From Sedimentibacter saalensis (lineage in GTDB: Bacteria > Bacillota > Clostridia > Tissierellales > Sedimentibacteraceae): DNA of 64,000 bases. A model generated the notes under the pieces. The model was not told the DNA's origin. It saw only the letters and a program-made list of their open reading frames with translations, and ran no database searches. Position numbers and translations under genes: made by a program. The stretch spans positions 372,001-436,000 of the forward strand of contig NZ_VLKH01000001.1 of NCBI RefSeq assembly GCF_007830175.1. The letters run 5' to 3'. Positions 1-64,000 of the stretch are shown here, piece after piece (the stretch's first letter is position 1; the number at the start of each line of letters is the position of its first letter).

Positions 1-738
1 ATTGACAGAACTCTTGATATAATCGAACTTCTGTCAACACAACAAAAAGGAATAGGCGTCACAGAAATATCAAAAAAAACAAATCTGCACAAAACTACCG
101 TACATAGAATCCTATCGTCATTATACGCGAGAAATTATGTTGAAAAAAACAAAAATGGCGAGTATAAATTGGGATTGAAATTAATAGAAATAGTGGGCTG
201 CCATATTAATGAACTGGAACTTCAAACTGAGGCTCGCCCATACCTGTTAGAATTATCTTCAAAATACAATCTTACATCACATCTGGGAGTACTTGACGGC
301 GAAAATGTTGTTTACATTGAAAAACTTGAGACATATACACATATGAGGTTGTATACGCAAATAGGTTACCGCGCCCCGGCTTATTGCTCATCTCTTGGAA
401 AATGTTTGCTTTCTTCTCTGTCTGAAACAGAGCTTGAAGATATTATGGCAGACTGCACATTTGTACGATATACTGAAAATACCATCTGTGATTTAAAGGA
501 ATTGAAAAAGCACCTTAGAAATATAAGAATACAGAAATGGGCTATGGATAATCAGGAACAGATTATGGGTCAACGATGCATTGCTGCACCAATTTACGAT
601 TACAGAGGCGAAGTAATTGCTGCTGTCAGCGGAAGCGGAAACTTAGAACAGCTGCCCGATGAAAAAATAAATGACGTGGCTGATTACATTGTCAATATTG
701 CCATAGAAATATCAAGACGTCTGGGATATAAGCAATAA
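1..738 (+). CDS. IclR-family transcriptional regulator (5' end cut by window)
   Basis: Reading in frame from base 1 gives an uninterrupted IclR-type regulator whose first few codons lie outside the window. The winged helix-turn-helix is at bases 1-165, with recognition helix KTTVHRILSSL. The ligand-binding domain follows and carries the family signature around YCSSLGKCLLSS and, near the end, AAPIYDYRGEVIAAVSGSG. IclR proteins are dimeric regulators of catabolic genes that respond to small organic acids. An internal ATG at 169 would remove the DNA-binding helix and is not the start. The gene converges on the AOR-moaD-FIST operon, from which it is separated by a two-way terminator. Its target is not evident here; the family assignment is firm. 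Confidence 0.92.
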   Translation: MDRTLDIIELLSTQQKGIGVTEISKKTNLHKTTVHRILSSLYARNYVEKNKNGEYKLGLKLIEIVGCHINELELQTEARPYLLELSSKYNLTSHLGVLDGENVVYIEKLETYTHMRLYTQIGYRAPAYCSSLGKCLLSSLSETELEDIMADCTFVRYTENTICDLKELKKHLRNIRIQKWAMDNQEQIMGQRCIAAPIYDYRGEVIAAVSGSGNLEQLPDEKINDVADYIVNIAIEISRRLGYKQ

Positions 739-748
739 AACAAAAAAC

Positions 749-774
749 GGCTGGCACCAATATTGGTGTCAGCC
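749..774. terminator. Bidirectional intrinsic terminator
   Basis: A GGCTGGCACC / GGTGTCAGCC stem with an AATATT loop lies between two convergent genes. A run of A precedes it and a T-rich stretch follows it, so it can end transcription from both the IclR gene and the FIST operon. Confidence 0.85.
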
Positions 775-780
775 TGATTA

Positions 781-1941
781 TTATTTTGAAAATCCTGTAA
801 ATGACAGCATCAGCCCTCCGCATGTATTAATGCCGTCTTGTTCATATCCGTATTCGCCAAATGTAAATTCAGCAATGAATGGAACATCGCCTGCAGCATC
901 CTTGATTTCTTTAACGACCTCATCAATTCTGCTGTCAATTCCTGCCCTTCTTCCTCCGCAATGAACCAGGTGATAAGCACCAGGATTTGCACCAAGTTTT
1001 TCTTTCAATTCATTTAATGTCTTGCCTGTTGATGATATTAATTCATCAACAGAACCTTCCATGTAAATTATTGCTGTGTTAACGGCTATGTTGTTTCCTA
1101 AATTCATGGTATTATCTTCATTTCCGTTCATAGGATGTCTGATTGCCACCAGGTCACCAAGGCGGTCCTTAACTCCAAGAGGGGCACATATAGTTGCTCC
1201 AAGAAGATTCATGCCTAGGAGGTCCTTAGTGTTTTTACCGCTCCACTCTGCATATTTTTCAAGTGCCGGTACACCATCTATTTCTGCAAGAACTCTGTTT
1301 CCTACTACCTTTGTAATAACACCTGATTTATTAGTCTCATTGTAAGCGCCTGTAAATTTATTGGCAAATTTCTTATCTGTATAGAAAAATGCTACAGCAA
1401 CACCGTCTGCAAATGAACCTTTATCTGTGAACAGTTTCCATTCTCCTGATATGGTATTGTCAGCAGCGCTTCCTCCAAAGAACGGCACTCTGCCTACAAC
1501 CTTTGTGATGCCCTTCAGATAAAATTCCTCTTCTCCCGGAGGAGCTACCATGTAAAAATAATTCGGCGAATCTGTCCTGCCTGCATTTTCAAGGGCTTTT
1601 TTTGCAACTTCTTCACCTGTTGTAATAGCATCAATTCCCTTAGGCATTCCTGCAACACCTACAGTCATATCATCTTCCATGGCCATGATGCCAACAAAAG
1701 CATCTCCTGTAATAAATCCTTCAGGTGTTATAACTCCTGTAAATGATGTGTTTCCTATTACAGGAACTCCGTTCATTGCTTCTTTAACGCCTTTAATAAG
1801 TTCATCCTGGTCATACGCAACACTGCTGTACATGAAAGCCACTTTCGGATTACTTAATCCTTCAGCTGCTTTCATTCCTGCTGTTTTTCCTGCCTCAAAG
1901 GCATTAGTGGATGTACATGAACCAACGTTTGCTTTAAACAT
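781..1941 (-). CDS. FIST N/C sensory-domain protein
   Basis: This 386-residue soluble protein has the complete FIST N (about residues 1-200) plus FIST C (about 220-380) architecture. Visible hallmarks are NTSFTGVITPEGF, VPFFGGSAADN and the C-terminal GINTCGGLMLSFTG. FIST domains are thought to bind small ligands, possibly amino acids, and are usually fused to kinases or cyclases; this one stands alone without a transmitter or membrane segment. The start has an ideal AAGGAGG site. It is the last gene of an operon behind AOR and the MoaD-like gene (38-base gap), so it may report on or buffer a substrate of that enzyme. That link is inference. Confidence 0.88.
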   Translation of the reverse strand: MFKANVGSCTSTNAFEAGKTAGMKAAEGLSNPKVAFMYSSVAYDQDELIKGVKEAMNGVPVIGNTSFTGVITPEGFITGDAFVGIMAMEDDMTVGVAGMPKGIDAITTGEEVAKKALENAGRTDSPNYFYMVAPPGEEEFYLKGITKVVGRVPFFGGSAADNTISGEWKLFTDKGSFADGVAVAFFYTDKKFANKFTGAYNETNKSGVITKVVGNRVLAEIDGVPALEKYAEWSGKNTKDLLGMNLLGATICAPLGVKDRLGDLVAIRHPMNGNEDNTMNLGNNIAVNTAIIYMEGSVDELISSTGKTLNELKEKLGANPGAYHLVHCGGRRAGIDSRIDEVVKEIKDAAGDVPFIAEFTFGEYGYEQDGINTCGGLMLSFTGFSK

Positions 1942-1979
1942 AATATTTCCTCCTTATATTTTTAATCAATAATATTTTA

Positions 1980-2216
1980 TTAACCCCCGGCCAGCAGTGG
2001 TATAACTGTTAATATGTCCCCCTCTTCAAGAACACAGCTTGGATCACGCCTTTCATTGTTTACAAAAATATTGTATTTTATATTTGTGTCCTTAATTGGA
2101 GATGAATCAAGAAGCTCCCTGACAGTCTTTCCCATAGCTTCTGTTATCCAGTACCCTTCATTGTCTTTTTCCGGCATCTTGGCGGATAAAACACCGAAAA
2201 ATTTCACCTTTACCAT
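1980..2216 (-). CDS. MoaD/ThiS-like ubiquitin-fold sulfur carrier
   Basis: A 78-residue beta-grasp protein ending in LLAGG, the Gly-Gly tail that is adenylated and thiocarboxylated by MoeB/ThiF-type enzymes. MoaD-like carriers deliver sulfur to molybdopterin, the pterin that holds tungsten or molybdenum. It sits directly behind an AOR gene, and AOR enzymes need tungstopterin, so a dedicated carrier is a natural reading. The start is taken at the ATG preceded by GGGGTGA (start base 2216). An upstream in-frame ATG at 2231 has no ribosome site of its own and would overlap that GGGGTGA. The AOR stop codon lies 15 bases upstream of the chosen start. Confidence 0.85.
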   Translation of the reverse strand: MVKVKFFGVLSAKMPEKDNEGYWITEAMGKTVRELLDSSPIKDTNIKYNIFVNNERRDPSCVLEEGDILTVIPLLAGG

Positions 2217-2231
2217 ATTTTCACCCCACAT

Positions 2232-4079
2232 CTAAGGCAGCATTGGAATATAATCCTCAAGTCCCAATTCCTCTAATGTTTTTGCAGTTGGTATTCCATT
2301 TTCATCCCAGCCTCTTAATTTATAATAATCATCAAGCATTTTTTCAAAGGCTGCAGGACTCTTTCCTGCTCTGCCTCCGATTACTGCAGCCCGCAGCATT
2401 TTAGGCGGCAGTGTATCATCCTTGCGGCTCATTCCGTCTCTTACGTTTATGAGTCTTTGAAGTGCAATGCCTCTTTCTGAAGTCTTGAGAAGATCCCTGT
2501 TTGTGTAATCAAGGCCTGTTGAAACTTTAAGTTCTTTTCCTATTTCAGTTACTGTTAGGCCACCGTTATTAACCATGAATTTGCACATTGTCAGATTGTT
2601 GAAAAGCATGCTTGTATTTTGATAAACATATGCACAGTAGCCTGCACTGTCTTCGTCAAATCTTTCAGGAGGAGAATCCATGTCGCAGTCAGGATAGAAA
2701 AGTCCCAGTGCACTGGCTTGAGGATTTCCACGTTCGTGACAGGCTCCACGTGGGCTTGTTGCATAATTTACTGCAAGACCATACACGGCCCTTGGGTCAT
2801 GGGCGGGTAAATCCAGATTCTTTACTTCAACTGCAATTCCAGCAGATTCTTGTCCTATTATTTCAACTGCTCCCCTTATTCCTTTCCTGAATAAACTTCC
2901 TACTCCCTCTAAGCGTGATATTTTGTCCTCAAGGTACAAAAGTGTTTCTTCATCATTCCATCTTGGAACCATGCCTATTTCTTCTGCACTTAAGAAACCT
3001 GCTTCATAACATTCTATTACGAAACCGATATATGAACCTAAGGATACGGTATCAATACCGCTTCTGTTTGCTCTGTCATTTGCAACAGCAATTGCTTCAA
3101 GATCATCAAGCAAAAGAGAAGCTCCAAGCATTCCAAGAGTTTCATACTCCGGACCATTTCCGTCCAATATGCTTCCATCCTTTAATTTCAAATTTATATG
3201 TCTGTGGCAGCCAACAGGACAATTTTGACAAGGCAGCGGCTTTACATTCAATAGTTCAGTATATCTTGGAGTGCCTATCATTTTAGCGCCATGGTGCCAT
3301 ACATCACCTCTCCAGTATTTAATAGGAACATCTCCCAGTTCCTCCAGGGGAACCATAACATCGGGAGTTCCTCCGCCTCCTTTTGCAGTTTCATGAAGCC
3401 TTATGAAAAGTTCCTTGGCCAGTACCTGAGAACCTTCCAAATCAGCTACAGGAACCTGTTTTGTTCCCCACACGGCTATGGCCTTTAAGTTCTTAGAACC
3501 CATTATTGCCCCTGCGCCGCCTCTTCCTGCAAATGAATGTCCGTCACAGCTTATGCAGGCAATAGGGTTTAAATTTTCTCCTGATGGTCCTATGTTTATG
3601 GCATTTATTCTTTTATCTCCTAATTCTTCCTTTATAATCTTTGAGGTTTCTATTGTGTCTTTTCCCCATATTGAAGAAGCATCCCTAAATTCAACTTTGT
3701 CATCATTGATGAAAATATATACAGGATTTTCTGATTTTCCTTCCACAACCAGCACATCATAGCCTGCCTTCTTCAACTGAGGAGCCCATGCCCCTGTTCC
3801 GGCAGAATCAAGAAATGAACCGGTAAGCGGACCTTTAGTAACTACAGTCCATTTGGCATTTCCTGGGAAATTAACAGATTGCATAAAACCCAGGGAAAAT
3901 ATTATCTTGTTTTCAGGAGACAGCGGATCAATCTTAGGTTTTACCTCATCCAGCAGTATCTTAGCACCAAGTGCAGCACCACCTAAAAGCAGTTTTAAAT
4001 ATTTTTCATCTAAAGTTTCTGTGCTGTAAGTATGGTCCGTTAAATTAATTCTTAAAATCGTTTTCCAGTAACCGTACAT
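2232..4079 (-). CDS. Aldehyde:ferredoxin oxidoreductase (AOR family, tungsten)
   Basis: This 615-residue cytoplasmic enzyme has the usual AOR length. It starts with the typical YGYWKTILRINLT strand, followed by the LLGGAALGAKILLDE segment. Cys284, Cys287 and Cys291 (CQNCPVGC) with a later Cys in MCKFMV are the expected [4Fe-4S] ligands, and GPSGEN with GRGGAGAIMGSK matches the bis-pterin binding region. AOR oxidises aldehydes to acids, or reduces acids, using ferredoxin. In peptide-fermenting clostridia it handles aldehydes formed from 2-oxoacids. The substrate cannot be read from the sequence. The start has an AAAGGAGGT site. The first gene of an operon with the MoaD-like carrier and FIST protein. 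Confidence 0.93.
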   Translation of the reverse strand: MYGYWKTILRINLTDHTYSTETLDEKYLKLLLGGAALGAKILLDEVKPKIDPLSPENKIIFSLGFMQSVNFPGNAKWTVVTKGPLTGSFLDSAGTGAWAPQLKKAGYDVLVVEGKSENPVYIFINDDKVEFRDASSIWGKDTIETSKIIKEELGDKRINAINIGPSGENLNPIACISCDGHSFAGRGGAGAIMGSKNLKAIAVWGTKQVPVADLEGSQVLAKELFIRLHETAKGGGGTPDVMVPLEELGDVPIKYWRGDVWHHGAKMIGTPRYTELLNVKPLPCQNCPVGCHRHINLKLKDGSILDGNGPEYETLGMLGASLLLDDLEAIAVANDRANRSGIDTVSLGSYIGFVIECYEAGFLSAEEIGMVPRWNDEETLLYLEDKISRLEGVGSLFRKGIRGAVEIIGQESAGIAVEVKNLDLPAHDPRAVYGLAVNYATSPRGACHERGNPQASALGLFYPDCDMDSPPERFDEDSAGYCAYVYQNTSMLFNNLTMCKFMVNNGGLTVTEIGKELKVSTGLDYTNRDLLKTSERGIALQRLINVRDGMSRKDDTLPPKMLRAAVIGGRAGKSPAAFEKMLDDYYKLRGWDENGIPTAKTLEELGLEDYIPMLP

Positions 4080-4190
4080 AGTCGTGAAACCTCCTTTGGC
4101 TATATATTTTTAAATAATTATACTGTAAATTTTTCTAAAATACAAATGCCTGGTTCCACATAGCGGACCGTCCATTCCGCATCATGGTAC

Positions 4191-4350
4191 AAAAAAGTTG
4201 CTCCGCAACTCCGCTAGGAGGACCTATGTCCCCCTTCGGCGTAAAACGCATACGCGTTTTTACTGAGCACCCCCCTTGACGGCAAGGGCGTCCCGCCCTT
4301 TGCAATCCTCGTTTTTATATTATAGGAAAGAGAACTTTCCTATAATATAA
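4191..4350 (-). repeat. Repeat A, copy 1 (multi-hairpin element)
   Basis: About 160 bases containing consecutive stem-loops: GTTGC/GCAAC, AGGAGGAC/GTCCCCCT (one mismatch), GTAAAACGC/GCGTTTTTAC (one extra T), AAGGGCG/CGCCCTT and a 16-bp perfect stem at 4315-4350 with loop AGAA. It is closely similar to 28218-28380, with paired substitutions in stems. On the minus strand it ends in a short GC stem followed by TTTTTT. Confidence 0.85.
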
Positions 4351-4378
4351 AAAATGAGGCACATATGTGCCTCATTTT
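4351..4378. terminator. Perfect palindromic hairpin, terminator-like
   Basis: AAAATGAGGCAC-ATAT-GTGCCTCATTTT. Its GAGG..CCTC stem resembles the terminator hairpin at 4614-4643 on the other side of repeat B copy 1. Confidence 0.65.
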
Positions 4379-4613
4379 GTTGACAACCACCGGTGCTGTC
4401 ATCCTGAACGATAGTGAAAGTTGCCCTAACCCTATTTTTCAGGTGTTTTTCTGAAAAATAGCGGTAGGTCATTCGCGATGAGCACCAAATTTATGTGAGC
4501 GTTAGCGAATTAATAAATTTGTGTGCGAAACTGCGGGATCTCATCTTTGTTCAAAACATGAGATTCTTCGAGCAAGCTCTCAGAATGACAACGTCCAAAT
4601 ATACCTTTGTCAT
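4379..4613. repeat. Repeat B, copy 1, interrupted
   Basis: Imperfect palindrome whose arms read GTCATCCTGAACGATAGTGA and, inverted, ATGAGATTCTTCG...CAGAATGAC. It matches three other copies in this window (10504, 13586, 19644) but is split by about 117 extra bases at 4419-4535. Confidence 0.85.
4419..4535. repeat. Hairpin element inserted inside repeat B copy 1
   Basis: Bases absent from the other three B copies. They hold an 11-bp perfect stem CTATTTTTCAG/CTGAAAAATAG (4432-4461) and a second hairpin built on CACCAAATTTAT with ATAAATTTGTGTG. No coding potential is apparent. Confidence 0.7.
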
Positions 4614-4643
4614 AAAACTGAGGAACTTAGATGTGCCTCAGTT
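4614..4643 (-). terminator. Terminator of the glucosaminidase gene
   Basis: AAACTGAGG/CCTCAGTTT stem with a short internal loop. On the minus strand it is followed by TTTTATG, just after the stop codon of the gene at 4653. Confidence 0.75.
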
Positions 4644-4652
4644 TGTTACTAT

Positions 4653-6740
4653 TTATATCGTTGTTTCATCAAGTGACTTCAAATTATAAAGATTAATTAT
4701 GTTTATCAGCTTGACTGAATACTGTGAATCTGTTGCATATCCGCATCTTCTAAGAGCCCATGCTCCCTGTGTGCTGTCAAACATAACATCCCTGAATGGC
4801 TGGTACCTGCTTTTTGTGAGAAGAAGTTCGTTGTGGTCTGCCCAGCTTTCGCTTACGTTGTTGTAAGCTCTGAACTCGGCATCAATTCTGAATGAAACTC
4901 CGTTATATTCTTCCCAAGTGTTTGATGTTACCGAACCTGCAGTTCCTGTTCCCTTAACACCGAATAAATTGTTAGATAATTGTCCGTCGTACTTATCAAC
5001 AGGAACGCTTTGTCCCCAGCCTGTCTCCAGTATTGCCTGTGCTGTCTGAAGCGCAGCCGACATTCCTGTAACTTCCTTTGCATCTGTTGCCAATCTCGAA
5101 GCAAAATCCATGAATTTTTCCTTTTCAACTATGGGTTTTGCTGCATACAATTGTTTTGTATAAACACTGAAGTTTACTTCTTCGGTCTTTATGGTGCTGC
5201 CTTGATATTTTGCTTCTGCTTTTATGCTGTAGTTTCCTTCTATACCTGTTTCAGGAGTGTATGAATATTCAGCAAGGTAGCTTCCTTCGCCGATTATTTT
5301 TGTTTCTCCTGTAGCTTTGTTCGTGAGAATGTACTTGATACTGTCAAGTGTAACATTGCTCTTAACCTTGAGAGTTACCGGTGCGGATACAACTTGTCCC
5401 GGTCCCACACCCTGCAGCAGTACCTGTGGTGTTCCCTTGACATTTACAGTAATCTTATTGCTTGTGTAAATATTACCGTTTGTGTCCTTAACCCTTGCAT
5501 AAAGCTGTTTGCTGCCGGCCATGTCTGGACCGGGAAACCAGTTGTTGCTGATAACTGTTTCTTTTCCTGTGTTCAGATCAACTGCAACATATTCAGCTGT
5601 AGAAACGTTGAAATTTTTTGAAACAAAAAGACTTACGGACTTGTCAATTGTTTGTCCTTCCGTCACTCCCCCAAGACTGAGCTTTCTGGCAACATCAACC
5701 TTTACATTTACTTTCTTGCTGGAATATTCATTGCCGGCTGTGTCAAATGCAATGACCCTCAGCGCCATGTTTCCGTTGTCTTCCATAACAGGGATCATTG
5801 TAAATCCTCCCAGCGGATCAAGTCCTGAAGATATATAGTAAGCATTTGTGTCAGGATTAATTATTTCATATTTTACATAAGCAGCTGAAAAATTAAGTTC
5901 AGCAGCAAGAGGCACTCTGTCTTCTGTAACCAGCTCCCCTTCACTAAGGCCTGTAAGCTTAATATCCGGATTTATGTCTACAGTCACTGGAATTGCATGG
6001 CCTGCCAGGAAGTTTCCTTTTGCATCGTAAAAGGCAGCAACCAGAACTTTTTCACCATTGTCTTCCATTGCAGGCATCCATTTGTACGATGCAGCAATGT
6101 CAGTTCCTCTTGCCACTACAAACCCCCTTGCAGTGTTTCTGTCAAGAAGCAGGTACTTGATTTCTGCAGCACCCTTTGGTGCCTGAGTAGGCATAACAGT
6201 TTCAAGATATGTTGTTCCTTCAATAGTTTGTCCTGATTCTACAGAAGAAATTTCAACGTCAAAAAACGGAACCACTTCTGATTCTACGCTTGAGTCCACA
6301 TATACTGTTCTTTTATTGTTGTCCCATTCAATTCCAACACCAAGTGCGTTGCTTATAAAACGGATGGGTACAAACGTGCGGTCTTCTTTTATTAAAGGAA
6401 CCACATCAAGCATGCTGTATGATGTGCCGTCTTCATTTGTGTATTCAACGAGATGGCTGTCTATACGAAGCTCAATTTCATTACCGTCCTTGGAAATATG
6501 TACTATTCTGTTATCATTATCCCAAGACACTTCAGCATTGAGATTTTCTGCAACCACACGGATTGGAACAAGCGTACGATCATCTTTTATGAACGGTTCA
6601 GGATCGGCTGTCACCTTGTCACCGTCTATAACCAGCTGTATAGGTGTGTCTGCATAAACCTTTGGAACAAAATTAATGGCTACTGTCGCTGTAACTAACA
6701 GCGAAGCAAATATGTACTTGTACAAATTTTTTTTCTTCAT
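4653..6740 (-). CDS. Secreted N-acetylglucosaminidase with Cu-amine-oxidase-like N-terminal domain
   Basis: A 695-residue exported cell-wall enzyme. Residues 1-30 are a signal peptide ending VYA. Residues ~33-152 hold two copies of the copper-amine-oxidase N-terminal-like motif (VPIRVVAENLNAEVSWD, VPIRFISNALGVGIEWD), a non-catalytic surface module common in clostridia. Residues ~158-535 form about four Ig/stalk-like repeats. The C-terminal GH73 glucosaminidase domain (from ~543) has the catalytic glutamate at 572 in AILETGWGQS. Such enzymes cleave the peptidoglycan glycan strand during growth, division or sporulation. AAGGGGT precedes the ATG. It is monocistronic. Confidence 0.9.
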   Translation of the reverse strand: MKKKNLYKYIFASLLVTATVAINFVPKVYADTPIQLVIDGDKVTADPEPFIKDDRTLVPIRVVAENLNAEVSWDNDNRIVHISKDGNEIELRIDSHLVEYTNEDGTSYSMLDVVPLIKEDRTFVPIRFISNALGVGIEWDNNKRTVYVDSSVESEVVPFFDVEISSVESGQTIEGTTYLETVMPTQAPKGAAEIKYLLLDRNTARGFVVARGTDIAASYKWMPAMEDNGEKVLVAAFYDAKGNFLAGHAIPVTVDINPDIKLTGLSEGELVTEDRVPLAAELNFSAAYVKYEIINPDTNAYYISSGLDPLGGFTMIPVMEDNGNMALRVIAFDTAGNEYSSKKVNVKVDVARKLSLGGVTEGQTIDKSVSLFVSKNFNVSTAEYVAVDLNTGKETVISNNWFPGPDMAGSKQLYARVKDTNGNIYTSNKITVNVKGTPQVLLQGVGPGQVVSAPVTLKVKSNVTLDSIKYILTNKATGETKIIGEGSYLAEYSYTPETGIEGNYSIKAEAKYQGSTIKTEEVNFSVYTKQLYAAKPIVEKEKFMDFASRLATDAKEVTGMSAALQTAQAILETGWGQSVPVDKYDGQLSNNLFGVKGTGTAGSVTSNTWEEYNGVSFRIDAEFRAYNNVSESWADHNELLLTKSRYQPFRDVMFDSTQGAWALRRCGYATDSQYSVKLINIINLYNLKSLDETTI

Positions 6741-6877
6741 AACATTACCCCTTCATTTTACTTAAATAAATTATACCATGAAAACATTAACTGAAACATA
6801 ATAAATAGGTGTGAATTTCTTCCATAACAATATTATTAATCCATTTCATAATAAAATATAAAAGTATTTTTCAAAAA

Positions 6878-6891
6878 TTGATTTAAATCAA
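6878..6891 (+). promoter_or_regulatory. Fnr-type operator upstream of ric
   Basis: TTGATTTAAATCAA is an exact TTGAT-N4-ATCAA Crp/Fnr half-site pair, about 79 bases before the ric start. A near-identical site lies before the HMA/ATPase/Crp-Fnr operon at 10923-10936, which encodes a plausible binder. Confidence 0.7.
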
Positions 6892-6969
6892 AGTCATTAT
6901 CATAAAAACAGATTAAAATGAAACTATAGATAAGACAGATAAAATAATTTAAATATATAAGGAGGAACT

Positions 6970-7686
6970 ATGAACAAATTTAACAGCACACAAAAAATCG
7001 GAACCATTGCGACTGAATTTCCTAAATCAAAAGAGTTGTTTAAAGAATACAGAATTGACTTTTGCTGCGGAGGTGAAAGACCTCTTCATGAAGCATTGCA
7101 AGAACAAAACATCAACGAAGATGAGCTTATAAACAAACTTAACAGCCTGTACGAAGACTACTCGGCTGAAAATGACCTTAGTGACAAAGCATGGCAGGAA
7201 GCACCATTAAGCCAGCTTACAGACCATATTGTCAACACACACCATGCATACCTGTGGTCGGAACTGCCAAGAATCAGCAAACTTGCAACAACAATACTGA
7301 GAGTTCACGGCGAACACCATCCGGAGCTTTCCAAGGTGCACAAATTGTTCCACACCATAAAAATGGAACTTGAGCTTCACCTTGCAAAGGAAGAAGCTGT
7401 TCAATACCCTGCCATTAAGAAGTTTGAAGAAACAAACAGTGCAGCTGACCTCAAGGAAGCTGTGAGAATTATACGTGAGCTTCAGGATGAGCACACAGAA
7501 GCAGGCAACATTCTTAAGGAACTTAGAGACATCACTGATGACTTCACAGCTCCGGAAGACGGATGCGAAACATACGAATTGACGTACAAAAAGCTTCATG
7601 AGTTGGAATCAGACGTGTTCCAGCACATTCATCTTGAAAGCAACATCCTGTTCCCAAGACTCTTTGAACTTGAAGAAAAATTGTAA
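6970..7686 (+). CDS. ric: Di-iron protein repairing iron-sulfur clusters (RIC/ScdA/YtfE family)
   Basis: A 238-residue cytoplasmic protein with an N-terminal ScdA_N domain (residues ~5-60, including the DFCCGG motif with Cys32-Cys33) and a hemerythrin-like four-helix domain whose His and Glu residues (for example NTHHAY, HGEHH, LHLAKEE, DEHTE, HIHLE) bind the di-iron centre. RIC proteins restore Fe-S clusters damaged by nitric oxide or oxidants. The ribosome site is AAGGAGGA. The upstream Fnr box suggests control by the Crp/Fnr protein encoded nearby at 7906. Transcription ends at duplicated hairpins that flank a repeat C copy. Confidence 0.93.
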   Translation: MNKFNSTQKIGTIATEFPKSKELFKEYRIDFCCGGERPLHEALQEQNINEDELINKLNSLYEDYSAENDLSDKAWQEAPLSQLTDHIVNTHHAYLWSELPRISKLATTILRVHGEHHPELSKVHKLFHTIKMELELHLAKEEAVQYPAIKKFEETNSAADLKEAVRIIRELQDEHTEAGNILKELRDITDDFTAPEDGCETYELTYKKLHELESDVFQHIHLESNILFPRLFELEEKL

Positions 7687-7691
7687 AATAA

Positions 7692-7712
7692 ATACCCTGG
7701 TTTCCAGGGTAT
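7692..7712 (+). terminator. First of two identical hairpins after ric
   Basis: ATACCCTGG-TTT-CCAGGGTAT directly behind the ric stop, lacking a T-run. An identical hairpin with a T-run is at 7879. Confidence 0.6.
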
Positions 7713-7743
7713 AGAACTATATACACCTAATTTTCTAAAAATC

Positions 7744-7824
7744 GTAGGGGTGTATCTTGTTTCCGTCTGTTTAATTAATTCAATAATTTCGTTTTCTGCG
7801 GGAGGACACGAGGTCCTCCCCTAC
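7744..7824 (-). repeat. Repeat C, copy 1
   Basis: Begins GTAGGGG and ends CCCCTAC, with the hairpin GGGAGGACacgaGGTCCTCCC at one end and a decayed hairpin at the other. It is inverted relative to the copies at 11061 and 21863 and is bracketed by two identical terminator hairpins. Confidence 0.8.
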
Positions 7825-7878
7825 GCGTATGAATTTCAAATTTATGATAATCTCTAAATCACTTTATCATCAAACTAA

Positions 7879-7907
7879 ATACCCTGGTTTCCAGGGTATT
7901 ATTTTTT
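7879..7907 (+). terminator. Intrinsic terminator of ric
   Basis: Second copy of the ATACCCTGG/CCAGGGTAT hairpin, here followed by TATTTTTTA. It also overlaps the 3' end of the convergent Crp/Fnr gene. Confidence 0.8.
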
Positions 7908-8613
7908 ATCTCATTTGTTTTAAAACTTCCATGTCCTTAACGATTATCTTTCTTTGACCCTTCAGCCTTATGATGTCATTGTCCTGGAAAACTGAAAGCT
8001 TTCGGCTCAGGGTTTCCTGAGAAGTTCCAATAAGCGCAGCAAGATCCTTCTTGCTCACAGGTAAAGTTATTTCAAATTCATTGTCCTTGTCTTCAATTGC
8101 ATTTTTTTCGATTTCAAGCAACAGGTAGTTTGCAATCCTCTGCTCCACATCACGAAGTCCTATTTGCTCAATAAGCTCTTCACTTTCTTCAATCCTCTTT
8201 GTGTAGGACTGAAGAAATTTAATTGCTATTTCAGGCTTTTTCAATAAAAGCGCCTTGATTGTCACGCCATTAATTATGCATATTTCAGTGTTTTCAATGG
8301 CCTCTGCGTTGTTGCTCAACGTTGTGTTTGAAAACAATGAAAGTTCTCCCATGAAATCACCGGGCTCAAGTATTCTCAAAATCTGTTCCTTGCCGATGGC
8401 AGAGATTTTATAGATTTTTACAATTCCCTTGTTTACTACAAACAGGTTCTCAAAAGAATCACCGGGAGTGAATATTATCTCACCCTTTTTAAACTTCTTG
8501 TGAACAGAAGCATTCATAATGCTTTCTTTTTCTTCCAAAGTCAAGTCATGAAATATGGGCACATTGTCAATACACAATTTTTCATGACAGGAACAACACG
8601 TGCATTTCTCCAC
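7906..8613 (-). CDS. Crp/Fnr-family transcriptional regulator with Cys-rich N-terminus
   Basis: A 235-residue regulator. Residues ~17-140 form a cyclic-nucleotide-type sensor fold (GDFMGELSLF) and ~150-230 a Crp-type winged helix (KDLAALIGTSQETLSRKLSVF). The N-terminus has Cys4, Cys6, Cys7, Cys9 and Cys14 in MEKCTCCSCHEKLC, a plausible Fe-S or metal site for sensing redox, NO or metal. The start codon is GTG (base 8613) with GGGAGGT six bases upstream. It is the third gene of the HMA-ATPase operon, 12 bases after the ATPase. Fnr-type boxes before this operon and before ric suggest autoregulation and control of ric; that is inference. Confidence 0.9.
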   Translation of the reverse strand: MEKCTCCSCHEKLCIDNVPIFHDLTLEEKESIMNASVHKKFKKGEIIFTPGDSFENLFVVNKGIVKIYKISAIGKEQILRILEPGDFMGELSLFSNTTLSNNAEAIENTEICIINGVTIKALLLKKPEIAIKFLQSYTKRIEESEELIEQIGLRDVEQRIANYLLLEIEKNAIEDKDNEFEITLPVSKKDLAALIGTSQETLSRKLSVFQDNDIIRLKGQRKIIVKDMEVLKQMR

Positions 8614-8625
8614 CTGGTACCTCCC

Positions 8626-10464
8626 TTAAATTTTTTCTTTGTAGTTCATTAGCCTTACTGCATTTATGATTACAAGAAGAACACTTATTTCATGAATAAG
8701 CATACCTGAAGCCATAAATACATTTTTAGTGAGAACTCCTGCAAGAAGGGTGAACACAACAGCCACTGCAAAATAAATGTTTTGCTTCATGTTTCTCATG
8801 GTGGCTCTGCTCAGCCCAAATGTATATGTAAGCCTCGTCAGATTGTCTGACATGAGTACCACATCAGCTGTTTCCATTGCTGCATCCGTTCCCGTTGCTC
8901 CCATGGCAATTCCAAGATCAGCAACTGCCAGAGCCGGAGCATCATTTATTCCATCTCCTATCATAGCAACAGGTGAGGTTTTTTTCAACTCTTTTAATTT
9001 TGAAACCTTGTCCTCAGGCAGAAGCTCTGAAAAATAGTCATCCATTCCAAGTTTTGCAGCAACTGCCTTAGCAGTCCTCTCATTGTCTCCTGTAAGCATA
9101 ACAACCTTTTTGACTCCTGCTTTTTTTAGTTTATCTGCAAGACCATATGCATCTTCACGGATTTTATCAGAAATTGATACTGCTCCGATAATTTTGCCGT
9201 CCTTTGCAGCCAGCACTGCTGTCTGTCCGTTGTTTTCTTCCTTTTGAAGATATTCTTCTATTTCTTGGGAAATAATTATGCCTTCTCCAGCCATGAGCTT
9301 TCTGGTGCCCACAAGAATATTTTTACCGTCTACAATTCCCTTGACTCCAAAGCCGGACAGAACTTCAAAATCTTCTGTACTAGCTATGGTTATATTCCTG
9401 TCTTTTGCTTCCTGAACAATTGCCTTTGCAAGGTGGTGTTCTGAAGGAACCTCAACAGGAGCAGCCATGCGAAGAATATCATCTTCTGTACCTTCAAATG
9501 CTTTAATTTTTGTCACAACCGGCTTCCCCACAGTAAGGGTTCCGGTCTTATCAAAGGCAACCGTCTCAACTTTTCCGGCTTTCTCCAGATACTCGCCGCC
9601 CTTTATGAGAATTCCTTTCCCTGCTCCATTTCCTATGCCTGCTACTATGGAAACAGGAGCAGATATTACCATTGCACCGGGACATGATATTACAAGAAGT
9701 GTTAGGGTAAGTTCAATATCCCTTGTTGCCATGAACACAAAAATGGATAAAACCATGATGCCCGGAGTGTAGTACTGGGCAAAGCGTTCAATGAACTTTT
9801 GAGTTGGAGCCTTTGAATCCTGTGCTTCTTCAACCATTTCCATTATGCGGGCAAATGTTGTGTCATCCCCTACCCGCAGGGCTTCCAGCTCAAGATATCC
9901 TGTTTCTATGACAGTTGTACTAAACACGCTGTCACCTGTTTTTTTTTCAGCAGGAATTGATTCTCCGGTTATGGCAGCCTGGTTTACGGAAGCCTTGCCT
10001 TTTATCACAATGCCGTCAACGGGAATTTTTTCTCCGGGTCTAACTATAACTCTTTCGCCGATGTGAACTTCATCAGGAGATACTCGTTCTTCTCTTCCAT
10101 CCCTGAACACAGTTGCAGTGACAGGAGCAAGCTCAAGTAGAGATTTCAGCGATGACCTGGTTTTTTCAAGAGTTCGCGATTCCAGGTATGAGCCCAGCAT
10201 GAACAAAAATGTTACAGCAGCGGCTTCCCAGTATTCTCCTATGAATATTGCTCCAACTACAGCCACTGTCACCAGCGCCTCAATGCCTAGCACCCTGTAT
10301 TTAAGAGATACCACTGCATTTCTGGCTGTCTGGTACCCGGCTGTAATTGCTGCTGCAATCATTAACGCATCTTTAGCATAAGAATTTACGTCTATGTACT
10401 TTAAAATGAATGAAAAAATGATCAATGCTCCAGATATTATTAAAATATTTTTTTTATTTTTCAT
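8626..10464 (-). CDS. P1B-type heavy-metal ATPase with unusual CPG motif
   Basis: A 612-residue membrane exporter with the phosphorylation site DKTGT (Asp305), the TGES actuator loop (167-170) and GDGINDAP. It has no N-terminal metal-binding domain; a separate HMA protein precedes it in the operon. The ion-pathway motif is SCPGAM (Cys261-Pro-Gly) instead of the CPC of copper/zinc pumps. The nucleotide-domain His-Pro pair reads His-His (SEHHLA). The last membrane segment carries HEISVLL..N, close to the HE-S pattern of P1B-4 pumps. Zn, Cd, Co or Fe(II) are all possible substrates. Co-transcription with a Crp/Fnr regulator suggests redox- or NO-linked control. Confidence 0.9.
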   Translation of the reverse strand: MKNKKNILIISGALIIFSFILKYIDVNSYAKDALMIAAAITAGYQTARNAVVSLKYRVLGIEALVTVAVVGAIFIGEYWEAAAVTFLFMLGSYLESRTLEKTRSSLKSLLELAPVTATVFRDGREERVSPDEVHIGERVIVRPGEKIPVDGIVIKGKASVNQAAITGESIPAEKKTGDSVFSTTVIETGYLELEALRVGDDTTFARIMEMVEEAQDSKAPTQKFIERFAQYYTPGIMVLSIFVFMATRDIELTLTLLVISCPGAMVISAPVSIVAGIGNGAGKGILIKGGEYLEKAGKVETVAFDKTGTLTVGKPVVTKIKAFEGTEDDILRMAAPVEVPSEHHLAKAIVQEAKDRNITIASTEDFEVLSGFGVKGIVDGKNILVGTRKLMAGEGIIISQEIEEYLQKEENNGQTAVLAAKDGKIIGAVSISDKIREDAYGLADKLKKAGVKKVVMLTGDNERTAKAVAAKLGMDDYFSELLPEDKVSKLKELKKTSPVAMIGDGINDAPALAVADLGIAMGATGTDAAMETADVVLMSDNLTRLTYTFGLSRATMRNMKQNIYFAVAVVFTLLAGVLTKNVFMASGMLIHEISVLLVIINAVRLMNYKEKI

Positions 10465-10503
10465 GTTATCTCCTATAAAAATAATGAGAGTAATAGATCC
10501 TAG

Positions 10504-10628
10504 GTTGATTACAAATACCTTTCGACGATGTCATTCTGAGGGTGTAGCCCGAAGAATCTCATGTTTTCAATAAAGATGAGATCCTTCACTCTCGTTCAGG
10601 ATGACAGTGTCAGGGTTTGTCAATAGTC
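10504..10628 (+). repeat. Repeat B, copy 2
   Basis: Imperfect palindrome (GTCATTCTGAGGGTGTAGCC ... paired with ... CGTTCAGGATGAC) lying between the HMA gene and the ATPase gene, inside what should be one transcript. It is in the same orientation as copy 4. Confidence 0.85.
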
Positions 10629-10650
10629 AGGGAGCTAACTGTTCCCATGA

Positions 10651-10866
10651 TTATTTTACACTGAGAACTTCAAATCCCAGGTCTTGAATTATTTTCGAAA
10701 GTTTTTCCACATCAGTCTTTGTTTCATCAAAATTTATTTTTGCCTTGCTGGCATTGAACAAAATATTAACTTCATCAACTCCGTCAGTTTTTTTAAGCGC
10801 CCCTTCTATTTTTTTCGCACAGCTTGGACACACAAGCTCTTCCATTTGTATAGCAACTTTTTTCAT
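10651..10866 (-). CDS. HMA-domain metal chaperone (CopZ/MerP-like)
   Basis: A 71-residue ferredoxin-like fold protein that is a single heavy-metal-associated domain, with the metal-binding pair in LVCPSCAKKIEGAL. Such proteins carry soft metals to P1B ATPases. The neighbouring pump lacks its own HMA domain, so this protein probably plays that role. The start is the ATG at 10866 preceded by GGAGGG; an upstream TTG would include the ribosome site in the coding region. First gene of the metal operon, with an Fnr-type box about 57 bases upstream. Repeat B copy 2 separates it from the ATPase. Confidence 0.88.
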   Translation of the reverse strand: MKKVAIQMEELVCPSCAKKIEGALKKTDGVDEVNILFNASKAKINFDETKTDVEKLSKIIQDLGFEVLSVK

Positions 10867-10922
10867 ATATTTTCCCTCCAATTGTTATATCTTGAATATA
10901 CAGCATATTTTTTCAAAACACT

Positions 10923-10936
10923 TTGACTTAAATCAA
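10923..10936 (-). promoter_or_regulatory. Fnr-type operator upstream of the HMA/ATPase/Crp-Fnr operon
   Basis: TTGACTTAAATCAA on the plus strand differs from the ric box by one base. It is placed 57-70 bases before the HMA start, where an activator or repressor would act. Confidence 0.65.
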
Positions 10937-10950
10937 ATTTCAAAAAAAAT

Positions 10951-10980
10951 AAAAACCATCTTAATTAAAAGATGGTTTTT
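10951..10980 (-). terminator. Terminator for the pstS-like transcript
   Basis: AAAACCATCTT/AAGATGGTTTT hairpin followed on the minus strand by a long T-rich run. A transcript from the PstS gene would pass through repeat C copy 2 before ending here. Confidence 0.75.
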
Positions 10981-11060
10981 GAAATAATTACATGGGCAGA
11001 CAAATGATCTCACTTACTAATTAATATTGATATTTATCAGTGAATTTGATAGTAAAGTTC

Positions 11061-11140
11061 GTAGGGGAGGACCTCGTGTCCTCCCGAAGATAACATAAAT
11101 GTTTAATTAACAAACGGGCGGATACAAGATCCGCCCCTAC
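11061..11140 (+). repeat. Repeat C, copy 2
   Basis: GTAGGGG...CCCCTAC boundaries with two GC hairpins (GGGAGGAC/GTCCTCCC and GGGCGGAT/ATCCGCCC) joined by an AT-rich centre. About 40 bases of similarity to copy 3 continue upstream of the boundary. Confidence 0.85.
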
Positions 11141-11200
11141 AATTTGTGTATAATAAATTTTTCATTAATCTGAATTATCTATATTTAATGATATTTTTTG

Positions 11201-12094
11201 TTATTTAACTTCAGACCACTGGGTTATTTCCCCCGTGTAAATCTTTGTTATATTTTCTGATGTAATGTCATTTATTAGATTTTCTTTATTTAATATTACT
11301 GCTATGCCGTCAATTGCTAGAGTATATTCATTAAGCTGAGATTTTTCCTCTTCCTTCAATGCCCTTGAGCTCATTCCTATTTCATATGAGCCGTCAATTG
11401 CAGCTTTTATACCCTGTGATGAACCGTTTGACTGCATTTCAAACACTACGTCCGGATTGAGTTCCTTGTATGCTTCCTGCAGTTTTTCCATAAGAGGAGA
11501 TACTGATGTTGAACCGGCAACCTTTATAGTTCCGGATAATTTTTTTGCTTCATATTCTTTTGGGTTTTCAACTGATGAAATATAATGTTTTTCTTCAACT
11601 AATTTTTGTCCTTGAACCGATTCTGTATATGCTATAAAATCCTTCACCAGCTCACTTTCATTTCCTTTTGTAACAAGTAAAAATGGTCTTGCAACCTTGT
11701 ACTGGCCGTTTTTAACATTTTCTATTGTAGGTTCCACGCCATCAACACTGGCTGCAGCAATTCTGTCACTTACTGAGCCTAAAGAAACATATCCTATTCC
11801 GTACAAATCTCCTTCAACAGCTGTTATAACCTTGTCGGTTCCGTCGAATTCAAGTGCTCCTGTAACAAGCTTGTCTATTTCAGTTTCCCCTTCTTTTACT
11901 TTTATTTTCATTAGTTCGTGGAATGCTCCTCTTGTTCCTGAAGCTGCATCTCTTGCTACTACAGTTATTGAGGATTCTGGATTAAAACCTGCAGCAGGCT
12001 TTGCTGCTTCAGTTCCATTATTTGAACATCCTACAAATGCAATTGTCATAATCAATAGTGATGATATTAAAGTTAATATTTTTTTAGATTTCAT
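11201..12094 (-). CDS. PstS-like phosphate-binding lipoprotein with swapped halves
   Basis: A 297-residue lipoprotein (lipobox VGC, Cys23). The two sequence halves of a phosphate-binding protein occur in reverse order: SGTRGAF (52-58), GIGYVSLGS and the RPFLLVTKG block come first, and GTIKVAGSTSVSPLMEKL, SNGSSQGIKAA, IDGIAVILN and IYTGEITQW come second. In ordinary PstS the second block is N-terminal, so this is a circular permutation. It probably binds phosphate or a related oxyanion at the cell surface. No pstCAB genes are nearby. Candidate Pho boxes lie upstream on the minus strand. The start has a standard ribosome site. Confidence 0.88.
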   Translation of the reverse strand: MKSKKILTLISSLLIMTIAFVGCSNNGTEAAKPAAGFNPESSITVVARDAASGTRGAFHELMKIKVKEGETEIDKLVTGALEFDGTDKVITAVEGDLYGIGYVSLGSVSDRIAAASVDGVEPTIENVKNGQYKVARPFLLVTKGNESELVKDFIAYTESVQGQKLVEEKHYISSVENPKEYEAKKLSGTIKVAGSTSVSPLMEKLQEAYKELNPDVVFEMQSNGSSQGIKAAIDGSYEIGMSSRALKEEEKSQLNEYTLAIDGIAVILNKENLINDITSENITKIYTGEITQWSEVK

Positions 12095-12125
12095 TTTATT
12101 CTCCTTTAAGTTTTATCTTGGACTC

Positions 12126-12178
12126 AGTATACGACCCCTAAGTAAAATAAAAAGCATGTAATTGTAAAATTCATGTAA
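12126..12178 (-). promoter_or_regulatory. Candidate Pho boxes and promoter of the PstS gene
   Basis: On the minus strand, TTACAT (12178-12173) and TTACAA (12167-12162) are 11 bp apart, matching the TTnACA-N5 repeat of PhoP sites in Firmicutes, and another TTACAT (12161-12156) follows. TATACT at 12131-12126 fits a -10 box about 25 bases downstream. Confidence 0.5.
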
Positions 12179-12329
12179 TTATTTACTTCTAAAATTTCAA
12201 CGTTATTTTACATTTGTGATTTTGCTGGTGCACTTTCAATGTATGCTTTTTATAAAATCATCATATAGTTAATAAACTAATTATTCTCTACGACAATTAA
12301 CTGCACAAAATATGTAAGGGGGAACAACA

Positions 12330-12503
12330 ATGGGTATGTCTCAGGAGGAGTTTAAAACCGCACTACTAAAGGATTATGCACAAATGAAAAGACAGAGAGA
12401 AAAGGAATACATGGATTACATGTCAATAGCCAAGTACAGGAGAAATCAGAAAAATTACAAAAAAAAGCTTATAAATATTGCAACGCTTTCAGCAAAACGG
12501 TAG
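12330..12503 (+). CDS. Small basic protein, paralogue of the ORF at 38260
   Basis: A 57-codon ORF with start MGMSQEEFKT and a strong AAGGGGG ribosome site, divergent from the PstS gene. It has no signal peptide. It is charged, helix-prone and rich in Lys, Arg and Tyr. It shares a clear pattern with the protein at 38260-38439: MGM-x-x-x-EFKTA, KD-x-A, KEY, Y-x-SI, YR, then a lysine-rich tail. I do not recognise the family. One copy is beside pstS and the other directly behind phoA, so a role in the phosphate response is a reasonable guess. A terminator follows at 12512. Confidence 0.82.
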   Translation: MGMSQEEFKTALLKDYAQMKRQREKEYMDYMSIAKYRRNQKNYKKKLINIATLSAKR

Positions 12504-12511
12504 TAAAAATT

Positions 12512-12532
12512 AAGGGGCCATAAATGGCCCTT
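12512..12532. terminator. Terminator between the small ORF and spl
   Basis: AAGGGGCCAT/ATGGCCCTT hairpin followed by CCTTATT, between two convergent genes. Confidence 0.7.
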
Positions 12533-12537
12533 CCTTA

Positions 12538-13557
12538 TTAAATGATATATTTGACTTCCTTGTTGCTGAAAAGATTTTCTATTTCTTCGGCAAAAAATCC
12601 CTTTATTTCATCCAGACTTTCCTTGGGATATACATACTTTCCATATCCGAACTGCCCATATTTAAACACGCGGTCTTCATCATTCATGGGCAGCTCATTA
12701 TGGGGGAAAATTTGAGCAATTCTATTTTTGGCAGTTGTTGTATACCTGTGTGATATAACTTCAAAGGTTACAGGGAACTTAAGACCGTCCGGCAGCCTGC
12801 TCCTTAGTTCCAACAACAAATCATGATATTCTTCCTTCCAGCCCTCATATATAAAAACAGGAGCAATGAGAAATCCAACAGGATACCCTGCCATGGAAGC
12901 CTTTATGCCGGCTTCTATTCTTTTATCACGGGAAGCTGTAAAGTGTTCATATTTGTTGATAACAGAAGAAGTGTTTATGCTGAACCTCATTTCAGTATGG
13001 CCATTGTGTTCCAGATTGAGCAAAGAATCTATGTCATTGTATTTTGTTACAAACCTGAATTTTGAATTTTCACTTTTTCCGAAAAATATTATTGATTTTT
13101 CCAAAGCATGAGTGTAAGGTTCCACAGGCACAGGGTCAGAAGTGGCTGCCCCTTCAAATACAGTTGTGTCAGGCACTCTTTCATCAATATATTTTTGTGC
13201 CTGATTTAAGATATCATCCACATTAACATGGACTTTCACATATGGTTTATCCCCAAGCATGGTGTTTAAGTAACAATACTCGCATTGTCCCATGCATCCG
13301 GAAACCAATGGAAGCTGGTAGTGTGCGGATGGTTTACATGTCTGAAACTTCAGACTTTTCTTTGTGCCAACAACCAGGGTTCTTTTTCCTTCCCCATATT
13401 GCGAAGCAAGGTCAACGCCTGGTATATGCTGTTTGAGCTTATTGGATGTAAGACTTATTATTTCAACATCTTTATCCTTAAACTCCTCATAAATATTTCT
13501 TGCAGCTTCAAAATCTAAAGAATCTTTCTCAAAAATTATCCTTTTGGGTTTGAACAT
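12538..13557 (-). CDS. splB: Spore photoproduct lyase (radical SAM), Cys donor replaced by Ala
   Basis: A 339-residue radical-SAM enzyme that splits the UV-induced spore photoproduct (5-thyminyl-5,6-dihydrothymine) in germinating spores. The cluster motif is Cys88, Cys92, Cys95 (CMGQCEYC). Spacing to the B. subtilis enzyme (Cys91/95/98) gives an offset of three, so Tyr94 and Tyr96 match its Tyr97 and Tyr99. The H-atom donor Cys141 should then be residue 138, but the segment reads FEGAATSD, with Ala138. No in-frame start is possible upstream because of a TGA two codons before the ATG. No ribosome site is visible. A repeat B copy lies just upstream. Confidence 0.9.
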   Translation of the reverse strand: MFKPKRIIFEKDSLDFEAARNIYEEFKDKDVEIISLTSNKLKQHIPGVDLASQYGEGKRTLVVGTKKSLKFQTCKPSAHYQLPLVSGCMGQCEYCYLNTMLGDKPYVKVHVNVDDILNQAQKYIDERVPDTTVFEGAATSDPVPVEPYTHALEKSIIFFGKSENSKFRFVTKYNDIDSLLNLEHNGHTEMRFSINTSSVINKYEHFTASRDKRIEAGIKASMAGYPVGFLIAPVFIYEGWKEEYHDLLLELRSRLPDGLKFPVTFEVISHRYTTTAKNRIAQIFPHNELPMNDEDRVFKYGQFGYGKYVYPKESLDEIKGFFAEEIENLFSNKEVKYII

Positions 13558-13568
13558 TTGTCATACAA

Positions 13569-13736
13569 AACAGTACGTTTTATTCAGACTATTTACAAAC
13601 CCTGACGCTGTCATCCTGAACGATAGTGAAGTATCTCATCATTATTGAAAACATGAGATTCTTCGGGCTACGCCCTCAGAATGACAACGTCGAAGGTTAC
13701 TTTGTCATCAACCTGTATTAAACGGTACGTTTTATT
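13569..13736. repeat. Direct repeats flanking repeat B copy 3
   Basis: AACAGTACGTTTTATT (13569-13584) and AACGGTACGTTTTATT (13721-13736) differ at one base and bracket the B element exactly, like a target duplication. Confidence 0.7.
13586..13713 (-). repeat. Repeat B, copy 3
   Basis: Same imperfect palindrome as copies 2 and 4 but in the opposite orientation: GTCATCCTGAACGATAGTGA through GGGCTACGCCCTCAGAATGAC, with the terminal GACTATTTACAAACCCTGACG also conserved. Confidence 0.87.
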
Positions 13737-13834
13737 TCCTCTTTTCTTCCGATATTTTATTCCTTTATTTTGCTTCCTGATGGAAACTTTATTCATATGA
13801 ATAGTCTCATATATCCAAAACAAACTCATGACAA

Positions 13835-14284
13835 TTATTTGTAATCTTTTGGAGTTCCCCAGTACTCAAATTTGTCGTATTGTGGTGTTGTAGAATCAAA
13901 ATGCACCCATATGGCAGCATCATCAAGTTCAGGATGTGCTTCAAAAAACTCCCTGTCTCCATATCTTATAGCTTCCAGTGCCAGAGGAAGCTCACGTCTG
14001 AAAATCATATTGCGTATTTCCGCAGCAATGGAACCAAACTGACCATTCACATATACATAAATATATAGGTATGTTCTTCCGTTATTATCCCTCCATTCCC
14101 CCAGTACTTCATCTCTCATTATCATGTTTATTTTATCATATGCATATTCCAGGCCTATTGTCAGAAACAATTCGGCAGTTATGTCAGAATGTGTTAAAGT
14201 ATAACGTCTATTTATTATTGGTTCTTCAGTTGTTACTCCCTGTCTAAATTCCACATTGAGTTTTTCAGGATTTAAATTTTCCAT
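13835..14284 (-). CDS. STAY-GREEN (SGR) family protein
   Basis: A 149-residue cytoplasmic protein resembling plant STAY-GREEN across its length: LNPEKLNVEFR at the start, TLTHSDITAELFLTIG, then RDEVLGEW, and FRRELPLALEAI..GDREFFEAHPELDDAAIWVHF. Plant SGR removes Mg from chlorophyll a. Bacterial relatives occur in organisms without chlorophyll, and their natural substrate is uncertain. There is no signal peptide and it is shorter than the plant proteins because the transit peptide and C-terminal Cys-rich tail are absent. The start has CTGGAGGAT. It stands alone between repeat B copy 3 and a sugar isomerase-like gene. Confidence 0.85.
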   Translation of the reverse strand: MENLNPEKLNVEFRQGVTTEEPIINRRYTLTHSDITAELFLTIGLEYAYDKINMIMRDEVLGEWRDNNGRTYLYIYVYVNGQFGSIAAEIRNMIFRRELPLALEAIRYGDREFFEAHPELDDAAIWVHFDSTTPQYDKFEYWGTPKDYK

Positions 14285-14398
14285 AATATCCTCCAGTCCT
14301 GCAATTGATAAACTGCAACAAATTAGTTTTACATTACAATATGAAATTAAAAATAAAAAAACACTTTAAGATACTTCTTAAAATGCTTTTAAATAAGT

Positions 14399-15163
14399 TT
14401 ACTTTTTCAGCCATCCGTTTTCATCAAGCCACTGAATGGATTCTCTGCATTCCTGATTTTCTACAGTGAAAGTGATATTTTCAGGAGAATTTTTTTTAAG
14501 TGCTTCCATTATTTTGTTCATGTCCATGCTGCCGTTTCCAAGAGACCAGTGGCAGTCATATGTTTTGTCGTTGTTGTGCAGGTGCACATGCCCAAGAAAC
14601 GGACCCAAGACTTCAATCCATTCTAACAAATCAATATCTGACTTACAGTGTGCATGGCCTATGTCAAGACATGCAGACACTCTTTTGTCTTTGATGCCTT
14701 CAATTATTTTTGCAAGAGTGTATGGTTCATCCTCCAGCACATTTTCTATCATAATGTGAAAATCATCCGTCTTGCTGCTCATGAATTTTTGCCAGAACTC
14801 AACTGATTTTTCTTGAAACCAGCTTTTGAAATACAACACAGGAACATACCCTGAATGCACAACCATTCTTTTTATTCCGTAACTGCCTGCAAGGTGGAAC
14901 GACTGCTCAAATCTTTTATTTGCAAGCTTAATTGCCAGCGGGTCCACTGCCGCAGGAAACAACTCATTGAAAGGAGCATGAAATATATGGCTGTGTGAAA
15001 TTTTCATCTTTTTTCTTACACTTAAATCCAATTCTTTAAAATTTTCATCATCCATGTTGGATGCGGTACAAAATTCGTCTATTTCTATTCCAAGTTCATA
15101 TTCTTCAGCAACATCGGCTGCATCTGATGCAACAGTTGCAACATAAAATTTGTCTGATTTCAT
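14399..15163 (-). CDS. Sugar phosphate isomerase/epimerase-like TIM-barrel protein
   Basis: A 254-residue protein of the xylose-isomerase-like/AP endonuclease family 2 fold. Metal-ligand-type motifs are visible in order: MVVHSGY, MIENV, CLDIGHAHC, GHVHLHNND and a late TVENQE. These enzymes isomerise or epimerise sugars, inositols or their phosphates, and some cut DNA; the substrate cannot be predicted. The start is the ATG at 15163 with an AGGAAGG site. A longer frame reaching 15229 is open but lacks a ribosome site. It has no obvious operon partner. Confidence 0.82.
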   Translation of the reverse strand: MKSDKFYVATVASDAADVAEEYELGIEIDEFCTASNMDDENFKELDLSVRKKMKISHSHIFHAPFNELFPAAVDPLAIKLANKRFEQSFHLAGSYGIKRMVVHSGYVPVLYFKSWFQEKSVEFWQKFMSSKTDDFHIMIENVLEDEPYTLAKIIEGIKDKRVSACLDIGHAHCKSDIDLLEWIEVLGPFLGHVHLHNNDKTYDCHWSLGNGSMDMNKIMEALKKNSPENITFTVENQECRESIQWLDENGWLKK

Positions 15164-15301
15164 ATATTTCCTTCCTGCTCCCATCCATTTTCCCTGCTGA
15201 CATAAAAATACAGTCTCCTTCGATAGCAATAATTATGCATGCGGAAACTGTATCAATTTTATCACATATATAAGTTTTTCACAAGAATTACAAAACTGTA
15301 A

Positions 15302-16162
15302 TCAATCCCCAAGTTCAAAACAACCTATTCCTATGAGCCCCGGGCCTGTGTGAACACCAAGGGAGGCAGAAATCTGACCTTCCATGAACAAAGCTGCATT
15401 ATCTATGAATGGTTTCATCTTTTCCTTTACCATGTCTGCTTCTTCCTTTGCAGATCCATGGCATATTGCGAGATAATAATTCTTCTTGTCCTTTATTATA
15501 TCCTGAACGATTTCCATCAGCTTGTTTATGCTTTGCTTTCTTCCGCGTACCTTTGCAACAGTGTAATAAATACCGTCATTGTCACATGCAATAATAGGCT
15601 TAATCTGAAGCATGCTTCCGATAATTCCTTCAACACGGCCAAGCCTTCCTCCCTTTATGAGGTATTGGAGTGTTTGAATGCTGTAATAAATGTGAGAATC
15701 CTTAATTTTACCCTCAACTTTTTTTATTATTTCTTCAAATACGAGATTTTTTTCTGCCAATTGAGCTGCATAAACAGCTAAGAAACCTGAGCCAAGGGCA
15801 ATGTTTTTTGTGTCAATTACTGCTGTCTTAATATTATGGAACTCACTGCAAACCTGTTTGATGGCATTATATGTACCGCTAAGCCCTGATGATATTACAG
15901 GAATAATCACATGAGTGTATCCGTCAGCAACTATTTTCTCAAGCGTTTCACGGATTTCTCCCAATGTTGGAAGGCTTGTGCTAGGAATTTCTTCTGTTAG
16001 TCTTTCATATACCTCTTCGGGAGTTATGTCGATTCTGTCCCTATAGGATTTATCCTTGTAATTAATGCCGAGTGAAAGTTGATAAATGTTGAATTTATCC
16101 AGCATATTCTGTGGAACATCTGATCCGGAATCTGTCAATACTGCTATTTTATTTTCGTTCAT
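15302..16162 (-). CDS. DegV-family fatty-acid-binding protein
   Basis: A 286-residue protein with the DegV signature: VLTDSGSDVP near the N-terminus, TSLPT, ISSGLSGTYN, IDTKNIALGSGF and a C-terminal GPGLIGIGCF. DegV (FakB-like) proteins bind fatty acids or acyl-phosphates. In FakAB systems they present the fatty acid to a kinase, but no FakA is nearby. The start has GTGAGGAG. It is the second gene behind the DUF1836 protein (12-base gap), a pairing I recall from other Firmicutes, and the two share a clear promoter/operator. Confidence 0.9.
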   Translation of the reverse strand: MNENKIAVLTDSGSDVPQNMLDKFNIYQLSLGINYKDKSYRDRIDITPEEVYERLTEEIPSTSLPTLGEIRETLEKIVADGYTHVIIPVISSGLSGTYNAIKQVCSEFHNIKTAVIDTKNIALGSGFLAVYAAQLAEKNLVFEEIIKKVEGKIKDSHIYYSIQTLQYLIKGGRLGRVEGIIGSMLQIKPIIACDNDGIYYTVAKVRGRKQSINKLMEIVQDIIKDKKNYYLAICHGSAKEEADMVKEKMKPFIDNAALFMEGQISASLGVHTGPGLIGIGCFELGD

Positions 16163-16174
16163 GTTTTCTCCTCA

Positions 16175-16726
16175 CTAAGGCTTAGAATTATAATTTTTTA
16201 TTTTTGTTTTTATTATTTTTTCAGTCAATAGCTTGTTTGATAAAGCTGTAGTAATTGAGGAAATTGCTAATCTGTCATATTCGATTTCTCTTTCTTCCAG
16301 AACATAGGTGTTTTTATCCACCGTTATCGGCTTAAATACCTTTCTTGTGGATTCTTCAAATGATTCAACAAAAGCATCATAGGCCCTTTCGTTGCCGTGC
16401 AGGGCAATCTGCAGCAGTATGCCGTCTTTTATTTCTGATATTGTCAATATTTGCTTAAGAAGGGTTATGACCATAACTTCTGCAATGTGCAGTTTGTCAT
16501 ATTTTTTCTTAACCGGTTTAGGAATCATACCCCACTTCACATAATTGTTCACCATGCTTTTTGTAAGGAGGTTCTCGTCATCAATCTGCATACTTGATAA
16601 TTCATCATTCACAATTTGTAAAAGCTGGTCGCAATATACCGGAAATTTCGGCAGGTCATTCCATTTGATGAGTTTTATTTCACTCATTTGTTTGCTGTAT
16701 TCATATAGTTCCAAGTTATCATCCAT
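16175..16726 (-). CDS. DUF1836 protein, probable MerR-like DNA-binding regulator
   Basis: A 183-residue DUF1836 protein. The stretch around residues 55-90 (MVNNYVKWGMIPKPVKKKY followed by HIAEVMVI) looks like the wing and helix of a MerR-type DNA-binding domain. No metal-binding or effector domain is recognised in the remainder. It is the first gene of an operon with degV, and the promoter carries a perfect 11-bp inverted repeat at the transcription start, so it may repress its own operon. That role is inferred from context; the family assignment is reasonably firm. Confidence 0.8.
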   Translation of the reverse strand: MDDNLELYEYSKQMSEIKLIKWNDLPKFPVYCDQLLQIVNDELSSMQIDDENLLTKSMVNNYVKWGMIPKPVKKKYDKLHIAEVMVITLLKQILTISEIKDGILLQIALHGNERAYDAFVESFEESTRKVFKPITVDKNTYVLEEREIEYDRLAISSITTALSNKLLTEKIIKTKIKNYNSKP

Positions 16727-16750
16727 ATTTTTTCCTTTATCGTTAACGAT

Positions 16751-16805
16751 TATATGTAGTTATAACAACTACATATATCATAGCGTAGACATGCATGGTT
16801 GTCAA
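16751..16805 (-). promoter_or_regulatory. Sigma-A promoter with palindromic operator for DUF1836-degV
   Basis: On the minus strand TTGACA (16805-16800), a 17-base spacer and TATGAT (16782-16777) make a near-consensus promoter. Immediately downstream lies TATATGTAGTT-N5-AACTACATATA (16751-16777), a perfect inverted repeat covering the expected start point. Confidence 0.8.
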
Positions 16806-16842
16806 GCATTCTTATTTAAATTTGACATCATTTTCCTCATTT

Positions 16843-16890
16843 AAAAAAGTTTCTCCGCAACTCCGCTAGGGGACCTATGTCCACCTTCGG
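16843..16890 (-). repeat. Repeat A, partial copy 3
   Basis: Matches the first ~48 bases of copies 1 and 2 (AAAAAAGTTTCTCCGCAACT, then CCGCTAGGGGACCTATGTCC) and then stops. It lies between a terminator and the next minus-strand promoter, the same context as the full copies. Confidence 0.75.
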
Positions 16891-16901
16891 AGTTAAAAAA
16901 G

Positions 16902-16920
16902 GCTCTGATTAACTCAGAGC
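16902..16920 (-). terminator. Terminator of the wall-binding-repeat gene
   Basis: GCTCTGA-TTAAC-TCAGAGC hairpin followed on the minus strand by CTTTTTTAA. Confidence 0.8.
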
Positions 16921-16956
16921 TGTGTAAGCTATTTACGATAAGAAGACTCAGTTTCT

Positions 16957-18084
16957 CTAATGTTCCATTTTTCCATCCACATCAAGCACCTTTTCAATTT
17001 CAACCTGCACATTATGCGTTATGTCATTGAAGCTTCCCAAGACATAGGAATGCATGTATGGAGGCATTGCCGGATTTTCCTTCTTGGGATTGACCCTTAC
17101 TACATATTCTGCAACAGCATCCGGAAGATAGTTTTTATCTGTAAGAAGAAGGGGTGTATGCTTGCCAAGATGAGCCAACAAATTTGCTGAAACAATGTTG
17201 TACCATCTCTTCAGTTCTCCGAATGCAAATGCCCACCCATCATTTGTGTTGTGTTTCCATCCAAAAGTATCAACTTCACTGGCATATTCCGAAAATTTAA
17301 CAGATATGGTATAAGGATTGCTTGCGCTGATTCTAATAACGTCTTTGTCTATTATTCCACTTATCTCTTCTTCCACCTTAGAGCCGACAGTTTTTTCACT
17401 TCCCAGAATATAGTAATTCTTATCCTTATTATCGTTTATGAAAATTCTGACAGGTTCCGGGACTATGTCTTGCTCTACCAATATTATTGGTGTACCTTTG
17501 TGTGCTGCATAAAATGAAGCTGTTATTCCTTCGCTGTAATCCTGACCTGATATTACTATGATGTCCTTTCTACCTTCTTCTGATGCTGACGGAATTATAT
17601 TTAGTCTGAAATCTGCTGTTTCAACGCATGATTCATATACATCCTCGGTATCAGTTATTCTGTAGACAGTCAGTCCTGCCATTTTCAGAATATTTTCAAC
17701 TGCGCGTGAAACAGGGCCTGCAATTAGCACCTGGGCAGGAACCTCATTGCCTGTGGGGCCCATTCTTTGTATTTCCTTTATTGATATTTCAGGCAGATAA
17801 TTTCTTTCAGTAAACATTATGGGGGCATTAATGGGAAAATGAACAACACTGGAAGCACAAAGAGAATACTGCCACTTATCACCGGGAACAAGTATAACAG
17901 CATTAGGCTTCCAATTAATATTTCGACTTGGATATATCATTTTTGTCATTGCTATGTTGAAGCTGTACATGTCTTCATGATTTATCCTGGTGGTATTTAC
18001 TGTGTTTTGTTCTTCTGTATCTGCTTGTCTAGGTTCAGGCATGAGCCTTACACACCCGGATTTCGGATTGAAAAATTGCTGCAT
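16957..18084 (-). CDS. Cell-wall-binding repeat 2 (PF04122-like) protein without signal peptide
   Basis: A 375-residue protein built of repeated units resembling cell-wall-binding repeat 2: ILVPGDKWQYSLCAS with PIMFTERNYLP, VLIAGPVSRAVENIL, VISGQDYSEGITAS with YYILGSEKTVGSKVEEEI, and a final segment with PLLLTDKNYLP and SYVLGSFNDI. In surface proteins these repeats anchor to anionic wall polymers, but this protein begins MQQFFNPKSGC with no export signal or membrane segment, so it may be cytoplasmic or exported by another route. The start has AAGGAG. Its exact role is unknown. It is followed by its own terminator. Confidence 0.75.
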   Translation of the reverse strand: MQQFFNPKSGCVRLMPEPRQADTEEQNTVNTTRINHEDMYSFNIAMTKMIYPSRNINWKPNAVILVPGDKWQYSLCASSVVHFPINAPIMFTERNYLPEISIKEIQRMGPTGNEVPAQVLIAGPVSRAVENILKMAGLTVYRITDTEDVYESCVETADFRLNIIPSASEEGRKDIIVISGQDYSEGITASFYAAHKGTPIILVEQDIVPEPVRIFINDNKDKNYYILGSEKTVGSKVEEEISGIIDKDVIRISASNPYTISVKFSEYASEVDTFGWKHNTNDGWAFAFGELKRWYNIVSANLLAHLGKHTPLLLTDKNYLPDAVAEYVVRVNPKKENPAMPPYMHSYVLGSFNDITHNVQVEIEKVLDVDGKMEH

Positions 18085-18201
18085 GTTTTTTCTCCTTCCA
18101 ATAGTAATTTATATAATATATTCGCTTGTTGTGTCTTCGTGAACATTTATATTCCATCAATCTGATGCAAGAAATTGAAAAATCTGCAGATAAGCAATAA
18201 A

Positions 18202-18230
18202 AAAGCCCTAAACATAATGTTCAGAGCTTT
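18202..18230 (-). terminator. Terminator of the small exported-protein gene
   Basis: AAAGCTCTGAACAT/ATGTTTAGGGCTTT stem with G-T pairs, followed on the minus strand by TTTTTTATTG. Confidence 0.78.
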
Positions 18231-18243
18231 AAACTTTAAAGGA

Positions 18244-18429
18244 TTATTCTGCACACACTTCTGCTTTAGCGCACTCAGAAACTCCCTTATCCATTGTTCT
18301 TGCACATTCAGCCACTGACTGTCCGCCTTTGTTCACTGCCATCTCTGACACCATGTTGACTGCATATGCCTGTTTTGTCGATCCAAGAACAATTATTGAA
18401 GCTACAAATATATATAATAATTTTTTCAT
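18244..18429 (-). CDS. Small exported protein, function unknown
   Basis: A 61-residue protein with a textbook signal peptide (MKKLLYIFVASIIVLGST, cleavage likely after AYA) and a mature part of about 38 residues that contains three Cys and repeats an ECA motif (AECARTMDKG, SECAKAEVCAE). I do not recognise it. The AAGGAGG ribosome site and own terminator support a real gene. The paired Cys could form a disulfide or bind a metal once secreted. It stands alone, divergent from the MDR dehydrogenase. Confidence 0.75.
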   Translation of the reverse strand: MKKLLYIFVASIIVLGSTKQAYAVNMVSEMAVNKGGQSVAECARTMDKGVSECAKAEVCAE

Positions 18430-18554
18430 TTTATTTCCTCCTTTTTTATTTTATTGTACATAACAAATGTGAAGAATTTATGTATATTTTTAATTTTTAT
18501 GTTGAACTTAAATATAATGGGTATAAGAGTAATAAAACATAAAGGAGTATTCAT

Positions 18555-19550
18555 ATGAAAGCAATGGTAATAAATAAAACTGGCGGCCCGGATGTTTTTG
18601 AAATGATGGATATAAAAAAGCCGGAAGTAAAATCAGGCTATGTCCTGGTCAAAGTCTTGGCCAGCAGCTTGAATCCTCTGGAAACTAAAATAAGATCCGG
18701 CCTCACACCGGCAATTATACCACCATTTCCCGCAGTTCTGAATGCAGACTTTTCAGGAGTTGTGGAACAAGTGGGCGAAGGCGTCACAAACTTTAAAGAA
18801 GGAGATGAAGTTTTCGGTTATGTGGGAGGAGTCAAGGATGAATGGGGTTCCCTTGCAGAATATACATTGGTTGACAAGGACTTGATGAGCCTCAAGCCTA
18901 AGAATGTTGACTTCAAAACTGCTGCAATGTTTCCATTGGTAAGTTTGACTGCCTGGAAAGCAATTATTGATAAATCAAATATCAAGATACATGACAAAGT
19001 ATTGATTCACGGAGCAGCCGGAGGAGTTGGGCATATGGCTGTCCAATTTGCAAATCTTTTAGGTGCAGAAGTATATGCAACTGTATCAGGAGACGAAAAA
19101 GGTGAAATTGCTAAAAAGTTCGGAGCAGCACACGTAATCAACTACAAGGAAACACCTGTTGAGCAATATGTAAATGAATATACAGGCGGAAGAGGTTTTG
19201 ATTTTGTATTTGACACTATCGGAGGAAATAATCTTCTCAACAGCTTCAAGGCTGTAAAAATTGACGGAACAATTTGTACAACAAATACCAGAGTTACACT
19301 TGACTTATCGCTTATGCACAGCAAAGCTATAGGGCTTAAAGCATTATTCATTGTCCTGCCGATTTTAACCAACACAAACAGAACTGAAATAGGAACAACA
19401 TTAAATGAAGTTAAAAAACTCATAGAAGCAGAAAAAATCAGCATATTGAAAGATAAAAACCAATTCGTGTTTTCTGAAATAACAAAGGCTCATGAGTATT
19501 ACGAATCAGGCATAGCGACCGGCAAAATTTCTCTGGTAAGTGACTTATAA
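18555..19550 (+). CDS. Zinc-independent MDR oxidoreductase (quinone oxidoreductase-like)
   Basis: A 331-residue medium-chain dehydrogenase/reductase. The GroES-like catalytic half is N-terminal (SSLNPLETKIRSG, NADFSGVVEQVG, GDEVFGYVGG) and the Rossmann half carries the nucleotide motif HGAAGGVGHMAVQFA, typical of NADPH-dependent quinone or enone reductases. The Cys/His ligands of zinc alcohol dehydrogenases are absent. The probable role is reduction of quinones, enals or enones; the substrate is unknown. The ribosome site AAAGGAG is 8 bases before the ATG. It is monocistronic and ends at a hairpin pair flanking repeat B copy 4. Confidence 0.88.
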   Translation: MKAMVINKTGGPDVFEMMDIKKPEVKSGYVLVKVLASSLNPLETKIRSGLTPAIIPPFPAVLNADFSGVVEQVGEGVTNFKEGDEVFGYVGGVKDEWGSLAEYTLVDKDLMSLKPKNVDFKTAAMFPLVSLTAWKAIIDKSNIKIHDKVLIHGAAGGVGHMAVQFANLLGAEVYATVSGDEKGEIAKKFGAAHVINYKETPVEQYVNEYTGGRGFDFVFDTIGGNNLLNSFKAVKIDGTICTTNTRVTLDLSLMHSKAIGLKALFIVLPILTNTNRTEIGTTLNEVKKLIEAEKISILKDKNQFVFSEITKAHEYYESGIATGKISLVSDL

Positions 19551-19620
19551 TACACAAGTATTCATTTTAACATCAACATGACGAATTTCCTGCTCTTTGC
19601 AGAAGAAGACTTAATTAAAA

Positions 19621-19640
19621 ACAGCACCCTCGGGTGCTGT
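19621..19640 (+). terminator. Hairpin left of repeat B copy 4
   Basis: ACAGCACCC-TC-GGGTGCTGT; stem shared with the hairpin at 19772 on the other side of the repeat. Confidence 0.65.
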
Positions 19641-19643
19641 CAG

Positions 19644-19769
19644 TTTGATGACAAAGTAAAATTTGGACGTTGTCATTCTGAGGCGCAGCCGAAAAATCTC
19701 ATGTTTTCAACAAAGATGAGATCCTTCACTACCGTTCAGGATGACAACGTCGGAGTTTGTCAATAGTCT
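19644..19769 (+). repeat. Repeat B, copy 4
   Basis: Imperfect palindrome (GTCATTCTGAGGCGCAGCCG ... CGTTCAGGATGAC) with conserved ends TGATGACAAAGT and TTTGTCAATAGTCTG. It lies between two hairpins that share the ACAGCACC/GGTGCTGT stem. Confidence 0.87.
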
Positions 19770-19771
19770 GA

Positions 19772-19801
19772 ACAGCACCCAATTGAAGGTGCTGTTTTTT
19801 A
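19772..19801. terminator. Terminator right of repeat B copy 4
   Basis: ACAGCACC-CAATTGAA-GGTGCTGT followed by TTTTTT on the plus strand, serving the MDR gene; the convergent coiled-coil gene ends at 19803. Confidence 0.8.
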
Positions 19802-19802
19802 G

Positions 19803-20081
19803 TTATTCTGTCTTTATTTCCTCTATTTTTCTTTTCAGTTCCTCTATTGTTTGCTGTGATAATTTAATTTTTCCAATTAACTCTGCCACAGCACTGTCAG
19901 GATTTTCTTTTTCACTTTCAAAAATAAATTTGCCTATTTCCATAAATAATTGGTTGATTTGTTTTTCTTCTGCTGATATTTCGGAGTTAAGTTTAGTTGT
20001 TTCTGCAAAATCTTTAGCCATATCAGTGGCAGAACCAGCCACATCACCTATTTTCTTGCCTATCTTGTCTAAAAACGCCAT
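19803..20081 (-). CDS. Small helical/coiled-coil protein
   Basis: A 92-residue soluble protein that looks almost entirely helical. MAFLDKIGKKIGDVAGSATDM is an amphipathic N-terminal helix, and the C-terminal part (SQQTIEELKRKIEEIKTE) is a coiled coil. Similar N-terminal segments precede zinc ribbons in other clostridial proteins, but no zinc ribbon is present here. The function is unknown. The start is the ATG at 20081 preceded by GAAAGGAGAA. An upstream in-frame codon at 20120 lacks a ribosome site. Confidence 0.75.
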   Translation of the reverse strand: MAFLDKIGKKIGDVAGSATDMAKDFAETTKLNSEISAEEKQINQLFMEIGKFIFESEKENPDSAVAELIGKIKLSQQTIEELKRKIEEIKTE

Positions 20082-20187
20082 AAAATTTCTCCTTTCAATT
20101 ATTATATATTTGTATATCAATAAACTTATACCAACAATATTATTTTTTAATCATTAAAAATCAACATAATTACTACTTTCTGGATAG

Positions 20188-21120
20188 CTATTCTGAAAAT
20201 AATGCAGTTGAAAAGTACCTGTCGCCTGAATCAGGCAGAAGTACAACTATATTTTTTCCTTCATTTTCTGGTCTATTTGCAACTAAGGTAGCAGCCCAAA
20301 GAGCAGCACCGGATGATATTCCAACCATTACTCCTTCAGATCTGGCAATCTCTTTCCCTGAATTGAAAGCATCTTCATTTTCAACTGTTACAATTTCATC
20401 ATAAATATTAGTATTAAGAGCGTTTGGAATAAATCCTGCTCCTATTCCTTGAATTTTGTGTGGACCGGCAGTTCCTTTTGATAGAATGGGTGATGCTTCA
20501 GGCTCAACCCCTATTATTTTTACATCAGGATTTTTTTCCTTCAGAAATTTTCCTACTCCTGATATGGTTCCTCCTGTTCCGATTCCTGCTACAAATATAT
20601 CTACTTTTCCATCTGTGTCTTCCCAAATTTCAGGTCCCGTAGTGGTGTAATGAATGGCTGGATTAGCAGGATTGTCAAATTGCGCCGGTATAAATGAATT
20701 TGGTATTTCAGCTGCCAGTTCTTCTGCTTTTGCAATAGCACCCTTCATTCCTTTGGCACCTTCAGTCAATACAACTTCTGCACCGTAAGCTTTCAATAAA
20801 TTTCTTCTTTCAACGCTCATTGTGTCAGGCATTGTTAGAATTGTTCTGTATCCTTTGGCAGTTGCAACGCTTGCGATTCCAATTCCTGTATTGCCGCTTG
20901 TAGGTTCAATTATTACTGAACCTTCTTTCAAGAGTCCTTTTTCCTCAGCATCAGCTATCATGGCAAATGCAATTCTGTCTTTAACACTGCCTGCAGGATT
21001 AAAATATTCAAGTTTTGCAATTATTTTTGCCTTTAAATTATTCTTTTTTTCATAATTGGTCAATTCCAAAAGTGGTGTTTTTCCAATTAAATCTGTTAAG
21101 CTTTTATTTATTTTTCCCAT
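20188..21120 (-). CDS. cysK: Cysteine synthase A (O-acetylserine sulfhydrylase)
   Basis: A 310-residue PLP enzyme that makes cysteine from O-acetylserine and sulfide in the cytoplasm. The Schiff-base lysine is in [11 protein letters not shown], the substrate loop is [11 protein letters not shown], and the PLP-phosphate loop is [13 protein letters not shown]. The final [10 protein letters not shown] is typical of CysK rather than cystathionine beta-synthase, and no regulatory domain follows. Length matches the family. A strong AAAGGAG site precedes the ATG. It is divergent from a NifU-like scaffold gene, a setting that fits sulfur and Fe-S metabolism. Confidence 0.95.
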
Positions 21121-21280
21121 ATTCTTTTCTCCTTTTATTTTATTTTGCTTTATGCTATTACATATATTTCTTATATGTTTTGTATGAATTAATTTTCCAA
21201 ATTATACAATATAAATTACTCCATGTCAACAATATAATTTTGTTAAAACAAATAATTTTTATACCCTCTTTCAGATATAT

Positions 21281-21309
21281 TTGACTTATGAATTTACCGG
21301 TAATATAAT
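21281..21309 (+). promoter_or_regulatory. Sigma-A promoter of the NifU-like gene
   Basis: TTGACT (21281-21286), 17-base spacer, TATAAT (21304-21309). The spacer holds the palindrome TACCGGTA, a possible operator. Confidence 0.75.
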
Positions 21310-21360
21310 ATTATATTAATCAAATAGAAATAAATGTTCAGATGAAAAAAGGAGACAGTT

Positions 21361-21726
21361 ATGTATACAGATATAGCTTTAGATCATATTTCAGCTCCAA
21401 GAAATGCCGGTGAAATACAAGATGCAGATGGCATTGGTAATATAGGCAACCCTTCAGATGGAGATAGGTTAACAATTTATATAAAAGTTCATAAAGAAAT
21501 TATTACTGATATAATGTTCAAAGCCTTTGGCTGTGGTGCTGCCATAGCTGCCGGAAGTATGATGACTGTAATGGCAAAAGGCAAGACATTGGACCAGGCT
21601 ATGATGATAACAAATGAAGCTGTCTCAGAAGCGCTGGGAGGACTTCCCCCTCAAAAATTAAAATGTTCAAACATAGCAGCCGATGCCCTGCATAATGCAA
21701 TTGATGATTATAAATCAAAGCTATAA
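21361..21726 (+). CDS. NifU/IscU-like scaffold missing the first cluster Cys
   Basis: A 121-residue protein aligned end to end with the IscU/NifU N-terminal Fe-S scaffold. The usual three cluster cysteines should be in GNPxCGD, FGCGAA and KxxCS. The second (Cys58) and third (Cys102) are present, but the first motif reads GNPSDGD, with Asp33 in the Cys position. Asp35, the residue that helps cluster transfer, is kept. It could bind a cluster with an Asp ligand or have another function. No IscS or NifS gene is adjacent. A strong promoter and AAAAGGAG site precede the gene. It is divergent from cysK. Confidence 0.87.
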   Translation: MYTDIALDHISAPRNAGEIQDADGIGNIGNPSDGDRLTIYIKVHKEIITDIMFKAFGCGAAIAAGSMMTVMAKGKTLDQAMMITNEAVSEALGGLPPQKLKCSNIAADALHNAIDDYKSKL

Positions 21727-21862
21727 TCATACTTTCAAAATAATAATCTTAGGCATATTAATGCCGACAAACAAAAACAGAAGATTAACTTCTGTCAGAT
21801 TGATTACAAAGTCATTAAATTAATTAATATTGGGAATTGTTGTGAACTTGAAATCTAAGTTC

Positions 21863-21943
21863 GTAGGGGAGAGCCTTGTGCTCTCCCGCAGATAACAACT
21901 TTTTTGAATTAATTGCCCCGGGCGGACAGTAGTCCGCCCCTAC
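21863..21943 (+). repeat. Repeat C, copy 3
   Basis: GTAGGGG...CCCCTAC boundaries. Stems GGGAGAGC/GCTCTCCC and GGCGGAC/GTCCGCC replace GGGAGGAC/GTCCTCCC and GGCGGAT/ATCCGCC of copy 2, so both arms changed together. Confidence 0.85.
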
Positions 21944-21959
21944 GGTTTGTCAATTTGTT

Positions 21960-22559
21960 TTATTTGTATATCATAATTTGTTCTTTTGAAAAGTTATACT
22001 GCTTTTCATCCGGTTGTGCTGTTGGCTTTCCAAAAGGCATCTGAGCTATGAACTTCCAAGTGTCCGGTATTTCCCACTCTTTTTTAACATCCTTGTCTAT
22101 GAGTTCAGTGTAATGTTGAAGCGATGCACCATATCCTTCATTTTGTAAAGCAGTCCATATAACATATTGAAGCATCCCGTTTGACTGCTGGGACCATACA
22201 GGGAAATTATCCTTGTATGTGGCAAATTGCTCCTGAAGGGATTCTACCACTGCCTGATCTTCAAAGTACAGCACAGTTCCATATCCACTTTTAAAAGAAT
22301 TTATTTTTTCTTCAGTTGGCTTGAATGATTGCTCAGGAACTATATTTCTCAATGCTTTCATTGTAATATTCCAAAACTTGTCATGTTGTTTGTCTAAAAG
22401 AAGTACCGCTCTTGCACTTTGAGAATTGAAAGCTGATGGCGTATATTTCATTCCATTCTCCACTATTTCCTTAATTCTATCGTCTGAAACCACAGTTTCT
22501 TTGCTTATTCCATAATATGAACGTCTGTCCATAACTGATGTTGAAAAATCTTTTGTCAT
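21960..22559 (-). CDS. Nitroreductase-family flavoprotein (Frm2-like)
   Basis: A 199-residue FMN-dependent reductase of the small nitroreductase subgroup that includes yeast Frm2/Hbn1. Visible features are the N-terminal MDRRSYYGI with SAFNSQSARAVLL for FMN phosphate binding, NGMLQYVIWTALQNEGYGASLQHY in the middle split around the dimer interface, and MPFGKPTAQP near the end. It probably reduces nitro compounds or quinones with NAD(P)H and may contribute to stress defence. The ribosome site is CGGAGGAT. The promoter contains a YodB-like palindrome between its -35 and -10 boxes, suggesting control by an HxlR/DUF24 regulator. Confidence 0.87.
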   Translation of the reverse strand: MTKDFSTSVMDRRSYYGISKETVVSDDRIKEIVENGMKYTPSAFNSQSARAVLLLDKQHDKFWNITMKALRNIVPEQSFKPTEEKINSFKSGYGTVLYFEDQAVVESLQEQFATYKDNFPVWSQQSNGMLQYVIWTALQNEGYGASLQHYTELIDKDVKKEWEIPDTWKFIAQMPFGKPTAQPDEKQYNFSKEQIMIYK

Positions 22560-22676
22560 TTTATCCTCCGAAATTTTTTATTTTTTTATTTTGTCCTTTT
22601 GATTCTTTTATATTTATGTTAAAAGTAATTTTACTTAAATAAATATCATGTCATTGATAGAGAGTCCAGGGTGCAC

Positions 22677-22705
22677 AAGTTACTACTAATTAGTAATATT
22701 GTCAA
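22677..22705 (-). promoter_or_regulatory. Nitroreductase promoter with palindromic operator in the spacer
   Basis: Minus strand TTGACA (22705-22700), 17-base spacer, TAACTT (22682-22677). The spacer contains TACTAATTAGTA (22684-22695), a 12-bp perfect palindrome similar to YodB/CatR-type operators. Confidence 0.65.
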
Positions 22706-22748
22706 CACATATTTTCATATTTTTTATTTCATTTTAAATCCATGAAAA

Positions 22749-22779
22749 AACGACTATGATTTATTCATCCTTAGCCGTT
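22749..22779 (-). terminator. Terminator of the DUF2935 gene
   Basis: AACGACTA / TTAGCCGTT stem (one mismatch) followed on the minus strand by TTTTTTCATG. Confidence 0.7.
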
Positions 22780-22795
22780 TTTTTAACATGCAATT

Positions 22796-23716
22796 TTATT
22801 TTTCTAAAATTTTCAAAAGTCTCAAGTAATGATTTGCTTCACGAAGCGTATGGTCTCCCAATAACGGTATGATGATTGACTTAATCTTACATTCAATCAA
22901 TCCCTGTGTTCCCTGTGCCTTGAAATTGCGTATTGCTTCTGTTGCTTTAAGACTTGCATCAGTAACCTGAGCTAAAGGAATTGTCCTGTCCATAGCAGCT
23001 TTTGAAGCTAAAGTCAATTCATCAAACTCACGCCCAAAATCATTTGCTGTATTGAACAATTCTTCTTCGGTAGGATCAAGAAGACCGCGAATGAATTTTG
23101 AATGTTCTGCCATTATTCTATTCCAGAACATTTCCTGTTGCGCAGCTTCCATTTCCATATTTATTACTTCTCTGTTTTGAAGTCTCTTAATCATTTGCAA
23201 GTAAAGATCAGCTTCACGCATGATGTGATCTACCATCAAAGGATATGTTGACGTAAACATTTTACATGAAAGAACATTTCTTAAAATATTTGCTTTAAAC
23301 TGAATTAATTCTGTAACTAAGTCAATTGCCCATTGATTTATCATAAATACTCTTTCTTCGATCCTCGGGTTAAAAGGTGCTGAATCAGAGCCCATCAATC
23401 TTGCTTCTTCTTGAGTCAGTTCAGTAGGTATGCGCAATCCTGTATAGTATGAAGAGGCCATTTCAGCCTTAAGTGTATATGGTGTTATAACTTCACCTGA
23501 CTTAAGTACACTTTGGCTTACAATACCATTAGAAAGTGAAACAACTTCTCCTAACAGCCTGTCAAATTCCATTCTGAATTCATCTGCTCTTTGCGTATAA
23601 TTACTGTCCCTGGGCGTAAATCCAAGCTCAAGAAAAAACGAGTGTTCTTTCATTATTCGTGCAAAAAAAAGGTGTAGCTCCAGTGACTGGCGTACAAAAT
23701 CCATGCTTGTAGGCAT
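22796..23716 (-). CDS. DUF2935 protein (two ferritin-like helical repeats)
   Basis: A 306-residue DUF2935 protein consisting of two related helical halves. The first has LELHLFFARIMKEHSFFLELGF and LMVDHIMREADLYLQM; the second has EMFWNRIMAEHSKFIRGLLD and LLGDHTLREANHYLRLL. The repeated HxxF...EH and DH..REA pattern places Glu and His residues as in di-metal four-helix proteins. The biochemical role is unknown; metal or oxidant handling is a reasonable guess. No signal peptide. The start has TTATGGAGGA. Monocistronic with its own terminator. Confidence 0.87.
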   Translation of the reverse strand: MPTSMDFVRQSLELHLFFARIMKEHSFFLELGFTPRDSNYTQRADEFRMEFDRLLGEVVSLSNGIVSQSVLKSGEVITPYTLKAEMASSYYTGLRIPTELTQEEARLMGSDSAPFNPRIEERVFMINQWAIDLVTELIQFKANILRNVLSCKMFTSTYPLMVDHIMREADLYLQMIKRLQNREVINMEMEAAQQEMFWNRIMAEHSKFIRGLLDPTEEELFNTANDFGREFDELTLASKAAMDRTIPLAQVTDASLKATEAIRNFKAQGTQGLIECKIKSIIIPLLGDHTLREANHYLRLLKILEK

Positions 23717-23877
23717 CGTTATCCTCCATAATATAATTATTTTATGTTACATTATATGCTCATATGGTATACCTGTCACAAAGGATGTAAAACTATACCT
23801 CGCAGACACGACGTCAGCCCTACATATTGAGCAGCAAATAAAAAAGAGGACAATGTCCCCTTGATTACTTCATTATA

Positions 23878-25008
23878 TTAATCCCTTACATAGACATATC
23901 CGTCCATGATTCTTCTTGCCGTCCTCGTAACTCCGCCCTTAAGAACTTCTTCACCATTCATTTTCATGTCAACTTCTGTTGTTCCGCTTGAATGACCAAG
24001 CACTATTATGTCTTTGCTGTAATTTTTACTAAGACATGCTATTTCATTTACAATAGTTCCTGGAATTTTAGCTGCTGCTCCTGTTCCAACAGCCACAGTC
24101 ATGGGGTACGCCTTGTGAAGTTTTCCAACTGAAACTGCTCTGCAGCACAAATCCATCTCTGATGCTTTTATATTATTTCCGTCCATATCTTCATAGTCCT
24201 GTGGAATCGATACTATGGATACCTTAGGGACTGAAGTGGACATAGTCCTGGCTTGTTCCCATTTGTCCACAAATCCGCATTTTTCAGCTGCAATGCAGCG
24301 AATGCGCTCAATATATTCCATAACTTCCTTGTTGTTGTTCAGTTCAACAAGTTCTGTTCCTTTTATTTTTAAATCCCTTGCCCTTATAAAGACGATTGGG
24401 TTTGAACAGTCAATGACGGTTACTTCTATACTGCCAAAATCCGGCACGTCAAATATATCTTTTTTATTTCCCGTTGGAAATAATTTGCCTGTAACAGCCC
24501 CTCCGGGTTGTTCAAAATACATATCAATTCTTGAACCTGTGCCGGGAACTCCCTTAATAACCTCGTCACCGTGAACCATTGCCCTTTTATCTTTGACGCG
24601 GACATGCTCCTCAATAATTTTGTTTGTATTTGTGTTTAATACACGAACCACTGTTATAGGCTCCACTGCCTCTACTAAACCTTCATCTATGGCAAAGGGT
24701 CCTATTGCCGATGAAATGTTTCCGCAGTTAGCACTTCCATCGACTCTTGGTATTATTATATCAACTTGTTTAAAAGTATAATTTACATCAACATCTTCCC
24801 TGTCTGATGGAGAAACTATGGCTATTTTGCTTGTTGAGGAAACTGTTCCTCCCATTCCATCTATTTGTTTCACGTCAGGCGTGCCCATCACCTTTAAAAA
24901 TATGTTATCCCACAGACTTTTATCCTCGGGAAGATCTTTTTCATGAAAAATAACTGCTTTGCTTGTGCCTCCGCGCATGTATACGCAAGGATACTTCTGC
25001 ATGTACAT
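23878..25008 (-). CDS. PrpF-family isomerase (methylaconitate / methylitaconate type)
   Basis: A 376-residue cofactor-free isomerase of the diaminopimelate-epimerase fold. Signatures are CVYMRGGTSKAVIFHEKDLP at the start, the QIDGMGGTVSSTSKIAIVSPS segment in the middle split by a turn, SANCGNISSAIGPFAI and CSNPIVFIRA. Relatives isomerise 2-methylaconitate (PrpF), 3-methylitaconate (Mii) or 4-oxalomesaconate. The substrate here is unknown. The start follows GGAGGAAAACT. It is divergent from a surface flavin reductase, with a 359-base AT-rich spacer between them; an unsaturated dicarboxylate link to that reductase is only a guess. Confidence 0.88.
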   Translation of the reverse strand: MYMQKYPCVYMRGGTSKAVIFHEKDLPEDKSLWDNIFLKVMGTPDVKQIDGMGGTVSSTSKIAIVSPSDREDVDVNYTFKQVDIIIPRVDGSANCGNISSAIGPFAIDEGLVEAVEPITVVRVLNTNTNKIIEEHVRVKDKRAMVHGDEVIKGVPGTGSRIDMYFEQPGGAVTGKLFPTGNKKDIFDVPDFGSIEVTVIDCSNPIVFIRARDLKIKGTELVELNNNKEVMEYIERIRCIAAEKCGFVDKWEQARTMSTSVPKVSIVSIPQDYEDMDGNNIKASEMDLCCRAVSVGKLHKAYPMTVAVGTGAAAKIPGTIVNEIACLSKNYSKDIIVLGHSSGTTEVDMKMNGEEVLKGGVTRTARRIMDGYVYVRD

Positions 25009-25367
25009 AGTTTTCCTCCATTATGCTTTTTAATTAACTATATCCATTGGTGTGATAATTGTAAAATAATATAATTTTATCAACATCAATAACCAAATGT
25101 TATTGATAGATAATGCTATTTAAAATATTCATGTCCTGCTTCGGTTTTTTTATAATGTTATATATTTTTCATAAATAATATTTCTACTTTTTAAATACAT
25201 TTATAAATATTATTATAATAATCAATACTATATTTTCAATATTTATATATATTTTATTAAATGCGTTTAATTTTATTGTTGACTTATTTAATATTGCTTA
25301 TTATAATAATTTTATATTGTTTGACTTTTATTAAACAATATAAAACAACTTGACGGGAGAGAATAAA
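25009..25367 (+). promoter_or_regulatory. AT-rich divergent promoter region with operator-like inverted repeat
   Basis: Very AT-rich, with no coding potential seen. For the reductase there is TTGACT (25279-25284), a 17-base spacer and TATAAT (25302-25307). The perfect inverted repeat TATATTGTTT-N10-AAACAATATA (25313-25342) sits at the expected transcription start and would suit a dimeric repressor. Confidence 0.7.
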
Positions 25368-27335
25368 ATGATTAGAAAGAAAAAACGCCTAATTAGCCTC
25401 TTGATGATTTTCGTATTGCTTCTTGCAGCAGGATGCAGCAATGGAAATTCAAAAGATGCGGCCGCTGGCGAAGATTCAAAGGCACTTTTCAAGGAAGGTA
25501 CTTACACTGCAGAAGCTGAAGGTAACGGCGGACCTGTAAAAGTAGAAGTTACTTTCACAGCAACAGAAATAAAGGATATTAAAATACTAAATCAGACAGA
25601 AACTGCAGGGCTTGGAGATGCTGCCCTTGAAAAAATAAGAACAAGCATTCTGGAAGGACAAACATTGGCAGTTGATGTCATAACAGGTGCAACTTATTCT
25701 AGCAATGCTATTCTTAAAGCTGTTGAAGATTGTGTGAAGCAGGCAGGGGGAGATATTGAAGCATTAAAACAAAAATCAGCTGATTCAAAAACAGGCGAAG
25801 CAATTGAAAAAACAGCTGACGTAATAGTAATCGGCGGCGGCGGAGCAGGACTTGCTGCAGCAGCATCTGCTTCAGAAGACGGTTCAACTGTAATCGTAAT
25901 TGAAAAAAGCATTTCAACCGGCGGCAACACCATAAGAGCCGGCGGACAATACAACACATATGATCCTGACAGGCAAAAAAACGTTAAGATGAACCAGTCT
26001 CTTTTAAATGAACTGAAGGGATATCTTGATGATAAACCTGAAGATTACGGAGATTTCGCACCATCATTAATAACACTTCAAGGACAAATCAAAGAATATC
26101 TTGCAGGAGATACAACAGTTCTTTTTGATTCACCAGAACTGCACACAATTCATGCTTACATAGGCGGAAAAAGAACTGACCTTAAAGGCAATACAATAAC
26201 TGGCAACTATGAGCTGGTTACAACCATGACAAACAACTCTTTGCCGACACTTAAGTGGGTTGAAGGATTAGGAGCACACATAAGCGATGAAGTTGGTACA
26301 GTTCTTGGAGCTCTTTGGCCAAGAAGCCATTCACCTTTGGAACACACTGGAATTGGTTATCTGAAACCTCTTGAAGATACAGCAGTTAAATTAGGCACTG
26401 AAATAATGCTTGAAACAGAAGCAAAAGAACTAATTGTTGAAAATGGAAAAGTTACAGGAGTAAAAGCTGTAAAGTCTGACGGAACACCTGTAACATTAAA
26501 GGCAAATAAAGGTGTTGTAATGGCAACCGGTGGATTTGGAGCAAATCCAGAAATGAGACAAAAGTACAACACTTACTGGCCTGAAATGCCTCTCACTATG
26601 AAAACCACAAACACACCTGCAGCAACAGGAGACGGAATCATCATGGGAGAAAATGTTGGAGCACAGCTTGTAGGAATGGGATTCATTCAGCTTATGCCAA
26701 GTTCACATCCTGAAACAGGATCATTGTCAGGCGGCGTATGGGGCAGTGCAGAAACTCAAGTCTTCGTAAACAAAGATGGTAAGCGCTTTGTAAACGAATA
26801 TGCGGAAAGAGATGTTTTGGCAAGCGCTGCATTGCAGCAGGAAGATCAGCTTTTCTATATAATCTGCGACAAGAACACAGCAGGAATCAGTCCTGAAGGA
26901 AAAAACGTATGGGGCGATGATGTAGAAAAATTGGTTGAAACAAAGAGCATCTACCGCGCAGATACATTGGAAGATTTAGCAGTTCAGCTGGGAATGGATA
27001 AAAATGCTCTGATTGATGAAATAAACAAATACAACGGTTATATAGAACAAGGAGTTGACCCAGATTTCGGCAAGTCAAACTTTGGAACTAAAATTGAGAC
27101 AGCACCATTCTATGCAACACCCAGATCACCTTCAGTACACCACACAATGGGCGGTCTGGCTATAGATACATCTGCAAGAGTTCTCGATGCAAATAATCAG
27201 CCAATACCTGGATTATATGCAGCAGGTGAAGTTACAGGAGGCATCCATGCAGGAAACAGACTTGGAGGAAATGCTATTACAGACATAATAGTATTTGGTA
27301 AAATTGCCGGAGAAAGTGCTTCACAAATGAAATAA
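25368..27335 (+). CDS. Surface flavin-dependent reductase (FMN-binding + FAD-binding 2 lipoprotein)
   Basis: A 655-residue lipoprotein (Cys23 in LLAAGCSN). Residues ~45-125 are an FMN-binding domain with the covalent flavinylation motif TGATYSS (106-112). Residues ~150-645 are a fumarate-reductase-type FAD domain (GGGGAG at 156-161, HHTMGG near the end, GNRLGGNA). The family reduces fumarate, urocanate, acrylates and similar enoates outside the cell, often receiving electrons through flavins or membrane carriers. Substrate contacts are kept, so it is probably active. The start is the ATG at 25368 after CGGGAGAG. It is convergent with a TetR gene and a relative of the protein at 28456. Confidence 0.9.
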   Translation: MIRKKKRLISLLMIFVLLLAAGCSNGNSKDAAAGEDSKALFKEGTYTAEAEGNGGPVKVEVTFTATEIKDIKILNQTETAGLGDAALEKIRTSILEGQTLAVDVITGATYSSNAILKAVEDCVKQAGGDIEALKQKSADSKTGEAIEKTADVIVIGGGGAGLAAAASASEDGSTVIVIEKSISTGGNTIRAGGQYNTYDPDRQKNVKMNQSLLNELKGYLDDKPEDYGDFAPSLITLQGQIKEYLAGDTTVLFDSPELHTIHAYIGGKRTDLKGNTITGNYELVTTMTNNSLPTLKWVEGLGAHISDEVGTVLGALWPRSHSPLEHTGIGYLKPLEDTAVKLGTEIMLETEAKELIVENGKVTGVKAVKSDGTPVTLKANKGVVMATGGFGANPEMRQKYNTYWPEMPLTMKTTNTPAATGDGIIMGENVGAQLVGMGFIQLMPSSHPETGSLSGGVWGSAETQVFVNKDGKRFVNEYAERDVLASAALQQEDQLFYIICDKNTAGISPEGKNVWGDDVEKLVETKSIYRADTLEDLAVQLGMDKNALIDEINKYNGYIEQGVDPDFGKSNFGTKIETAPFYATPRSPSVHHTMGGLAIDTSARVLDANNQPIPGLYAAGEVTGGIHAGNRLGGNAITDIIVFGKIAGESASQMK

Positions 27336-27351
27336 TTCAAAAATTATAATA

Positions 27352-27383
27352 AATAATCTGCCGGTAATTGCCGACAGATTATT
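27352..27383. terminator. Bidirectional terminator between reductase and TetR gene
   Basis: AATAATCTGCCGG/CCGACAGATTATT stem (one mismatch), T-rich on both sides, overlapping the last codons of the TetR gene. Confidence 0.82.
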
Positions 27384-28068
27384 TTATTTTTATATTAAAA
27401 TTCTTTTCCATCTTTATGTCAATATTATCATACACTGCCTTTGATTCCTGTAGTATCATGCTTATTTCGCCTTTTTCCAGTCCCAGCATCTTCAAGTACA
27501 TTTCACATTCCTTTTCAGCAATGTATTCATGAGAACAATCAATATGTCCCTCGCTGTGAACAATTATCAATCCGCTTATTATTGAAGAAAGACTGCTCTG
27601 GTAAATTTGTCTATCCACCTCGCTTAAACAAATATCATGTGTCTTTTCCAGATATTCATAAATGGTGTTGCCCCTGATGGCTCTTACTATCCAGTTTTCT
27701 CCCAGTGTCAATATGTTTTCCAGAGAAACTTCCTTCATGAAACGTCTGTAATTTTCATTGAGACGTCTAAAAGAATTAAATGCTCTGGTTTCCACTGCAA
27801 ATAATACAAGCGGATTCGCATCTACATTTGTTTCTTTTAATTTGTACGTTATTTTTTCTGTTATTGTGGTATTGAATTGATTTACAATGTGCAGCGCTAA
27901 ATTTCCCTTGCTCTGGAAATAATATGATACCAAGGCTCTGTTTACATTTGCTGCTTCAGAGATATTTCCTATTGATGTGTTATAATAACCCTTTTCATAA
28001 AAAAGAGTTTTTGCAGTATCAAATATATTTTGTTTTGTTTCATTATAATCCGCAGCTTTAGTTTCCAT
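27379..28068 (-). CDS. TetR-family transcriptional regulator
   Basis: A 229-residue regulator. The N-terminal helix-turn-helix (residues ~10-60) reads NIFDTAKTLFYEKGYYNTSIGNISEAANVNRALVSYYF across several helices, and the C-terminal ~165 residues are a helical ligand domain. It lies between the two surface flavin reductases, converging on the first, so these are likely targets. The start is the ATG at 28068 after AGGAGA; a longer open frame to 28137 has no ribosome site. A repeat A copy lies upstream. Confidence 0.87.
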   Translation of the reverse strand: METKAADYNETKQNIFDTAKTLFYEKGYYNTSIGNISEAANVNRALVSYYFQSKGNLALHIVNQFNTTITEKITYKLKETNVDANPLVLFAVETRAFNSFRRLNENYRRFMKEVSLENILTLGENWIVRAIRGNTIYEYLEKTHDICLSEVDRQIYQSSLSSIISGLIIVHSEGHIDCSHEYIAEKECEMYLKMLGLEKGEISMILQESKAVYDNIDIKMEKNFNIKIK

Positions 28069-28217
28069 TTTATCTCCTGATTTCGCAGCACATGATTTTA
28101 TTAAGTAAATATGCTGCCATTTTAAAAAACAGCACACATATAATTATATCCATAATAAAACAAAATGTAAATGTTTATATGCAATACCAATTTACCTTAC
28201 TTTTCTGCTTTCTTAAT

Positions 28218-28380
28218 AAAAAAGTTGCTCCGCAACTCCGCTAGGGGGACCTATGTCCCCCTTAGGCGCAAAAAATACTAACGTATTTTTTGCTGAGCAC
28301 CCCCCTTGACGGCAAGGGCGTCCCGCCCTTTGCAATCCCCGTTTTTTATATACTGGAAAGAGAACTTTCCTCGTATATAA
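28218..28380 (-). repeat. Repeat A, copy 2 (multi-hairpin element)
   Basis: Stems in order on the plus strand: GTTGC/GCAAC; AGGGGGAC/GTCCCCCT, perfect; GCAAAAAATAC/GTATTTTTTGC, perfect; AAGGGCG/CGCCCTT; TTATATAC..GGAAAG/CTTTCC..GTATATAA. Compared with copy 1, the third and fifth stems differ in sequence on both arms while pairing is kept. Confidence 0.87.
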
Positions 28381-28381
28381 A

Positions 28382-28427
28382 AAAACCTCCAAACAGAGCA
28401 TATAAAATACATCCGTCCAGAGGTTTT
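28382..28427 (-). terminator. Terminator of the second flavin reductase
   Basis: AAAACCTC/GAGGTTTT stem with a long loop, followed on the minus strand by TTTTTTTAT. Confidence 0.65.
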
Positions 28428-28455
28428 GCTGCTAATTATTTACATTTATTTCTTT

Positions 28456-30648
28456 TTACTTCTTATTTGCAGCATTATATCCTGCAATTCTTCCAAATAC
28501 AACAGTATCATCAACTGCATTTCCGCCTACGCGGTTTCCTCCATGAATTCCTCCGGTTACTTCTCCCGCAGCATATAATCCTTCAACTATAGATCCGTCT
28601 TTATAAATAACGTGTGTTTCAGAATCTATTTCAACGCCTCCCATAGTGTGGTGAGCAGATGGTACACGTTTTGCAGCAAAGAAAGGTCCTTCATCAATTG
28701 TTGCAACAAGAAGCTTTCTTCCTGTGAGGTCATCTACTCCTGTTTCAACATACTTGTTGTATTCATTTACACTGGCAACAAGATTTTCCTTAGGAACACC
28801 AATCAATCCGGCTAACTCTTCTAAACTTTCAGCCCTGTACAAATATCCGCCTTTTATGAAGTTTTCTGCTTCAGCACTTTTAGGATCAATATTTTTAGAA
28901 TCGTGAATCATCCAATAGAATCCGCCTTCTTGTTCTAAAATTGCATTGCACATTACATCACGACGGCCATCTTCTGCTACAAATCTGTCACCGTTGGAGT
29001 TTACAAATATAACTTCGTCTGAGTTTCTTCCTTTGTAAGGTATAACTCCTTTTGTAGAACCTGTAAATGCATTGCCCAGGTGCAGCAGCTGTATTTGATC
29101 CATATCAACTAAGTTAACGCCTATTTCACGAGCCATAATTATACCATCGCCAGTTATTGCTTTTAAGTTAGTAGTTAAAACTTTATCGCTTAAATCCTTC
29201 CATTTTTCACCTTCGCAATATTCCTGGCGCAGTTCAACATTTCCTGCAAATCCACCGGTTGCTAAAATAACACCATTATTTGCATTCACGGTATATTTAT
29301 TGCCAAACTTATCAGTTGCCTTTACTCCAACAACCTTTTTCCCTTCCATAATTAATGTATCCGCTGGTGTTTCCATCATTATAGTAACCTTGTCACCATA
29401 CTTCTTTAGGGTTTCAACATAAGCATTAATAAATCCGGAACCGCTAGGTTTAACAGCACCATGAGTTCTTTGATACAGAGAACCCGCTCCTTGTGTCAGC
29501 TTGTCATTGAATTCAACGCCAATGTTTTCCAGCCATGTAAAGCCATCATAGGCATTATTGCACATAATATCAACCAATTCTTTATTTGCAACTTTATCTC
29601 CGGAGTTCCAAGTTTGAAGAGCAAACCATGATGCTGAGTCAAACAATCCAACTGAGCCGTTTGCTTTCCACGCTTCATAGTCAGCCTTCACTGCTGCAAT
29701 TGCAGCAGCATGCACTTCATTTGCAGGTTCGGCATTAATAGCTGTTTCTAATGTTTTCTTAACTGCTTCACTCATTTCCATCTTTGATTGCTTTTCTTTA
29801 TCCGGAGCATTGTAAATTCCTCCAAACACCGTTAAATTTCCGCCTAAGAAAGGAGCCTTTTCAAGCACAATTACAGATGATCCCTGTTCTGCAGCAGAAA
29901 TAGCTGAAACAAGGCCTGCTCCGCCTCCACCAATAACAACTACATCGGCTGTCTTTGTAATTTCCTGTGGAGTCACATTTTCTTTTTCCTTCGAAATATT
30001 CAATGCATCAATATCAGCGCCGGATTTTTCAAGAGCATTTCCTACAGCACTTATAATGGCTTTAGAACTTACTGTCGCACCTGAAACTGTATCAACAGCT
30101 AAAGATTGTTCTTTTAATATTTCAGAAATAACTGTATCCCTTGCAGCATCGAATAATATTGGTGTTTCATTTTGCTGGGCAACTTTAATGTCAGTAATTT
30201 CTTTTTCAGTCACTGTAACATCTACTACAATCGTAGAAGTATTTCCATATGCTTCACCTGAATATGTTCCCGGTGTAAATGACAATACTGTTTCAACTTC
30301 ACCATTTGCTTCCTTTAAAGCTGCTTTTGCTGCTGATTTTACAGCATTGCTTGTTATAGTGGCCCCAGTAATTCCGTCAACATCTGCAGAATTTGCAGCC
30401 ACCATTAATTTCGGCAGTTCTTCAATTGCCTTGCTTCCAATACCGTTTGTTTCATTTGGTCCTTCAGCCTTTACATCAGAAATAACTCCATCTTTTAATG
30501 TTACAGTTACAGTAACATCTCCTCCAAAACCTTTTGCAACCTTTGTGTAAGTTTCTGTCTTAACTTCACTAGCTGCTTCTTTGCTGCATCCTGCTATGCT
30601 CATTACCATCATAACACACAGCAATATGCTTAAAATTTTTCTTTTCAT
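28456..30648 (-). CDS. Surface flavin-dependent reductase with two FMN-binding domains
   Basis: A 730-residue lipoprotein (Cys21 in SIAGCSK). Two FMN-binding domains in tandem carry covalent flavin motifs TGATITS (94-100) and SGATVSS (189-195). A fumarate-reductase-like FAD domain follows (GGGGAG at 240-245, later HHTMGG and GNRVGGNA). The extra FMN domain suggests a longer flavin chain that feeds electrons to the FAD site. The substrate is probably an enoate such as fumarate or an acrylate derivative. The start follows GGGAGGAGA. A LysR gene lies upstream in the same direction; the related reductase at 25368 has only one FMN domain. Confidence 0.9.
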   Translation of the reverse strand: MKRKILSILLCVMMVMSIAGCSKEAASEVKTETYTKVAKGFGGDVTVTVTLKDGVISDVKAEGPNETNGIGSKAIEELPKLMVAANSADVDGITGATITSNAVKSAAKAALKEANGEVETVLSFTPGTYSGEAYGNTSTIVVDVTVTEKEITDIKVAQQNETPILFDAARDTVISEILKEQSLAVDTVSGATVSSKAIISAVGNALEKSGADIDALNISKEKENVTPQEITKTADVVVIGGGGAGLVSAISAAEQGSSVIVLEKAPFLGGNLTVFGGIYNAPDKEKQSKMEMSEAVKKTLETAINAEPANEVHAAAIAAVKADYEAWKANGSVGLFDSASWFALQTWNSGDKVANKELVDIMCNNAYDGFTWLENIGVEFNDKLTQGAGSLYQRTHGAVKPSGSGFINAYVETLKKYGDKVTIMMETPADTLIMEGKKVVGVKATDKFGNKYTVNANNGVILATGGFAGNVELRQEYCEGEKWKDLSDKVLTTNLKAITGDGIIMAREIGVNLVDMDQIQLLHLGNAFTGSTKGVIPYKGRNSDEVIFVNSNGDRFVAEDGRRDVMCNAILEQEGGFYWMIHDSKNIDPKSAEAENFIKGGYLYRAESLEELAGLIGVPKENLVASVNEYNKYVETGVDDLTGRKLLVATIDEGPFFAAKRVPSAHHTMGGVEIDSETHVIYKDGSIVEGLYAAGEVTGGIHGGNRVGGNAVDDTVVFGRIAGYNAANKK

Positions 30649-30713
30649 CGTATCTCCTCCCTTGAATTACGTCTAGCTTGAAGCTGTATATATTTTAACA
30701 TACAAAAATAGCA

Positions 30714-30729
30714 TATAGAAATGCCTATA
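30714..30729. promoter_or_regulatory. Inverted repeat upstream of the second flavin reductase
   Basis: TATAG-N6-CTATA, 66 bases before the start codon of the gene at 28456. A possible LysR contact, given the adjacent LysR gene. Confidence 0.35.
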
Positions 30730-30771
30730 ATGCATTTAAATATGCCATCTATAAAAAAATGTAATAGATTA

Positions 30772-31644
30772 CTACGCAAACAATTGCATGAGTTTATTAA
30801 TTGATGGGTTTTTTTGATCCTTTTTCCATATGCACAAAAGGCCAAAATTTTCTTTGCTGTCTGATACAGGAATTAATTTAAATTCTTCTTGATCAACAAC
30901 TGCAAGTTTACAGGATGCAAATCCCAAAGCGTTATGTAAAATTGACAAAGTCATTATATCTCCCATTTTCTTACCGTAAGCCACAAATTCCGGTTTAAAC
31001 CCATTCTTTTCACAAACCATAGAATGAGAATCATTTATTAACGGTGTTTCATCCGGACACCATCCAATAAATTTCTGATTTTTCAAATCATTAAAGTTAA
31101 CAAAATTACGATGAAACAGTTCGTTTTTATTAGGTATAAGTACATAAAGCTGACTTTTCTGCAATTTGAATGAATTAAAATTATTAAAACTCGTTATGGA
31201 AGCCTCAGGAATAATGGCCATATCAATTTCATCTGACATTAGTTTTTCGTTTGTTCTTGCCAAAGAATCATATTCCGTTTCTATCTTTATTGTATTACTG
31301 TTTGGTATTTGACTTAATTTTTTATTGAATACTGCTAAATGACCGTATATAACATATCCGATTTTGACAGGGTTTTTGAATTGCTGATTGGCATTAGTTA
31401 CTTTTTCAACCAATGCATCACAATGTTTTATTATTTTTTTTGCTTCAGCCAGACAAACTTTTCCCTCCTCAGTTAATTCAACAGAACGGCTGTTCCGTTC
31501 AAATAATCTGCATCCTAATTCATTTTCAAGTTCGGATATTGAACGGCTTAGCGCTGGCTGTGTAATGAAACATTCTTCTGCTGACCTGGTATAGCTCTTC
31601 GTTCCAGCTAAATTTACAAAATATTTTAATGATTGCAGTTTCAT
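30772..31644 (-). CDS. LysR-family transcriptional regulator
   Basis: A 290-residue LysR regulator. Residues 1-60 form the winged helix (LKYFVNLAGTKSYTRSAEE, with QPALSRSISELENELG and LFERNSR), and ~90-290 a periplasmic-binding-protein-like effector domain. The start is the ATG at 31644 after AGGAGC. The next gene in the same direction, 123 bases on, is the two-FMN-domain surface reductase, the probable target. The upstream region carries TTGACAT-N9-ATGTCAA, a likely autoregulatory site. Confidence 0.9.
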   Translation of the reverse strand: MKLQSLKYFVNLAGTKSYTRSAEECFITQPALSRSISELENELGCRLFERNSRSVELTEEGKVCLAEAKKIIKHCDALVEKVTNANQQFKNPVKIGYVIYGHLAVFNKKLSQIPNSNTIKIETEYDSLARTNEKLMSDEIDMAIIPEASITSFNNFNSFKLQKSQLYVLIPNKNELFHRNFVNFNDLKNQKFIGWCPDETPLINDSHSMVCEKNGFKPEFVAYGKKMGDIMTLSILHNALGFASCKLAVVDQEEFKLIPVSDSKENFGLLCIWKKDQKNPSINKLMQLFA

Positions 31645-31699
31645 GTTAGTAGCTCCTGATGTTATCATTATTTGTTAGCTATATCACAAACTATTATAG

Positions 31700-31722
31700 T
31701 TGACATTAGGAGCTCATGTCAA
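31700..31722. promoter_or_regulatory. Operator-like inverted repeat before the LysR gene
   Basis: TTGACAT-N9-ATGTCAA, perfect 7-bp arms centred on GAGCT, about 56 bases before the LysR start. Confidence 0.55.
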
Positions 31723-31787
31723 CGAATCCTTGTTAATAATGCTAAAATTTACAAGTAATTATTCCCGCTTATCATTAAAATAAAAAA

Positions 31788-31834
31788 ATAACCGCATCAG
31801 ATTCCGGAGCCCTTTGCAGTCTGACACAGTTATT
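31788..31834 (-). terminator. Terminator of the metal uptake operon
   Basis: AATAAC/GTTATT outer and TCAGA/TCTGA inner pairing, followed on the minus strand by TTTTTTTATT, shortly after the lipoprotein stop codon. Confidence 0.75.
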
Positions 31835-31848
31835 TAATATTATATCTA

Positions 31849-32412
31849 TCACTTGATGGTTATTCCATCTGCTTTCAGATAGTAATATGTATTTCCTGAT
31901 TCTTCATAAGAACTAAATACACCTGTTATTTCTATTACAGTATTATCCTTTGGATACTCATCCGGATAAACATGGCTGTTGTCATCCCATATGAATTCTA
32001 TACCATTTTGGCAGCATGCTGTAGCATCACTGATAACGACAAAATGATAATACTTTTCTGTCCCATATACTAATTGGCCTGCATAATATGGCCCGATAAC
32101 CTTTATGGTCTTTCCCAAATATACATCTGGATTGACCATCATATTATATACTTCCGAATAAACCATGGTGCTGCTTAACACAGTCAAATCAACGTCAACA
32201 TCATTTATATCTTTTGTTTCTTCTATATCTGTTTCATTCTTTTCATCATTGTCTTGCAATTTACTTTCCACTTCAGCTGTGCCCTGTATAGTGCCATCTT
32301 GTTTATTTGCTATCTCTTCCACCATACTTGTATCTTTTCCGCATGCGGACATAACCATAGTCAAAATCAATATTATGCATGATGCTATTGTTTTTTTCAC
32401 TATTATTGACAT
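31849..32412 (-). CDS. Accessory lipoprotein of the metal uptake operon
   Basis: A 187-residue lipoprotein (signal peptide ending MSACGK). After an acidic linker the C-terminal ~110 residues look like an OB-fold-type domain (NPDVYLGKTIKVIGPYY, FVVISDATACC, IEITGVFSSYEE). The double Cys could bind a metal. The start is the ATG at 32412 following AGCAGGAGGAA; it overlaps the permease stop by 10 bases, implying translational coupling. A function in metal capture at the surface is inferred only from its operon. Confidence 0.75.
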   Translation of the reverse strand: MSIIVKKTIASCIILILTMVMSACGKDTSMVEEIANKQDGTIQGTAEVESKLQDNDEKNETDIEETKDINDVDVDLTVLSSTMVYSEVYNMMVNPDVYLGKTIKVIGPYYAGQLVYGTEKYYHFVVISDATACCQNGIEFIWDDNSHVYPDEYPKDNTVIEITGVFSSYEESGNTYYYLKADGITIK

Positions 32413-33263
32413 TGTATCATTCCTCCTGCTAACTTTTCTATTGTGCAAAATATAAAAAACACTAAAATATCAATTGCAACAATTGTGGAACCTACGGGTG
32501 TAGAAGCTAGAATTGATATAATAATTCCACTACCAGCGGCAATTACAGAAATAACCGCTGAACACAATATGACTGCACTGAAATTTTTAAATACTCTCAT
32601 GGCGGATAATGCCGGAAAAATAATAAGTGCAGATATTAGCAAGGAACCCACCAGATTCATTGCAAGCACAATGATAATTGCTGTAATAACAGCAATTATG
32701 AGATTATAAAAACCTGTATTCGTACCGGTTGCCTGGGAAAATGTCTCATCAAATGTAATTGCTAAAATTTTATTGTAAAACAAAAGGAAGGAAATCACCA
32801 CAACAATGGACATAATAACACATAGCCATACTTCAGCCATAGTTAAAGTTAGTATGGATGTTGACCCAAAAAGAGTGCTGCAAACATCGCCCGATATGTT
32901 AGAAGACTTTGAAAAAAGATTCATGAGTAGGTAACCAATTGCTAATGTACCCACTGATATCATGGCAAGTGAGGCATCTCCATTAATTTTTTTATTCTGT
33001 CCGCTTTTTAGCAATAGCACGGCTGATATGATAGTCACAGGCATTACAATAACAGCATCATTTGTAAGTCCGAATACAGAGGCAACAGCCATTCCCCCGA
33101 AAGCCACGTGAGAAAGCCCATCTCCAATGAAAGAAAACCTCTTCAATACCAATGTTACTCCAAGCAATGAAGAACAAAGCGCTATCAATACACCTACAAT
33201 CATCGCATACCTAACAAATGGAAATGTAAAATAATGCAATAAAGTACCTGTAATTCCATTCAT
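32403..33263 (-). CDS. Zinc/manganese-type ABC transporter permease
   Basis: A 286-residue integral membrane protein of the ZnuB/MntB/TroC family with about eight or nine membrane segments. The motif RFSFIGDGLSHVAFGGMAVA is characteristic of this ABC-3 permease family. It pairs with the ATPase at 33260 (ATGA overlap) and the binding lipoprotein at 34031 to import a divalent metal, most likely Zn or Mn. The start has GGGAGGAATAA. Confidence 0.92.
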   Translation of the reverse strand: MNGITGTLLHYFTFPFVRYAMIVGVLIALCSSLLGVTLVLKRFSFIGDGLSHVAFGGMAVASVFGLTNDAVIVMPVTIISAVLLLKSGQNKKINGDASLAMISVGTLAIGYLLMNLFSKSSNISGDVCSTLFGSTSILTLTMAEVWLCVIMSIVVVISFLLFYNKILAITFDETFSQATGTNTGFYNLIIAVITAIIIVLAMNLVGSLLISALIIFPALSAMRVFKNFSAVILCSAVISVIAAGSGIIISILASTPVGSTIVAIDILVFFIFCTIEKLAGGMIQCQ

Positions 33264-33973
33264 TTGCTTATTCCTCCCTGAATATTTGTTTGAAACCCCT
33301 TACCGCTTATCACATATTCTTCTTTCTTTCCAAAAAACAGAGGAATATTGCTAACATGCAGAATATGTGTTGCATACTTCACTGTTGCTTCTATATCATG
33401 TGATACCATAACAACTGTAATGCCATCCTTTTTATTCAATCTATAGATCAATTCATACATTTCATTGGTTACTTTAGGATCAAGTCCAGCCACTGGCTCA
33501 TCCAAAAGAAGCATCTTCTTTGTTGCACACAATGCCCTTGCAAGTAAAACTCTTTGCTGCTGACCTCCTGACAGTTCCCTATAACATTTTTTCGACAGAT
33601 TGCTGATTCCAAGTCTTTCCATATTTTCCACTGCCAACTGTTTCTCTTCTCTGGTATAAAACGGTCTCAGGCCGCATCTGTTCAAGCAGCCTGACAATAC
33701 AATCTCCCATACAGATGCAGGAAAATCCTTCTGAACCACCGTCTGTTGTGGAAGATATCCTATTTCTGTTGGTTTCAGTCCATCACCTACAGTAATTTGC
33801 CCGGAGACAGGCGATTTCAGGTTAAGAAGTGCCTTTATGAGAGTACTTTTTCCTGCACCATTCTCACCAATAATACATAAATAATCTCCCTCATTTATTT
33901 CAAAATTCAAATGTTCTGTTACAATACTACCTTCATATCCCAGCGAAACATCATTACAGATAATCTGAGCCAT
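33260..33973 (-). CDS. Zinc/manganese-type ABC transporter ATP-binding protein
   Basis: A 237-residue ABC ATPase. Walker A is GENGAGKST, the signature LSGGQQQR, Walker B MLLLDEPVAGLD and the switch His is in VSHD. It energises the metal permease encoded next, whose start codon overlaps this gene's stop. Length and motifs match ZnuC/MntB-type ATPases. The ribosome site AAGAGGT is 8 bases upstream of ATG. Confidence 0.93.
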   Translation of the reverse strand: MAQIICNDVSLGYEGSIVTEHLNFEINEGDYLCIIGENGAGKSTLIKALLNLKSPVSGQITVGDGLKPTEIGYLPQQTVVQKDFPASVWEIVLSGCLNRCGLRPFYTREEKQLAVENMERLGISNLSKKCYRELSGGQQQRVLLARALCATKKMLLLDEPVAGLDPKVTNEMYELIYRLNKKDGITVVMVSHDIEATVKYATHILHVSNIPLFFGKKEEYVISGKGFQTNIQGGISK

Positions 33974-34030
33974 AATAAAACCTCTTTTCTTGTTGTCTAT
34001 ATTAATTATAATGCTTTAAAATCAATAATT

Positions 34031-35020
34031 CTAATTCAATGCTTCTTTTAGTATCGCTAAATTACTTTCCATAATGGAAATATAATTTGTACCATTTACT
34101 ACATCTTGTGATGTAACAGATTGCATAGAATTCATAACAAGAATTTTCTGGTTTTTACTCTTTGTATTATTGACAACAGTCTGTGCTATTGATTTGTCTG
34201 AACTTTCAATTACGCAAATTGACGAAAGATCAAGTTCATCCATTTTTTCTGATAGAAATAAGATAGTTCCAAAGCTTGCCTCTGTTTCAGCAGAGCAACC
34301 TAAAAAAGCAGCATAATAATCAAGTCCGTAATCATCAACCATGTAACGAAATGGGAACCTGTCTCCAAACAATACAGTTGAACGCACTGAATTATCCACT
34401 GTTTTTTTGTAGTCCGAATCAAGTGCTGACAGTCTATCTATGTAAGTCTCTAAGTTTTTCTTATAATACTCACTATTATCTGCATCAAGTGTTGAAATAG
34501 AAGTACAGATTGAATTACATATCAACTGTGCATTTTTAAGAGAAAGCCATACATGCTCGTCATACTCAATCTCTTCACCATGACCTTCTTCAGCTTCTTC
34601 AACTTCCATTCCTTCAGTTACTTCTTCTTCTTTAGCAGAATCCCCAATTACCTCAATTAAGTTAATTACCTGCATTTCTTTGTTCGTTGCTTCTGCCAGA
34701 GCATCTTCTACCCACCCATCTGACTCACCGCCAACATAGATGAATACATCACAACCTGCAATTTTTGAAATATCTTCCGCTGTAGGCTGATAGCTGTGAA
34801 GATCCATACCATCATCCAATAAAAGTGTAAGATTAATGTGGTCTGCCTTATCTCCAATTATCTCTCTCACCCAGTCATATTGCGGAAAAGTAGTACATAC
34901 AACACTTAACTTGTCAGAATTGTCACCTTTTGATGAACCACTTCCAGATGCTTTACTGCATCCAAACAAAGTGCACATGCAAACGCAAAGCACCAGTACA
35001 ATTATTAAATTCTTCTTCAT
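34031..35020 (-). CDS. Metal-binding lipoprotein of ABC transporter (ZnuA-like)
   Basis: A 329-residue substrate-binding lipoprotein (lipobox LFGCSK). Metal ligands of the ZnuA/TroA family are visible: His in DLHSYQPTAEDI, His in YDEHVWLSL, and the later FGDRFPFRYM and ESSDKS regions. A short acidic stretch with a single His (EEAEEGHGEEIEYDEH) sits where ZnuA proteins often have a His-rich loop. The start is the ATG at 35020 after AGGAGGTA. It binds Zn or Mn outside the membrane for the permease downstream. Confidence 0.9.
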   Translation of the reverse strand: MKKNLIIVLVLCVCMCTLFGCSKASGSGSSKGDNSDKLSVVCTTFPQYDWVREIIGDKADHINLTLLLDDGMDLHSYQPTAEDISKIAGCDVFIYVGGESDGWVEDALAEATNKEMQVINLIEVIGDSAKEEEVTEGMEVEEAEEGHGEEIEYDEHVWLSLKNAQLICNSICTSISTLDADNSEYYKKNLETYIDRLSALDSDYKKTVDNSVRSTVLFGDRFPFRYMVDDYGLDYYAAFLGCSAETEASFGTILFLSEKMDELDLSSICVIESSDKSIAQTVVNNTKSKNQKILVMNSMQSVTSQDVVNGTNYISIMESNLAILKEALN

Positions 35021-35125
35021 TTTTAATACCTCCTGAATTAACAACATTAAAATATCTAAAACCAATTTTTGAGTACATAAACATCACCAGATATATACCT
35101 GGTGTAAACAGTCATTCCTCGTAAG

Positions 35126-35425
35126 TTAATTCAGAAGTTCTACTTTCAATGATATTAAAGTTATGCCTGAATGGCAAATGACATCCTCAGAGGGACAAAT
35201 AGATAATGCTGTAACAAAGACTATTAATGCATATAATGCTGCAATAATAAAAATTTTAGAAATGTTTATATTATGAATTGAAAACCCAATTTGTGCGCAA
35301 ATATGGCAATCCACTCCGATACATTCATGATTCATATGACCTGCTATGTAAAAAAAGGAAGTAACCGGTACGAATAATAAGGCAATACATAAAATAAGTA
35401 ATAATATTTTTTTACTTCTTTTCAT
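35126..35425 (-). CDS. Small membrane protein with Cys/His loop, first gene of metal operon
   Basis: A 99-residue protein with two hydrophobic segments (residues ~7-28 and ~53-75) and a loop HMNHECIGVDCHICAQI whose His and Cys residues could bind zinc. Similar small proteins appear before zinc uptake genes in other Firmicutes as I recall. It could sense or hand over metal; this is inference. The start follows AAAGGAGTGG. It is the promoter-proximal gene of the operon, with a palindrome in its leader. Confidence 0.75.
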   Translation of the reverse strand: MKRSKKILLLILCIALLFVPVTSFFYIAGHMNHECIGVDCHICAQIGFSIHNINISKIFIIAALYALIVFVTALSICPSEDVICHSGITLISLKVELLN

Positions 35426-35451
35426 ACCACCACTCCTTTCTGCTATATAAG

Positions 35452-35546
35452 AATATGTCTCATTAAAGAAACATATTACTCTGAAAGATATGAATTTTAA
35501 ATGCAGATTTACTGTATATTATAATGTTATATTAAATACTTGTCAA
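35452..35546 (-). promoter_or_regulatory. Promoter and operator-like palindrome of the metal operon
   Basis: Minus strand TTGACA (35546-35541), 17-base spacer, TATAAT (35523-35518). Downstream, AATATGTCTC-N6-GAAACATATT (35452-35477) is an almost perfect 10-bp inverted repeat in the leader, a candidate site for a Fur- or MntR-type metalloregulator not encoded here. Confidence 0.65.
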
Positions 35547-35593
35547 ACAGTAGATATCATCTTCCCCTGCGTAATGAGCATATGACATATATT

Positions 35594-35637
35594 AAATATA
35601 AAGACTAAGCAAATTAGTTTGCTTTGTCTTTATATTT
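35594..35637 (-). terminator. Long hairpin downstream of the HD gene
   Basis: AAATATAAAGAC/GTCTTTATATTT perfect 12-bp outer stem with an inner GCAAA/TTTGC stem. T-run on the minus strand is weak. Confidence 0.6.
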
Positions 35638-35675
35638 TGGAGGATTACTTGTTATTTCTTTATATTTTTAATTAC

Positions 35676-36335
35676 TTATAAAAGCTCCACTTCATTTATG
35701 ACTAGTTTAAATCTCAGTTTTAAATAGTCCGCAGCCTTTCTGCAAAGCAGCATTCTTCCTAAAAATATTTCAAAATAGTCCATAACTGCGCATATTTTTG
35801 TATCTATCGTCAAGTTCAGCACTATTTCATTATTTTCTACATTTAATATAAGGTTTGATTTTTCCACAGAATAATTGACTCTGTCATGTATGTCAAAAGT
35901 TGAAAAATCTCTGTTCCTTACTCTTGAACGGCGCACATCACTTTTATCTGCCAATATTAATGCTGAGGCAACTTCATTTACAGGAACTGCCGTAGACTCA
36001 TCATGATTGCCTACAGCTGAAATAATTGTTGCAATTTCAGCCACATCCATACCCATATTATCCAATATTCGAAATGCCATTATTGCTCCTGTCTGAGCAT
36101 GATCTATTCTGTTCACAACATTGCCAATATCATGCATGTAGCCGGCAATGCTTGCAAGTTCCGTGGTTCTTTCATCATACCCAAGTTTTTCAAGTATGTC
36201 CTTTGCCTCACTTGCTGTCTTAGTAACATGAGCTAATGAATGCTCTGTATATCCTAAAGCAGCAAGTGAATCATCCGCTTTTTTAATATATGTGTTTATT
36301 TCTTTGCTGTTTTTTATGTCTTCAAAATTAATCAT
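35676..36335 (-). CDS. HD-domain phosphohydrolase
   Basis: A 219-residue cytoplasmic HD protein. The metal motif is spread over SLAHVTK, GYMHDIGN, DHAQTG and GNHDE with a final ILADKSD, matching the H...HD...D pattern. HD proteins hydrolyse nucleotides, phosphoesters or second messengers; the substrate is not predictable. The C-terminal ~70 residues are a strand-rich extension. The start has GAAAGGAT. It is divergent from phoA. Confidence 0.85.
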   Translation of the reverse strand: MINFEDIKNSKEINTYIKKADDSLAALGYTEHSLAHVTKTASEAKDILEKLGYDERTTELASIAGYMHDIGNVVNRIDHAQTGAIMAFRILDNMGMDVAEIATIISAVGNHDESTAVPVNEVASALILADKSDVRRSRVRNRDFSTFDIHDRVNYSVEKSNLILNVENNEIVLNLTIDTKICAVMDYFEIFLGRMLLCRKAADYLKLRFKLVINEVELL

Positions 36336-36483
36336 AATTTAATCCTTTCAACTAATATTTTATAAATTTAATATAAAGTTGAATTGTATAAACAAATCCA
36401 GCTTATGGTAAAAACAAAGTAAAATTGCTTATTTTCATAGTCTTTCTGCAAAAATCAAAAAAATTCAATTAACATAAGCATCC

Positions 36484-36548
36484 TTTACCAATAAAAAACA
36501 TATTTTTTACAGCCATGCCTAAGTCATTTTACAAACTGCCTATATAAT
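36484..36548 (+). promoter_or_regulatory. Candidate Pho boxes and -10 of the alkaline phosphatase gene
   Basis: TTTACC (36484), AAAACA (36495), TTTACA (36506) and TTTACA (36528) fall in 11-bp register, as PhoP direct repeats do, and TATAAT is at 36543-36548. No good -35 hexamer is present, as expected for an activated promoter. Confidence 0.55.
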
Positions 36549-36577
36549 TGCATTAATTACAATATTAGGAGGAAATT

Positions 36578-38209
36578 ATGAAGTTAAACAGAATTATAAG
36601 CGGGTTGCTGGCAGCGGCAATGACATTTACAATGACAGAAAGCGTACTGGCGGCAGGTATAAATGATGTACATGTTCAAAATGAAGTAAAAAATGTTATT
36701 TTGCTCATACCTGACGGAATGAGTACCGGCGCACTGACATTGTCAAGATGGTACAATGGAGGAAATGAACTTAATTTGGACAGTATGGCATCAGGTCTGG
36801 TCAGAACTTATTCTTCCGATGCTCCCATAGCAGATTCAGCACCTGCAGGAACAGCAATGGCAACAGGATATAAATCACATACAGGGTTTGTTGGAGTATT
36901 GCCTGATGTAAATTCAATGCCCGGTCTTGAGCAACTAAATCCAGATGATAAAAGAAAACCTGTGGCAACAATACTTGAAGCAGCGCAGCTTGACGGGAAG
37001 GCAACAGGAATAATAGCAACAAGCGAAATAATGCATGCAACACCTGCTGATTTTACAGCACATGACCCAAGCAGAAAAAACTATGATTCAATTTCTGAAC
37101 AGCAGGTTTATCAGGAACTTAATGTAGTAATTGGTTCAGGTTCAAAATTTTTCGCTGAAGAAAACAGAAAAGACAATGAAGATCTTATTGCTGAAATAAA
37201 GAAAAATTATCAGTACGTTACTTCTCCAGCTGAACTGAGAAATATAACTAAAGGAAATCTTTGGGCAATGTTTGCTCCTTCAGCATTAGCTTATGATTTT
37301 GACCGCGACCCAGCAAAAGAACCTTCCATTGAAGAAATGACTAAAAAAGCAATTGAACTTTTGTCTCAGGATGAAGATGGATTCTTTCTGATGGTTGAAG
37401 GAAGCAAGGTTGACTGGGCAGCCCATGCAAATGACCCTATAGGCGTAATTTCTGATGTACTGGCATTTGACAAGGCCGTGGGTGCAGCACTGGATTTTGC
37501 AAAGGCTGACGGAAATACACTTGTAATTGCAGCAACTGACCATGGAAACAGCGGAATATCAATAGGAAACAGTTCAACTGACAACAGCTATGACAAAACA
37601 CCTCTCTCAGCATTCATCAATCCTTTAAAACGCGCTTCATTAACCGGTGAAGGAATTGCTTCAAAGCTTAATGCTGATCGTTCAAATGTAGCAGAAGTTA
37701 TGTCACAATACTACGGAATTAATGATTTGACAGCTGAAGAAATTGAAGCAATAAAAAATACCGAGGACGGAGATATGAATTATTCTGTAGGTCCTATGAT
37801 CGGCAAAAGAGCAAATATAGGATTTACAACAAAAGGCCATACCGGAGAAGATGTGACTCTTTATGTATATGCACCTGCAAACATAAGCCAACTGACAGGT
37901 ACAGTTGAGAACACTGATATCGCAGTATATATGGAAAAAGCAATGGGTTTGGACTTAGATCAGGCAACTGACAGGCTCTTTGTGAAAGCAAGAGATGTTT
38001 TCGAATCAAAAGGAGCAAAGGTTGAATTTAATAATTCAGATGTTAACAATCCCGTGTTTATAGTTGAAAAAGACAACATTAAAATTGAAATGCCGATAAA
38101 CAAAAACATAGCATATGTTAATGGAAAAGCAGTTAAACTCGATGGTGTGGTAGTTTTTAACGGAATAAACGTATATGTGCCTCAAAGTGCTGCAGACTTA
38201 ATAAAATAA
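36578..38209 (+). CDS. phoA: Alkaline phosphatase, secreted, with C-terminal Cu-amine-oxidase-like module
   Basis: A 543-residue exported phosphomonoesterase. A signal peptide (residues 1-26) ends VLAAG. Asp46 in IPDGMS is a metal ligand, and Ser87 in ADSAPAGTAMATG is the expected nucleophile. Further metal-site motifs are DFTAHDPS, MVEGSKVDWAAHAND, AATDHGNSG and TKGHTGED. The last ~65 residues (IEMPINKNIAYVNGK...GINVYVPQSAADLI) resemble the copper-amine-oxidase N-terminal-like module also present in the glucosaminidase at 4653. It releases phosphate outside the cell. It has a strong TTAGGAGGA site and likely Pho control. Confidence 0.93.
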   Translation: MKLNRIISGLLAAAMTFTMTESVLAAGINDVHVQNEVKNVILLIPDGMSTGALTLSRWYNGGNELNLDSMASGLVRTYSSDAPIADSAPAGTAMATGYKSHTGFVGVLPDVNSMPGLEQLNPDDKRKPVATILEAAQLDGKATGIIATSEIMHATPADFTAHDPSRKNYDSISEQQVYQELNVVIGSGSKFFAEENRKDNEDLIAEIKKNYQYVTSPAELRNITKGNLWAMFAPSALAYDFDRDPAKEPSIEEMTKKAIELLSQDEDGFFLMVEGSKVDWAAHANDPIGVISDVLAFDKAVGAALDFAKADGNTLVIAATDHGNSGISIGNSSTDNSYDKTPLSAFINPLKRASLTGEGIASKLNADRSNVAEVMSQYYGINDLTAEEIEAIKNTEDGDMNYSVGPMIGKRANIGFTTKGHTGEDVTLYVYAPANISQLTGTVENTDIAVYMEKAMGLDLDQATDRLFVKARDVFESKGAKVEFNNSDVNNPVFIVEKDNIKIEMPINKNIAYVNGKAVKLDGVVVFNGINVYVPQSAADLIK

Positions 38210-38259
38210 CAAAATATCTTAGATATCAGCAATTACAATAATAAAATATGGAGGATAAT

Positions 38260-38439
38260 ATGGGCATGACACATGATGAATTTAAAACTGCTTTTATGAA
38301 AGATCTGGCAGATAGAAAAAAGCAGCAGGACAAGGAGTATGACAACTACTACTCAATTGTGATGTACAGAGTTAAAAAAAGCAAAAATACTTTTAAAAAA
38401 ACAAGGATTTCAACAATGTACCAGGCCGAAAACTTCTGA
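38260..38439 (+). CDS. Small basic protein, paralogue of the ORF at 12330
   Basis: A 59-residue protein beginning MGMTHDEFKTAFMKDLADRK; the centre reads KEYDNYYSIVMYRVKK and the tail is lysine-rich. It shares about half its positions with the product of 12330-12503, including EFKTA, KEY and YR. There is no signal or membrane segment. The ribosome site TGGAGG lies inside a slightly longer open frame, so the ATG at 38260 is used. It starts 50 bases after phoA and is probably co-transcribed with it. The function is unknown; two copies, both beside phosphate genes, point to phosphate metabolism. Confidence 0.82.
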   Translation: MGMTHDEFKTAFMKDLADRKKQQDKEYDNYYSIVMYRVKKSKNTFKKTRISTMYQAENF

Positions 38440-38477
38440 TAAAATTAAACTCTTTAAATGTTGATACCTCAAATATA

Positions 38478-38510
38478 AAATCCGCTTTCAGATATGTCTG
38501 AAGCGGATTT
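38478..38510 (+). terminator. Terminator of phoA and the small ORF
   Basis: AAATCCGCTT(T)CAGA/TCTG(A)AGCGGATTT stem followed by TTATG. Confidence 0.8.
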
Positions 38511-38629
38511 TTATGTATTTACCATTATTTATCTTCAATAATAAAGTCTTAGCATGTGCATGTTAAAATTTAGTAAAAACATAAACATCCGGTCCATTAA
38601 ATTCGTATAGTCGGCTGTTTATATAGAAA

Positions 38630-39520
38630 TTATGGTTCAGTTTTAAAAAACCTTTTAAATAGCTTATTATACAAAAACCTTGCTAAATTTTTTATGTAAA
38701 TACTAGATGTAACTCCATTGGTTATGTGGTTCTTTTTTGAATTTATTTCTATGATGGACTTCAATACAGATTCGTCAATATCTCTAATATTTTCTTCAGG
38801 TCTTTGAAAGTAATACCCTTGTCCATATTGAACACCCAAATTTATAATTGTTTCAAGTTCATCGTATGTTTCAATTCCTTCGGCTATAATTGATATGTTT
38901 GATACCTTTGAAAATTCAACCATACCCTTGACCAATGAATATTTCAATCTGTCCTTGTTTATTCCCCTGATCAAATTCATATCCAGTTTAATGAAGTGGG
39001 GATTTACATCACTTATGAGATTTAATCCTGAATAACCGGATCCGGCATCATCAATAGCTATGCTGTAATCCTGATTTTTGTAATAAGATATAGTTGATTT
39101 AAAGCTGCTGATATCTGTTATTACATTCTTTTCTGTTATTTCAAAAATAATACTCTTGGGATCGATGTTGTATTGTCTTAAGAAATCTTTGGTAAATCCC
39201 CTTTTAAATGTTTCATCATGCATTATGCTTGGATTTACATTTATAAAAAGCTTCTTGCTGTACGGCGGAATCATGAATATGAACGCAGCTTCCAGTGCTT
39301 TAGTCCTGCATAAAAGCTCTAATTGCCACAGGCAGTTATACTTTATTGCAGCGTTAAACAACATATCCGGATTCTTTATTTCGCTTTCGCAAGTTATTCT
39401 GCTAAGAGCTTCATGACCATATACGCTTCCATTTCTTAAACATATAATCGGTTGAAAAACGGTCTTTATTTTCTTGTTATCAATTACATAATCCAATGCT
39501 TCTTTTATTTTATCTGACAT
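38630..39520 (-). CDS. EAL-domain cyclic-di-GMP phosphodiesterase
   Basis: A 296-residue soluble protein made almost entirely of an EAL domain. Catalytic motifs are kept: HEALSR (EAL), FINVNPS, FEITEKN, IDDAGSGYSG (usually DDFGTG) with IKLDMNLIRG, and AEGIET. It should hydrolyse c-di-GMP to pGpG. No sensor domain or membrane anchor is present. The start has ACGGAGAAG. It is divergent from a chemoreceptor, so it may adjust motility or attachment. Confidence 0.9.
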   Translation of the reverse strand: MSDKIKEALDYVIDNKKIKTVFQPIICLRNGSVYGHEALSRITCESEIKNPDMLFNAAIKYNCLWQLELLCRTKALEAAFIFMIPPYSKKLFINVNPSIMHDETFKRGFTKDFLRQYNIDPKSIIFEITEKNVITDISSFKSTISYYKNQDYSIAIDDAGSGYSGLNLISDVNPHFIKLDMNLIRGINKDRLKYSLVKGMVEFSKVSNISIIAEGIETYDELETIINLGVQYGQGYYFQRPEENIRDIDESVLKSIIEINSKKNHITNGVTSSIYIKNLARFLYNKLFKRFFKTEP

Positions 39521-39763
39521 ATCTCTTCTCCGTATGCAATAATATTTTAAATTTTATCATACGTAAAATAATTTAATATTCAATAAGATGTAATTTTTTC
39601 GTAAATTGCTTGTAAAAGTGCAATTAAAACGCTCCGACTTAAAAAATCATGCTTCTTAAATCAAATAATACACAATTTTTACATTTTTTATCACATGTAT
39701 TTACCTTTCCTGTTTATATTGAATCAATGAGACAATACAATGCATATTCGAGAGGAGACAAGT

Positions 39764-41557
39764 ATGTACAAAAAAGTTCAACAACTGAAAATAAGAAAAG
39801 CAGTCAATTTTAAATCTATAAATACATTCATCAAAAGCCTGAAAATATTACACCATGCTAAAACTAAGACAAAAGATGCTAAAGTTTCAGAAAAAAACAT
39901 ATTCAATGACCTTAAATTAGGTACAAAGCTAACTATTTCATTTGCTGCATTAATATTACTTTTTATTGTTCCTATTTCCATAAGCCTCTACAACTTTAAC
40001 GAAACCGCTGAGTTACTCAGCAAAACAAATGAAGTAACAATACCTGAAATATATCTGGCCTCTTCAGTGTCAAAAGGCCTGAAAAACATTGAAAAGAATC
40101 TGTATGCATCAACATTGACAGACAATATTACAAAAAAGGAAGAATATCGTTCTATAAGCAATGATTTATATAATCAAATGACATATAACATGAAAGAATT
40201 AGAAAGGCTCCTTGTGACTGATACAGATAGAGTTAAAGATACTGTACAACTTCTGGAAAAAGAAGCAGCAATCAGGGATGAGGTTATGAATCTCAAGTAT
40301 AAAAGCGATGCCACAAGACTTATTTTTAATTCCTATGAACCTGTTATAAATGATATCAATAGAAATTTAAATGAAATAACAGACGGCATAAACCTTATAT
40401 CGCAGGAAGCCGCGAATAAATCAAATGTAAGTGTTAGATTTTCATTTTTATTAACTGTTTTGATGACCCTGGCTGCAGTTTTATTAGGTTTTATTATTAC
40501 CAAAATGATTTCAGGCAGCATAGTAGCGCCAGTCAGTGAAATTGAGGCTTTGGCTAAAGCCTTGTCAGACGGCAATTTAAATTACAAAATAACATATACA
40601 TCAAAGAATGAACTGGGAAAATTAGCTGAAAGCATGAAAAAATCCATGAATACATTAACATTATACATAAAGGAAATAGATGAAGTTATGAATGAGTTAT
40701 CTAAAGGAAATTTGAACATAAAAATACGCCAGAGTTTTACGGGAGACTTTGAAAGAATAGAGTATTCTATTACAGAATCCGTACAGATGCTTTCAAAAAC
40801 AATAAAAAGCATAAATGAATTATCCTCAGAAGTATCAAAAAGATCGGAAAATATATCATTAAGTTCGCAAAAAATTGCCGAAGGCGCCACTGAACAGGCA
40901 GGTTCAATAGAAGAGTCGTCAGCAGCAATAGAAGAAATTTTTGTTCATGTTAGAGATAATGCTAAAAACACTTCCATTGCAAGCAATAAATTAATTACTA
41001 TGGGCAATGAAATCTCTGATTGCAATAAAAGAATGGAAGAAATGGTTGCTGCAATGACAGAAATCAAAAATAAATCAAATGAAGTAGGAAAAATAGTTAA
41101 ACTCATTGATGACATAGCCTTTCAAACTAACATTCTTGCATTGAATGCAGCTGTTGAAGCAGCACATGCAGGTACAGCAGGCAAGGGATTTTCCGTAGTT
41201 GCAGAAGAAGTTAGAAACCTTGCAGTCAGAAGCTCAGAAGCTGCTAAAAACACCTCCGTTCTTATAGAGGAAACAATAAAAGCTGTAGTAAATGGAAATG
41301 AAATTGCTGACAAAACTGCTGCAACCCTTAATAATATTGTAGAAAGTTCAAAACATGTGGCTGATAAAGTAAAAGAAATTTCAAAAGCATCAGAAGAGCA
41401 ATCTGTCAGCATTGAACAAATTAAAGTTGGAGTAGAACAAATCGCCGCAGTTGTACAAGTAAATTCTGCCGCTGCAGATAAAGCCTCAGAAGCATGTGAT
41501 GATTTGTTTTCTCAGGCAAATACGCTTAATGATTTGGTGTGCGGGTTTAGCTTTTGA
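39764..41557 (+). CDS. Methyl-accepting chemotaxis protein
   Basis: A 597-residue receptor. An unusually long N-terminal cytoplasmic part (~48 residues, basic) precedes TM1 ([19 protein letters not shown]). The extracellular ~150 residues are four-helix-bundle-like, TM2 is [19 protein letters not shown], then a HAMP domain and the methylation helices follow. The signalling tip reads [19 protein letters not shown]. It signals to CheA. No che genes are nearby. The start is the ATG at 39764 after GAGAGGAGA; a longer frame starting at 39740 lacks a ribosome site. Confidence 0.93.
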
Positions 41558-41573
41558 CTAAACCCATACTCCC

Positions 41574-41768
<195 letters not shown>

Positions 41769-41777
41769 TTATATTTA

Positions 41778-42104
41778 CTATTTGTTTATAATCTTCTCTT
41801 TATATTGCTGCCCCCATAAAAACATGGAATCAAGTATGGGTTTTAAGCTGTTTCCTATTTCCGTCAGCGAATACTCCACCCTTGGAGGTATTTCTGCATA
41901 TGCTTTTCTGTTAACAAGCCCATCTTCCTCCATATCCCTCAGTTGTTGTGTAAGAACCTTCTGACTTATTGAACCGATGGATTTTTTTAATTCTCCAAAG
42001 CGCTTGGTTCCGTCTATTAAGTCTCTCAGTATAAGTATCTTCCACTTATCGCCTATGATGTTCAGGGTTGCTTCAACCGGGCAAAGCGGCATTTCTTTTT
42101 TCAT
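41778..42104 (-). CDS. HxlR/DUF24-family transcriptional regulator
   Basis: A 108-residue winged-helix regulator: CPVEATLNIIGDKWKILIL starts the domain, with KRFGELKKSIGSISQKVLTQ the recognition region and RVEYSLTEIG the wing. The conserved N-terminal Cys (in PLCPVE) is the redox or quinone sensor in YodB and HypR. The start is the ATG at 42104 after ATGGAGG; a longer frame to 42146 has no ribosome site. Divergent from a flavin-binding oxidase-like gene, a likely target. The nitroreductase at 21960 has a YodB-like operator and is another possible target. Confidence 0.9.
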   Translation of the reverse strand: MKKEMPLCPVEATLNIIGDKWKILILRDLIDGTKRFGELKKSIGSISQKVLTQQLRDMEEDGLVNRKAYAEIPPRVEYSLTEIGNSLKPILDSMFLWGQQYKEKIINK

Positions 42105-42120
42105 TTTTCCTCCATTAGTT

Positions 42121-42149
42121 ACCTTGAGGTACCTACAGCACTTCAAGGT
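42121..42149. promoter_or_regulatory. Operator-like inverted repeat upstream of HxlR gene
   Basis: ACCTTGAGGT-N9-ACTTCAAGGT, 10-bp arms with one mismatch, in the divergent promoter between the HxlR gene and the gene at 42292. Confidence 0.5.
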
Positions 42150-42291
42150 GCTTACTTGCGTTTATATACCAATGGCATTATTATATACAGGTAGCCGCAA
42201 ATTATCAAACAAAAAATATTATTTATCTGGTTATAATATTGATTGTACAAAGTAAAAAACTTAATAATTGTCAACGTAAAGGAGAAAAGAA

Positions 42292-42696
42292 ATGAACGAA
42301 GCAATAAAATTTATTAAAGAAAACCCGGTGATGTACTTTTCCACAGTTGGGCTGGACAGCAATCCAAAGGTTCGACCATTCCAATTTATGCTTGAAAAGG
42401 AAGGAAAACCCTACTTCTGCACCAGCAATCAAAAGGATGTATATGCTGAAATAAAAAATCACCCTGTTGTTGAACTGACAACCTGCAATTCAAATTTCGC
42501 ATGGATCAGATTAAGCGGTAAAGTCGCTTTCGTATCAGATGCCGTAATAAAAAAAGATGTTCTTGAAAGCAGCGAACTGGTAAAATCAATATACAAGACA
42601 CCTGATAATCCAATTTTCGAAGTATTTTACCTGGAAAGTGCAAAAGCAACAATTGCAGATTTTTCAGGCAATCCTCCCAAGGAATATTCTCTTTAA
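42292..42696 (+). CDS. Pyridoxamine 5'-phosphate oxidase-fold flavoprotein
   Basis: A 134-residue FMN-binding split-barrel protein: MYFSTVGLDSNPKVRPFQF and KPYFCTSNQKDVYAEIK, then AWIRLSGKVAFV. It is much shorter than true PdxH and belongs to the small general-stress/F420-like group that binds FMN or haem. The enzymatic role is unknown. The start follows AAAGGAGAAA. It is divergent from an HxlR regulator, which often controls such redox genes. Confidence 0.85.
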   Translation: MNEAIKFIKENPVMYFSTVGLDSNPKVRPFQFMLEKEGKPYFCTSNQKDVYAEIKNHPVVELTTCNSNFAWIRLSGKVAFVSDAVIKKDVLESSELVKSIYKTPDNPIFEVFYLESAKATIADFSGNPPKEYSL

Positions 42697-42701
42697 ACAT
42701 A

Positions 42702-42741
42702 AAACCTCACTTGCCCTATGTCAAGGGAAAGTGAGGTTTTT
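42702..42741. terminator. Bidirectional terminator
   Basis: AAACCTCACTT/AAGTGAGGTTT with inner CCCT/AGGG pairing, followed by TTTGTTT, between convergent genes. Confidence 0.82.
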
Positions 42742-42751
42742 GTTTATCTCA

Positions 42752-43222
42752 TTAATTAAAATATCTGACAAAAAAATGCATGTCTTCGGATTTATATCCC
42801 AATTTAGTGTAGAAAGCATATGCATCCGGGTTGCTGAACTCTGACTGGAACTGCAATCTTTTATAGCCATTATCCTCAGCAAAATTTTCAATGTATTTTA
42901 AAGCTTCCCTGCCCAACCCTTTTCCACGACAACATTCCAAAAGAAACAAGTCATCAAGTACTAAGGCTTTACCGTGAGCCCATACGCTGAATATGGTCAT
43001 AAGATTGGCAAAACCAACTGTTTCATTGTCCTGTTCTATCATCATCATGGTAATTAATTCAGGATTGTTGAGAGCCTCTTCAAAAACAATTCCAAACTGT
43101 TCATCAGAAATCGTGTCAGCATTATTCCAAAACCCTTCATCAGATAACTCATATGCCATAAATGCCCTATTCAGCCTGATCCAATTTTCCTTGTCATTAA
43201 TGTTGCATAATCTGATTTTCAT
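42752..43222 (-). CDS. GNAT-family N-acetyltransferase
   Basis: A 156-residue acetyltransferase. The acetyl-CoA-binding loop is ECCRGKGLGREALKYIE, and the C-terminal AYAFYTKLGYKSEDMHFFV is typical of the fold. The substrate is unknown. The start is taken at the ATG at 43222, whose ATGA overlaps the stop of the lipoprotein gene upstream, indicating coupled translation; a longer frame begins at 43243 inside that gene. Confidence 0.85.
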   Translation of the reverse strand: MKIRLCNINDKENWIRLNRAFMAYELSDEGFWNNADTISDEQFGIVFEEALNNPELITMMMIEQDNETVGFANLMTIFSVWAHGKALVLDDLFLLECCRGKGLGREALKYIENFAEDNGYKRLQFQSEFSNPDAYAFYTKLGYKSEDMHFFVRYFN

Positions 43223-45477
43223 TTCACTTCTGTTCCTCCCCATTCAACTGCGGCAAAACCGTTTCTCTTAAATGTGCTGAGTCTTTGTTCCGGAACTTCA
43301 ATATAATCATCCAACGCCTTGTATGCCATAAACACTCTGAGCACGCTGTCAGGTTTAGGTGTAATATATAGTCTTGCATTTTCTTCATAAGCTGCTGTCT
43401 GGAAAGTTATGAGATTATATTTATTATCCTTCATCAACGGAAGCCAATACACGATAAACTCATTCAACTCCCTTGCAGTCAAGCCAAGATACTCCAACTT
43501 ATCCTGTAAAAACCTGGCGGTATCAGATCCCTTAACAACAAAACCCTGTGACATATCCCAATCAGCAGCACCCTTGCCTTCCCAATATAAATAAGAGTAT
43601 TCACGACCATCTGATTTGTTAATAAGAGTGCCGTCCGGATAAGCCGTTACATTCCATCCGTCATTATATTCTGGATATGAACAAGTCAACATTCCCTTAA
43701 GATCAATTTTAACGGATACATCTTCTTGTTTTGTGGGATAAAGGTATATGACCGGTTTTGCATAGTCTCCCAGAAACCTGTACTCAAAATACTGTTTGTT
43801 TGCATCATAGGAACCTAAATAATAAGAATCTACCAGGTATGCTACATTGTAGCTTAACATACGTTCAGTCAATTGAAGCTTGTAGGATTTATTGTTTGGA
43901 TCCGTATGAGAAAGCCAGTCACTGTACAGATTAAATGAAGAATCTTTCATGTCTTCACAATAGCCTTGCTTTATTTTTCCGATTAGCTCCCATGTACCAA
44001 ATCTTGATTTATAATTCCCCCAACTGTACATAGTGCTGGTGGTTTCCTGGCCATAAATCTCATCAGTAAAAGTACTTTCTTCAAAAACCATGGGTTCTCC
44101 AAAGTAATAATAGTTTCCTTCTTTATCTTTGCTGAACACTTCTTGAAACTTCAGTTCATTTCCTTCCAATGTAAAAATGTAGTCCGTGTCAGAAACTTCT
44201 CCTGTGTTTCTGTTCCTGTATGACATATTAAACCAGGCTTTGCTGCCATCTTCAAGGGTTTTCAACCCTAAGACGTTACCTAACTCGTATATTACTGTGT
44301 GATAATTATAAAGTGTTCCAATGTAAATGAGATTTTCATTTTCAATACGGTAAACATCAACATCTGCAGCTTCAGTATCAGAACCTTTGTATAAAGGGTC
44401 AGAAATATCAGAATATCTTGTTGCCAGAACTTCAGGTATATTGTCAAAATCCAAATCCAGCAATGTTATGCCCAAAGTCGATTCCGTGTTCAAAACATCC
44501 ATATTTGACATGATAGTGTTGTAAACGCGAAGCATTTCAGGGTTCTTACCCTCTGTGTTTTCAAACATGAATGACTTTGTAAGGACCCTTTCTGTATCTG
44601 TTGTAATCAATTTATAATCATCAATAGAAGCTGTGATGTTGTAGCCGGATTTAACACCATAGCTGCAGTCAATTTCACCAAATGTAAGCTGAGCATATAC
44701 ATAGGATGAACTTGATCTCATCAGTGTATCTTTCAATGCACCGTCAACATCAGCAACATTCAAAAAAAGTGTGTCTGCTTTAATATTAAGACCATTGACG
44801 GTATAATCACAACAAGCAGCATCCGAATGATATACAGGCAAGCCATACATGTAAGCAGGATCTATAATAACATCGAAAGTATCGCTTGTATTCCTTTTTA
44901 TAAAGCAATTTAACGTTATGTTATCAACACAGTATCCATAAACAATATCCTTAACATTAACTTCTGAACTTTCATCTGTACCTTCTAAAACTAAAACCGT
45001 ATTTTTCTTGGTTAAATTATAAGGACTTTCAAAGTTTGAAAATGTGTTCGTACCACTGCTGTCAAAGTGCACAAACTTCATGTTCGAAATATTGGTATCT
45101 ATCATATCATTGTCAAAATCTTCATCAAAACCTTCGCAGTATAATGCCTGACTTGAATTACGTACAGTATCATAATATTCATCTGAAAAAACAGCTTCTG
45201 TTTCAGATACTATTTCTGTTGAGGATAAATAATCATCAAATAAGATTCTGTTTCCATCCTCTTCAGTTATCCTAATTTCATTTAACCGGTTTATATCAAT
45301 TTCTTTTAGAGAAAATGTATTATTTTCTGCCGGCAAAACGTTATCCACATCACTGTTATTAGTTATTTCTTCAACTTCGCTCATATTATCTTTATCAGCA
45401 GCATCATGAACTTTTTCTGTATTGCTGCAAGCCGTCAATAAAATCAAAATGCCGATCACAATCATTTTTCTGCTCAT
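43219..45477 (-). CDS. Large lipoprotein with KPVIYLYP C-terminal region, function unknown
   Basis: A ~752-residue lipoprotein (lipobox LLTACSN). After an acidic linker comes a long strand-rich region with no family I can name. The C-terminal ~170 residues begin KPVIYLYPTKQEDVSVKI and contain YNDGWNVTAYPDGTLI and YSYLYWEGKG, a pattern I recall from other uncharacterised clostridial surface proteins. Start candidates are GTG 45486, ATG 45483 and ATG 45477; the last has the best spacing from AGGGG. Coupled to a GNAT gene downstream. Confidence 0.8.
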   Translation of the reverse strand: MSRKMIVIGILILLTACSNTEKVHDAADKDNMSEVEEITNNSDVDNVLPAENNTFSLKEIDINRLNEIRITEEDGNRILFDDYLSSTEIVSETEAVFSDEYYDTVRNSSQALYCEGFDEDFDNDMIDTNISNMKFVHFDSSGTNTFSNFESPYNLTKKNTVLVLEGTDESSEVNVKDIVYGYCVDNITLNCFIKRNTSDTFDVIIDPAYMYGLPVYHSDAACCDYTVNGLNIKADTLFLNVADVDGALKDTLMRSSSSYVYAQLTFGEIDCSYGVKSGYNITASIDDYKLITTDTERVLTKSFMFENTEGKNPEMLRVYNTIMSNMDVLNTESTLGITLLDLDFDNIPEVLATRYSDISDPLYKGSDTEAADVDVYRIENENLIYIGTLYNYHTVIYELGNVLGLKTLEDGSKAWFNMSYRNRNTGEVSDTDYIFTLEGNELKFQEVFSKDKEGNYYYFGEPMVFEESTFTDEIYGQETTSTMYSWGNYKSRFGTWELIGKIKQGYCEDMKDSSFNLYSDWLSHTDPNNKSYKLQLTERMLSYNVAYLVDSYYLGSYDANKQYFEYRFLGDYAKPVIYLYPTKQEDVSVKIDLKGMLTCSYPEYNDGWNVTAYPDGTLINKSDGREYSYLYWEGKGAADWDMSQGFVVKGSDTARFLQDKLEYLGLTARELNEFIVYWLPLMKDNKYNLITFQTAAYEENARLYITPKPDSVLRVFMAYKALDDYIEVPEQRLSTFKRNGFAAVEWGGTEVK

Positions 45478-45504
45478 ATTCATCACCCCTAATAAGCAAA
45501 AGTA

Positions 45505-45633
45505 TTATAGAATATTATTGTCCTTTAATTCCTTTATTGCATGTTTTATAGCCAGCTTAATGACAAAATACAAAACAATCGCCGGTACAATTATAAATAT
45601 TGGAAACATAAAAACACCCAGTAGTCTTGACAT
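45505..45633 (-). CDS. Small membrane protein (42 aa)
   Basis: A 42-codon ORF, MSRLLGVFMFPIFIIVPAIV onwards, with a single hydrophobic segment and a basic C-terminus. GAGGAGGAAG lies 4 bases before the ATG. It sits between the membrane-protein gene at 45728 and the lipoprotein gene at 43219, in the same direction. The function is unknown; the strong ribosome site and operon position support it. Confidence 0.6.
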   Translation of the reverse strand: MSRLLGVFMFPIFIIVPAIVLYFVIKLAIKHAIKELKDNNIL

Positions 45634-45727
45634 GTATCTTCCTCCTCTCACTTTCATGTTGATCTTTTTCTTTCAAACTGCTCTATTTTCTTTTCCAGTT
45701 CCTCTACGTCTTCAGTTACATGGTTGT

Positions 45728-46291
45728 TTAGCCAATTTTAAACGCTGCAAACATAAGAAAAGCTAAGATTGTAGAAGGAACTATAAATACTTTGGTATAA
45801 TAGACCACATAATCCTTGGCAGAGTATTTATCTCTATTGTCATCCAGGTAATCGCCGATCATTGACAAGCATTCTTTTATTTGTGATGCACTTACCCTTT
45901 CAAATATGATATTGTTAGATCCCAGTGATATGTCAGATTTGCCTTGTAGATTATGAAGCTTATATTCCTGTATTATCTTTGATATTTCATCTCTGTTTTT
46001 TCTTACGAATTTTTTGTCTATGCCCTTGAAACAATAAAATTTTGACTTAATCACAAATGTGTAAGTTACAATTAAAGCTGCGGGAACAATTAATAAGCTT
46101 AAGGACTCATATGCTTTGGGAGAAAAGCCAGTTCCGGCCCACCTAACAGTAAAAATAACAACATACATTGCAATTATGAGAATATTGGAGTATTTCTCCG
46201 GTACAAAGTTTTTAAGTTTTAAGTCCATTGTCACCATAATAGCCATGAAAATCAAATAAATGATTAAAATCTCAATAATTATACCTTCCAT
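45728..46291 (-). CDS. Membrane protein sharing a domain with the 62065 gene product
   Basis: A 187-residue protein with about four membrane segments and a soluble loop. The stretch FYCFKGIDKKFVRKNRDEIS, the segment NNIIFERVSASQIKECLSMIG and DYLDDNRDKYSAKDYVVYYTK match the first ~190 residues of the protein at 62065-63546, which adds a beta-propeller. I do not recognise the domain by name. The start is the ATG at 46291 after GGGAGGGG. It heads a likely operon with the 42-residue membrane protein and the large lipoprotein. Confidence 0.8.
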   Translation of the reverse strand: MEGIIIEILIIYLIFMAIMVTMDLKLKNFVPEKYSNILIIAMYVVIFTVRWAGTGFSPKAYESLSLLIVPAALIVTYTFVIKSKFYCFKGIDKKFVRKNRDEISKIIQEYKLHNLQGKSDISLGSNNIIFERVSASQIKECLSMIGDYLDDNRDKYSAKDYVVYYTKVFIVPSTILAFLMFAAFKIG

Positions 46292-46356
46292 AATCCCCTC
46301 CCGAACTTCTGGCAATAATTAATCTTTTAAAAATGGACAAAATTTAATTGATTTAT

Positions 46357-46938
46357 TTAAACTTCATTGTCTATCAGCTTTCGTGCGAATGACCTGGCGT
46401 GTTCAGCTTTATCATCAGACATGAACTCGGTCTTATATCCTAAGTCTCTTTCAGACAACATACCAAGATAATTAAGTTGTGAATGAGCACAATATCTCTT
46501 TATGCCTTCCTCAAACAAATCTGCCCCTTTTTCAGTCCTGTATCCGCAGGTTGTAATGACAGCCAGCTTCTTGCCTTTCCATATGGAAGGACCCTTCTCA
46601 TCTCCATAATACTTATTCATTCCATAAACCAAACGGTCCAGCAAAGACTTCATAGGAGGCGTGCAATACCATGAATAAATTGGTGTTGCCAAAACAATCA
46701 CATCGCTGTCCAGCACTTTATCAAAAATTTCCTGCATATCATCATTGTAACGACACCCGAAAACAGTCCAGTCCTTTTGACATCTGCGACAGGCAGTGCA
46801 AGGCTCAATATGTTTGTCATAAAGCCAAACAAAATCATACTTGACCTGGTTAAGATCAAGTTCTTCAACAAAAGGCGTCAACAGCTGATATGTATTTCCG
46901 CTTTTCCTGGGGCTACCCATAAGAATGCAACACTTCAT
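46357..46938 (-). CDS. NADPH-dependent FMN reductase / flavodoxin-like protein
   Basis: A 193-residue flavodoxin-fold protein: GSPRKSGNTYQLL binds the FMN phosphate, ATPIYSWYCTPPMKSLLDRL is the second flavin loop. It also has an EPCTACRRCQKDWTVFGC cysteine cluster as in the iron-sulfur-flavoprotein-like group, though not obviously a complete 4Fe-4S motif. Probable NAD(P)H:acceptor reductase. The start follows TAAGGAGAC. Monocistronic. Confidence 0.85.
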   Translation of the reverse strand: MKCCILMGSPRKSGNTYQLLTPFVEELDLNQVKYDFVWLYDKHIEPCTACRRCQKDWTVFGCRYNDDMQEIFDKVLDSDVIVLATPIYSWYCTPPMKSLLDRLVYGMNKYYGDEKGPSIWKGKKLAVITTCGYRTEKGADLFEEGIKRYCAHSQLNYLGMLSERDLGYKTEFMSDDKAEHARSFARKLIDNEV

Positions 46939-47029
46939 TTTACGTCTCCTTAAGATAAATATTAGATGTACTATTTAAATTAAAATATATCTTCTAAATT
47001 GCTATATGTCAATTGAATTGAATTAAATA

Positions 47030-47566
47030 CTAATTAACTATGGTTTTTGGATACTCAAACACTCTATAGTCTGATACTTTCCATTCATTGTCTTCTCGTT
47101 CAAGTCTTAATTGGCCTTTAGCGGAATCATCCTGCAACACACTTCCGTCATTGGAAATAAATTGAATTTTAACTTCAAAATTGTAATCTGCCTTATTTTC
47201 TTCTGCTCCAGATTCTTTTCCGGACAAATCTACATCCACCACCTGAATTGTACAATTATTTAAGGCACAATGCTGCGTAAACATGAAGTTTTGCCTGTTT
47301 TTCAAGAGTACATTGTATGCTCTGTTTGTCATTAAGGATTTGATGACTTCGTCATTTGCTTCTATAGCTTCTGCAAACTCCTTTTCATCTGCAGGTCTTA
47401 AATCCAGGAAATTATTATACTTTTCAACTTCTTCTTTATCCACCGTATACATTTCCATAAAAAACTTTTCTGCAACAGCTTGACTGTCATTGTCAACAGA
47501 TTTGTCACATCCCGCCATAATGAATAGACTTAAACATAAGGTAAATAAAATCACTGTTTTTTTCAT
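47030..47566 (-). CDS. Lipoprotein, function unknown
   Basis: A 178-residue lipoprotein (lipobox IMAGCDK). The mature part is acidic, with a C-terminal NTF2/cone-like look (KGQLRLEREDNEWKVSDYRVF), seen in many clostridial lipoproteins of unknown function. The ribosome site TAGGGAGG is clear. Divergent from a TetR regulator. Confidence 0.78.
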   Translation of the reverse strand: MKKTVILFTLCLSLFIMAGCDKSVDNDSQAVAEKFFMEMYTVDKEEVEKYNNFLDLRPADEKEFAEAIEANDEVIKSLMTNRAYNVLLKNRQNFMFTQHCALNNCTIQVVDVDLSGKESGAEENKADYNFEVKIQFISNDGSVLQDDSAKGQLRLEREDNEWKVSDYRVFEYPKTIVN

Positions 47567-47666
47567 AATACCTCCCTAAAATTTGCACAACAATATATGG
47601 TAAATTAATCCTATATAATAGGACGAAAATTTTTAATAATTGTTCACTTAAATTTTTAAACAAGCA

Positions 47667-47707
47667 TTGACAAAAATTCTTTTTTGCCATATAATGAACA
47701 ATGTTCA
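47667..47707 (+). promoter_or_regulatory. Promoter with TetR-type operator
   Basis: TTGACA (47667-47672), 17-base spacer, TATAAT (47690-47695), then TGAACAATGTTCA (47695-47707), a 13-bp palindrome at the start point. The same palindrome with one change lies before the next gene at 48331. Confidence 0.8.
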
Positions 47708-47724
47708 GTTTGAAAGGAGAAAGT

Positions 47725-48282
47725 ATGAATACAGTAGTTACTTCTAAAGAAGCTATTTTAAAGGCAAGCAAAGAAATTGCAACTGCAAAAGGGCTTCAAG
47801 CTCTCAACATGCGTGACGTTGCAAAGCACTGTAATGTTGCAGTAGGTTCGGTTTACAATTACTTTCCTTCTAAGGCAGACCTTGCAGCTGAAACAGTGGA
47901 AGATATCTGGAAAGATATATTTCATAAATTAAGCAATACTCATAATGAAAATAACTTTATAGAACGTGTAACATGGTTATTTGAAACTGTAAATAGCGGA
48001 GTAAAAGAATATCCGGCTTTCTTTACCATACATTCTGTTAATTTTGCTAATGAAGATAAAGCAAAGGGTCGCAAAGTCATGAATGAGTATTTCACTCATA
48101 TGAAGAAAGGCCTGCTTCAATCATTGCAAAACGATAATAATGTAAAAAAGAATACATTTAATGAAACATTTACACAGGAGCATTTTATTGATTTTGTATT
48201 TTCAAACATAATTACATTGTTGATTAATAACCAACAGTCCTGTTATGTGTTGAATGAAATCATTAAGCGCACAATTTATTAA
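47725..48282 (+). CDS. TetR-family transcriptional regulator
   Basis: A 185-residue TetR regulator. The N-terminal helix-turn-helix is AKGLQALNMRDVAKHCNVAV followed by GSVYNYFPSKADL. The remaining helical domain binds an unknown ligand. The start is the ATG at 47725 after GAAAGGAG. Identical palindromes (TGAACAAyGTTCA) precede this gene and the downstream membrane-protein gene, so it most likely represses both. Confidence 0.9.
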   Translation: MNTVVTSKEAILKASKEIATAKGLQALNMRDVAKHCNVAVGSVYNYFPSKADLAAETVEDIWKDIFHKLSNTHNENNFIERVTWLFETVNSGVKEYPAFFTIHSVNFANEDKAKGRKVMNEYFTHMKKGLLQSLQNDNNVKKNTFNETFTQEHFIDFVFSNIITLLINNQQSCYVLNEIIKRTIY

Positions 48283-48296
48283 ATAAAGATAAAGAT

Positions 48297-48318
48297 CCCA
48301 ACGGTTGTTGGGTTTTTA
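48297..48318 (+). terminator. Terminator of the TetR gene
   Basis: CCCAAC-GGTT-GTTGGG hairpin followed by TTTTTAT. Confidence 0.75.
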
Positions 48319-48330
48319 TAAAAATCAAAA

Positions 48331-48343
48331 TGAACAACGTTCA
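48331..48343 (+). promoter_or_regulatory. TetR-type operator before the membrane-protein gene
   Basis: TGAACAACGTTCA, a 13-bp perfect palindrome, 17 bases before the ATG at 48360. It differs by one central base from the operator at 47695. Confidence 0.72.
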
Positions 48344-48359
48344 ATTTAAGGAGGATTTT

Positions 48360-49034
48360 ATGCAAGCTATATTTGAAACAATATTCGATGCTGTGTACCT
48401 GATTATGGTTATTACCATAGGCATCACAATAATTTTAAAAAGTAAAGGAAACAAACAATATTTGCTGTTCGGTATCATGGCTGTGACTCTTGGAGCAGGA
48501 GATTCGTTCCATCTGATTCCTCGGGCATATGCTCTTAGCACCACTGGCCTTGATAATTTCGTCATCGCCCTTGGTATAGGAAAGTTCATCACTTCAATAA
48601 CAATGACTGTATTTTATGTATTGTTATATTATGTATGGCGCTTGCGCTACAATGTAAAAGATAAAAACGGACTTACCATAACCATGTATGCACTGGCAGC
48701 ATTAAGAATTTTTCTTTGCCTTTTCCCTCAGAATGCATGGACAAGTGCCACTGCTCCATTATCATGGGCAATATATCGCAACCTGCCATTTGCTGCAATG
48801 GGAATTATTATAATATTCTTGTTCTACAGCAAGTCCAGGAATACATCTGATCATGATTTTAGGTTCATGTGGCTGACAATTGTTCTCAGTTTTGCATTCT
48901 ATATACCGGTAGTATTGTTTGCAGACATTATTCCGGTTATTGGAATTTTAATGATACCCAAGACATGTGCCTATGTCTGCACTGTGCTCATTGGATATAA
49001 TGAAATGAAAAAGATGTCTGCAGTTGCAGCATAG
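48360..49034 (+). CDS. Polytopic membrane protein controlled with TetR
   Basis: A 224-residue protein with about seven membrane helices (IMVITIGITIILK, FITSITMTVFYVLLYYVW, LPFAAMGIIIIFLF and others) and a conserved-looking loop LGAGDSFHLIPRAYAL. I do not recognise a named family. The start is the ATG at 48360 after AAGGAGGA. The shared operator with the preceding TetR gene suggests induction by the same small molecule; a role in resistance or lipid response would be guesswork. Confidence 0.8.
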   Translation: MQAIFETIFDAVYLIMVITIGITIILKSKGNKQYLLFGIMAVTLGAGDSFHLIPRAYALSTTGLDNFVIALGIGKFITSITMTVFYVLLYYVWRLRYNVKDKNGLTITMYALAALRIFLCLFPQNAWTSATAPLSWAIYRNLPFAAMGIIIIFLFYSKSRNTSDHDFRFMWLTIVLSFAFYIPVVLFADIIPVIGILMIPKTCAYVCTVLIGYNEMKKMSAVAA

Positions 49035-49060
49035 TTATTAAATAAGTTGTCATATAGATA

Positions 49061-49092
49061 GAGTACGCCCCTAATGAGGTGTGCTCCATTTT
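49061..49092 (+). terminator. Terminator of the membrane-protein gene
   Basis: GAGTACGCCC / GGTGTGCTC stem (wobble pairs) followed by CATTTTTTC. Confidence 0.75.
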
Positions 49093-49239
49093 TTCACAAC
49101 ATATTATTAATATTCCTTCTTAATCACAATCAATCCTATCCACTCTGTATATATTATTACACAAAAACAAAAGACACATAATTTCACCATAGAAAATATT
49201 TCACATATAATGTAAGAAATATTGACAATGGAGGTTTAT

Positions 49240-49941
49240 ATGAGTACTAATTTTGAAGAACATATTATTCCAGGATGTATTACTATAGGAAGAATTGCTC
49301 CGGATTTTACTACTTTATCAACAGAAGGGACAATTACATTATCACAATACAGAGGAAAATGGGTGGTACTTGTTAGTGAACCCGGAGATTTCGCCGCTAC
49401 ATCGACTACATCTCTTTTAGCCTTTACAAACCATTATGAAGAATTCGTTAAAAGAAACGTTCAAGTATTAGCTGTAACAATAGATAACAATTTTGCTAAT
49501 ATTGAATGGAAAAAAAATATTGTTGATACTTATGGAATTATAATTCCATTTCCTTTATTAGAAGATAGAGATGCTGAAATAGCACGTAAATACGGAATGG
49601 TTAATCCTGACAAAATTTACGAGGAAAGTGTAAGAGATCTGTTCATAATAAGCCCCGAAGGAAGAATACGTGCAATTTTGACTTATCCATCCTCCTGTGG
49701 CAGAAATACTTATGAAGTTTTAAGGATTATAGATTCACTTCAACTAACACAAGCATACAATGTTTATACCCCATCTAATTGGATGCCGGGAGATCCTGTT
49801 ATGCTCCCAACAACCAATGACTTTAACGAGGCCATGAGAAGACTCCAAGAAGAGGGCTTATATTGTACAAATTGGTATAACTGTTTTGTGGATTATTACT
49901 CACTTGGAAACACTACAAGTGATTCCACAATAAATTTATGA
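49240..49941 (+). CDS. Peroxiredoxin-family protein with Ser in place of the peroxidatic Cys
   Basis: A 233-residue thioredoxin-fold protein with the layout of 1-Cys (Prx6-like) peroxiredoxins: IAPDFTTLSTEG, WVVLVSEPGDF, and a long C-terminal arm with TYPSSCGRNTYEVLRIIDSL. The active-site loop should read PxDFTPVCTTE; here it reads PGDFAATSTTSL, with Ser55 in the peroxidatic Cys position. The remaining Cys (13, and those in PSSCGRN and LYCTNWYNC) are elsewhere. A normal Cys-based peroxidase reaction is therefore unlikely. TGGAGG precedes the ATG. Monocistronic. Confidence 0.88.
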   Translation: MSTNFEEHIIPGCITIGRIAPDFTTLSTEGTITLSQYRGKWVVLVSEPGDFAATSTTSLLAFTNHYEEFVKRNVQVLAVTIDNNFANIEWKKNIVDTYGIIIPFPLLEDRDAEIARKYGMVNPDKIYEESVRDLFIISPEGRIRAILTYPSSCGRNTYEVLRIIDSLQLTQAYNVYTPSNWMPGDPVMLPTTNDFNEAMRRLQEEGLYCTNWYNCFVDYYSLGNTTSDSTINL

Positions 49942-49984
49942 ACACAAAGCTGAGTTGTAAACAGTAAATTATAAAAAAATTTTC

Positions 49985-50989
49985 TTATTCCTCTGAATAC
50001 AATGAACCCGGACGAACAACGTATATGACCTCGTTATTATATAACATCACAACATTGTGACTACGTTTTATATTTAATTCTTTATTTTCAAGTGAAGTCA
50101 TTTCAACAAATACATCAATGCTGCCTGTTTCATCAACCAGTCTGGCATTCATATATTTATCTTTGTTTGGCTTTAAATAATTGGATTTAACATTGATTAA
50201 TGGTTCAGGCACTTTTTTATTCTCTTTAATATCTTCTAACCTTCCAGATACAACAAAGTGTTTTGAAAAAGTATCCATATCATTTACAGGAACAGCATAT
50301 TCTTTTGCTGTTTCATTTATTTCAGCTACAGTGCTTTCGATTATTTCTAAATTTTCGCCGGAAGCTGCTTCTTTCCAAAAATTATCTGATGTCTTTAAAT
50401 AATTTTCATACTCCTCATCAGGAATTACTAGCAATGATATAACATGATTTTGATAGTTATTGGTACTAATTTTAATTCTTAAATGATCATTACCTACTCT
50501 CTTATCCCAATATACACCATTTTCATAATTGTTTTCATTTAGACTGTAACTTAGCACTTCGTTTAGTTCTTTATCTAATTTTCTTTTATTGCCATAAAAT
50601 ATTCCTGGCAGTTCTAAATGTTTCGACAACTCATTACTAAAAAAATCATTCACTTGATCATTTGTCAAATTAGATGGCAAAAACCAAGACATGCTAAAAA
50701 TTTTATGATTATCTTTAACCCACGCATCAATACCCATGGTTATGTTTTCATTATTTTTTAATGTGTAAATATTTCTTGATTCATCAACAACACCTTTATC
50801 TGTAATGTACCATTCAATACTTTGTTCCGTTAATACACTTTCTACATCCTCAGTTTGTAATGGAAACTGGTACTCCTTAACGGGTTCCTGATTGTTGAAA
50901 ATAAATAATACAATGCAAATTAGAAAAACACATGCAGCAAAAAATATCCAATACGTTTTCTTGTTTAATCTTGATAAATACTTACCCAA
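49985..50989 (-). CDS. Membrane-anchored protein of unknown function
   Basis: A 334-residue protein with one N-terminal membrane segment (YWIFFAACVFLICIVLFIF) and a ~300-residue extracytoplasmic part. The latter mixes strands and charged helices and ends VVMLYNNEVIYVVRPGSLYSEE. No known family is recognised. The start codon is TTG (base 50989), supported by AGGGGGG six bases upstream. Monocistronic, convergent with the peroxiredoxin-like gene. Confidence 0.72.
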   Translation of the reverse strand: MGKYLSRLNKKTYWIFFAACVFLICIVLFIFNNQEPVKEYQFPLQTEDVESVLTEQSIEWYITDKGVVDESRNIYTLKNNENITMGIDAWVKDNHKIFSMSWFLPSNLTNDQVNDFFSNELSKHLELPGIFYGNKRKLDKELNEVLSYSLNENNYENGVYWDKRVGNDHLRIKISTNNYQNHVISLLVIPDEEYENYLKTSDNFWKEAASGENLEIIESTVAEINETAKEYAVPVNDMDTFSKHFVVSGRLEDIKENKKVPEPLINVKSNYLKPNKDKYMNARLVDETGSIDVFVEMTSLENKELNIKRSHNVVMLYNNEVIYVVRPGSLYSEE

Positions 50990-51139
50990 TTTTAGCCCCC
51001 CTGCTTAATTTTATTCACCTCATTATACCACACAAACATTTCACTTTTTTATTCACTCTATAATATAGACAATTTTAGAGTACATTTTGTAACATTATTT
51101 TTATATTTTACAAAATTTTACTTATTCATATTTTATGAC

Positions 51140-51505
51140 TCACGCTAATGTTTCTACATCAGCATATACAGTCAATGCAGCTACAGCAATCTGTATTGTA
51201 TTACCAGCCCCAAATGCGGGAACCTCTAAACCTTGCACTCCTAATCCGCCCTTTACTACTTCTATTTCTCCCTTGCCTACCGGAATTGCCTTCATAACTG
51301 TTTCCTTATCCACCATATCTGGATTAGTACATCCTATTTTTACATGAACATGCATCTTCAAGGGATCTATATTTAGAATATCCTCCAATCCGCACAAACA
51401 ACTTCTGGATGTTGCATCCTTTACAGCTTTAACTGCAGCCTTAGTAACATCACCGCCATGAAGATCTGCTCCCATGCCAAATTCCACAATATATCTCTTT
51501 AACAT
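51140..51505 (-). CDS. Lin0512-family protein
   Basis: A 121-residue small protein matching the Lin0512 family: RYIVEFGMGADLHGGDVTKAA at the start, then KIGCTNPDMVDKE and GGLGVQGLEVPAFG. The conserved GxGxDxHG element suggests substrate or metal binding, but the function is unknown. The start has AAAGGGG. It lies behind the TctCBA operon after a terminator, so it is probably separately transcribed. Similar proteins often sit near dicarboxylate or hydroxyacid genes as I recall. Confidence 0.85.
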   Translation of the reverse strand: MLKRYIVEFGMGADLHGGDVTKAAVKAVKDATSRSCLCGLEDILNIDPLKMHVHVKIGCTNPDMVDKETVMKAIPVGKGEIEVVKGGLGVQGLEVPAFGAGNTIQIAVAALTVYADVETLA

Positions 51506-51610
51506 AATAACCCCTTTCTACTATTTTTTATTATCTTAACATAATATCTGTGAATTTTCTAGTATATCACTATAATAACATTTCGGCATAACAATCAATA
51601 ATTTACAAAC

Positions 51611-51643
51611 AAAAAAGACACCAACCTAGTGCAGTCAGTGTCT
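51611..51643 (-). terminator. Terminator of the tct operon
   Basis: AGACAC/GTGTCT stem with CTGACTGCAC loop region, followed on the minus strand by TTTTTTG. Confidence 0.78.
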
Positions 51644-51664
51644 CTCTTCATTGTAATCTAAAAA

Positions 51665-53152
51665 CTAGGCATTAGCCTTTTTATTGTTTTTATAATTTCT
51701 CAACAATGGCGCTGCCATAGATGCAACCCCTACAGCTATAAAAAAGAAACTTATGGGCCTTGTGAACAATATTAATGGATTGCCGTTTGACATGAGCAGC
51801 GACTGTCTCAGGCCTGTTTCTGCCATAGGCCCGAGAATTATTCCCAAAACAGCAGGCGAAGCAGGTATCTTAAGAAGCTTGAACAATAGTCCCGCAAGAC
51901 CGAATAAAAACATTACACCCACATCAAACATATTGTTGTTTATGGCGAAAGATCCGCTTACACACAACACGAGGATGTATGTTGCCAGGATTGGCTGAGG
52001 CAAAAACAACACCTTTGCAAACAATCCTGCTCCCGCCAAACCGAGAATCAGCATTAATACATTTGCTATAAACAATCCAAAGAAAAATACAGTCATAATT
52101 TTTTCATTTGCACCTGAGAACAAATCTGGTCCCGGCTTTAGTCCATGTATGAGTAAAGCTCCAATAAACAGTGCAGAAACTGCATTTCCCGGTATTCCTA
52201 ATGTTAATAGAGGTACAAGGGACCCGCCTACGCATGCGTTGTTTGATGTTTCACTTGCTACGATGCCGTCAACTATGCCTGTTCCGAATTCATGGCTTCT
52301 TTTTGACATTCTCTTGGCTTCATTGTACGCCACAAATGAAGCAACGCTTGCTCCTGCCCCAGGCAGAATGCCGACAATTGTTCCGATTATGGAAGATACC
52401 GTGAAGTTCCCCATGTTTCTCTTAATTTCTTCCCTGTTAGGAAGCAGCCTGCCTTTTATCTCAGCGAGACTTCCTTTAGATACCTTTGTTGTTCCCAGCA
52501 TAAATGCTTCACAAATTGAAAACAAACCAATCAGAAGCGGAACCAGTGCAATTCCGGAAATCAGATTAATATTGCCATATGTAAATCTCATGGCCCCCTC
52601 AACAGGATCCATGCCTATGGTTGCCAATAGCAGTCCGAACACACCTGAAATAAGTCCTTTGATCATGTTGTTCTCTGACAAACTTACAATGATAGTAAGT
52701 CCGAAAAAGGCCAGTGCGAAATATTCGGGCGGTCCGAACCTCAGTGCCTGCTTCGCTAAAAATGGTGCAAACAGTGCCAGCACGATTACGCTGAATATCC
52801 CACCAATGGCTGATGATAAGGTAGCCGTTCCAAGGGCAAGCCTGGCTTCACCTTTCTGTGCCATGGGATAACCATCAAATGTAGTAGCTGCAGCCGAAGG
52901 CGTCCCCGGAGCATTTATGAGTATAGCCGCTATGGAACCTCCGTAGATGGCTCCTACATAAATTCCTCCCAGCATTATAAGTCCGGTTTCCGGTTCCATT
53001 ACAAAAGTAAATGGTACTAAAAGGGCAACCCCCATGTTTGCAGAAAGCCCTGGTATGGCGCCGATTATTATTCCGCCGGCAGTACCCAAAAGAGCCATTA
53101 ACAGATTAGAAGGCGATAAGGCTGCAAGCAGTGCTTGTAATATACTTTCCAT
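51665..53152 (-). CDS. tctA: Tripartite tricarboxylate transporter, large permease TctA
   Basis: A 495-residue integral membrane protein with about twelve membrane segments. The TctA signature GGIIIGAIPGLSANMGVALL and GIYVGAIYGGSIAAILINAPG lie near the N-terminus, repeated in the second half as IGTIVGILPGAGASVASFVAY with GGSLVPLLTLGIPGNAVSAL. It moves tri- or dicarboxylates into the cell with cations, together with TctB and the binding lipoprotein TctC. The start codon directly follows the TctB stop. Confidence 0.94.
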   Translation of the reverse strand: MESILQALLAALSPSNLLMALLGTAGGIIIGAIPGLSANMGVALLVPFTFVMEPETGLIMLGGIYVGAIYGGSIAAILINAPGTPSAAATTFDGYPMAQKGEARLALGTATLSSAIGGIFSVIVLALFAPFLAKQALRFGPPEYFALAFFGLTIIVSLSENNMIKGLISGVFGLLLATIGMDPVEGAMRFTYGNINLISGIALVPLLIGLFSICEAFMLGTTKVSKGSLAEIKGRLLPNREEIKRNMGNFTVSSIIGTIVGILPGAGASVASFVAYNEAKRMSKRSHEFGTGIVDGIVASETSNNACVGGSLVPLLTLGIPGNAVSALFIGALLIHGLKPGPDLFSGANEKIMTVFFFGLFIANVLMLILGLAGAGLFAKVLFLPQPILATYILVLCVSGSFAINNNMFDVGVMFLFGLAGLLFKLLKIPASPAVLGIILGPMAETGLRQSLLMSNGNPLILFTRPISFFFIAVGVASMAAPLLRNYKNNKKANA

Positions 53153-53602
53153 TTAAATTCCTCCTAAAAAGATTCCTACCGGCAGCGGAACATTCAGTAA
53201 ACTGCTGAACGAAAAATAAACAATCAATGTAAATACTGCCGAATTTATAAACAATACAGATTTTTTTCTATATCCCAACAAGTATTGCACTATAACCAAA
53301 AATATAAAGCAGGCCGGTGCAAAACCTATAAACGTCAATCCTGCAATAAAAAGTATGTAACCTACAATCAATATTGTAAAATGCTTATGTTCCTTAATGA
53401 GTATAGCCAGCGGATTCGGTGAGTTGTCAGTCTTACTTTTTTTATGTGATGTTATAAACAGCAAGACACCTAAAAATGCCAGCAAAATAGATAAAATCAT
53501 CGGATACAGCCTTGCTCCAAACGATAGTCTTAATCCTGAAGCAATAAATCCGAATGCTATTAAGATGAACACTATGGCAGTAATCTTATTAGCCTTTGAC
53601 AT
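53153..53602 (-). CDS. tctB: Tripartite tricarboxylate transporter, small permease TctB
   Basis: A 149-residue membrane protein with four hydrophobic segments, in the typical TctB size and position between TctC and TctA. The family is poorly conserved; identification rests on topology and operon. AAGGAGGA precedes the ATG, and its stop codon abuts the TctA start. Confidence 0.85.
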   Translation of the reverse strand: MSKANKITAIVFILIAFGFIASGLRLSFGARLYPMILSILLAFLGVLLFITSHKKSKTDNSPNPLAILIKEHKHFTILIVGYILFIAGLTFIGFAPACFIFLVIVQYLLGYRKKSVLFINSAVFTLIVYFSFSSLLNVPLPVGIFLGGI

Positions 53603-53624
53603 GTAATCCTCCTTGTATGTTAGC

Positions 53625-53665
53625 AGCGGGATACGCGCAATGAATTGTTCAATGGTTATCCCGCT
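53625..53665 (-). other. Intergenic stem-loop between tctC and tctB
   Basis: AGCGGGATA/TATCCCGCT stem with an inner ATTGAA/TTCAAT stem and no T-run. Such hairpins behind substrate-binding protein genes often stabilise that part of the mRNA. Confidence 0.6.
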
Positions 53666-53684
53666 TCATTTATTTCTGTTTTAG

Positions 53685-54710
53685 CTATTTTCCGATAGCT
53701 TCCTTGTACATCTCATATGTGTTTATTATTTTGTTGCTGAAATCTTCATTGCTCAGATAATTTACACTGAGCTGAGAATTAGTCATCTGCTCGATGTATT
53801 CAGGATCTTCCATTGCTTTTTTAAATGCTTCATGAAGAACCTGCACCACTTCATCAGGAGTATCATCCGGTGCTGCTATGCCTCTCCATGCCCCCGAATA
53901 AACATCATATCCAAGTTCCTTGATTGTAGGAACATCTGGAAACATTTGATTTCTCTCTTCTGTAAGAGAAGCTATCGGTATGAGTGTGCCTTCTTTGATA
54001 TGATTGTCAAATGAAGAAGGTCCTCCGATTATTGCATCCACATGACCTCCAAGAATGGCTGTTATAGCCAAACCAGATCCGTCAAAGGGAATATTGCTGG
54101 CGCTTATTCCTGTAGCCTTTATCATTGCTTCATTGGCCAGGTCATCTGTTGTTCCTTTTCCTGAACATCCGAATTTTATGGTGTTCGGATTTTTCTTAGC
54201 ATATGCAATGAATTCTTCAAAATTTGTGTATTCTTTTCCACTTTGCACTACCAGAAAATCTGTCTCTTCCGTCAGCTGTATAATACCCCTGAAATCCTCC
54301 ACAGAAAATGGCGCTTCATTCAACAATGGATTGATTGTTACAGAAGTAGTTACTGTAGTCAGTGTGTAGCCATCAGGTTTTGCCTGGGCACCCTTGTTTT
54401 GACCAACCATTCCTCCGCCGCCTGGTGCATTTTCAACGATGATAGTCTGTCCCAAATATTCCTCTGCATTGGAAGCCAGTATTCTAGTAGTTAAATCAGC
54501 AGAACCACCTGCTGAAAATGGAACGATAATTGTTACAGGTTTCTTTGGAAAATCTACGCTTTTTTGTTCTTTAGCTGTTTCTGTACCGTTTGTACTGCCA
54601 GAAGTATTTGAACTTCCTGAACCTGAAGCTGAACATGCTGTAAGTGAAGCAACAGCCATTATTAATGCAAGTATTAGTGATACAACCTTTCTACCTTTGG
54701 ACATAAACAT
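53685..54710 (-). CDS. tctC: Tripartite tricarboxylate transporter, binding lipoprotein TctC
   Basis: A 341-residue lipoprotein (lipobox LTACSAS, then a Ser/Gly linker). The Bug/TctC fold is seen from FPKKPVTIIVPFSAGGSADL, with IIVENAPGGGGMVG and AAPDDTPDEV. It binds an organic acid outside the membrane and delivers it to TctAB. The start follows GGAGGTAT. A 255-base spacer separates it from the RraA-like gene upstream. Confidence 0.93.
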   Translation of the reverse strand: MFMSKGRKVVSLILALIMAVASLTACSASGSGSSNTSGSTNGTETAKEQKSVDFPKKPVTIIVPFSAGGSADLTTRILASNAEEYLGQTIIVENAPGGGGMVGQNKGAQAKPDGYTLTTVTTSVTINPLLNEAPFSVEDFRGIIQLTEETDFLVVQSGKEYTNFEEFIAYAKKNPNTIKFGCSGKGTTDDLANEAMIKATGISASNIPFDGSGLAITAILGGHVDAIIGGPSSFDNHIKEGTLIPIASLTEERNQMFPDVPTIKELGYDVYSGAWRGIAAPDDTPDEVVQVLHEAFKKAMEDPEYIEQMTNSQLSVNYLSNEDFSNKIINTYEMYKEAIGK

Positions 54711-54758
54711 AATATACCTCCCATAATCTATTATTATAATATCCTAAAAAAGGAATAC

Positions 54759-54773
54759 GTTATTTGAAATAAC
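54759..54773. promoter_or_regulatory. Operator-like palindrome in the tctC leader
   Basis: GTTATTTGAAATAAC, perfect 7-bp arms around a central base, about 50 bases before the tctC start in the 255-base spacer. Nothing else in the spacer was recognised. Confidence 0.45.
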
Positions 54774-54965
54774 AAGAACTCTCAATCTCCATGGTACTAA
54801 CGCGCCAAGTCAGTGGCTGGCATCTCTTATTCCTTGCAGACTGTGAATTACACTATTTCCTTTTTTGACAGCTGTGTTAATTAGCATTCTCCCTTATCTA
54901 GCTTAATCTCTCAACTATTATATAGATTGTGCCTTGAAATTTAAATAGTAACTTACAAATTATTT

Positions 54966-55667
54966 CTAATACTCAAAACATCCGTCAATTATATCGGTAT
55001 TCTTTGCCTTTAAAGATTCATCAACCCAATTTCTGTTTGCTGTTCCGTTTATAACCGCTTCTAACTTTGCAGCATCTTTTTTGGCATATTCAATTGAAGC
55101 TTCTAATATTTCTTTTGCATATTTTTTAGGAATAACTATTACTCCATCAGTATCTCCTAAAATTATATCTCCCGGCATAACAGGTACGTTGCCGATTGAA
55201 ATGGGTACATTTATTTCTCCGGGTCCTTCCTTAAATGGCCCGCCGGGTGTTGAGCCTGTACCATATATGTAAAAGTCCATCTTTGAAATCTGATCGAAAT
55301 CTCTGATTGGTCCGTCGAGTACTATACCGGCTACCTTTTTTGTGGATTTTGCATATGTCACCATTATTTCGCCCATAAGGGATTGGGATCTGTCACCCTC
55401 ATTTGAAACAATTATTACGTCACCTTCCTGCGCCATATTTAAAGCCTTATGCAGCATCAGGTTGTCTCCTGGTCTTACTTTTACAGTTAGTGCCACTCCA
55501 ACCATCGTAGGGGCAGCAGGAGATCCAATCAGTTTAATCTCTGAACTTAATGCACATAATCTTGACATTGTATCGGCAACATTTGCAGCAGGAAGATTCT
55601 TAAAACCTTCAATAACATTGCTTTCAGGTAAATCTCTTTTTAAAAAAACTCTGTTTCCTACACTCAT
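54966..55667 (-). CDS. RraA-like aldolase / decarboxylase family protein
   Basis: A 233-residue RraA-fold protein: LPAANVADTMSRL, VKVRPGDNLMLHKAL, GDVIIVSNEGDRSQSLMGEIM, GIVLDGPIRDFDQI and PGDIILGDTDGVIVIP. The GEIM..AK and DGPIRD elements are those of 4-hydroxy-4-methyl-2-oxoglutarate/4-carboxy-4-hydroxy-2-oxoadipate aldolases, which also decarboxylate oxaloacetate. Second gene of the sigma-54 operon, between a 2-hydroxyacid dehydrogenase and the TctCBA transporter, which fits breakdown of an imported hydroxy-acid. AAGGAG precedes the ATG. Confidence 0.88.
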   Translation of the reverse strand: MSVGNRVFLKRDLPESNVIEGFKNLPAANVADTMSRLCALSSEIKLIGSPAAPTMVGVALTVKVRPGDNLMLHKALNMAQEGDVIIVSNEGDRSQSLMGEIMVTYAKSTKKVAGIVLDGPIRDFDQISKMDFYIYGTGSTPGGPFKEGPGEINVPISIGNVPVMPGDIILGDTDGVIVIPKKYAKEILEASIEYAKKDAAKLEAVINGTANRNWVDESLKAKNTDIIDGCFEY

Positions 55668-55687
55668 TATGATAACTCCTTAAAAAA

Positions 55688-56662
55688 TCAAATATTTATT
55701 AACATTTCTCTCATTTCCGGCACTATATACTTAGGAACTCTACCGTTTAAATAATCATCAATTCCCATAGCGCAAAACAGCGAGGACCTGGAAGAGGCTT
55801 CTTCTGTTGCTGCTCCTATATGAGGTGCGGTTAAAACATTGTCCAGCGCAAGCAACGGATTATCCTTATTTACAGGCTCTTCTTTCATAACATCCAAAGC
55901 TGCTCCTGCGATTTGTTTATTGATCAATGCTTTATACAAAGCATCTTCATCGACAATTGTCCCTCGTGCTGTATTGATTAAAAAGGAAGTATCTTTCATC
56001 AATTCAAATTCCCTGGTGCTCACACTGTTGATAGTATCCTTGGTAGCTGGAACATGCAGCGATAAATAGTCGCTGTCTGTAAATATTTTATCCCTGTCGT
56101 CCAGCAGTTTAATATAATCAGGTAAATTATCTCTTTTTGCAAAGGGATCAAAGGCTATTACATTCATTCCGAGTCCCAAGCTTGCCTTTTCCGCAACCAG
56201 GGAACCTATATTTCCTATGCCTATTAATCCAAGAGTTTTTCCGTACAACTCATTCTTTTTGGTCTTCAACTTAGCATAAAAATAATCATCAATGTATGTT
56301 TTTTGCACCATTTTAAAATTTCTTGAACAATAAAGCATATAAAATATGACAAGTTCGGCAACAGAAACGCTGTTAGCACCAGGCGCATATACAACCAGTA
56401 CATTATGTTTTCTGGCAGACTCTAAATCTACACCGTCATAACCAGCTCCATGCCTTGCAATAATTTTTAATTTCGGAGCGGCATCAATTATTTTTTCTGT
56501 TATCTTAGGCGTCCTTACTATAATTGCATCACAATCATGTATGTCATTTATTATATCCTGTTCAGACATGCCGCGTCCATCGACTATCTCATAACCTTTT
56601 GATAAAAGGTAATCTCTCCCTTCTTTCATTATCGGCTGTGGTAATAAAACTTTATACGTCAT
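55688..56662 (-). CDS. D-isomer-specific 2-hydroxyacid dehydrogenase
   Basis: A 324-residue NAD-dependent dehydrogenase related to D-3-phosphoglycerate dehydrogenase. The catalytic-domain half is at the N-terminus, with IIARHGAGYDGVD. The Rossmann motif is GKTLGLIGIGNIGSLVAEKA, and the catalytic Arg/Glu/His are in LINTARGTIVDEDAL, MKEEP and APHIGAATEEA. There is no ACT domain, so it is probably catabolic rather than for serine synthesis. The start is the ATG at 56662 after AAGGAGGG. First gene of the sigma-54 operon. Confidence 0.9.
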   Translation of the reverse strand: MTYKVLLPQPIMKEGRDYLLSKGYEIVDGRGMSEQDIINDIHDCDAIIVRTPKITEKIIDAAPKLKIIARHGAGYDGVDLESARKHNVLVVYAPGANSVSVAELVIFYMLYCSRNFKMVQKTYIDDYFYAKLKTKKNELYGKTLGLIGIGNIGSLVAEKASLGLGMNVIAFDPFAKRDNLPDYIKLLDDRDKIFTDSDYLSLHVPATKDTINSVSTREFELMKDTSFLINTARGTIVDEDALYKALINKQIAGAALDVMKEEPVNKDNPLLALDNVLTAPHIGAATEEASSRSSLFCAMGIDDYLNGRVPKYIVPEMREMLINI

Positions 56663-56687
56663 AGTAACCCTCCTTAGCATCAATAAA

Positions 56688-56703
56688 GCAATTTATGTGC
56701 CAA
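56688..56703 (-). promoter_or_regulatory. Sigma-54 (-24/-12) promoter
   Basis: On the minus strand TTGGCACATAAATTGC: TGGCAC, five bases, TTGC, with GG and GC ten bases apart, matching the consensus. It would start transcription about 14 bases before the hydroxyacid dehydrogenase ATG. Confidence 0.85.
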
Positions 56704-56780
56704 ACAAGAAAATATCTCAGAAAAGAAATAAGTGTTGTAAAAATTCGTTTGTCTGAGTTGATGAAATCGTTGGCAACATT

Positions 56781-56795
56781 GAGTTCTTATAACTC
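56781..56795. promoter_or_regulatory. Candidate activator-binding site (UAS)
   Basis: GAGTT-N5-AACTC, perfect inverted repeat about 80 bases upstream of the -24 element, a normal position for an enhancer-binding protein. Confidence 0.5.
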
Positions 56796-56881
56796 TAAAA
56801 CTTTACCCTCATTCAAATAATTATAATTTGACAACATCCTAAAACATATGATATCTTACTGATATGAAATCAGATGAAATG

Positions 56882-56896
56882 AAATGAATTTCATTT
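56882..56896. promoter_or_regulatory. Palindrome before the sigma-54 activator gene
   Basis: AAATGAA-T-TTCATTT, perfect 7-bp arms, 21 bases before the activator start; a possible autoregulatory site. Confidence 0.4.
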
Positions 56897-56917
56897 GTGA
56901 AATCAAGCGAGGCGATT

Positions 56918-58831
56918 ATGAATGAATTTAAGAATATAATTATTTTTTCTGCATCTGAAGCATTTACTAAAGTTTCAGATAATGTAATTAAAAAGAACAA
57001 CCTTAGTGAATTAATAGAAACAATTGAAATGACCGGAGAAGGCATTATCGATGTTGCACAAATGGCTGTACAACATGGAACGAAGGCATTCATTGCCAGA
57101 GGAAGAAATGTTAATTTGCTCAGGGAAAACATACCGGCACCTGTTATCAATGTTCAATACACATATGAAGATATTTATTACTCCATTCAAAAATCAAAGT
57201 ATAAATGTGAGAATATAGCTTTGATTGGTTTTGACGAAGCGTTTGAAGCCATGAAAAACTTCAAGGTAGTATCCGGATGTAATGCTCAGATAATTCAGCC
57301 CAAAACAGTTGACAGCATGGAAAACGATATATTAAGTGCTTTAAGTTCAGATATAAAATCGTTGATTGGCGGCATATCCGTAAAAAAGGTTGCAGCACTT
57401 CATAATCTTGAACATGTCATGCTTGATGTCAATGAAAGCTCCATTGAAATGGCTGTAAACAGCGCTTTGAACATATTAGAATCCCAAGATGAGAAGGATC
57501 AGTATCTTCAAACTATATTGACTACAATAAACGGAACTTCCGAAGCAATAATCAACATCAACAAAGACGGGGAAACAATTTTTTTAAACAATAAGGCTAA
57601 AAAAATATTTAATAACAGTACAGACAGCGAAACAAACAAAATATTATTTTCAACAATAGACAAGGATATAATTTTCAAAAGCAAAAACCCAATATTTGAT
57701 AAGGTATTGACTATTAAAAATAAGAACTACATCGCAAATTTCAAACCTGTAATAGTTAACAGCAAGGTGCAGAGCGTAGTAGTTATTATTCTTGATGCAA
57801 ACTTTATTCAATCAAGCGAAAAGCAATTGAGATTAACTTTTAATACTAAAGGACGTACAGCAAAAAACACATTTGACAATGTTATTGGAAAAAGCAGTGA
57901 GTTAGCAAACACCATATACAAGGCGAAAAAGTATTCAAAATCAAATTGTGCAGTATTGATAACCGGTGAAACCGGAACCGGAAAGGAAATATTTGCTCAA
58001 AGCATGCACAATTACAGTGACAGAGCCAACGAACCTTTTGTTGCCATCAACTGTGCAGCTTTGCCAAGTTCAATTTTGGAAAGTGAGCTGTTTGGGTATG
58101 TCAAAGGTGCCTTTACGGGTGCAAAGGACGAAGGCAAAATAGGAATATTTGAACTGGCACATAACGGTACTGTATTTCTGGACGAAATAGGTGAAATGGA
58201 TATTAATATACAAGCTAAAATTTTAAGAGTCCTTCAGGAAAAGGAAGTAAGCAGGCTTGGCGATAATAAAATCATTCCAATTGATGTAAGAATAATAAGT
58301 GCAACCAACAAAGATTTACACGAACTCATAAAAGAAAAAAAATTCAGGGAAGACTTGTATTACAGGCTTGGGGTTCTTGAACTGACTTTACCTCCTCTAA
58401 ATGAGAGGTTGGATGATATACCTTACTTGGTTGATTACTATTTAAAGAAGAACAGCTATGATGTTTCTTTTTCAAATAACGCGATCGAACTGTTATGCTC
58501 TGGTTCATACCCCGGAAATGTAAGACAGCTGTTTAATATTCTGGAGCGAGCCATTGTATTAGCCGACAGCCGACACATTTCCTCAGAGGACTTTAAGAAC
58601 ATTATCGATATGAACAATTTTGAAGCCATAAACGTTATAAACAATAATTCTTTAAAAAATTCAAATAAGAATCACGAAAGCAGTAAAATTATTAGAACAT
58701 TGGAAAAATACAACGGAGACAGAAAAAAAACATCCAAGGATTTAAATATAAGCCTAACCACCCTTTGGAGAAAAATGAAAAAATACGATATTATTTACGA
58801 TAATGAAGTTGAAGATAATTTTGTTGGTTAA
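56918..58831 (+). CDS. Sigma-54-dependent activator, PrpR type
   Basis: A 637-residue regulator. Residues ~1-190 are a PrpR_N-type ligand domain (VAQMAVQHGTKAFIARGRNV), then a PAS-like segment (~195-305), an AAA+ domain (Walker A GETGTGKE at ~350-357, GAFTGA at ~397-402 for sigma-54 contact, FLDEIGEMD) and a C-terminal Fis-type helix (LNISLTTLWRKMKKY). It should bind an intermediate and activate the divergent sigma-54 operon. The start is the ATG at 56918 after GAGGCG; an upstream GTG at 56897 has no site. Confidence 0.92.
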   Translation: MNEFKNIIIFSASEAFTKVSDNVIKKNNLSELIETIEMTGEGIIDVAQMAVQHGTKAFIARGRNVNLLRENIPAPVINVQYTYEDIYYSIQKSKYKCENIALIGFDEAFEAMKNFKVVSGCNAQIIQPKTVDSMENDILSALSSDIKSLIGGISVKKVAALHNLEHVMLDVNESSIEMAVNSALNILESQDEKDQYLQTILTTINGTSEAIININKDGETIFLNNKAKKIFNNSTDSETNKILFSTIDKDIIFKSKNPIFDKVLTIKNKNYIANFKPVIVNSKVQSVVVIILDANFIQSSEKQLRLTFNTKGRTAKNTFDNVIGKSSELANTIYKAKKYSKSNCAVLITGETGTGKEIFAQSMHNYSDRANEPFVAINCAALPSSILESELFGYVKGAFTGAKDEGKIGIFELAHNGTVFLDEIGEMDINIQAKILRVLQEKEVSRLGDNKIIPIDVRIISATNKDLHELIKEKKFREDLYYRLGVLELTLPPLNERLDDIPYLVDYYLKKNSYDVSFSNNAIELLCSGSYPGNVRQLFNILERAIVLADSRHISSEDFKNIIDMNNFEAINVINNNSLKNSNKNHESSKIIRTLEKYNGDRKKTSKDLNISLTTLWRKMKKYDIIYDNEVEDNFVG

Positions 58832-58868
58832 CAGATTGTTTTTATATGGTCTGTAAGAGTGTCAAGGT

Positions 58869-58910
58869 GACGGGGTTGTTGTCATCCCTAATGATGACAA
58901 TAACCCCGTC
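58869..58910. terminator. Large symmetrical hairpin between convergent genes
   Basis: GACGGGGTT-TTGTCATC / GATGACAA-AACCCCGTC, about 17 bp of pairing with one bulged base each side and loop CCTAAT. No T-run, so the termination efficiency is unsure. Confidence 0.6.
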
Positions 58911-58919
58911 CCACTGTCA

Positions 58920-60935
58920 TCAGGCAAGACTTGCATTGTTGATGTGATTTACAAATATCTTCACAAGACTTGGATCAAATTGAGAACCTGAATTATCTCT
59001 TAGCTCTTGTATAGCCATTTCTTTTGTGAAAATTGGTTTATAAGATCTTTCATGAGTCATCACATCATATGCTTCCACTATGGAAAATAATCTTGCAATA
59101 AAAGGTATCTCCTCACCTTTTAAACCTTGTGGGTACCCGCTTCCATCCCAGCGCTCATGATGGGCAAAAATACCTTTACCGATGTAAGAAAGCTTCGTAG
59201 ATGCACTAACTATCTTAAATCCAAGCTCTGGATGCCTTTTTAATTTTTGCCACTCCTCTGTAGTCAACGCACCCTCTTTAAGGAAAAGTTCTTTTTCGAT
59301 TCCAACCTTTCCTATGTCATGAAGTTCTGCTAACAAAGCAAGACTTTCAATGTCATTCTTTTCTAAATTTAAAATTTCTCCCATTTGTCTGCACATGTCG
59401 ACTAGTCTTTTACAATGTTCCTTGCTTTCATTTTTATTTTCATATAGGTTTTTCTTTATAGAATTTATGATCCTATCATAGTTTTTATCGCTTTCAGCCA
59501 TTTTATTAGCATACATCCTGTCTTCTGCCAACTTAAACAGGCTGCTAAAGCTATTATTTACTTCACCATGAATTGTTGCACATCCCAGAGCTATAAGGGG
59601 TTTAATGGGATCCTCTTTTGCAGCAAGGACAGCTTTTTGAATTTTTCCAACAATATCATTAGCCTCTCGTTCATCCGTTGATGGCATAAGCACAACTATT
59701 TCATCTCCTCCAATCCTGCAGGCAACATGATTTTCGTTGATATTTTCATTAATTATTTCAGACACCCTAATTAACATCTGATCTCCGGTTTCATGACCAA
59801 ATGTATCATTTGTAATTTTTAATGCATTTAAATCTGCAACAATTATTGAAAATGGTAAAGAATTTTCTTGTTTTAACTGTTTTAGCATTTCAGCCATATA
59901 CGCCCTGTTATATAGTCCTGTGAGCTCATCATGATATGTTTTAAACATCAGTTCTTTTTTAGACTCTTCAATGGCTTGAGTCTTTTCTTTTACCGCAGCT
60001 TGAAGACTTGAGTTCCATACTAAAATAACAATTATAATAATTATTAACAACAAAACAAAGCTCACTACACCTATCCAAAAATATGTGTTCTCAAATAAAC
60101 TTTGTTTTTGCAGGGACATCCATTTTTGTTCAATAACTTTTTTCTCACGGTCTGTAATTTGAGCTAATCCTTTGTTGAAAATCTGACTTAATATGGGCCA
60201 ATCACTTCTGGTTGCTATGGATAAGCTGGATTCATAAGGAGTTTCTATATTTACTATAAGATTTGAAATATTATCCCTTTCAATGGTCTCGGTTGCGCTC
60301 ATTATTTCTATTATCATTGCATCAGCTTCGCCAAAGGCTACCATTCTAATTCCATCGCTGGGAGATTTCACAGTTCTATATTCCAGCTTAGGGTACTTAT
60401 CATTAAGAAATTCTATAATATCATAACCTTCTATAACTACTATGTCCATGCTTGCATTTGTTAACTTTTCAAATGTCAAATTCTCGGAAAAGTTTTTTCG
60501 AGTAATTATAACATTTGGGTTATCTATGTAGGGTACCGTAAACTCCAGGTACTTACTTCTTTCAGGTGTTTTAGTAGCAGCTGTTATTCCGGTCAATTCT
60601 CTTTTTTGAACTTGTTTTATGAGTTCATCAAAATTATCAAACTGTACCATCTGAATTTTAATACCCAGCTTCTGTTCCAGAAGTTTAAAATAATCTGCTG
60701 AAATACCAGCATATTGTCCATTACTTAAGAATTCCACCGGAGGATAATCTATTGTATATCCAATTTTAATCTCATTTTTATGCTCATCCAGCCATGTTCT
60801 TTCTTCAGCCGTAAGAAAAATTTCCTCAGCTTTAGCACCCTTCAAGTTGAATAAAAAAAATATCGTTATAATACCAATAATAATTAACAAAAACAAAACA
60901 ATTAAATTAAATTTTTTTAGCTTTAAAATATTTAT
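58920..60935 (-). CDS. Sensor with solute-binding, GGDEF and HD-GYP domains
   Basis: A membrane signalling protein of about 671 residues. The N-terminal membrane/signal segment leads to a solute-binding-protein-3 domain (KIGYTIDYPPVEF...AVSP-like), a second membrane segment (WIGVVSFVLLLIIIIIVILV), a GGDEF domain with RIGGDEIVVLM, and an HD-GYP domain (HDIGKVGIE, HHERWDGSGYPQGLKG). It could both make and hydrolyse c-di-GMP in response to an extracellular ligand. The frame has no ATG or GTG at the start. The charged N-terminus (ILKLKKFNL) precedes the first TTG (60896), and GGGGG lies 8 bases before ATA at 60935, so a non-standard start is proposed. Confidence 0.82.
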   Translation of the reverse strand: MNILKLKKFNLIVLFLLIIIGIITIFFLFNLKGAKAEEIFLTAEERTWLDEHKNEIKIGYTIDYPPVEFLSNGQYAGISADYFKLLEQKLGIKIQMVQFDNFDELIKQVQKRELTGITAATKTPERSKYLEFTVPYIDNPNVIITRKNFSENLTFEKLTNASMDIVVIEGYDIIEFLNDKYPKLEYRTVKSPSDGIRMVAFGEADAMIIEIMSATETIERDNISNLIVNIETPYESSLSIATRSDWPILSQIFNKGLAQITDREKKVIEQKWMSLQKQSLFENTYFWIGVVSFVLLLIIIIIVILVWNSSLQAAVKEKTQAIEESKKELMFKTYHDELTGLYNRAYMAEMLKQLKQENSLPFSIIVADLNALKITNDTFGHETGDQMLIRVSEIINENINENHVACRIGGDEIVVLMPSTDEREANDIVGKIQKAVLAAKEDPIKPLIALGCATIHGEVNNSFSSLFKLAEDRMYANKMAESDKNYDRIINSIKKNLYENKNESKEHCKRLVDMCRQMGEILNLEKNDIESLALLAELHDIGKVGIEKELFLKEGALTTEEWQKLKRHPELGFKIVSASTKLSYIGKGIFAHHERWDGSGYPQGLKGEEIPFIARLFSIVEAYDVMTHERSYKPIFTKEMAIQELRDNSGSQFDPSLVKIFVNHINNASLA

Positions 60936-61103
60936 TCTTTATTCCCCCTTCTAGCAACTCTTATGAAGTAAATGCAAATGTTTTCCAAGCAATTATTCCT
61001 GTACAGCATTAGTTGATTTTTAAAATTAGCAATCAAACTAAATTTCATCCAAAATTTTCAATTTCATAGGTATTTTAGCATTTTTAATGTTGCGAGTCAA
61101 ATT

Positions 61104-61137
61104 ATAAATTGTTGACAAATAGTTGCAAACAATTTAT
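61104..61137. promoter_or_regulatory. Inverted repeat in the promoter of the RibD-like gene
   Basis: ATAAATTGTT-N14-AACAATTTAT, perfect 10-bp arms, enclosing a TTGACA hexamer and followed by TATACT/TATATA; operator-like. Confidence 0.5.
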
Positions 61138-61178
61138 GGTATACTGTATATAAGACAAAAATCAAAAGGAGTGAGATA

Positions 61179-61706
61179 ATGGAAAAACGTAAGTTAGTAT
61201 TGTTTATTGCTTCAACTTTAGATGGGTATATAGCAACAAAAGATCATAACCTGGATTGGCTCTTTAATGTTGAGGGTGAAGGTGATAACGGAATATCAGA
61301 ATTTTATAATACTATCGATACAATCATAATGGGCAGAACAACTTATGACTGGATTATGGCATATGAAGATGTTTTTCCATATAAAGATAAGAAATGCTAT
61401 ATATTTTCAAGGACACCAAAAGAAGATACTGAATATGTATCCTTCGTAAATAAAGATGTAGCTTCTTTCACCAAGGAACTAAAATGCAAAAGCGGAAAAA
61501 ACATTTGGATTATGGGCGGCAGTGAATTAATTTCTTATTTTATCAAAGAAAAATTGATAGATGAAATTATAGTTACTTTAGCTCCGGTTTTATTGGGCAG
61601 TGGCATTCCCTTATTTAGACAAAATGATTTTCAAACACTTTTAAAATTAACCAGTACCAATCGATTCAACCAATTTGTGGAACTTCACTATGAAGTTATA
61701 AAATAA
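61179..61706 (+). CDS. RibD C-terminal / dihydrofolate reductase-fold protein
   Basis: A 175-residue reductase-fold protein: FIASTLDGYIATKDHNLDWL, IIMGRTTYDWI, WIMGGSELISYFI and TLAPVLLGSGIPLF. Such standalone RibD_C proteins are NADPH-dependent reductases of unknown substrate, not true folate enzymes. The ribosome site AAAAGGAG is 9 bases before ATG. It converges on a DUF2249 gene with a single base between stops. Confidence 0.88.
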   Translation: MEKRKLVLFIASTLDGYIATKDHNLDWLFNVEGEGDNGISEFYNTIDTIIMGRTTYDWIMAYEDVFPYKDKKCYIFSRTPKEDTEYVSFVNKDVASFTKELKCKSGKNIWIMGGSELISYFIKEKLIDEIIVTLAPVLLGSGIPLFRQNDFQTLLKLTSTNRFNQFVELHYEVIK

Positions 61707-61707
61707 G

Positions 61708-61956
61708 CTATACTTCCTTTATTTTAATGACTTCTACTCTCCACACCTCTGGTCCTTGTTCTAAATAGTTCCATTCATATTGACCGGGAAAGTCTTCAGG
61801 AAATTTGTATGTAAAAATTGGTTTAAAATCATGGTCATTTAGTAATTCCATTTTTTCTCCAACCTTTAACGACTCAAACGTCCCATGAACAGTTGGGTAT
61901 TTATCCTGATGAGGCATTATCTCACGTATATCAACTCTTCCTTTATAATCTGACAT
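61708..61956 (-). CDS. DUF2249 protein
   Basis: An 82-residue small protein with the DUF2249 pattern: VHGTFESLKVGEKMELLNDHD, then FTYKFPEDFPGQYEWNYLEQGPEVWRVEV. Proteins of this family often occur near nitric-oxide or Fe-S stress genes; the function is not established. The AAAGGAG ribosome site lies inside a 14-bp perfect hairpin that may block translation. It might share a transcript with the gene at 62065. Confidence 0.85.
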   Translation of the reverse strand: MSDYKGRVDIREIMPHQDKYPTVHGTFESLKVGEKMELLNDHDFKPIFTYKFPEDFPGQYEWNYLEQGPEVWRVEVIKIKEV

Positions 61957-62008
61957 AATAAAATACTCCTTTACAATTTTTCATTAGTCTTTGTAGGAGT
62001 ATTTTATT
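61957..62008 (-). promoter_or_regulatory. Hairpin that hides the DUF2249 ribosome site
   Basis: AATAAAATACTCCT pairs perfectly with AGGAGTATTTTATT across a 24-base loop. The second arm contains the Shine-Dalgarno sequence and runs to the base before ATG. A poor terminator, but a good translational switch. Confidence 0.6.
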
Positions 62009-62064
62009 TATACATTTTAATTACACTGCGTGCAAAATACCATTCAGTAAAATTGATTACAAAG

Positions 62065-63546
62065 TCACTTTAATCTAACTCCATCCTTATTAATAATTTT
62101 TAATGCAGGATGATTTTTCCCATTTGTAGAAACAAAAAAAACATAGTCTTTAGTTACAGCCATACCCACTTCATCTAAATAAATTTCGCTGTCAAGAGCT
62201 GTAACATTGCTGCCGTCAACATTCATTTTATACAAGCCCTTAAATCTCCAATCCTCATTATCGACGTTTTTTAATGTGTAAAATATATGATTATCATCTT
62301 TTATGAATTTAAGTATTTGCTTATTTGAGAGTCGTTCCCTTGATTTATTCTTTAAACTCATTCGATATAATATTTCTTCAACATCGGCCAAATAATAAAT
62401 ATATTCCTCATCAACAATCATATTCCTTGTTCTGATGTTAGATAAAAATTGCTTGTCAGTTCCATCTGTATTCATCACTTCCAAAAATCCATCTTCCTTC
62501 GTGTTATAGCTGTAGTATATCTTTCCCTTATAGACAGCCATATCTTCAATGTCTTTATCACTCAACAGCTGCTTATTCTGACCATTTACATCTATTCTGC
62601 ATATTTTACTGTCATCTTCAATGCTTATGAAATAAATCCAATTTCCAACAACCTGCATCTGCAAAGAATAACCTATAAAAAGTATTTCATTATTTGTTCC
62701 ATCTGTCTTAATTCTGTTTATTTCCTTACCCTGCCTGAAAAATATCCAATCTTCAACAACATTAATAGTATCCTTGCCTAAATTTTCAAGTTCGTCAAAA
62801 ATAACCATATCATTTTCAAGATTTATATCTGTTCTGTATATTTTGCCTTCCCTTGCATAATAGATAAAATCTACTGCTTCAGCCACCATACCGTAATTAT
62901 TAATATTGGATTCTGTATTGCCAACCAAATATTCATTTTTAATATTAATTTTTTCTGAGACTTCAATAGGAGGGCGATAATTCATAAATTTAATAACTAC
63001 AACTATTGCTGCTAATGTAATTATTGCAGGAATACCAACAGTCTTAGCATAGTAAATCAAGTAGCCTTTTGCAGTGAGTTTTTCACGGTTATCATTTATA
63101 TAATTTCCGATCAGTTGTAAACATCCTTCTATTTGAGATTGATTTAATTTATGAAATATTATTCTGGTGTTATCAAGTGTTATTGATGATTCATTATCTA
63201 TATTTAAGTTATTTTCATAATCCTCAATAATCTGCAAAATTGCTTCATTATTTTCCTTGATGAATTTTTTGTCTATGGCTTTAAAATAATAAATTCTTTT
63301 CTTTTTTAATACTGTATATGTTCCGACTATAGAAACAGGAATTAAAAGAAAAACAAACGCATCAAATATTTGAGGGATAAGGCCATCGGAGTCCCCAATA
63401 TCTACGATTATAAAAAAATAAACTCCAACAATAAATATATTATAATATATTTCCGATATAAAGCTTTTAATCTTAAAATCAGCTACTATAGTTACTATAA
63501 TATAAACTGATATAGCTGCTATGATTATAAATATTTTTTCGTTCAT
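62065..63546 (-). CDS. Membrane protein with C-terminal beta-propeller-like repeats
   Basis: A 493-residue protein. Residues ~1-195 resemble the whole protein at 45728 (four membrane segments, YYFKAIDKKFIKENNEAILQ, IFHKLNQSQIEGCLQLIGNY). Residues ~205-493 form repeated DUF5050-like propeller blades (VDFIYYAREGKIYRTDI, NWIYFISIEDDSKICRID, EYIYYLADVEEILYRM). The propeller probably lies outside the membrane. The function is unknown. AGGGGGA precedes the ATG. Confidence 0.78.
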   Translation of the reverse strand: MNEKIFIIIAAISVYIIVTIVADFKIKSFISEIYYNIFIVGVYFFIIVDIGDSDGLIPQIFDAFVFLLIPVSIVGTYTVLKKKRIYYFKAIDKKFIKENNEAILQIIEDYENNLNIDNESSITLDNTRIIFHKLNQSQIEGCLQLIGNYINDNREKLTAKGYLIYYAKTVGIPAIITLAAIVVVIKFMNYRPPIEVSEKINIKNEYLVGNTESNINNYGMVAEAVDFIYYAREGKIYRTDINLENDMVIFDELENLGKDTINVVEDWIFFRQGKEINRIKTDGTNNEILFIGYSLQMQVVGNWIYFISIEDDSKICRIDVNGQNKQLLSDKDIEDMAVYKGKIYYSYNTKEDGFLEVMNTDGTDKQFLSNIRTRNMIVDEEYIYYLADVEEILYRMSLKNKSRERLSNKQILKFIKDDNHIFYTLKNVDNEDWRFKGLYKMNVDGSNVTALDSEIYLDEVGMAVTKDYVFFVSTNGKNHPALKIINKDGVRLK

Positions 63547-63608
63547 ATATTCCCCCTATTAATTTGCCTGTCATAAACCCGTCCCCTTGTCACCTTTGCA
63601 CTATGAAT

Positions 63609-63643
63609 GATAAATTAGTGTGAACCCCTGGAGGTAATTTATC
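63609..63643 (-). terminator. Hairpin at the end of the right-edge gene
   Basis: GATAAATTA/TAATTTATC stem around the stop codon of the gene at 63642; no clear T-run. Confidence 0.4.
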
Positions 63644-64000
63644 AGTTATATCCATCTATAAATTGAAGAAACCAGTATTCATCTAATGGATAAATCATAG
63701 GATATCCTAAGGATGTGTTATAGAGTGTGCCTTGAGAATCGTAATATAAACCGCCAAATGTTTGTCCACTCTTAATGTTCCAATCAGCGGACCACATTTT
63801 TTCATTACTGTTGTTATCTGTCGGTATAGATTCTACTTCGGCGTATAATTCCTCCCGATGTTGTTCAAAATATGCAGTACCCTCAGCTACCATCCGCTTC
63901 ATTTCAGGGATTCCACAACCAGGAGAATACGCCATGAATCCATAGTAAATAATAGGCGCCAGCGCAACAACGCACAACAATATTACCAATAAGATGCGTA
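63642..64000 (-). CDS. Membrane-anchored protein, 5' end beyond the window
   Basis: About 119 residues are visible; the start codon is outside the window, because the frame stays open (RILLVILL) to the last base. One N-terminal membrane segment (ILLCVVALAPIIYYGF) is followed by an extracytoplasmic part with MKRMVAEGTAYFEQHREELY and a C-terminal strand-rich segment. I do not recognise it. Confidence 0.65.
   Translation of the reverse strand, partial: RILLVILLCVVALAPIIYYGFMAYSPGCGIPEMKRMVAEGTAYFEQHREELYAEVESIPTDNNSNEKMWSADWNIKSGQTFGGLYYDSQGTLYNTSLGYPMIYPLDEYWFLQFIDGYN

Follow-up and report, generated by a model that had tools for sequence, protein, structure and literature searches.

Two short open reading frames, A and B, were translated from the window (the whole 64,000-nucleotide stretch of Sedimentibacter saalensis DNA that was analysed), and their lengths of 57 and 59 codons agree with the first-pass annotation (Table 1). 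That annotation had described the products as clearly related, basic and helix-prone, with shared motifs and strong ribosome sites, and translation and alignment bore it out. The motifs are present in both proteins, and the ribosome sites, AAGGGGG and GGAGG, are directly visible. The local alignment of A and B scores 121, while 5000 shuffles gave a mean of 29.4 (sd 5.6) and a maximum of 61; in a two-sequence BLASTP comparison 21/37 residues are identical (E 3e-14). Both isoelectric points are high, and AlphaFold2 run on five sequences predicted one long helix (pLDDT 82, pTM 0.42). A and B are charged and very hydrophilic over their whole length, as reflected in low hydropathy, and members of the family are probably cytoplasmic. 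The terminators claimed earlier stood in part. Hairpins lie 3' of both A and B (−12.8 and −19.9 kcal/mol, respectively, in short folds), but neither appears in the + strand terminator scan and the T tail of A is weak.

Table 1. Features of the A and B loci (window coordinates).
Feature	Position	Strand	Remarks
PstS-type lipoprotein gene, stand-alone	11201..12094	-	two halves in permuted order
Pho box of the A-side pstS	12141..12179	-	ATTACA, TTTACA, third weak, TTTACT; 11-base period; 85 bases before start codon
Conserved leader/promoter block of A	12261..12311	+	50/51 bases identical in G008 (counted on alignment)
Small protein A	12330..12503	+	57 aa, pI 10.05, GRAVY −1.19; divergent from pstS
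Hairpin after A	12513..12532	+	common to convergent gene; weak T tail on + strand; scan lists it on - strand
Pho-type box of phoA	36495..36533	+	AAAACA-N5-TTTACA-N5-GCCTAA-N5-TTTACA, then TATATAAT; block kept in 3 genomes
phoA, alkaline phosphatase	36578..38209	+	Alk_phosphatase; C-terminal Cu_amine_oxidN1 domain
phoA-B spacer	38210..38259	+	50 bases, holds B ribosome site
Small protein B	38260..38439	+	59 aa, pI 9.56; one helix predicted (5-58)
Hairpin and T run after B	38473..38516	+	similar hairpin after B in G008

Coding constraint was examined with family genes from two other genomes of the genus, G008 and G022. A differs from its G008 orthologue at 18 bases and only 5 residues, against a random expectation of 13.5 residue changes, and 0/5000 simulations were as low. 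For B, 0/5000 simulations were as low between G008 and G022, P was 0.0012 by simulation between the window and G022, and the window/G008 pair was not significant (P 0.065). Purifying selection on the family is thus mostly clear from these substitution patterns. No Pfam family, including any RNA-binding or regulatory one, was matched by any of five family members at E 10, and no PADLOC family matched A or B. A TatA match in NCBIfam (E 0.11), the best PDB sequence match (E 0.083) and two low matches in the same genome (E 0.08 and 0.66, one with an in-frame stop and the other inside a 533-codon frame) were dismissed.

As described previously, A is divergent from a PstS-type gene. The product of this gene matches PBP_like_2 and TIGR02136 (PstS family); its TIGR02136 score of 191.9, below the curated cut-off of 206.6, fits a PstS-type protein with permuted halves. 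The Pho box of the genus was derived from 16 other pstS promoters as 17-base and 39-base matrices. Kept out of training were the four tested loci (L030, L031, L032 and L054), L044, which shares its promoter with L043, L033 and L056, whose upstream sequence is too short, the unscanned L047-L049, and the remaining pstS rows, which are partial, more distant or otherwise different; L059, among the 16, represents the G022 pst operon and so comes from a genome that carries the family. The pst operon of the S. saalensis genome itself (pstS, two permeases, ABC ATPase, phoU, response regulator and kinase) has a Pho box with 0 mismatches. Genome-wide, the pattern with up to 2 mismatches gave 11 matches and its reversed control 8, so two-mismatch matches are not evidence. 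At most one mismatch left three matches, before the pst operon, the window's pstS and a gene whose product resembles HAD-type hydrolases, the last resemblance being judged from the first residues only. Among sites in the window, the box of the pstS next to A has the top score with the 39-base matrix and the second with the 17-base matrix.

A itself has no Pho box before its start on the + strand by either matrix. The best + strand 39-base scores upstream of A are −4.0 in the window and −0.9 in G008, where the training minimum is 32.2. We wondered whether A might lie outside Pho control, in another programme such as sporulation, leaving only B Pho-controlled. Besides the missing box, the sigma-70 scan is blank in A's conserved leader, its single 9/12 match lying further up at 12119-12148; the leader contains CATATAGT, which resembles the sigma-E −10 consensus; and the gene convergent with A encodes spore photoproduct lyase. 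However, the sigma-E resemblance is low in information, and G008 has A although no spore photoproduct lyase was detected there at E 1e-20. Such a place for A outside Pho control is considered unlikely.

B was said to follow phoA by 50 bases, and it does, with the phoA stop at 38209 and the B start at 38260. The spacer has no strong hairpin (−2.7 kcal/mol) and no Pho box. The terminator scan is also negative between the two genes, a weak negative because the same scan missed B's own hairpin. In 3/3 genomes with a phoA orthologue, B immediately follows phoA on the same strand, and through phoA its transcription unit is preceded by a box of direct repeats with an 11-base period. The repeats, at 0, 11 and 33, are spaced as in the Pho box of the genus pstS genes. 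The box scores 10.7 with the 17-base matrix, seventh in the window, and the 39-base pstS matrix rates it low (below 1.5 in the window, 3.3 in G008 and 6.1 in G022, where every training promoter scores at least 32.2); the region before a third family copy in G008, described below, scores −3.1. Because of these low scores, the Pho-box assignment for phoA and for the third copy rests on spacing and conservation. With phoA under a Pho-type promoter and B some 50 bases past the end of phoA in all three genomes, B would be made when PhoP-PhoR is active. These arrangements suggest that B is plausibly in the Pho regulon through the phoA promoter.

Strong homologues were found in 3/25 genomes of the genus, including S. 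saalensis itself (G000, G008 and G022). The family was not found in the other 22, several of them incomplete, while pstS relatives occur in 24/25. The phoA orthologue (93-94% identical) is present in the same three genomes and no others. Searches of larger samples, which overlap, gave 6/249 genomes in the order at E 0.01, 1/391 in the class (S. saalensis only) and 2/398 in the phylum, where the second match (E 2.6e-4) is partial and lies within a 145-codon frame. Three of the order matches are the strong genomes; the remaining three, weak and partial (E 0.0016 to 0.0097), were taken as chance, one with in-frame stops and one inside a 450-codon frame. A genome-contig scan returned 4 loci, all in G008 and G022. 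Inspection by eye of 26 pstS loci of the genus, the family's own included, and of 2 phoA loci, the 37%-identical genes in G017 and G023, showed no further small relative before pstS or behind phoA; absence at L033, L056 (G021) and L057 (G012) is weak because about 330 bases or less lie upstream. Around the expected site of gene A in G022, the match to the lyase gene next door stops at residue 276/339, apparently because a contig ends there. As part of the tentative overall reading given below, the family may be young and restricted to a small group of Sedimentibacter genomes.

A phage origin with a phage-related role was considered because phrog_28972, a small protein family of 63 positions, matches B (E 4.8e-4) and G008 B (E 1.9e-3) weakly and almost collinearly from residue 3. 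In contrast, neither A-type protein matched (2/4 proteins scanned match), equally weak matches occur in two other order-sample genomes with in-frame stops, and Pfam revealed no phage genes among the scanned neighbours. No relative of the family was found in phages (tblastn, E 10), in three viral-contig scans or in plasmids (B tested). Such an origin is very improbable.

All six family genes seen in the three genomes adjoin phoA or a stand-alone pstS. The proposed tie to phosphate genes therefore stands as a matter of position, and every strong homologue agrees with it, but the homologues are confined to three related genomes and their placements are probably not independent, because they would also follow from local duplication of a single small-phoA-pstS unit. 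In G022 the small-phoA unit is transcribed divergently from pstS'. G008 has a third copy with the same divergent layout beside another pstS, in which phoA is missing and the small gene lies directly behind a phoA-type promoter; the phoA promoter block conserved in the three genomes recurs there. In the pstS tree, the genes linked to A and to B group with a pstS of G021 in a single clade, whose support of 92/97 falls short of the strict 95/80 threshold, and the family copies are spread over no more than 26 kb in G000 and 33 kb in G008. Judged from these sequence relationships, the placements probably share one ancestral unit rather than reflecting independent recruitment.

The same observations would be expected if the small gene had been in the ancestral unit by chance, and duplication and phoA loss had scattered copies whose function is unrelated to phosphate. 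The G008 third copy argues otherwise, for it lacks phoA, yet the first 46 codons of its small protein are unchanged, differing from the G008 sister at third positions only (4/4) with no residue change. Gene conversion could be another cause of this identity, and the third copy may be decaying, since its C-terminus is frameshifted. In addition, B is behind phoA in all three genomes, and A's upstream region past the pstS promoter has no BLAST match to the phoA-type promoter of the third copy. Chance carriage of the small gene is rather unlikely.

Comparison was made with known systems. The phoA-psiF operon of E. coli is described as PhoB-activated (PMC10294691). B resembles psiF, which is regulated with phoA, in being a small gene placed directly behind phoA. 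PsiF is longer than A and B and is exported, whereas A and B are very hydrophilic throughout. PsiF homology was not detected, as the five members have no Pfam match at E 10, the PsiF repeat domain included. Bacillus subtilis FbpA, FbpB and FbpC (54, 48 and 29 aa) are presented as postulated RNA chaperones with RNA binding unconfirmed (PMC8464778). These proteins belong to a regulon for nutrient starvation, are very small and basic, and resemble A and B in size and charge. Unlike the Fbp proteins, which belong to the iron/Fur regulon, A and B lie beside phosphate genes and have no Pfam match; the FbpB profile (Fur-regulated basic protein B) was unmatched in 5/5 members at E 10. PhoU, PitR and NptA domain accessory regulators are reported to be encoded beside phosphate uptake genes (PMC13170248). 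A and B have such neighbours too, but the PhoU of this genome is 215 aa (L065:11999-12643) and A and B have no PhoU domain match. Literature searches found no paper on Sedimentibacter and phosphate starvation, or on a small protein downstream of phoA and phosphate.

Our best reading, held tentatively, is that A and B are small, basic, helical accessory products of the phosphate-starvation response, lineage-restricted and probably cytoplasmic. The first-pass annotation had proposed such a component, which is plausible for B via the phoA promoter, but A itself lacks a Pho box. A may be made under related conditions, though its leader lacks the box. The small protein would act as a binder, most likely of RNA, as proposed for FbpA-C, or of a protein partner. 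Binding might occur through the N-terminal helix (residues 1-37), suggested because it is the most conserved part and is intact in the G008 third copy.

Annotation easily overlooks proteins under 60 aa, and what psiF and other small genes of the Pho regulon do is poorly understood. The narrow range of the family, three genomes of one genus, limits its wider importance. A bolder and doubtful extension is that A and B represent a new class of very small helical effectors in the Pho regulon, made together with alkaline phosphatase, which would tune phosphate sparing by binding RNA or a Pho protein. They would then parallel, for phosphate, the iron-sparing Fbp proteins, and the gene would have been retained on its own behind a Pho promoter even after loss of phoA. 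The family offers a concrete test case: its orthologues are clear, it has a promoter candidate, and in one natural experiment phoA is missing and the small gene is kept under the promoter.

The first-pass annotation had described two short ORFs, A and B, as members of one small protein family tied to phosphate-scavenging genes. Both ORFs are present at lengths of 57 and 59 residues, every motif listed as common to them was found, and their locations were borne out: A is divergent from a PstS gene and B follows phoA after a gap of 50 bases. With the N-terminal parts aligned, 21/37 residues are identical, and the alignment score of 121 exceeded all 5000 shuffles (highest 61). Between A and its orthologue in the relative G008, third codon positions take 12/18 base changes, and 5 residue changes were counted against 13.5 expected at random (0/5000 simulations). 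Coding constraint on B was evident between the window and G022, a second relative (P 0.0012), and between G008 and G022 (0/5000 simulations), but was no more than borderline between the window and G008 (P 0.065). Judged from sequence, A and B are genes.

Positions of the small-family genes in the window and of the extra copy in G008 (locus L011)
Feature	Position	Strand	Remarks
Small protein gene A	12330-12503	+	57 residues on translation
Small protein gene B	38260-38439	+	59 residues on translation
Third small-gene copy of G008	L011:4027-4227	-	phoA-type promoter upstream, phoA missing, C-terminal frame shifted

Strong family matches were found in 3/25 genus genomes, counting the source genome (G000). 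Many of the 25 are incomplete; with the count limited to genomes of 90% completeness or more and 5% contamination or less, 1/11 carries the family. G000 carries two family genes, G008 three and G022 one, the last lying on two contig ends. Convincing matches in an order sample of 249 genomes were confined to the same three, and class and phylum samples (391 and 398 genomes) yielded no further credited member. The family had no match in Pfam or PADLOC and no credible match in NCBIfam or PDB; phrog_28972 matched B weakly (E 4.8e-4).

The proposed tie to phosphate genes stands in that phoA or a stand-alone pstS adjoins 6/6 family genes seen in the three genomes. A adjoins pstS in G000 and G008, B lies directly after phoA in all three, and the third copy of G008 adjoins a second pstS. 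An orthologous phoA (93-94% identity) occurs in exactly these three of the 25 genus genomes. Two others have a 37% phoA relative at best, with no small-family relative behind it. Because pstS relatives occur in 24/25 genus genomes and the family in the same 3/25 as the orthologous phoA, the family tracks that phoA, not pstS.

The third copy of G008 is preceded by the promoter and ribosome-site block found before phoA, with the small gene next. The counterpart place in G022 reads small-phoA, divergent from pstS'. The A-linked and B-linked pstS genes fall in one clade with pstS of another genus genome, G021 (support 92/97, below the strict mark). The simplest history would be that a small-phoA-pstS unit was duplicated locally and losses followed, which makes the repeated placement less convincing as independent evidence. 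As a counterweight, the first 46 codons of the third copy differ from its sister by 4 silent and 0 residue changes despite loss of phoA, although gene conversion with the sister could be the source of this identity. Since its C-terminus is frameshifted relative to the sister, the copy may still function in shortened form or may be in early decay.

A set of 16 other pstS promoters from the genus, including that of the G022 pst operon, shares TTTACA-N5-TTTACA-N5-N6-N5-TTTAC with an 11-base period. The box-to-start distance is 81-95 bases in 13/16, with starts as set in this analysis. The 11-base repeat is consistent with the Pho-box definition in PMC4415409. A mismatch-free pattern lies upstream of the source-genome pst operon, which encodes a permuted PstS, two permeases, an ABC ATPase, PhoU, a response regulator and a histidine kinase. 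The window pstS has the pattern with one mismatch, ranking first in the window by a 39-base matrix built from the 16 promoters and second by a 17-base matrix. PstS of the window (11201-12094, -) and of the operon (L065:8590-9468) have their halves permuted relative to most PstS structures, being collinear with the PstS2 entry 4h1x (residues 40-297) and matching others such as 4gd5 in two swapped pieces. A near-full-length collinear relative was counted by hand in 18/25 genus genomes.

The phoA box is a variant, AAAACA-N5-TTTACA with TTTACA again at position 33 and then TATATAAT, and the surrounding block is kept in 3/3 genomes (G000, G008, G022). It scores low by the 39-base matrix and seventh in the window by the 17-base matrix, so the case for it rests on spacing and conservation. 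The 17-base scan found no Pho-type box of B's own upstream. Neither short folds nor a terminator scan, which also overlooked B's own downstream hairpin, showed a strong hairpin between phoA and B, and we infer that the two are co-transcribed. On A's strand neither matrix found a Pho box. The A leader matches that of G008 at 50/51 bases, which speaks for some regulation specific to A; it contains TACGACAA (12289-12296), one base off the Spo0A box, a likeness that could be chance.

Other features of the window were also recorded. A Pho-type box with a TTTATATT -10 (39667-39705, +), kept in 3/3 genomes, lies upstream of a chemoreceptor gene (39740-41557) near phoA that is possibly under phosphate control; its 39-base scores (12.7, 8.8 and 10.8) are well below the pstS set. 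The window's second-best 39-base score, 16.6, belongs to a candidate box (36385-36423, -) 88 bases upstream of an HD-domain gene (35676-36335) divergent from phoA. The EAL-domain gene adjoining B (38630-39520, -) has 296 codons, against 593 in its positional counterpart in G008 (L011:12852-14633), which has CBS and GGDEF domains; the window gene lacks the C-terminal part. A Clostridiales-2 small RNA (RF02937; 4229-4317, -) barely passed the gathering score. In this bacterium the gene at 13835-14284 (-) encodes a member of the Staygreen family (PF12638, E 1.9e-62), which is named for chlorophyll breakdown in plants.

The small proteins are basic (pI 9.6 to 10.1) and very hydrophilic (GRAVY -1.19), with no evident signal or membrane stretch in their sequences. 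A single helix is predicted by modeling, and residues 1-37 are the conserved part. The gene position resembles that of psiF (PMC10294691), and FbpA-C (PMC8464778) are the basis of analogy for a binder made in starvation. Neither likeness goes beyond analogy: membership of the FbpA-C or psiF family failed a Pfam profile test. The best fit would be a small protein produced in phosphate starvation that is cytoplasmic and binds RNA or a protein partner, a statement to which, taken jointly, we give somewhat less than an even chance. The binding mechanism is less probable than this whole, and it is considerably more probable that B is a Pho-regulon gene.
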